Shown in pieces: positions 1 to 20,353 of a stretch of DNA of 20,353 bases. The DNA lies in the IMG/VR virus record IMGVR_UViG_3300037862_000325, positions 1 through 20,353 of that record, one strand, 5' to 3'. Position 1 is the first letter of the stretch. The number at the start of each line of letters is the position of its first letter. The notes below the pieces were generated by a model. That model ran no database searches. It worked only from the letters and a program-made list of their open reading frames with translations, and was not told the origin of the DNA. A program made the translations under genes and the position numbers. Origin of the DNA: a virus.

Positions 1-52
1 GTTTCCATCGGTTTTAGTGCTCCAAACCCAAATCTAAGAAAGGAACTAATAA

Positions 53-265
53 ATGAATAAGCTCAAAGAAGATAACGGGGATGTACCCGGCTGGGTACTT
101 ATCACTCTGATGACCGCAGGCCTAGTAGTGTTAAGGCAAAACAGGGTTATTGGCGTGTTGCTATTTTGCGGCGACCCTAGCCGTTGGATACCTCATTTTA
201 GTTTCATTAGCCCTGAGCTCAGAAGGGTTCAAACAAGGACCTTGGATCACAATCCCAGCAAATGA
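53..265 (+). pseudogene. 5' fragment of a small host membrane/pilin-like gene, interrupted by satellite integration
   Basis: The reading frame starts at an ATG with a good ribosome binding site (AAGAAAGGA) and encodes a short charged N terminus followed by GDVPGWVLITLMTAGLVV, the start of a hydrophobic segment. This resembles the N termini of small Flp/TadE-associated membrane proteins seen in Microbacteriaceae (recognised from memory, unconfirmed). Host-derived coding ends at about base 122, inside the hydrophobic stretch. From CTAGT on the DNA matches the left end of the second element (7578 onward), so residues after about 25 are element-encoded read-through, ending at 265. The remaining 3' part of the gene should lie beyond the right end of the array, outside this window. 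The gene is probably inactive or yields a short altered peptide. Confidence 0.55.
97..149. other. attL: host/element left junction
   Basis: Compared with the junctions at 7553-7605 and 15053-15105, this site shares everything from CTAGT (122) rightward, including the AGGGTTA arm at 143-149, but differs to the left, where it reads into the host gene. This is the expected structure of a B-half/P'-half hybrid site. The crossover should lie within or beside CTAGT at 122-126. The exact core dinucleotide cannot be fixed from one junction. Confidence 0.7.
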
Positions 266-332
266 GTATCCAGCCCGAGTCCAACTCGAGAGCTCTGAGG
301 GGTTCGTGTTTTTCGCATAGTTGACAGTTCAT
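219..332 (-). CDS. 37-aa Cys4 zinc-knuckle microprotein at the left end
   Basis: The product starts MNCQLCEKH and ends CWDCDPRSLFEPF. Two CxxC pairs (residues 3-6 and about 25-28) suggest a small zinc-binding fold. The same protein, with one substitution (E for V after the first CxxC), is encoded at the same place in Elements 2 and 3, which argues for real coding. The reading frame stays open upstream of the ATG and nearby sequence is also conserved, so an upstream GTG start (adding a segment with SRVPIFT) is possible; no strong ribosome binding site decides it. It is transcribed toward the host gene fragment. Function unknown. Confidence 0.5.
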   Translation of the reverse strand: MNCQLCEKHEPLRALELDSGWILICWDCDPRSLFEPF

Positions 333-655
333 AACAGTAAAAATAGGCACTCTTGAGATTTCACGTTTTGAGTTATCCACAAGGTGGGACCGAACGGTTG
401 TTTGGAGGAAGAGAAAAAGGCAAATTTCTCAGCCCTTGAGCTTGAAACCCTTAACAAAGTGGAGTGGTGTAGCGTTTTGGGAGGGGGAACGTGAATCTAC
501 GACGGTCAGAGACTGAAGGCATTTAGCCGCTAAAGCGCTTGCGACGAAACCCTTTTATACCCTCCATGGCCATTCACTCACGGACCAAGTTCGTGAGCGC
601 TGCAGGGGTCCTCTTGCGCACAAGCTTCAACAAAAGACAAACGGAAAGCGACAAC
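333..655. other. Noncoding stretch upstream of the lipoprotein gene
   Basis: The first 75 bases or so continue the left-end similarity with Element 2 (7789-7865). The rest, to 655, is specific to Element 1. It should hold the promoter for the rightward lipoprotein gene, but I cannot place -35/-10 boxes with confidence. A frame open from a TTG at 539 into the lipoprotein gene lacks a signal peptide at its N terminus and a ribosome binding site, so I treat it as untranslated leader. Confidence 0.35.
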
Positions 656-1225
656 ATGAGAAAAATAGCAACTGCCCTAATAATCACTGGCGCCCTATTT
701 TTAGGTGGATGCGCACAAGCTGAAGAGGTTGCGCAGCCTAGGCAGGTGAGTCAAGAGGAGTTCAAATCTGCTCTAGATCTAACTCCTTCCTCTTATAACG
801 ATTTCGATGAGATGACCGTATATTCTTCTGGATTCTATTTCGAAGAGGGAGTTGCCTTCACTGTAATCAACAGCCAATACGACGACGGTAGAAACCTGAT
901 TTTTCTGTTGACGACCTATGAGGGGGAAGACTGGATATTTTTCGATTCTATGGACATCCGCTCTGAAGAGGAGACCGTATCTTTATTCAGCGGTCTTCAG
1001 TCATTTGATAAGTTCACGGACGTCCAGGATGGGGTGGTCGAGGAATACATTATGGAACTAGGAGCGAAAGAGATCGATTTGCTTCTTTCCCTTACCAACG
1101 AGTCTAAGTTTCGCCTCGCGGGCGATTCCGGAAGCGTTGAGCGAGCGTTTCGAGATCGAGAGCTATTGCTACTTACGCGTGTGATACACATCTACCTAGG
1201 CCTAGAGCAAGGCCTCACCCCATAA
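656..1225 (+). CDS. Predicted secreted lipoprotein, Element 1 cargo (189 aa)
   Basis: The start at 656 is chosen because GGAAAG lies 8 bases upstream and the product then begins with a classic lipoprotein signal: MRK, a hydrophobic stretch (IATALIITGALFL) and lipobox LGGC with the lipidated Cys near residue 19. The mature protein is acidic, without other membrane segments or motifs I recognise. It is the only convincing rightward gene of Element 1 and sits alone in the slot that in Element 2 holds a zinc-ribbon nuclease-like gene. By analogy with lysogenic-conversion lipoproteins of prophages it could alter the host surface or block superinfection, but this is inference from position and topology only. 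Confidence 0.75.
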   Translation: MRKIATALIITGALFLGGCAQAEEVAQPRQVSQEEFKSALDLTPSSYNDFDEMTVYSSGFYFEEGVAFTVINSQYDDGRNLIFLLTTYEGEDWIFFDSMDIRSEEETVSLFSGLQSFDKFTDVQDGVVEEYIMELGAKEIDLLLSLTNESKFRLAGDSGSVERAFRDRELLLLTRVIHIYLGLEQGLTP

Positions 1226-1445
1226 AACATTGACTCAGGCAGCTAATGTGAAATCGATTGAGATTGCATTGTCTTTGCAAATGTCAGGTGCTGAGAAGGG
1301 CTCCCTTGTTCCCTTAGGAAGAGACAAGGAAAACGGTCTTCGGCTGAGCTGTCTGACAGCACCTCATGGGCTTGCGGCTCACAACAGCCCCCCTTTGGAT
1401 TTCGGGATTTCGTGTTTCTGCTAATCGGCACGGGAGCTAAACCCC

Positions 1446-1480
1446 GACCCCTGGAGGGGGTCTATGCCACTCCCTAGTGC
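1446..1480. other. Conserved GC-rich palindromic block, candidate cos/packaging site (Element 1)
   Basis: The block reads GACCCC-TG-GAGGGG, then a short spacer with CCAC, then CTAGTGC. Element 2 has GACCCC-CCTA-GAGGGG, CCAC and CTAGTGC at 10232-10269, although surrounding DNA is largely different. Conservation of a short noncoding GC palindrome beside a terminase small-subunit system fits a cohesive-end or TerS recognition site imitating a helper phage. An origin or regulatory site is an alternative. Confidence 0.35.
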
Positions 1481-1540
1481 GCTGTAAGGCTATCTGTGGC
1501 TAGGTGTGAGTTCTCTAGTTATCAAGGCCCGCAAAGGGTG

Positions 1541-1617
1541 GGGTGTTGCCCTCTAAGGCGGCGCTAAAGCTCCCTAAAACTCCAAAAGACAGAGCCTTAA
1601 CGCAAAGGGCAACACCC
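1541..1617. repeat. Long inverted repeat with nested stem (Element 1)
   Basis: Outer arms GGGTGTTGCCCT (1541-1552) and AGGGCAACACCC (1606-1617) pair perfectly over 12 bp. Inside them TAAGGC (1554-1559) pairs with GCCTTA (1594-1599). Element 2 has a 13-bp inverted repeat at the same position, just past the end of the coiled-coil gene, with different arm sequence but preserved pairing. The loop is too long and no T-run follows for a standard intrinsic terminator. Confidence 0.7.
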
Positions 1618-1632
1618 GGCATTTGGTTCAAG

Positions 1633-2307
1633 TTAGCTAGCCGCCGCTTTGTATTTGTCGAGCTTCTCGTGAAGAGCCTTTGGGAAGTTCGGGTCTACTG
1701 GGTGAAAGAGCTTTTCTAAGAGCGCGACTATGTCCAAAGTGTGCCTCTCATTCGTAGAGGGGACTTGGAGATTTCCACCGATTCCGAAGTTGTTATCGAA
1801 TTGGACTAAGTCCTTAGTTAGCCCTAGGTTGCTGAGCATGCGAAGTCCCGCGAGAGATTTGCTCCGGGCATCGACTGAGATCATGTAATCGGTCTGTAGC
1901 TTCATAATCGCCGATTGCCATTGGGCTATGCCTTCTTTGGCTTCTCTGAGGCATTCATCGACAATTGCGAGCCGGTTATCTTGGAGTGCCTGGGTAACAA
2001 GTGAGCCCGCTTTTTGCGCCTGAGTGCGAGCGTGCCGGGTGCGTTCAACCTGATAAAGGATTGCTCTTTCTGCTGCCTGAGTTTGGATTGTTCCCGGGTC
2101 TGGCTCTCCGGCAATAGCTGCCGCTTTTAGGGCCATCATGTCTGCGTGCTCAGCTTCTAGCAGTTCGTCTTTAAGGCCGGCAAGAAAAGAATCTTGCTCT
2201 GCGAATTCGAGCTCTGCGATTTTCATTTGGTCAATGAGACTTTGAACCGCCTTTGGGTATTTTATGTTCGCGGTTGTTGGGGTGTTGGCTGGGTATATTT
2301 CGGTCAT
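1633..2307 (-). CDS. Coiled-coil protein shared by the satellites (224 aa)
   Basis: The protein is mostly predicted alpha-helix rich in Ala, Glu, Gln and Lys. It is homologous to the 226-aa product at 10423-11103: both contain YPK near the start, then LI, and a signature AEH-x-DM-x-ALK-x-AAIAGEPDPG around residues 53-72. Similar AEHxD...AGxPDPG proteins occur as hypothetical genes in actinobacterial phages and genomic islands (from memory). It begins at a TAATG junction with the preceding gene (1-base overlap at 2307), so it is translationally coupled and last in the operon. Function unknown; a structural, scaffold-like or packaging-accessory role near TerS is possible but not shown. Confidence 0.75.
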   Translation of the reverse strand: MTEIYPANTPTTANIKYPKAVQSLIDQMKIAELEFAEQDSFLAGLKDELLEAEHADMMALKAAAIAGEPDPGTIQTQAAERAILYQVERTRHARTQAQKAGSLVTQALQDNRLAIVDECLREAKEGIAQWQSAIMKLQTDYMISVDARSKSLAGLRMLSNLGLTKDLVQFDNNFGIGGNLQVPSTNERHTLDIVALLEKLFHPVDPNFPKALHEKLDKYKAAAS

Positions 2308-2600
2308 TAGTTGGGTTCCTTAATCTGTTGGGTTTCTGTGAATGTTTGAGTTAGTGGGTCGTAGTGATAGGCCGCTGCCTCAAGCTCCGGGTAAGCGACA
2401 AGATCCGCCTGGAGTAATGTCACCGGCTGATTAGCTTGTAGCGAGTGGAGCAAGGTTGTTAGGTGTCTATGCCTGGGTGAGGTGATCTCTTCCGGGCCCT
2501 CTTCAATGAGGTTGTTTCGGTAGAGAACTCGAAGAGCCATGTAGAGCTCGTGAGTTAGATCGCTCGGGGCTCCGGTAACTACTTTCTTTAGCTTCGGCAT
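2307..2600 (-). CDS. Small hypothetical protein (97 aa)
   Basis: No recognised family. The frame is joined to both neighbours by 1-base TAATG overlaps (2600 and 2307), which supports translation. Its C terminus, around ELEAAAYHYDPLTQTFTE, resembles the C terminus of the 63-aa protein at 11103-11294 (SYTYDPITRTMKE), suggesting a shared module. The N-terminal half has no counterpart in Element 2. Soluble, no Cys motif, no membrane segment. Confidence 0.65.
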   Translation of the reverse strand: MPKLKKVVTGAPSDLTHELYMALRVLYRNNLIEEGPEEITSPRHRHLTTLLHSLQANQPVTLLQADLVAYPELEAAAYHYDPLTQTFTETQQIKEPN

Positions 2601-2899
2601 TAGATCCGACTCCTAGCCGCTGGAGAGCGATTGCCCCGGCCGGGGTTTGGCTCTTGGATTTTCAAGAGGCTGATTATGCGAGCTGCTGCTAATCGCGCCC
2701 CTCTAACCTCGGTAAAAATGGAGTTCAATCTCATTTGGCCCCGGCTTCCTGGAGTGGTTGCTCCCTCAGCCTCTAGGAGGGCTTCTAAGGTCGCTATATC
2801 GTTGAGTTGAGCTTGAGCTAAAGCGATTAAGTGGAGGTCGTTAGCGCTCCATTCGTGCCGCTCTGAGAGGTCTTGTGAGAGGTCATCTATAAGTGCCAT
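2600..2899 (-). CDS. Probable phage terminase small subunit, P27-like (99 aa)
   Basis: The pattern W-SANDLHLIALAQAQL, then LEALLEAEG, then two helices (RGARLAAARIISLLKI) and a C-terminal SPAARSRI follows the P27-family small terminase layout: helix after a W/D start, 'alleaeG' turn, a packing helix pair and a Ser-Pro-x-x-Arg tail. TerS proteins bind phage pac/cos DNA and recruit the large terminase, normally encoded by the helper. The protein is shorter than the usual 130-170 aa because the basic N terminus is missing. Start has AGAAAGGG 5-9 bases upstream. Its gene overlaps the next by one base (TAATG). Element 2 encodes a fuller TerS elsewhere (9713-10138). Confidence 0.55.
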   Translation of the reverse strand: MALIDDLSQDLSERHEWSANDLHLIALAQAQLNDIATLEALLEAEGATTPGSRGQMRLNSIFTEVRGARLAAARIISLLKIQEPNPGRGNRSPAARSRI

Positions 2900-2916
2900 T
2901 TTTAGGCCCTTTCTGG

Positions 2917-3219
2917 TTAGTAGTGGTTATGGGATTCTTCAATGGTGAAATGCAGTCCCAGCGAGCCACAGCACCTCAACGGTCTAGGGGAGGCCCCCGG
3001 GTGGAGGTCCCTAGCCACCCCTAAAGCATTGTTTCCAGCCCTAGTTGCTCTCGGCATAGACATCACCGCTCGAGTTTCTCTTTCGGTCTCAATGCCTAGC
3101 TCGGCTAAGAAGGGGTTAGTCGGGTTGCTTGAGTTGGTGAGCTCAGAGTTTGCAATCAGCTCGAGGCGGTCTTGGGATTGCATGAGGCCGGTGCTTGGGT
3201 GGTTTCTAATAGCGCGCAT
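2917..3219 (-). CDS. Small hypothetical protein (100 aa), N terminus conserved in Element 2
   Basis: Residues about 7-45 (HPSTGLMQSQDRL ... NPTNPFLAELGIE) match the 63-aa protein at 11103-11294 (HPSNGLGQSQDRL ... NPAKPSLAELAIE), so the frame is real at least in its first half. The C-terminal half is unlike anything in Element 2 and may be diverged or partly frameshifted. The start overlaps the upstream 49-aa gene by 14 bases. Function unknown. Confidence 0.5.
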   Translation of the reverse strand: MRAIRNHPSTGLMQSQDRLELIANSELTNSSNPTNPFLAELGIETERETRAVMSMPRATRAGNNALGVARDLHPGASPRPLRCCGSLGLHFTIEESHNHY

Positions 3220-3355
3220 ACAATCCCCTTTTCAGCGGTTCTAGTGGCATTGGAGATCCAGCTCTGATCCATTGGTTTAGTTCGCTCAGCGTGATCTTGC
3301 GTTGGCGGCCTGTAGGTCGCTTAGCCTTGTGAGTTGCTTTCGGTGTCCTTCTCAT
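3206..3355 (-). CDS. Small basic protein (49 aa), coupled to the ATPase gene
   Basis: The product begins MRRTPKATHKAKRPTGRQRK and continues ITLSELNQWIRAGSP. Element 2 encodes a clear homologue at 11278-11430, with THK-x-KRPTGRQRKITLSE and WxRAGSP conserved. The ATG shares one base with the TGA stop of the ATPase gene (TGATG), so it is translationally coupled. The basic N terminus suggests nucleic-acid binding; the rest resembles a single helix-turn element. It is too short for most automatic gene callers. Function unknown. Confidence 0.65.
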   Translation of the reverse strand: MRRTPKATHKAKRPTGRQRKITLSELNQWIRAGSPMPLEPLKRGLYARY

Positions 3356-4410
3356 CAGAATGTTTCATCCTCTTCATTAGTAGAGATTTGGGGATACTCC
3401 TCCAACCCCACCCTTATAGGGGTGGGGATCTGGTGGAGGTCGGTATTCAGTCCGCCAAATTGTTCTTGGAGGACGGTTGGAGGAGCTGGAGGAAGGCGAA
3501 CACTAACGCTCCGGCCATCTCTGCGAAGTTCAGCTAACCCCCTAGATAAAAGGGCTTCGAGGACTCTCCGGGCGCTTGTCTCGGGAAGCTTGGACCTCCG
3601 TATCCAATTGGCGGAACTTTGCCAATCGAGCTCCAAAACTGCTAAAGCTTTGGACTGCTCCTCCAAGCCGATCTGGAGGAGTTTTGGACCCTGGAGCACG
3701 GCAGAATCTAGCTCCGCTTCTATTGAAAATGGAAGCTCTAAACCCTCTGATCCATGTCGATTCTTTTTGACTGTGAGCTTTAGCCCGGTAGAGGTTTTAC
3801 TAGCAATTAGGACATGATCCGCCATAGCTTCTAATTGAACCGATCCGGAGATACTCGAACCCGGGCCAATTGCAGACTTAGGAGAGTGGGCTAGAACAAT
3901 AATTGAGAGCTCTCCGTTAGAGGCTTCAAAGAGGCTTCTAAAGAGGGTGTGTAGGGCCATAACCTGAGATTGTTCGTTCAGGTTCATTCCTCCGATTAGA
4001 GAGGCTAGAACATCGATTATCAGCACTCGGACACCTTCGGCCGCTAAGTCAATTAGAGGCTTAGATAAGGCCGCATTAGATAGGTCCAGCCTCTCTAAAT
4101 AGCGAAGGTTCTCATAAGGGATAGGGATCCCATTCAGAGACTCCCACGCTTGAAAGCGGTTGAAGGTTAGCCGGGCTGAAGCGTCCGTTGTGGCATAGAT
4201 AACCCGGCCGGAGAGTGCTGCTCTATCGAACCAGTCTTGGCCACTTGCAATAGAAGCGGCTAAAGATTGGGCGATCAGAGATTTTCCAACACCTGGAAGA
4301 CCCGCTAAAAAGGTTAGAGTCCCCTCGACTATGAGATCTTCGACTAGATATCTAGGGGCCGGTGTGGAGGCTAGGGAATCAAATCTAGGTAAAGAGTCGT
4401 AGGCGCTCAT
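3355..4410 (-). CDS. RepA-like RecA-fold ATPase/helicase with C-terminal winged helix (351 aa)
   Basis: Walker A is GLPGVGKS (residues 37-44), Walker B VLIIDVL (129-135), followed by a sensor strand IIVLAHSPK (170-178) and VKKNRHG (214-220), as in RepA/AAA_25 hexameric helicases of plasmids and phages. Residues about 250-305 form a helix-turn-helix or winged helix (SANWIRRSKLPETSARRVLEALLSRGLAE). It probably unwinds DNA at the element's replication origin after excision. The start at 4410 is chosen over the upstream in-frame ATG (4467) because it forms an ATGA overlap with the preceding gene and because the homologue at 11427-12482 starts there with the same length (351 aa). Differences from the Element 2 copy concentrate in the C-terminal 110 residues. 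Confidence 0.85.
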   Translation of the reverse strand: MSAYDSLPRFDSLASTPAPRYLVEDLIVEGTLTFLAGLPGVGKSLIAQSLAASIASGQDWFDRAALSGRVIYATTDASARLTFNRFQAWESLNGIPIPYENLRYLERLDLSNAALSKPLIDLAAEGVRVLIIDVLASLIGGMNLNEQSQVMALHTLFRSLFEASNGELSIIVLAHSPKSAIGPGSSISGSVQLEAMADHVLIASKTSTGLKLTVKKNRHGSEGLELPFSIEAELDSAVLQGPKLLQIGLEEQSKALAVLELDWQSSANWIRRSKLPETSARRVLEALLSRGLAELRRDGRSVSVRLPPAPPTVLQEQFGGLNTDLHQIPTPIRVGLEEYPQISTNEEDETF

Positions 4411-4601
4411 TTTGAGCCTCGAGCCTTTAGGGTGAAATCGTTTCTCAGGCCTTTGATTATTAGCCATAAAACGCGCTCTTGCTCTAGGTGGTCTTCCCTT
4501 AGCTGTTCGTTCTCTCTAAGGGCTTGATCGGTTCCCCAAACAACACCTTCAAAATAAAAGTATTGCTCTCTCGGTGTTAGGTCAGTGAGTATTAGCTGCA
4601 A
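4407..4601 (-). CDS. Small hypothetical protein (64 aa), operon member
   Basis: The product starts MQLILTDLTPREQY, has a charged helical middle (RENEQLREDHLEQE) and a basic tail. The Element 2 homologue (12479-12673) differs at about a dozen residues. The start overlaps the excisionase-like gene by 20 bases and the stop overlaps the ATPase start (ATGA), so its position ahead of the ATPase is fixed and probably couples ATPase translation. A helicase loader or partner role is conceivable. No recognised family. Confidence 0.65.
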   Translation of the reverse strand: MQLILTDLTPREQYFYFEGVVWGTDQALRENEQLREDHLEQERVLWLIIKGLRNDFTLKARGSK

Positions 4602-4728
4602 GGGTCACCCCCTGGGTTAAGTGGCTAGCTTGAACAAAAGACTCAAGCTGATCGAAGGGGATTAGGGTCCTGCGTCCTACTTTTATGATTCGAATGTCAC
4701 TTGGGAGCTCAGTTAGTCTTTTTTCCAT
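4582..4728 (-). CDS. Excisionase/AlpA-like mini DNA-binding protein (48 aa)
   Basis: The stretch DIRIIKVGRRTLIPFDQLESFV (residues 11-32) is the C-terminal half of the MerR/excisionase-type helix-turn-helix: recognition-helix end, VGRR turn, wing, then the xxLxxF helix. The usual first helices (EAAxxLGVS) are absent, because an in-frame stop lies two codons before the ATG. A strong GAGGG ribosome binding site supports this start. It may bind with a partner or in multimers to control excision or operon expression. The copies in Elements 2 and 3 encode the same protein. Serine integrases usually need a recombination directionality factor, and this is one candidate. Confidence 0.6.
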   Translation of the reverse strand: MEKRLTELPSDIRIIKVGRRTLIPFDQLESFVQASHLTQGVTLAANTH

Positions 4729-4865
4729 GAGTCACCCCCTCGAGGTGTTAGCAACACTGTAAGAAGCTGTCGCTGGCTTGCACTCAAGGGCGGGGCTTTG
4801 GCGATGACATTTGAAACATAAACGGCAAGGGCTGAAATAGCCGATTCACTGCAACGCCGGGTCAT
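4713..4865 (-). CDS. Small protein (50 aa) with PPLSxxQRxLL motif
   Basis: The product runs from MTRRCSESAISALAVYV to a tail containing APPLSASQRQLLTVLL. The motif PP-L-S/T-x-x-Q-R-x-x-L-x-x-L is common in tiny proteins beside excisionase genes in actinobacterial phages and integrative elements (from memory). The ATG overlaps the stop of the preceding gene (ATGA at 4862-4865) and its end overlaps the excisionase-like start by 16 bases, giving a chain of coupled genes. The protein is unchanged in Element 2 despite silent DNA differences, which supports coding. Confidence 0.65.
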   Translation of the reverse strand: MTRRCSESAISALAVYVSNVIAKAPPLSASQRQLLTVLLTPRGGDSWKKD

Positions 4866-5101
4866 TTTAAACCTCGGCCCTGCGCGAGTCCCTCAATGAG
4901 GTTTTTTAGGGTTGCGATTTGTGTTTTAGTTAGCGGTGAGAACTCAGCTATGGATTTTGATAATTTTTCGACCAGTTTGCCGAAGCGATAATCCGGTGTT
5001 TTTGATTCAAGACTCAAACGCGCCGAAACTAGTTCAGCGTCTGTTGATATTCGAGACCTTGTTAGTGCCGCGACTCTTGCGCGATCGGAAGTCCAAGACA
5101 T
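4862..5101 (-). CDS. First gene of replication operon, small protein (79 aa)
   Basis: The start has AGGAG 7 bases upstream. The C terminus LTKTQIATLKNLIEGLAQGRG is nearly identical to that of the 76-aa product at 12934-13164 and resembles the PLSxxQRxLL motif of the next gene. The N termini share RARVAAL-x-RSR; the middles differ, so the gene is mosaic between elements. Its stop overlaps the next ATG. A helical DNA-binding or regulatory protein is possible; no family is recognised. Confidence 0.65.
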   Translation of the reverse strand: MSWTSDRARVAALTRSRISTDAELVSARLSLESKTPDYRFGKLVEKLSKSIAEFSPLTKTQIATLKNLIEGLAQGRGLK

Positions 5102-5114
5102 TCCACTCTCCTAA

Positions 5115-5152
5115 GGGATTCAGCAAACTGTAAAAGTTTGCTTATGAATCCC
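5115..5152. promoter_or_regulatory. Inverted repeat ahead of the Element 1 replication operon
   Basis: GGGATTCA and TGAATCCC enclose GCAAACT and AGTTTGC with a short AT-rich centre, broken by a two-base asymmetry. It ends about 13 bases before the ATG at 5101, so in the transcript it would form a strong hairpin right above the ribosome binding site. It could be a repressor operator, a translation-control hairpin or an attenuator without a T-run. Element 2 has no similar repeat there. Confidence 0.5.
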
Positions 5153-5191
5153 TCCGATGAGAGGAACGATGATGCCGCCAGGTAACGGCTT

Positions 5192-5593
5192 TTATACTTC
5201 TCGAAGTATAGCATCTATTTGCGACAAAGAAACTATAAATTTGTTAGATGGAAGTGTCGCAGCAACACCGGCTAACGTCCGAATGACTTCATCGAATTTC
5301 AATCTTGCTTTGGAGCCATCTTTGAGTTGGAAGCTGATCCTGCAAGAAGCGTTTTTAGTTATGTTGTTGCAAAATAGATCAATCCGACCCCTCTCATAAT
5401 CCGGTCTCCCTCCGCCCATTGTTTTCTGCGAGATGGTTTTGTTGCTGCTGTCATAAGTTGGATAGCTAACCATGTTGGCAAAGTCAATCGTTTTTGAGTC
5501 ATCCTCCGAGACGCTTGCATAGACTACAAAGGTGCGCGCATGAGATCGTTCCTTAGTGCCGTCGCAAACTATTTCGACTCTAGCTTTTTGCAT
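5192..5593 (-). CDS. Hypothetical protein (133 aa), positional counterpart of the Element 2 106-aa gene
   Basis: It starts 3 bases after the stop of the DUF6907-like gene (TGA-AAA-ATG) with GGAGG upstream, so the two are co-translated. The N terminus has VCD ... H and the middle has a further Cys pair (LFCNNITKNASC). The C terminus (KFDEVIRTLAGV ... NKFIVSLSQ) resembles in outline the 106-aa protein at 13311-13631 (LNRETLEKL ... GQFKINISK), suggesting distant relationship. The last codons contain the palindrome TATACTTC-TC-GAAGTATA (5193-5210). Function unknown; a small zinc-binding protein is possible. Confidence 0.55.
   Translation of the reverse strand: MQKARVEIVCDGTKERSHARTFVVYASVSEDDSKTIDFANMVSYPTYDSSNKTISQKTMGGGRPDYERGRIDLFCNNITKNASCRISFQLKDGSKARLKFDEVIRTLAGVAATLPSNKFIVSLSQIDAILREV
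5193..5210. promoter_or_regulatory. Palindrome TATACTTC-TC-GAAGTATA, candidate operator/promoter (Element 1)
   Basis: Perfect 8-bp arms with a 2-base spacer sit at the end of the 133-aa gene, about 90 bases before the replication operon start. On the minus strand the arms include TATACT and TATAAA, which could serve as -10 boxes. The position corresponds to that of the SOS box in Element 2, but the sequence is unrelated to a LexA site. Confidence 0.35.
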
Positions 5594-5596
5594 TTT

Positions 5597-6133
5597 TCAG
5601 TCCTCCAAATCTGGGACAATACTCAATCGGTTTGTGCGCTCGATGCCTTCTTCTTTGAGTTGCTGCCACTCTCTCGAATACCAACAGGTTTTGCATTCAT
5701 CACCAGCAACGGCCACAGGTTCGCCACAGTGGCAACGCTCAGGAAGTATTTTCTCAATCACCTTGGCGGCATCCAATAGTGCCTGACCTAGCCTTCTGGC
5801 CTCGATGGCGGTAATTGAATGGTGGGTCAGAGGACTCCAAGCAATACCGGAATCAGGCTCACGATTCCTCACCGATGGATGACCGTGCCAAAACTCAATA
5901 ACAGGCAATCTTCTTCCAGAAACCGCCTCATCTTGCTCAACTCTCACGGCCTGGCAGGGCATGTCCTGAAGCCAAAGATGCTTTTCTTTGAGAATCAGGG
6001 CTGTGTGTTTTCCAACTGTTGCCGGCTCACTCTCATGGGCCCGGCTTTCGTTTAGAACCGATTCAGTCTCACCATGAACCCCAAAGTGCGACTGGCACCA
6101 TTCTGGACATAGAGCTTCTTTTTCGTTTTTCAT
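5597..6133 (-). CDS. DUF6907-like protein with C-terminal zinc-ribbon (178 aa)
   Basis: The N terminus CPEWCQSHFGVHGET, followed by HESEP and a beta-rich region, then LTHHSITAIEARRLGQALLDAA, matches the layout of the actinobacterial DUF6907 family (CPxWC, HE-x-EP, and a helix with EAxxLAxAL). Residues about 134-150 add CHCGEP ... CKTCW, a four-Cys zinc site. Function of the family is unknown; members are frequent in actinobacterial phages and mobile islands. A GGGAGAAG ribosome binding site precedes the ATG. It begins 29 bases after the integrase stop, so it may be co-transcribed with the integrase. Element 2 lacks this gene. Confidence 0.6.
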   Translation of the reverse strand: MKNEKEALCPEWCQSHFGVHGETESVLNESRAHESEPATVGKHTALILKEKHLWLQDMPCQAVRVEQDEAVSGRRLPVIEFWHGHPSVRNREPDSGIAWSPLTHHSITAIEARRLGQALLDAAKVIEKILPERCHCGEPVAVAGDECKTCWYSREWQQLKEEGIERTNRLSIVPDLED

Positions 6134-6162
6134 CTTCTCCCTCTATTTGATTCTCTAATTGC

Positions 6163-7548
6163 CTAAATCTGTTTCCAAGTGATTTCAATGTCTGCGGGGT
6201 CAAAAGTTCTTGTGCTCTTTTGCTTTTGAATTTTTACTGACACCAAGGCTTCGACGACACCTCGACGCTGTTGGAAATTCAATTTTTCATGCCAGTGTCT
6301 TTGAATGTCTTCCGCACCGAGTAGGCCAGTGACGACAGGATTACCCTGAGCAGAGTCAATCTTGCTCTGAAGCTTGGCAAGTTCATGGGTGAGCTTCTTG
6401 GAGGCATCCTTCACGGCACTCAAGGTCAATACACCTTCAGCGAGCGCAGTGGCTAGATCATCCTTGCGTGATCGCAATTCAACCGCTTTGGACATAAGGG
6501 GCTCAAGATTTACCTCAGGAGCAAGCATGATGCTGGCATCAGGCATAGATAGCCGGGCTAAAATTATTGCCTCGACAACCTCATCTGTTGCATGCATTTG
6601 TCTCGAGGTGCACCATTTAGAGACGCAGGCATAAGCTATTCTCGTCGTTTTAGTGCCGTCCTTAGCCCTTCGATATTCTGGCCTTGCAAACATTCGTGCT
6701 TCACAAATTCCACACTGGGCATAACCGCTCAATAAATACTTTGTTTTCTTAGAACCGGAATTCGGTTTTGCTCTTCTTTTTGATACTCGCTCATAGGTTG
6801 AAAAAGTTTCTTCGTCAATAATTGGAACCCAGGACCCCTTCGCAAAAAGCGCACCTTTGTATAGGCGTAAGCCTGCATAGGCCGGGTTCTTCAGTCGGAG
6901 CCGGAGGTTCGCCATCGTCCAGCCTTGGCCATCTTGGGCTGTGAGCCCTCTCTCGTTTAGAGAGCGGCATATCGAGTAATAAGTTTCACCTGCGATGTAA
7001 CGCTCGTAGGCTTCGCGAAGAACCGCAGCCTCAGATTCAACGACAACCACTTCACCATTTACTCGGTCATAGCCATAAGGCCTTCGGCTAAATTGCCATA
7101 AGCCTTTTTCCGCTCGCTGTTTATTCGCTGCAACCTGCCTCAGGCCCTTGCGCTTGCCCTCCAACTCGTTTCCAATTCCAAAAAAGTACGCCATGGTTTG
7201 ACCGTCCACGGTGGAGAGGTCAACGTTTCCACCACTCACCGCATGGATCGTTAATGGGTGCTGGCGGATAGTGTCAATCAGGGGAACCAAATCGCTCATA
7301 AGCCTGTAGAGGCGGTCAGTTGCAGCAACGATGAGGATTGTCACCTCGTCGGTCTCGATAGCTCGCATAAGCTCTTGAAACGCCGGCCTTGGCCCTTTGG
7401 TTGCGCTCTTGTTGTTGTCTACGAATTCGCGATTCACACTTAGCCCCAACTTGCTCGCTAAGTCTTGGCACTGTTTACGCTGACGATCAATAGCAAACTC
7501 TTCGCCATCTCGGTCTTTGGACTGTCTAAGGTAAATAACTGTGCTCAT
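6163..7548 (-). CDS. int: Large serine integrase/recombinase of Element 1 (461 aa)
   Basis: The N-terminal resolvase domain has YLRQSKD with the nucleophile Ser10, DRLYRLMSD (78-86) and the long E helix after residue 120. A recombinase domain follows (RRPYGYDR, about 155-265), then a zinc ribbon (CGIC 279-282 with Cys308 and Cys313) and a coiled coil around 345-405, the usual arrangement of large serine integrases though near the short end of their length. It would catalyse attP x attB integration and, with a directionality factor, excision. The start lies 5 bases from the attP-like site. The DNA appears identical to the integrase of Element 2 (13663-15048), while everything left of 6145 differs. 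Confidence 0.95.
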   Translation of the reverse strand: MSTVIYLRQSKDRDGEEFAIDRQRKQCQDLASKLGLSVNREFVDNNKSATKGPRPAFQELMRAIETDEVTILIVAATDRLYRLMSDLVPLIDTIRQHPLTIHAVSGGNVDLSTVDGQTMAYFFGIGNELEGKRKGLRQVAANKQRAEKGLWQFSRRPYGYDRVNGEVVVVESEAAVLREAYERYIAGETYYSICRSLNERGLTAQDGQGWTMANLRLRLKNPAYAGLRLYKGALFAKGSWVPIIDEETFSTYERVSKRRAKPNSGSKKTKYLLSGYAQCGICEARMFARPEYRRAKDGTKTTRIAYACVSKWCTSRQMHATDEVVEAIILARLSMPDASIMLAPEVNLEPLMSKAVELRSRKDDLATALAEGVLTLSAVKDASKKLTHELAKLQSKIDSAQGNPVVTGLLGAEDIQRHWHEKLNFQQRRGVVEALVSVKIQKQKSTRTFDPADIEITWKQI

Positions 7549-7552
7549 AACA

Positions 7553-7605
7553 TAACCCTATTTCAATTTGGTGCGGACTAGTGGTGTTAGGGCAAAAGAG
7601 GGTTA
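7553..7605. other. attP-like junction between Elements 1 and 2
   Basis: Arms TAACCCT-n-TTT and AAA-n-AGGGTTA are mirror images about the centre CTAG (7578-7581, within ACTAGT). A ~50-bp quasi-symmetric site directly before the integrase start is what serine-integrase attP sites look like. The right half matches attL at 122-149; the left half is not host sequence. The junction is therefore P-P', as expected inside a tandem multimer rather than attL or attR. Confidence 0.7.
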
Positions 7606-7674
7606 TCGGCGTGTTGCTATTTTGCGGCGACCCTAGCCGTTGGATACCTCATTTTAGTTTCATTAGCCCTGAGC

Positions 7675-7788
7675 TCAGAAGGGTTCAAACAAAGACCTTG
7701 GATCACAATCCCAGCAAATGAGTATCCAGCCCGAGTCAAGCTCGAGAGCTCTGAGGGGTACGTGTTTTTCGCATAGTTGACAATTCAT
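7675..7788 (-). CDS. 37-aa Cys4 zinc-knuckle microprotein, Element 2 copy
   Basis: Same protein as at 219-332 with one substitution (V for E in EKHVP). The CxxC pairs are intact. An in-frame TTG at 7866 would extend it by 26 residues, but no ribosome binding site supports either start clearly. It lies between the cargo gene and the integrase and reads toward the attP-like site, so it could share a transcript with the integrase in the tandem or circular form. Confidence 0.5.
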   Translation of the reverse strand: MNCQLCEKHVPLRALELDSGWILICWDCDPRSLFEPF

Positions 7789-7946
7789 AAGAGTAAAAAT
7801 AGGCACTCTTGAGATATCCCGTTTTGAGTTATTCACAGGCGGGGTAGATCTTTTTGATGGGCGCAAGTTTGAGGACAGGTGGGATTCGAATGTTGACTAG
7901 CAAATATCTTGGCCCGTGATTCCGCTCTCACTAGGTGTTTGTTCGG

Positions 7947-9575
7947 CTAAAAACTGACATTAGACGATAGGGACGCGAGCTCAAAATTAATGGTTGCAAT
8001 AACAACCGACTCTGAAACTCCCTGCATCGAAAAAGTTTCCGTTTCTCCTCCGAGCCCCCGCATGTCGGCCTTCTCAAGAGCCTGCCCTAAGCCAAGATCG
8101 TGGCGAACATAAATAAAAACTCGTCTTTCTAAATGTTTGATTATGAGACCGTCTCCCGACTCAACCGCATGAATCAGTTCCCAACCTCTTCTCTGAAAGC
8201 TTTGCACTCTGTTGCTTTTGGCGCTCGGATTAGTTATGCCGACTTTGTAGGAATTTTTCTCTGCATTCATAATGAAATAAAGCTTTCCTGGGAGATTTGT
8301 TTTATAAGAACTAGGAGCACAAGCTGGGCATCCTCCCAAGCTGAACCATCTATTAGCTGGCGCGGCAAAATATGGAGGATGAAGGCCAAATGCACATTTC
8401 CACCAATAGCTGTCGTTATTTGCATAAGAAATCTCAGAGATGTCTTTTGAATTCAGTTCGGACTCCCACTCACCAGGCAGGTGAGACCTAAGAGGGTCCT
8501 TGGATGACATCGTAACCAAGTCATTTCTACCCAATTCGAATCTTGCGCACTTAGGGCAGCCACTTCCGTTCGACCTAGTCGTAATGGCGGCTGGCCAACG
8601 ATGAGAACCATTCGAGGAGCAAATCCATTGAAAAACTTTGTTACTAAATTCCACAAAATACTCTGGCCTTTGAGGAAAATTAGCTTCGTAATCCCAGCTA
8701 GAAGCGACTTCGGGCCGTCTGGTTCGCAGGTCGTTGTCTCCCAAAAGAACTCTTTTACCTGCGCAGAATGAGCAGCCCGAACCGTCAGTGACTCGTTCGT
8801 AAGGGGTCATTGGGTAAATATGTAAAGGGTTTTTGTTGCATCTCCAGAGAACTTTTTGACTAGAGCCTGCTCCGAGCGTCCTGCCATCTGGCATGTCTCC
8901 CGGGTTGTCTGATAGCTCGTTGCAGAGTTCTGGATGAGTAGTCTCCAAGTCGTTCTCTCCTGGATAGGGCTCCAATCCTTGGCAAAATCTGCACTTGCTG
9001 CCGTTGGGGCCTACCCGGTTAGAAACCCATGCATCGTGCACGTGACTTTTTTCAGGACACCTCCACCACACTGGCCCGCGATATCCAGTTCCCAAGTTCT
9101 CAGCAGTTAGTTTTCCGTTCAACTCGTCGACTAGCTCCTTAGCAAGTTCAGGTTCAAATTGGCTCAGAGGCCTTCTGGGTCTTTTCTTACATTTGCACCG
9201 CCGCGGAAAATCTCCAGTCACTGCATCCTGGGAAGCGGTGGTGATCTCTCCGCATAAGAGGCATTCGAATTGCGTAATAGTTTTAGCATTTGTGTAGGAT
9301 CCGGTGAGCTGCCAATCTAGATTAAGTAGCTGCTCGGGCAGAGTTTTCAGAAACTCTTTTCGCCTTGTGAGGCGAGCACGATTGTCTCCACACACCCGAC
9401 ATCCGCCCGGCTTGTTCTTTCTTATTAGCTGTCGAATAGTGGCGTGATGAGGGTAAACGGTTTCTCCGCACCCGTGGCAAACGCATTTCCAAGGTTTTCC
9501 TGAGCCCGGGTAAGGATCGTCGGGGAAAAGGCCTCTAGAGATCATGTCCGCGGAGGCGTCTGCCAATTTCAGCAT
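7947..9575 (-). CDS. Multi zinc-ribbon protein with C-terminal GIY-YIG-like domain, Element 2 cargo (542 aa)
   Basis: An N-terminal region has paired Cys motifs (CVCHGC, CRVC, CLLC). Four repeats of the DUF4379 zinc-ribbon/treble-clef type follow, each with W-x-C, then GSxCxxC or GGCPxC, separated by GENDL or GDNDL linkers (about residues 135-420). The C terminus has KLYFI, YKVGIT, an Arg, HLERRV and a final GGETETFS, matching the GIY-YIG-related domain attached to zinc ribbons in actinobacterial proteins. Such proteins are often linked to DNA cleavage or defence, so an anti-phage role in a satellite cargo slot is plausible but inferred. The start at 9575 follows GGAGGTG by about 8 bases; an upstream TTG at 9593 overlaps that site and is rejected. 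Confidence 0.75.
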   Translation of the reverse strand: MLKLADASADMISRGLFPDDPYPGSGKPWKCVCHGCGETVYPHHATIRQLIRKNKPGGCRVCGDNRARLTRRKEFLKTLPEQLLNLDWQLTGSYTNAKTITQFECLLCGEITTASQDAVTGDFPRRCKCKKRPRRPLSQFEPELAKELVDELNGKLTAENLGTGYRGPVWWRCPEKSHVHDAWVSNRVGPNGSKCRFCQGLEPYPGENDLETTHPELCNELSDNPGDMPDGRTLGAGSSQKVLWRCNKNPLHIYPMTPYERVTDGSGCSFCAGKRVLLGDNDLRTRRPEVASSWDYEANFPQRPEYFVEFSNKVFQWICSSNGSHRWPAAITTRSNGSGCPKCARFELGRNDLVTMSSKDPLRSHLPGEWESELNSKDISEISYANNDSYWWKCAFGLHPPYFAAPANRWFSLGGCPACAPSSYKTNLPGKLYFIMNAEKNSYKVGITNPSAKSNRVQSFQRRGWELIHAVESGDGLIIKHLERRVFIYVRHDLGLGQALEKADMRGLGGETETFSMQGVSESVVIATINFELASLSSNVSF

Positions 9576-9712
9576 CACTTTCAACACCTCCAATAATCTA
9601 AAAAGAGTCTAGAAGTTCTTTGGTCCGTTAGGACGCTTCCATCATCACTCCCAATAAATTTTCATTCGCTCCAAGACCAGTAGAACCAAGACGAGTTTCC
9701 TTTATGCTTCCA

Positions 9713-10138
9713 TCAACGTCGGTCACTTGGAGAGAATCCGATAGCTGCAAGCCAACTAGAGATCTGGTTTCTAAGGCTTGATAGTTGCCCAACTAATGGG
9801 TGCGTTACTACTTGGCCATTAGGGGTTATGTATGAGCGTTCGACCTCCCCGGAGGCTAGAAGGTTCCTAATGCTCTCGTATTCGTCCTGGGCTTCGCAAA
9901 GCATTTTGACGATGGTGTGATCTGAATCTGGAGAAATCCAAGTTCTGCCGGCGCTCCAAATGAGGTTCCAGAGCTCTATGCCGGTCGCTGATAGTGGCGG
10001 CGGTGTTGGGATACCTCCAGAGCCTTTTAGGGCCCCTCCGGTTGCCTGTGCGGTGCTATGAATGACGCCTAGCGTGCTAATTGAACCGGTTGCTTTTTTA
10101 GGCCTACCAACTGGGCGGCCGGTCTTTCCTTTTGGCAT
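9713..10138 (-). CDS. terS: Phage terminase small subunit, P27 family (141 aa)
   Basis: The N terminus is basic with AT-hook-like GRPVGRPKK. A Pro/Gly-rich linker leads to the P27 core: LSATGIELWNLIWSAGRTWISPDSDHTIV, EYESIRNLLASGE, a beta turn with ITPNGQVVTHPLV, and the helix SLRNQISSWLAAIGFSPSDRR, the signature ending (LGxxPxxR) of this family. It should bind packaging DNA and recruit a large terminase, which is absent here and must come from a helper phage. AAAGG precedes the ATG. The gene lies just beyond the conserved noncoding block, unlike Element 1, where TerS is inside the operon. Confidence 0.78.
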   Translation of the reverse strand: MPKGKTGRPVGRPKKATGSISTLGVIHSTAQATGGALKGSGGIPTPPPLSATGIELWNLIWSAGRTWISPDSDHTIVKMLCEAQDEYESIRNLLASGEVERSYITPNGQVVTHPLVGQLSSLRNQISSWLAAIGFSPSDRR

Positions 10139-10231
10139 TTCTAACCTTTCTTTTTTGGGCTGTTTAGGACTTGATAGCCCCTAGGGGCATTTATGGAAAA
10201 CATGTCTTTGCTTGGCTGAAAGAGCAACTGT

Positions 10232-10269
10232 GACCCCCCTAGAGGGGCTCCCCCCACCCCACCTAGTGC
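10232..10269. other. Conserved GC-rich palindromic block, candidate cos/packaging site (Element 2)
   Basis: GACCCC, then CCTA, GAGGGG, a C-rich spacer with CCAC, and CTAGTGC correspond one by one to 1446-1480 in Element 1. It lies about 95 bases upstream of the TerS start, a usual place for cos sites in actinobacteriophages. The function is inferred from position and conservation only. Confidence 0.35.
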
Positions 10270-10332
10270 CTCTAAAGCCAAAAGCGGCTAAGAATGACTA
10301 ACTATTTATTTATAAGTCTTAGCGAGTGTGTA

Positions 10333-10404
10333 GGCGTTGGTCTTGCCCTGAAAGTGCAGAGTCTGATTGAGGACTAGATCAGCTACCGCAACAAGACCAA
10401 CGCC
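10333..10404. repeat. Long inverted repeat with nested stem (Element 2)
   Basis: GGCGTTGGTCTTG (10333-10345) pairs perfectly with CAAGACCAACGCC (10392-10404). CTGAT (10363-10367) and ATCAG (10378-10382) form a nested stem. The Element 1 counterpart (1541-1617) has different arms that also pair, which amounts to covariation and suggests selection on structure. Confidence 0.7.
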
Positions 10405-10422
10405 CGGGAGTTGGTGCAAGTT

Positions 10423-11103
10423 TTATTTAGCTATCTCTTCCGCTACTTCCGCTAGCTCTGCCTGGGCCTCTAAATGTTTCCCACCTTCGGCGTAGATCTC
10501 TCTGAGGGTTTTGACTAACCAAGCGCTCGACTTATCGGATTCTGGAACCTTGAAGCCTCCGCCTGCGCGATGTATGTTGTCCAGCCCAAATGAGATCTCG
10601 GGCCTAGTTAGGTTCAATTCAAAAACTGTGCGCATACCGTTTATCGACTCGCGCCTTTTTTCGTAGGCCTCTGCAAAATCAATATGGAGTTTCACTAGTG
10701 CGCGGTCCCACTCAGTAGCGCCGTTCTCTAGCATTTCGCAAGCCAGTTCAATGATTACTAACCGGTTCCTCATTAGCGCAGCGTTCACTAAGGCAGTGGC
10801 TTCTCTAACTTGCTTAACCTTTGCTCGGGTTCTTATTGTTTGATACTCGACTGCCCGGGCGGTGTCCGTTGTGGCCTGGATGCCCGGGTCTGGTTCTCCA
10901 GCGATTGCGGCTTCTTTTAGCGCCTCCATGTCGTTGTGCTCGGCATTCCTGTTTTCATCCTCCAACTGATAAAGCTTGGTTCTCTCTTCCTCGTATTGGG
11001 CCATTAGCAATTCGTGGGCCTTTATTAGTTTCTGGATATCCTTCGGGTAGGGCATGTTTGCGACCGCTGGGGTTGTCGGTTGGTCTGTCGGTAGTGAGAG
11101 CAT
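10423..11103 (-). CDS. Coiled-coil protein shared by the satellites (226 aa)
   Basis: Homologue of the 224-aa product at 1633-2307, with the signature AEH-x-DM-x-ALK-x-AAIAGEPDPG at about residues 54-73 and YPKDIQKLI near the start. Mostly helical and charged, with no membrane segment. It starts at a TAATG junction with the upstream 63-aa gene. The last gene before the conserved noncoding block in both elements. Function unknown. Confidence 0.75.
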   Translation of the reverse strand: MLSLPTDQPTTPAVANMPYPKDIQKLIKAHELLMAQYEEERTKLYQLEDENRNAEHNDMEALKEAAIAGEPDPGIQATTDTARAVEYQTIRTRAKVKQVREATALVNAALMRNRLVIIELACEMLENGATEWDRALVKLHIDFAEAYEKRRESINGMRTVFELNLTRPEISFGLDNIHRAGGGFKVPESDKSSAWLVKTLREIYAEGGKHLEAQAELAEVAEEIAK

Positions 11104-11294
11104 TATCTGTTTTCCTTCATCGTTCGGGTTATTGGGTCGTAGGTATACGACTGCACTTTGGTTCTGGCTTCAATTGCAAGTTCTGCTAGTGAAGGTTTAG
11201 CTGGGTTGGTTTCGTCTTTGGGCTCAGGTTGTGGGGCTAGGCGGTCCTGAGACTGCCCTAGGCCATTGGAGGGGTGGCTAGGAGTTATTGGCAT
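11103..11294 (-). CDS. Small hypothetical protein (63 aa), condensed counterpart of two Element 1 genes
   Basis: The N-terminal half (HPSNGLGQSQDRL ... NPAKPSLAELAIE) matches the protein at 2917-3219, and the C-terminal end (SYTYDPITRTMKE) matches that at 2307-2600. In Element 1 the TerS-like gene lies between these two parts. The start overlaps the upstream gene by 17 bases and the stop overlaps the next start (TAATG). Function unknown. Confidence 0.65.
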   Translation of the reverse strand: MPITPSHPSNGLGQSQDRLAPQPEPKDETNPAKPSLAELAIEARTKVQSYTYDPITRTMKENR

Positions 11295-11430
11295 CAGACA
11301 CCTTTCTTAGCGGTTCGCCTTCGCTTGGAGATCCAGCTCTTAGCCATGCATTGAACTCGGAGAGTGTGATCTTCCTTTGGCGGCCGGTAGGCCTCTTACT
11401 CTTGTGAGTTGCTTTGGGTGTCTTTCTCAA
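11278..11430 (-). CDS. Small basic protein (50 aa), TTG start coupled to the ATPase gene
   Basis: Homologue of the 49-aa protein at 3206-3355: RKTPKATHKSKRPTGRQRK then ITLSEFNAWLRAGSP. The only sensible start is a TTG overlapping the ATPase stop (TTGA); Element 1 uses ATG at the same place. The basic N terminus suggests nucleic-acid binding. Confidence 0.6.
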   Translation of the reverse strand: MRKTPKATHKSKRPTGRQRKITLSEFNAWLRAGSPSEGEPLRKVSDANNS

Positions 11431-12482
11431 AAGGTTTCATCCTCTTCATTAGTAGAGATTTGCGAATACTCCGCCACTCCACCCCTTATAGGGGTGGGAG
11501 TTTCTTGGCGGAACTTATTGGCTCCGCCAGATTCTTCGTGGCGGACGCTTGGCGGAGTTGGCGGACGGCGGACGCTAACATTTCGACCCTCTTGGAGTTT
11601 CTCCGCTAAGCCCCTAGAAACAAGGCTTTTGAGAACTCTCCGGGCGGTTGTTTCAGATAGTTCAGTCCGCCGAGCCCATTTGGCGGAACTTTGCCAATCG
11701 AGCTCCAAAACTGCTAACGCTTTGGTTTCGTCCGCCAAGCCGATTTGGCGGAACTTTTCACCCTGGAGGACGGCAGAATCTAGCTGCGCTTCTATTGAAA
11801 ATGGAAGCTCTAAACCCTCTGATCCGTGCCGGTTCTTTTTTACTGTGAGCTTTAACCCGGTAGAGGTTTTACTAGCAATTAGGACATGATCCGCCATCGC
11901 TTCTAACTGCACCGATCCGGAGATACTCGAACCCGAGCCAATTGCGGACTTAGGAGAGTGGGCTAGAACAATGATTGAGAGCTCTCCGTTAGAGGCTTCA
12001 AAGAGGCTTCTAAAGAGGGTGTGCAAGGCCATAACTTGCGATTGTTCGTTTAGGTTCATTCCACCAATTGAAGATGCTAGAACATCGATTATCAGCACCC
12101 GGACACCTTCGGCCGCTAAGTCAATTAGGGGTTTAGATAAGGCTGCATTAGATAGGTCCAGCTTCTCTAAATAACGGAGGTTCTCATAAGGGATAGGGAT
12201 CCCATTCAGGGACTCCCAAGCTTGAAAGCGGTTGAAAGTTAGCCGGGCCGAAGCGTCCGTTGTGGCATAGATAACCCGGCCGGGGAGTGCTGCTCTATCG
12301 AACCAGTCTTGGCCACTTGCAATAGAAGCGGCTAAAGATTGGGCAATTAAGGATTTCCCGACGCCTGGAAGACCCGCTAAAAAGGTTAGGGTCCCCTCGA
12401 CAATGAGATCTTCTACCAGATACCTAGGGGCCGGTGTGGAGGCAAGGGAATCAAATCTAGGCAGGGATTCGTAGGCGCTCAT
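11427..12482 (-). CDS. RepA-like RecA-fold ATPase/helicase (351 aa), Element 2
   Basis: Walker A GLPGVGKS (37-44), Walker B VLIIDVL (129-135), IIVLAHSPK and VKKNRHG as in the Element 1 copy; residues 1-235 are almost the same. The C-terminal 110 residues diverge more: the winged-helix part (SAKWARRTELSETTARRVLKSLVSRGLAE) differs at several recognition positions and the tail contains CGCC/GGCGG-rich codons. Divergence in the DNA-binding tail may reflect a different origin sequence. The start forms an ATGA overlap with the upstream gene. Confidence 0.85.
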   Translation of the reverse strand: MSAYESLPRFDSLASTPAPRYLVEDLIVEGTLTFLAGLPGVGKSLIAQSLAASIASGQDWFDRAALPGRVIYATTDASARLTFNRFQAWESLNGIPIPYENLRYLEKLDLSNAALSKPLIDLAAEGVRVLIIDVLASSIGGMNLNEQSQVMALHTLFRSLFEASNGELSIIVLAHSPKSAIGSGSSISGSVQLEAMADHVLIASKTSTGLKLTVKKNRHGSEGLELPFSIEAQLDSAVLQGEKFRQIGLADETKALAVLELDWQSSAKWARRTELSETTARRVLKSLVSRGLAEKLQEGRNVSVRRPPTPPSVRHEESGGANKFRQETPTPIRGGVAEYSQISTNEEDETF

Positions 12483-12673
12483 TTTGAGCCTCGAGGCTTG
12501 AGAGTGAATTCATTCTTAAAGCCTCTGATTATGAGCCATAAAGATTGCTCTTGCTCTAAGTGCTCTTCCTTGAGCTGTTCAATTTGCCTAAGTCCTTGAT
12601 CGGTTCCCCAAACAACGCCTTCGAAGAAAATATATTGCTCTCTCGGTGTTAGGTCAGTGAGTATTAGCTGCAA
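12479..12673 (-). CDS. Small hypothetical protein (64 aa), operon member, Element 2
   Basis: Homologue of 4407-4601 with the conserved MQLILTDLTPREQY start and GVVWGTDQ. Overlaps the excisionase-like gene by 20 bases and the ATPase gene by 4. Helical, charged; no recognised family. Confidence 0.65.
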   Translation of the reverse strand: MQLILTDLTPREQYIFFEGVVWGTDQGLRQIEQLKEEHLEQEQSLWLIIRGFKNEFTLKPRGSK

Positions 12674-12800
12674 GGGTCACCCCCTGAGTTAAGTGGCTAG
12701 CTTGAACAAAAGACTCAAGCTGATCAAAGGGGATTAGGGTCCTGCGTCCTACTTTTATGATTCGAATGTCACTTGGGAGCTCAGTTAGTCTTTTTTCCAT
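12654..12800 (-). CDS. Excisionase/AlpA-like mini DNA-binding protein (48 aa), Element 2
   Basis: Encodes the same protein as 4582-4728, with IRIIKVGRRTLIPFDQLESF. The two DNA copies differ only at a few silent bases, making this one of the most conserved parts of the operon, consistent with a role in excision or control that both elements share. Confidence 0.6.
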   Translation of the reverse strand: MEKRLTELPSDIRIIKVGRRTLIPFDQLESFVQASHLTQGVTLAANTH

Positions 12801-12937
12801 GAGTCACCCCCTCGAGGTGTTAGCAACACTGTAAGAAGCTGTCGCTGGCTTGCACTCAAGGGCGGGGCTTTAGCGATGACATTTGAAACATAAACGGCAA
12901 GGGCTGAAATAGCAGATTCACTGCAACGCCGGGTCAT
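12785..12937 (-). CDS. Small protein (50 aa) with PPLSxxQRxLL motif, Element 2
   Basis: Same protein as 4713-4865; silent changes only. Starts in an ATGA overlap with the upstream gene and overlaps the excisionase-like gene by 16 bases. Confidence 0.65.
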   Translation of the reverse strand: MTRRCSESAISALAVYVSNVIAKAPPLSASQRQLLTVLLTPRGGDSWKKD

Positions 12938-13164
12938 CTTGCACCTCGGCCTTGCGACAGTCCCTCAATGAGGTTTTTTAGGGTTGCGATTTGTGTTTCA
13001 TCTAGATTTGGCGATGGGTCCAGATTCTTCTCCAAGAGTTGAATTAGGTTTGCGAAAACCAAATCTCTTTTTGCTTGAAGGAAGGTTTGATCGTTGGATT
13101 TTCTTGATCGGCTCAACGCGGCAACTCGTGCTCTTGCGTTGGCAATTTGCTTATTCATGGGCAT
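12934..13164 (-). CDS. First gene of replication operon, small protein (76 aa), Element 2
   Basis: Starts MPMNKQIANARARVAAL with AGGA 4 bases upstream; a second ATG two codons later is also possible. The C terminus DETQIATLKNLIEGLSQGRG matches the 79-aa Element 1 protein, while the middle is different. It follows the SOS box by about 115 bases, so it is the first gene induced if LexA is inactivated. Confidence 0.65.
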   Translation of the reverse strand: MPMNKQIANARARVAALSRSRKSNDQTFLQAKRDLVFANLIQLLEKNLDPSPNLDETQIATLKNLIEGLSQGRGAR

Positions 13165-13279
13165 CTTGTCCTGGCTGTGTTTTTAAACGCAACCCGACAA
13201 AGGTGCTTGGCCCATTACAACTTAAGCCTGAAATGGTAGACAGCAAGATGACCTTGCTTCTTATCAGTATAGCGCATTA

Positions 13280-13297
13280 TTCGAACATTTGTTCGAA
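13280..13297 (-). promoter_or_regulatory. LexA/SOS box ahead of the Element 2 replication operon
   Basis: TTCGAACATTTGTTCGAA is a perfect palindrome outside a 2-base centre and contains TCGAAC-N4-GTTCGA (13281-13296), the actinobacterial/mycobacterial LexA-binding consensus. On the minus strand a TATACT (about 13265-13270) lies 8 bases downstream and can serve as -10 of a promoter overlapped by the box. The site is between the end of the 106-aa gene and the replication operon, so DNA damage should switch on the tiny regulators, excisionase-like protein and ATPase. Confidence 0.8.
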
Positions 13298-13310
13298 CTG
13301 GGCGTGTCGC

Positions 13311-13631
13311 CTAGAACGGCAATTTGGAAATGTTGATTTTAAATTGGCCTTTTGAAATGTAGGCAGAAACAAGTTTTTCCAGGGTCTCCCTATTTAGTCT
13401 TGTCTCCCTGCCACATTTGCACTTTAGGACAAGCCTCTCTTCGTCATCATACGAGGCGTGCTCAGGAACGATTTGGTGCCCCGCAACTCGAACTCTTTCT
13501 GTAGTGAATGAGTAATTTGACCAATCACTTGTATCCGTGTTCGTGTCTGACCTGGAAAATCTTGCAAGTTCAAATCGATCATGTTGACCTTTGTCATCGC
13601 AAACAAAAATCAGGTCCTTAAATACGTTCAT
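13311..13631 (-). CDS. Small zinc-binding-like protein (106 aa), Element 2
   Basis: The start at 13631 is chosen over one at 13703 inside the integrase gene because GGAGAG lies 6 bases upstream. The N terminus has FVCDDKGQHDRF and the middle LKCKCGRETRL, together giving three Cys and a His that could bind zinc. The tail (LNRETLEKLVSAYISKG) is helical. It replaces the DUF6907-like and 133-aa genes found at this place in Element 1, and is possibly related to the latter. Function unknown. Confidence 0.6.
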   Translation of the reverse strand: MNVFKDLIFVCDDKGQHDRFELARFSRSDTNTDTSDWSNYSFTTERVRVAGHQIVPEHASYDDEERLVLKCKCGRETRLNRETLEKLVSAYISKGQFKINISKLPF

Positions 13632-13662
13632 CTTTAGCTCTCCAATTTGATTCTCTAGTTGA

Positions 13663-15048
13663 CTAAATCTGTTTCCAAGTGATTTCAATGTCTGCGGGGT
13701 CAAAAGTTCTTGTGCTCTTTTGCTTTTGAATTTTTACTGACACCAAGGCTTCGACGACACCTCGACGCTGTTGGAAATTCAATTTTTCATGCCAGTGTCT
13801 TTGAATGTCTTCCGCACCGAGTAGGCCAGTGACGACAGGATTACCCTGAGCAGAGTCAATCTTGCTCTGAAGCTTGGCAAGTTCATGGGTGAGCTTCTTG
13901 GAGGCATCCTTCACGGCACTCAAGGTCAATACACCTTCAGCGAGCGCAGTGGCTAGATCATCCTTGCGTGATCGCAATTCAACCGCTTTGGACATAAGGG
14001 GCTCAAGATTTACCTCAGGAGCAAGCATGATGCTGGCATCAGGCATAGATAGCCGGGCTAAAATTATTGCCTCGACAACCTCATCTGTTGCATGCATTTG
14101 TCTCGAGGTGCACCATTTAGAGACGCAGGCATAAGCTATTCTCGTCGTTTTAGTGCCGTCCTTAGCCCTTCGATATTCTGGCCTTGCAAACATTCGTGCT
14201 TCACAAATTCCACACTGGGCATAACCGCTCAATAAATACTTTGTTTTCTTAGAACCGGAATTCGGTTTTGCTCTTCTTTTTGATACTCGCTCATAGGTTG
14301 AAAAAGTTTCTTCGTCAATAATTGGAACCCAGGACCCCTTCGCAAAAAGCGCACCTTTGTATAGGCGTAAGCCTGCATAGGCCGGGTTCTTCAGTCGGAG
14401 CCGGAGGTTCGCCATCGTCCAGCCTTGGCCATCTTGGGCTGTGAGCCCTCTCTCGTTTAGAGAGCGGCATATCGAGTAATAAGTTTCACCTGCGATGTAA
14501 CGCTCGTAGGCTTCGCGAAGAACCGCAGCCTCAGATTCAACGACAACCACTTCACCATTTACTCGGTCATAGCCATAAGGCCTTCGGCTAAATTGCCATA
14601 AGCCTTTTTCCGCTCGCTGTTTATTCGCTGCAACCTGCCTCAGGCCCTTGCGCTTGCCCTCCAACTCGTTTCCAATTCCAAAAAAGTACGCCATGGTTTG
14701 ACCGTCCACGGTGGAGAGGTCAACGTTTCCACCACTCACCGCATGGATCGTTAATGGGTGCTGGCGGATAGTGTCAATCAGGGGAACCAAATCGCTCATA
14801 AGCCTGTAGAGGCGGTCAGTTGCAGCAACGATGAGGATTGTCACCTCGTCGGTCTCGATAGCTCGCATAAGCTCTTGAAACGCCGGCCTTGGCCCTTTGG
14901 TTGCGCTCTTGTTGTTGTCTACGAATTCGCGATTCACACTTAGCCCCAACTTGCTCGCTAAGTCTTGGCACTGTTTACGCTGACGATCAATAGCAAACTC
15001 TTCGCCATCTCGGTCTTTGGACTGTCTAAGGTAAATAACTGTGCTCAT
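13663..15048 (-). CDS. int: Large serine integrase/recombinase of Element 2 (461 aa)
   Basis: Identical product to that at 6163-7548: Ser10 in YLRQSKD, DRLYRL motif, recombinase domain, zinc ribbon (CGIC plus two Cys) and C-terminal coiled coil. Here it is followed by the 106-aa gene rather than the DUF6907-like gene, and it lies directly beside the junction at 15053-15105. Confidence 0.95.
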   Translation of the reverse strand: MSTVIYLRQSKDRDGEEFAIDRQRKQCQDLASKLGLSVNREFVDNNKSATKGPRPAFQELMRAIETDEVTILIVAATDRLYRLMSDLVPLIDTIRQHPLTIHAVSGGNVDLSTVDGQTMAYFFGIGNELEGKRKGLRQVAANKQRAEKGLWQFSRRPYGYDRVNGEVVVVESEAAVLREAYERYIAGETYYSICRSLNERGLTAQDGQGWTMANLRLRLKNPAYAGLRLYKGALFAKGSWVPIIDEETFSTYERVSKRRAKPNSGSKKTKYLLSGYAQCGICEARMFARPEYRRAKDGTKTTRIAYACVSKWCTSRQMHATDEVVEAIILARLSMPDASIMLAPEVNLEPLMSKAVELRSRKDDLATALAEGVLTLSAVKDASKKLTHELAKLQSKIDSAQGNPVVTGLLGAEDIQRHWHEKLNFQQRRGVVEALVSVKIQKQKSTRTFDPADIEITWKQI

Positions 15049-15052
15049 AACA

Positions 15053-15105
15053 TAACCCTATTTCAATTTGGTGCGGACTAGTGGTGTTAGGGCAAAAGAG
15101 GGTTA
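15053..15105. other. attP-like junction between Elements 2 and 3
   Basis: Identical to 7553-7605: TAACCCT and AGGGTTA arms around ACTAGT, next to the integrase start. Confidence 0.7.
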
Positions 15106-15174
15106 TCGGCGTGTTGCTATTTTGCGGCGACCCTAGCCGTTGGATACCTCATTTTAGTTTCATTAGCCCTGAGC

Positions 15175-15288
15175 TCAGAAGGGTTCAAACAAAGACCTTG
15201 GATCACAATCCCAGCAAATGAGTATCCAGCCCGAGTCAAGCTCGAGAGCTCTGAGGGGTACGTGTTTTTCGCATAGTTGACAATTCAT
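15175..15288 (-). CDS. 37-aa Cys4 microprotein, Element 3 copy
   Basis: Identical to the gene at 7675-7788 (CQLC and CWDC motifs). Confidence 0.5.
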   Translation of the reverse strand: MNCQLCEKHVPLRALELDSGWILICWDCDPRSLFEPF

Positions 15289-15446
15289 AAGAGTAAAAAT
15301 AGGCACTCTTGAGATATCCCGTTTTGAGTTATTCACAGGCGGGGTAGATCTTTTTGATGGGCGCAAGTTTGAGGACAGGTGGGATTCGAATGTTGACTAG
15401 CAAATATCTTGGCCCGTGATTCCGCTCTCACTAGGTGTTTGTTCGG

Positions 15447-17075
15447 CTAAAAACTGACATTAGACGATAGGGACGCGAGCTCAAAATTAATGGTTGCAAT
15501 AACAACCGACTCTGAAACTCCCTGCATCGAAAAAGTTTCCGTTTCTCCTCCGAGCCCCCGCATGTCGGCCTTCTCAAGAGCCTGCCCTAAGCCAAGATCG
15601 TGGCGAACATAAATAAAAACTCGTCTTTCTAAATGTTTGATTATGAGACCGTCTCCCGACTCAACCGCATGAATCAGTTCCCAACCTCTTCTCTGAAAGC
15701 TTTGCACTCTGTTGCTTTTGGCGCTCGGATTAGTTATGCCGACTTTGTAGGAATTTTTCTCTGCATTCATAATGAAATAAAGCTTTCCTGGGAGATTTGT
15801 TTTATAAGAACTAGGAGCACAAGCTGGGCATCCTCCCAAGCTGAACCATCTATTAGCTGGCGCGGCAAAATATGGAGGATGAAGGCCAAATGCACATTTC
15901 CACCAATAGCTGTCGTTATTTGCATAAGAAATCTCAGAGATGTCTTTTGAATTCAGTTCGGACTCCCACTCACCAGGCAGGTGAGACCTAAGAGGGTCCT
16001 TGGATGACATCGTAACCAAGTCATTTCTACCCAATTCGAATCTTGCGCACTTAGGGCAGCCACTTCCGTTCGACCTAGTCGTAATGGCGGCTGGCCAACG
16101 ATGAGAACCATTCGAGGAGCAAATCCATTGAAAAACTTTGTTACTAAATTCCACAAAATACTCTGGCCTTTGAGGAAAATTAGCTTCGTAATCCCAGCTA
16201 GAAGCGACTTCGGGCCGTCTGGTTCGCAGGTCGTTGTCTCCCAAAAGAACTCTTTTACCTGCGCAGAATGAGCAGCCCGAACCGTCAGTGACTCGTTCGT
16301 AAGGGGTCATTGGGTAAATATGTAAAGGGTTTTTGTTGCATCTCCAGAGAACTTTTTGACTAGAGCCTGCTCCGAGCGTCCTGCCATCTGGCATGTCTCC
16401 CGGGTTGTCTGATAGCTCGTTGCAGAGTTCTGGATGAGTAGTCTCCAAGTCGTTCTCTCCTGGATAGGGCTCCAATCCTTGGCAAAATCTGCACTTGCTG
16501 CCGTTGGGGCCTACCCGGTTAGAAACCCATGCATCGTGCACGTGACTTTTTTCAGGACACCTCCACCACACTGGCCCGCGATATCCAGTTCCCAAGTTCT
16601 CAGCAGTTAGTTTTCCGTTCAACTCGTCGACTAGCTCCTTAGCAAGTTCAGGTTCAAATTGGCTCAGAGGCCTTCTGGGTCTTTTCTTACATTTGCACCG
16701 CCGCGGAAAATCTCCAGTCACTGCATCCTGGGAAGCGGTGGTGATCTCTCCGCATAAGAGGCATTCGAATTGCGTAATAGTTTTAGCATTTGTGTAGGAT
16801 CCGGTGAGCTGCCAATCTAGATTAAGTAGCTGCTCGGGCAGAGTTTTCAGAAACTCTTTTCGCCTTGTGAGGCGAGCACGATTGTCTCCACACACCCGAC
16901 ATCCGCCCGGCTTGTTCTTTCTTATTAGCTGTCGAATAGTGGCGTGATGAGGGTAAACGGTTTCTCCGCACCCGTGGCAAACGCATTTCCAAGGTTTTCC
17001 TGAGCCCGGGTAAGGATCGTCGGGGAAAAGGCCTCTAGAGATCATGTCCGCGGAGGCGTCTGCCAATTTCAGCAT
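15447..17075 (-). CDS. Multi zinc-ribbon protein with GIY-YIG-like C terminus, Element 3 copy (542 aa)
   Basis: Identical to the gene at 7947-9575: four DUF4379-type zinc ribbons and the C-terminal LYFI ... YKVGIT ... HLERRV domain. Intact, so the array carries two copies of the presumed cargo. Confidence 0.75.
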   Translation of the reverse strand: MLKLADASADMISRGLFPDDPYPGSGKPWKCVCHGCGETVYPHHATIRQLIRKNKPGGCRVCGDNRARLTRRKEFLKTLPEQLLNLDWQLTGSYTNAKTITQFECLLCGEITTASQDAVTGDFPRRCKCKKRPRRPLSQFEPELAKELVDELNGKLTAENLGTGYRGPVWWRCPEKSHVHDAWVSNRVGPNGSKCRFCQGLEPYPGENDLETTHPELCNELSDNPGDMPDGRTLGAGSSQKVLWRCNKNPLHIYPMTPYERVTDGSGCSFCAGKRVLLGDNDLRTRRPEVASSWDYEANFPQRPEYFVEFSNKVFQWICSSNGSHRWPAAITTRSNGSGCPKCARFELGRNDLVTMSSKDPLRSHLPGEWESELNSKDISEISYANNDSYWWKCAFGLHPPYFAAPANRWFSLGGCPACAPSSYKTNLPGKLYFIMNAEKNSYKVGITNPSAKSNRVQSFQRRGWELIHAVESGDGLIIKHLERRVFIYVRHDLGLGQALEKADMRGLGGETETFSMQGVSESVVIATINFELASLSSNVSF

Positions 17076-17212
17076 CACTTTCAACACCTCCAATAATCTA
17101 AAAAGAGTCTAGAAGTTCTTTGGTCCGTTAGGACGCTTCCATCATCACTCCCAATAAATTTTCATTCGCTCCAAGACCAGTAGAACCAAGACGAGTTTCC
17201 TTTATGCTTCCA

Positions 17213-17638
17213 TCAACGTCGGTCACTTGGAGAGAATCCGATAGCTGCAAGCCAACTAGAGATCTGGTTTCTAAGGCTTGATAGTTGCCCAACTAATGGG
17301 TGCGTTACTACTTGGCCATTAGGGGTTATGTATGAGCGTTCGACCTCCCCGGAGGCTAGAAGGTTCCTAATGCTCTCGTATTCGTCCTGGGCTTCGCAAA
17401 GCATTTTGACGATGGTGTGATCTGAATCTGGAGAAATCCAAGTTCTGCCGGCGCTCCAAATGAGGTTCCAGAGCTCTATGCCGGTCGCTGATAGTGGCGG
17501 CGGTGTTGGGATACCTCCAGAGCCTTTTAGGGCCCCTCCGGTTGCCTGTGCGGTGCTATGAATGACGCCTAGCGTGCTAATTGAACCGGTTGCTTTTTTA
17601 GGCCTACCAACTGGGCGGCCGGTCTTTCCTTTTGGCAT
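17213..17638 (-). CDS. terS: Phage terminase small subunit, P27 family, Element 3 copy
   Basis: Identical to 9713-10138: AT-hook-like N terminus and P27 core. Confidence 0.78.
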   Translation of the reverse strand: MPKGKTGRPVGRPKKATGSISTLGVIHSTAQATGGALKGSGGIPTPPPLSATGIELWNLIWSAGRTWISPDSDHTIVKMLCEAQDEYESIRNLLASGEVERSYITPNGQVVTHPLVGQLSSLRNQISSWLAAIGFSPSDRR

Positions 17639-17922
17639 TTCTAACCTTTCTTTTTTGGGCTGTTTAGGACTTGATAGCCCCTAGGGGCATTTATGGAAAA
17701 CATGTCTTTGCTTGGCTGAAAGAGCAACTGTGACCCCCCTAGAGGGGCTCCCCCCACCCCACCTAGTGCCTCTAAAGCCAAAAGCGGCTAAGAATGACTA
17801 ACTATTTATTTATAAGTCTTAGCGAGTGTGTAGGCGTTGGTCTTGCCCTGAAAGTGCAGAGTCTGATTGAGGACTAGATCAGCTACCGCAACAAGACCAA
17901 CGCCCGGGAGTTGGTGCAAGTT
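17639..17922. other. Noncoding block between TerS and coiled-coil genes (Element 3)
   Basis: Identical to 10139-10422. Contains the GC-rich candidate packaging patch (17732-17769) and the long inverted repeat (17833-17904). Confidence 0.5.
17833..17904. repeat. Long inverted repeat (Element 3 copy)
   Basis: Identical to 10333-10404: 13-bp arms GGCGTTGGTCTTG and CAAGACCAACGCC with the nested CTGAT/ATCAG stem. Confidence 0.7.
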
Positions 17923-18603
17923 TTATTTAGCTATCTCTTCCGCTACTTCCGCTAGCTCTGCCTGGGCCTCTAAATGTTTCCCACCTTCGGCGTAGATCTC
18001 TCTGAGGGTTTTGACTAACCAAGCGCTCGACTTATCGGATTCTGGAACCTTGAAGCCTCCGCCTGCGCGATGTATGTTGTCCAGCCCAAATGAGATCTCG
18101 GGCCTAGTTAGGTTCAATTCAAAAACTGTGCGCATACCGTTTATCGACTCGCGCCTTTTTTCGTAGGCCTCTGCAAAATCAATATGGAGTTTCACTAGTG
18201 CGCGGTCCCACTCAGTAGCGCCGTTCTCTAGCATTTCGCAAGCCAGTTCAATGATTACTAACCGGTTCCTCATTAGCGCAGCGTTCACTAAGGCAGTGGC
18301 TTCTCTAACTTGCTTAACCTTTGCTCGGGTTCTTATTGTTTGATACTCGACTGCCCGGGCGGTGTCCGTTGTGGCCTGGATGCCCGGGTCTGGTTCTCCA
18401 GCGATTGCGGCTTCTTTTAGCGCCTCCATGTCGTTGTGCTCGGCATTCCTGTTTTCATCCTCCAACTGATAAAGCTTGGTTCTCTCTTCCTCGTATTGGG
18501 CCATTAGCAATTCGTGGGCCTTTATTAGTTTCTGGATATCCTTCGGGTAGGGCATGTTTGCGACCGCTGGGGTTGTCGGTTGGTCTGTCGGTAGTGAGAG
18601 CAT
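17923..18603 (-). CDS. Coiled-coil protein (226 aa), Element 3 copy
   Basis: Identical to 10423-11103, with the AAIAGEPDPG signature. Confidence 0.75.
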   Translation of the reverse strand: MLSLPTDQPTTPAVANMPYPKDIQKLIKAHELLMAQYEEERTKLYQLEDENRNAEHNDMEALKEAAIAGEPDPGIQATTDTARAVEYQTIRTRAKVKQVREATALVNAALMRNRLVIIELACEMLENGATEWDRALVKLHIDFAEAYEKRRESINGMRTVFELNLTRPEISFGLDNIHRAGGGFKVPESDKSSAWLVKTLREIYAEGGKHLEAQAELAEVAEEIAK

Positions 18604-18794
18604 TATCTGTTTTCCTTCATCGTTCGGGTTATTGGGTCGTAGGTATACGACTGCACTTTGGTTCTGGCTTCAATTGCAAGTTCTGCTAGTGAAGGTTTAG
18701 CTGGGTTGGTTTCGTCTTTGGGCTCAGGTTGTGGGGCTAGGCGGTCCTGAGACTGCCCTAGGCCATTGGAGGGGTGGCTAGGAGTTATTGGCAT
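18603..18794 (-). CDS. Small hypothetical protein (63 aa), Element 3 copy
   Basis: Identical to 11103-11294; overlaps both neighbours. Confidence 0.65.
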   Translation of the reverse strand: MPITPSHPSNGLGQSQDRLAPQPEPKDETNPAKPSLAELAIEARTKVQSYTYDPITRTMKENR

Positions 18795-18930
18795 CAGACA
18801 CCTTTCTTAGCGGTTCGCCTTCGCTTGGAGATCCAGCTCTTAGCCATGCATTGAACTCGGAGAGTGTGATCTTCCTTTGGCGGCCGGTAGGCCTCTTACT
18901 CTTGTGAGTTGCTTTGGGTGTCTTTCTCAA
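18778..18930 (-). CDS. Small basic protein (50 aa, TTG start), Element 3 copy
   Basis: Identical to 11278-11430; KRPTGRQRKITLSE motif, start overlapping the ATPase stop. Confidence 0.6.
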   Translation of the reverse strand: MRKTPKATHKSKRPTGRQRKITLSEFNAWLRAGSPSEGEPLRKVSDANNS

Positions 18931-19982
18931 AAGGTTTCATCCTCTTCATTAGTAGAGATTTGCGAATACTCCGCCACTCCACCCCTTATAGGGGTGGGAG
19001 TTTCTTGGCGGAACTTATTGGCTCCGCCAGATTCTTCGTGGCGGACGCTTGGCGGAGTTGGCGGACGGCGGACGCTAACATTTCGACCCTCTTGGAGTTT
19101 CTCCGCTAAGCCCCTAGAAACAAGGCTTTTGAGAACTCTCCGGGCGGTTGTTTCAGATAGTTCAGTCCGCCGAGCCCATTTGGCGGAACTTTGCCAATCG
19201 AGCTCCAAAACTGCTAACGCTTTGGTTTCGTCCGCCAAGCCGATTTGGCGGAACTTTTCACCCTGGAGGACGGCAGAATCTAGCTGCGCTTCTATTGAAA
19301 ATGGAAGCTCTAAACCCTCTGATCCGTGCCGGTTCTTTTTTACTGTGAGCTTTAACCCGGTAGAGGTTTTACTAGCAATTAGGACATGATCCGCCATCGC
19401 TTCTAACTGCACCGATCCGGAGATACTCGAACCCGAGCCAATTGCGGACTTAGGAGAGTGGGCTAGAACAATGATTGAGAGCTCTCCGTTAGAGGCTTCA
19501 AAGAGGCTTCTAAAGAGGGTGTGCAAGGCCATAACTTGCGATTGTTCGTTTAGGTTCATTCCACCAATTGAAGATGCTAGAACATCGATTATCAGCACCC
19601 GGACACCTTCGGCCGCTAAGTCAATTAGGGGTTTAGATAAGGCTGCATTAGATAGGTCCAGCTTCTCTAAATAACGGAGGTTCTCATAAGGGATAGGGAT
19701 CCCATTCAGGGACTCCCAAGCTTGAAAGCGGTTGAAAGTTAGCCGGGCCGAAGCGTCCGTTGTGGCATAGATAACCCGGCCGGGGAGTGCTGCTCTATCG
19801 AACCAGTCTTGGCCACTTGCAATAGAAGCGGCTAAAGATTGGGCAATTAAGGATTTCCCGACGCCTGGAAGACCCGCTAAAAAGGTTAGGGTCCCCTCGA
19901 CAATGAGATCTTCTACCAGATACCTAGGGGCCGGTGTGGAGGCAAGGGAATCAAATCTAGGCAGGGATTCGTAGGCGCTCAT
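18927..19982 (-). CDS. RepA-like ATPase/helicase (351 aa), Element 3 copy
   Basis: Identical to 11427-12482, with Walker A GLPGVGKS, Walker B VLIIDVL and a C-terminal winged helix. Confidence 0.85.
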   Translation of the reverse strand: MSAYESLPRFDSLASTPAPRYLVEDLIVEGTLTFLAGLPGVGKSLIAQSLAASIASGQDWFDRAALPGRVIYATTDASARLTFNRFQAWESLNGIPIPYENLRYLEKLDLSNAALSKPLIDLAAEGVRVLIIDVLASSIGGMNLNEQSQVMALHTLFRSLFEASNGELSIIVLAHSPKSAIGSGSSISGSVQLEAMADHVLIASKTSTGLKLTVKKNRHGSEGLELPFSIEAQLDSAVLQGEKFRQIGLADETKALAVLELDWQSSAKWARRTELSETTARRVLKSLVSRGLAEKLQEGRNVSVRRPPTPPSVRHEESGGANKFRQETPTPIRGGVAEYSQISTNEEDETF

Positions 19983-20173
19983 TTTGAGCCTCGAGGCTTG
20001 AGAGTGAATTCATTCTTAAAGCCTCTGATTATGAGCCATAAAGATTGCTCTTGCTCTAAGTGCTCTTCCTTGAGCTGTTCAATTTGCCTAAGTCCTTGAT
20101 CGGTTCCCCAAACAACGCCTTCGAAGAAAATATATTGCTCTCTCGGTGTTAGGTCAGTGAGTATTAGCTGCAA
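19979..20173 (-). CDS. Small hypothetical protein (64 aa), Element 3 copy
   Basis: Identical to 12479-12673; 4-base overlap with the ATPase gene. Confidence 0.65.
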   Translation of the reverse strand: MQLILTDLTPREQYIFFEGVVWGTDQGLRQIEQLKEEHLEQEQSLWLIIRGFKNEFTLKPRGSK

Positions 20174-20300
20174 GGGTCACCCCCTGAGTTAAGTGGCTAG
20201 CTTGAACAAAAGACTCAAGCTGATCAAAGGGGATTAGGGTCCTGCGTCCTACTTTTATGATTCGAATGTCACTTGGGAGCTCAGTTAGTCTTTTTTCCAT
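20154..20300 (-). CDS. Excisionase/AlpA-like mini protein (48 aa), Element 3 copy
   Basis: Identical to 12654-12800, with the VGRRTLIPFDQLESF half helix-turn-helix. Confidence 0.6.
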   Translation of the reverse strand: MEKRLTELPSDIRIIKVGRRTLIPFDQLESFVQASHLTQGVTLAANTH

Positions 20301-20353
20301 GAGTCACCCCCTCGAGGTGTTAGCAACACTGTAAGAAGCTGTCGCTGGCTTGC
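20285..20353 (-). CDS. Small PPLSxxQRxLL protein, Element 3 copy, cut by the window end
   Basis: The last 22 codons plus stop of the 50-aa gene (identical to 12785-12853) are visible; its start lies outside the window. Confidence 0.6.
   Translation of the reverse strand, partial: ASQRQLLTVLLTPRGGDSWKKD

Follow-up and report, generated by a model that had tools for sequence, protein, structure and literature searches.

Layout of the window and its attachment sites

The window, i.e. the whole stretch of DNA that was analysed, is a complete IMG/VR record of 20,353 bp. It comprises, in this order, 121 bp of host chromosome, a first element of 7,456 bp (element 1, 123..7578, from attL to the attP junction), a second element of 7,500 bp (element 2, 7579..15078, period 7,500) and a partial copy of element 2 (15079..20353, 0 mismatches) which ends with the record. 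The elements, the copy and all genes named below lie on the minus strand unless stated otherwise. Positions 6163-12853 are base for base the same as 13663-20353 (6,691 bp); thus, the third, partial element is identical to element 2, and the integrases of elements 1 and 2 are identical to each other. The element boundaries adjoin the integrase start at about positions 7578 and 15078. A preliminary description of this DNA had proposed two diverged elements sharing one gene plan between positions 122 and 20353. The shared plan (integrase, RepA-like ATPase, chain of small genes and coiled-coil protein in both) holds and the start at 122 corresponds to the attL core, while the partial third copy and the identity of the integrases have to be added. 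The exact repeat had not been mentioned there.

The chromosomal part (1..121, plus strand) contains the 5' part of a short tad-locus gene conserved in actinobacteria (MNKLKEDNGDVPGWVLITLMTAGLV...), which is truncated by the integration at about codon 24. A 26-aa query from this region matched in 18 of 296 actinobacterial genomes with up to 78% identity (E 5e-8), and the homologues continue with ..VxxxWxxAG.. at the point where the window departs. In the attL of element 1 (97..150) the crossover dinucleotide CT is located at 122-123; to its right 56 of 60 bases match the attP of element 2, as against 6 of 25 to its left. The junction between elements 1 and 2 forms an intact attP of 55 bp (7552..7606, CT at 7578-7579) with the 8-bp inverted arms ATAACCCT and AGGGTTAT, and a second junction of the attP type with identical sequence was detected at 15052..15106, so that attP and half of attB are legible in the record. 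Related integrases adjoin the tad-locus target gene in five of 31 loci, including capsid-bearing elements such as L058, and the gene or the tad locus lies within 10 kb in three more. The target gene at attL and the best matches of integrase, helicase and small terminase subunit (TerS) agree with the actinobacterial host proposed earlier. The host is an uncultured actinobacterium.

Gene content of the two elements and the apparent exchange of TerS

The calls of a serine integrase, a RepA-like ATPase, a chain of overlapping tiny genes and a coiled-coil protein with an AEHxDM motif, all made from the sequence in the preliminary description, were borne out in both elements. The large serine integrase (6163..7548 in element 1; 13663..15048 in element 2, 0 mismatches) matches phrog_95 with an E-value of 1.9e-88. 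The RepA-like helicase of element 1 (3355..4467) belongs to the AAA_25 family (E 1.3e-21), and its counterpart in element 2 (11427..12482) matches RepA of plasmid RSF1010 (1g8y, E 2.8e-5). A dN/dS of 0.04 across the N-terminal 235 codons indicates strong purifying selection on the helicase. The small-gene chains (4407..5101 in element 1, encoding proteins of 64, 48, 50 and 79 aa; 12479..13164 in element 2) overlap by 1-20 bases, and the proteins of 48 and 50 aa do not differ between the elements; a further overlapping gene in element 1 encodes 49 aa (3206..3355). The coiled-coil proteins (1633..2307 and 10423..11103) share 35% identity and the one of element 1 has a homologue in L119, one of the relatives described below; a fold search with the coiled-coil protein returned a low-confidence model and no significant match.

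The remaining genes are a small CxxC protein beside the att site of element 1 (219..380) with a counterpart in element 2 (7675-7866, 94% DNA identity), a lipoprotein-like cargo ORF of element 1 assigned to no family (656..1225, plus strand), 133-aa and 178-aa proteins present in element 1 only (5192..6133) and, in element 2, a cargo gene predicted to encode a DUF4379 treble-clef or endonuclease-like protein (7947..9593; DUF4379 E 1.9e-44, phrog_681 endonuclease 2.4e-28). As the preliminary description had stated, no portal, capsid, tail or large terminase gene was detected among the ORFs scanned against Pfam and PHROGs. Likewise, no relaxase or conjugation gene was found among the ORFs scanned in Pfam, and no family of master transcriptional regulators was recognised in the window, in which the integrase and replication genes lie on one strand. 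A scan of the proteins tried for defence systems was negative apart from marginal matches of the helicase.

Both elements had been assigned a TerS of the P27/Terminase_4 type. This assignment is confirmed for element 2, whose TerS (9713..10138) exceeds the Terminase_4 cut-off of Pfam (33.1 vs 24.7 bits, E 7.4e-8) and is about 35% identical to gp31 of phiC31. The corresponding protein of element 1 (2600..2899) stays below the gathering score (14.5 vs 24.7 bits) and is named TerS solely through its homologue L065 and phrog_1496: it matches phrog_1496 itself at E 0.005 and is 41% identical to the TerS of L065, which in turn matches phrog_1496 at 3.3e-10. Profile comparison did not join the two TerS lineages with confidence (12.8%).

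The TerS gene of element 1 is flanked by genes for a 97-aa protein (2307..2600) following TerS and a 100-aa protein (2917..3219). Element 2 lacks this TerS block and carries instead a 63-aa gene (11103..11294) in which the N-terminal part of the 100-aa gene is fused to the tail of the 97-aa gene, while its TerS of the other lineage is located elsewhere. The scores of the two parts of the fusion were reached by 0 of 2000 and 2 of 2000 shuffled sequences, and a DNA alignment was also used. Element 2 thus appears to derive from an ancestor similar to element 1 which lost the original TerS block, retaining the fused gene as a scar, and acquired a TerS of a different lineage. This scar was absent from the preliminary description.

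Relatives in actinobacterial genomes and comparison with known satellites

Outside prophages, the analysis identified six free-standing elements of 9-12 kb, each flanked on both sides by perfect direct repeats of 20-50 bp (L119, L098, L099, L108, L109 and L113), the last five being TerS elements as well. L119 lies in the 3' end of glnA, where repeats of 27 bp enclose 9.0 kb, and has the gene order integrase, repressor, helicase, coiled-coil protein and TerS. As in the window, helicase, coiled-coil protein and TerS follow each other in one operon that lacks a large terminase, and the element is bounded by att repeats; in contrast to the window elements, L119 and its kin possess a tyrosine integrase, an HTH repressor, divergent from the helicase in L119, and a small gene in which a scaffold-tail motif occurs twice. 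The presence of this motif in the 49/50-aa genes of the window was not supported on comparison, nor did profile comparison support an assignment of the 260-350-aa proteins upstream of TerS in L108, L109, L113 and L114 to the coiled-coil family.

Since phrog_2 is a poor probe for actinobacterial large terminases, those of phiC31 and phiPsal1 were used in addition. Among the families listed for the 149 ORFs of 12 loci with stand-alone TerS elements there were at least ten TerS, eight or more integrases, at least seven AAA_25 proteins, at least four tape-measure proteins and at least one capsid protein; neither a large terminase nor a portal occurred among the 25 commonest families listed. TerS co-occurs with the helicase in many loci, and a capsid gene is present in the relatives L058, L060, L061 and L072. 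L007, retrieved by its ATPase, was rejected as a relative, its neighbours, which include a fragment of a DNA polymerase and further large genes of phage type, being read as those of an ordinary phage contig. Searches of IMG/VR with the patterns tried (ATPase, coiled-coil protein, integrase, att DNA, TerS) revealed no close relatives, and a DNA search of INPHARED gave no match. For marine VEIMEs, membership rests on DNA inside virus particles.

Phage-inducible chromosomal islands (PICIs) are defined by an integrase and a replication module, a master regulator with divergent organisation, a size of ~12-15 kb, a unique att site never used by prophages, and phage-dependent induction and packaging (PMC6092414). 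The window elements resemble SaPIs and Gram-negative PICIs in their terminal integrase, their own replication module, the absence of structural and lytic genes, their small size and the TerS, which some PICIs carry. However, they measure 7.5 kb, their integrase is of the serine type, a RepA-type helicase takes the place of pri-rep, integrase and replication genes share one strand, and no stl/alpA-type regulator was recognised. The candidate PICIs of Mycobacterium and phiRv1 (PMC10654092) are likewise small, actinobacterial, in part equipped with serine integrases and proposed to be satellites, but the candidates are defined by an integrase and a major capsid gene, whereas the window elements carry TerS and no capsid gene. 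The PICMI of Vibrionaceae (PMC10803314) is also minimal and forms head-to-tail junctions; it is packaged as a concatemer, encodes AlpA and a primase, lacks TerS and inserts beside fis, whereas the window has TerS and the tad-locus target. Mulch and Flayer (PMC10690885), satellites of Streptomyces phages and thus of phages of Actinomycetota like the window elements, encode encapsidation machinery without key replication genes, the reverse of the situation in the window.

A probable PICI-like satellite pair and its biological meaning

In the window, an actinobacterium probably carries a pair of related phage satellites of PICI-like type, arranged head to tail at one chromosomal site, and a PICI-like variant without capsid genes is the best explanation for them. 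This is supported by the sharp attL/attP boundary in a conserved actinobacterial gene, the related integrases adjoining the same target, the TerS evidence (Pfam for element 2, phrog_1496 homologues for element 1), the purifying selection on the helicase, L119 and the stand-alone TerS elements with end repeats, the family counts across the 12 loci and the TerS-exchange scar. The preliminary description had regarded its satellite reading as refutable by TerS calls that fail in profile searches or by homologous loci always residing in full prophages; both were looked for and neither was found, given the two TerS results above and the six repeat-bounded elements, although the life cycle itself is deduced.

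As the att sequences show, the serine integrase recombined the attP adjoining its gene with a target within the tad-locus gene. The gene set shows that the elements supply a RepA-type helicase of their own for replication as well as a TerS, but no structural gene or large terminase among the ORFs scanned. A helper phage, its induction and packaging are presumed for both elements: upon infection by or induction of the helper the element would excise, the helicase would drive replication of the excised circle, and the satellite TerS would redirect the large terminase of the helper to the DNA of the satellite. This DNA would then fill heads made by the helper, either as head-to-tail copies or in heads of smaller size. 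The coiled-coil protein is a candidate for a helper function in assembly or packaging.

Remnants of decayed prophages in which integrase, replication gene and TerS survived by chance would account for the best matches of TerS, serine integrase and helicase being in actinophages. Such an origin seems very unlikely, as every core frame is open and tightly overlapping, the helicase dN/dS is low and att-bounded elements of 9-12 kb repeat the compact plan with different integrases. An alternative in which the elements are integrative and plasmid-like, replicating and moving by other routes and carrying TerS as passive cargo, would fit the resemblance of the helicase to RSF1010 RepA and the circumstance that packaging is deduced; we consider it unlikely in view of the missing relaxase and conjugation genes among the Pfam-scanned ORFs and of a TerS that accompanies the helicase in many loci and was replaced rather than lost.

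Two further alternatives concern the array. The copy at 15079..20353 may be a wrap-around of the assembly, and there is a serious possibility, against which we lean slightly, that the whole array is an artefact in which the identical integrase gene served as a bridge from element 1 to a circular or tandem element 2, the latter being read round twice. The satellites would then be real and the array not, which is compatible with the satellite explanation. The exactness of the 6,691-bp repeat, its start precisely at the integrase stop codon and the end of the record inside the element 2 copy are consistent with an artefact, but a repeat of this kind would normally be collapsed in short-read assembly. 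In addition, 16 of the 18 bases just beyond the stop codon, at which the element 1 side diverges, still match, as would be expected of an edge left by natural recombination. That the record represents one long DNA molecule from a phage particle, namely a concatemer of satellite DNA packaged in situ out of the chromosome, seems rather unlikely: packaged satellite concatemers do show head-to-tail copies with attP junctions (PICMI, PMC10803314), but here one end carries the chromosomal attL and two different elements would share a single molecule.

The simplest reading of the TerS exchange in the satellite pair is that the helper was switched. Whether the elements represent a distinct and widespread class of actinobacterial satellites is close to evenly balanced in our judgement; such a class would combine a RepA helicase, a helical protein and TerS without capsid genes and with interchangeable tyrosine and serine integrases, and the window would show two members stacked at one attB, one with its TerS replaced to follow a different helper, their co-residence allowing module exchange via the shared integrase.

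Actinobacterial satellites have been suspected earlier (PMC10023795, PMC10654092), the described candidates resting on capsid genes; the present kind is free of capsid genes, bears TerS and recurs in many actinobacterial genomes. The legible attP and half attB may provide a new integration tool. The element pair shows how satellites appear to swap the gene that decides in whose virus particle they ride, and as a natural before-and-after of a TerS replacement it opens helper switching through exchange of the packaging gene to a direct test.

Gene content of the two elements

The record, a complete IMG/VR entry of 20,353 bp classed as a virus record, comprises element 1 (123-7578, 7,456 bp), element 2 (7579-15078, 7,500 bp) and a partial copy of element 2 (15079-20353), the limits being set by the attL and attP positions and the interrupted host gene. 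Both elements are oriented on the minus strand and share one gene plan. A serine integrase (phrog_95 match, 1.9e-88) is followed by one or two genes specific to the element and by a chain of small genes with overlaps of 1-20 bases between neighbours; then come a RepA-like AAA_25 helicase, further small genes and a gene encoding a coiled-coil protein with the motif AEHxDM...IAGEPDPG (1633-2307 and 10423-11103, minus strand). Neither element has a recognisable structural gene, large terminase, lysis gene or relaxase.

The helicase matches RSF1010 RepA (1g8y, 2.8e-5). Over its N-terminal 235 codons the two elements differ by 44.5 synonymous and 6.5 non-synonymous changes, a dN/dS of 0.04 that marks it as a working gene. 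The cargo of element 1 is a lipoprotein-like ORF, that of element 2 a DUF4379 (treble-clef repeats) protein of 548 aa with endonuclease-family similarity (7947-9593, minus strand), which has no counterpart in element 1 and no PADLOC match. Two overlapping small genes (4582-4865 and 12654-12937, minus strand) encode 48- and 50-aa products that are identical between the elements, while the genes around them show a divergence of at least 12%; several related integrases have a relative of the 50-aa gene nearby.

The small terminase (TerS) of element 2 (9713-10138) scores above the Pfam Terminase_4 cut-off; its identity to phiC31 gp31, and likewise to Streptomyces phage TerS, is about 35%. The TerS of element 1 (2600-2899) falls under the Pfam cut-off and is 41% identical to the TerS of the actinobacterial locus L065, which matches phrog_1496 at 3.3e-10. 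Profile comparison did not join the two lineages. When the region between helicase and coiled-coil gene of element 1 was aligned to element 2, a 63-aa gene of element 2 was found to consist of the N-part of the 100-aa gene and the tail of the 97-aa gene of element 1 (the two protein scores were equalled by 0 of 2,000 and 2 of 2,000 shuffles). The TerS block separating these two genes in element 1 is absent from element 2, whose own TerS lies across the coiled-coil gene from the site of the missing block. The simplest reading is that element 2 lost one TerS and gained another. The TerS block could also have been inserted into an intact 63-aa gene; however, the TerS of the element 1 lineage in L065 likewise directly precedes a small gene whose product is about 100 aa long, and for this reason the TerS-bearing arrangement is favoured as the older one.

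Relatives in actinobacterial genomes

Patterns drawn from the window proteins retrieved no relatives from IMG/VR, and whole actinobacterial genomes were therefore searched. Integrase relatives at E < 1e-40 were present in 31 of 396 genomes (one order), and the element 1 TerS lineage in 21 of 396. Among 20 TerS loci read, a few are prophages in which the large terminase adjoins TerS (L105, L110, L115) and many are small elements in which TerS is accompanied by an integrase, a helicase and a helical protein. Six of the latter, 8.9-12.1 kb in size, end on both sides in perfect direct repeats (L119, 27 bp; L108, 50 bp, at tRNA-Arg; L109, 28 bp, at tRNA-Val; L098, 32 bp; L099, 26 bp; L113, 20 bp).

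The 25 commonest families among 149 ORFs of twelve TerS loci included 10 TerS, seven tyrosine integrases and one serine integrase, seven AAA_25 helicases, four tape-measure proteins and one capsid; large terminase and portal were not among them, and the phiC31 and phiPsal1 large terminases used as queries had no match in these loci. Full-length tail tape-measure genes occur in four small TerS-bearing elements (L065:9431-12310, L099:5166-8705, L100:6553-9120 and L101:9599-12346). Apart from the tape-measure gene, neither tail nor capsid genes nor a large terminase gene were seen in these elements, which perhaps determine how long the tails of the helper's particles are.

We regard L119 as the decisive relative. 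It was found with the coiled-coil proteins as sole query (E 1.7e-4, one genome in the scan of 396) and encodes, in this order, a tyrosine integrase, an HTH repressor, an AAA_25 helicase matching that of the window, a WhiB-like gene, small genes, a coiled-coil protein of the same length as the window's (226 aa), TerS (phrog_1496, 1.3e-12) and a 109-aa gene. Its 27-bp repeats bound it at the 3' end of a glutamine synthetase gene. Helicase, coiled-coil protein and TerS have thus been kept together in an independent genome with a different integrase. Upstream of the coiled-coil gene, L119:8836-9219 (plus strand) encodes a small protein in which a motif from the C-terminus of a phage head scaffolding protein (phrog_2592, 4.3e-11) occurs twice. 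In SaPI1, CpmB redirects capsid size by mimicking the tail of the helper scaffold (PMC5644958), and the L119 product is likely a convergent scaffold mimic for capsid redirection. This motif could not be shown in the window.

Probable place among satellites and presumed life cycle

The elements would work like a PICI-type satellite. They were not filed as PICIs because they differ from the published size and the published regulator/divergent organisation. They also differ from PICMI and from Mulch/Flayer satellites, and they fall outside the capsid-based definition of the mycobacterial candidate PICIs. Like the latter, four elements with a related serine integrase (L058, L060, L061, L072) have just one HK97-type capsid gene each, in most cases together with a RepA-like helicase.

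The established traits are an own replication helicase under selection, the presence of TerS and the absence of capsid and large terminase. A helper phage would trigger excision, the excised element would replicate, and TerS would direct the helper's large terminase to package it into helper heads. Least is understood about the coiled-coil protein. It was modelled as a helical hairpin (mean pLDDT 59.6) with no fold match; a role in packaging or assembly would fit this low-confidence model and the recurrent position near TerS, a fit that proves nothing.

Apparent array structure and chromosomal target

Compared against itself, the window has a period of 7,500 in head-to-tail order; 6163-12853 and 13663-20353 are fully identical (0 mismatches), and this identity starts exactly at the integrase stop codon. 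The integrases of elements 1 and 2 are identical, the remainder differing by about 12% or more. A circular element 2 recombining homologously with the resident integrase gene would produce this arrangement. Equally, the assembler may have crossed from element 1 to element 2 via the identical integrase gene and gone round element 2 twice. Such an assembly origin of the array leaves the existence of the elements and attL untouched.

The region immediately upstream of the integrase start (7575-7843) is 94% identical to 119-388. Rightward of the CT at 122-123 (other copy 7578-7579) 56 of 60 bases match, leftward 6 of 25, which is chance level. A 55-bp site with central CT and perfect 8-bp inverted arms (ATAACCCT...AGGGTTAT) at 7552-7606, found again identically at 15052-15106, has the look of an attP adjoining the serine integrase gene, and 97-150 is accordingly read as attL. 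The adjoining gene for a small CxxC protein (219-380 and 7675-7866, minus strand), 94% conserved at the DNA level between the elements, is a candidate recombination directionality factor gene.

Positions 53-121 encode the N-terminal start of a short protein, MNKLKEDNGDVPGWVLITLMTAGLV, present in 18 of 296 actinobacterial genomes sampled (best E 5e-8, identity up to 78%). Its homologues extend another 20-25 residues; the window version is cut. In L062 the neighbours of the homologue, judged by eye in this one genome, are pilus-assembly (tad) proteins. At sequence level, insertion of the element at this tad-locus gene by the serine integrase is shown. L062 also contains an element with a related serine integrase (9850-18076), apparently interrupting a TadA/CpaF-like gene.

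Of the 31 integrase relatives, five adjoin the same tad-locus gene (L027, L030, L035, L037, L054), and three more (L060, L062, L069) have this gene or the tad locus within 10 kb. Of the capsid-bearing elements, L058, L060 and L061 are placed at the tad locus and L072 adjoins a ComM/YifB-like gene. This group of serine integrases may target the tad pilus locus generally, in which case insertion would possibly entail the loss of pilus function.
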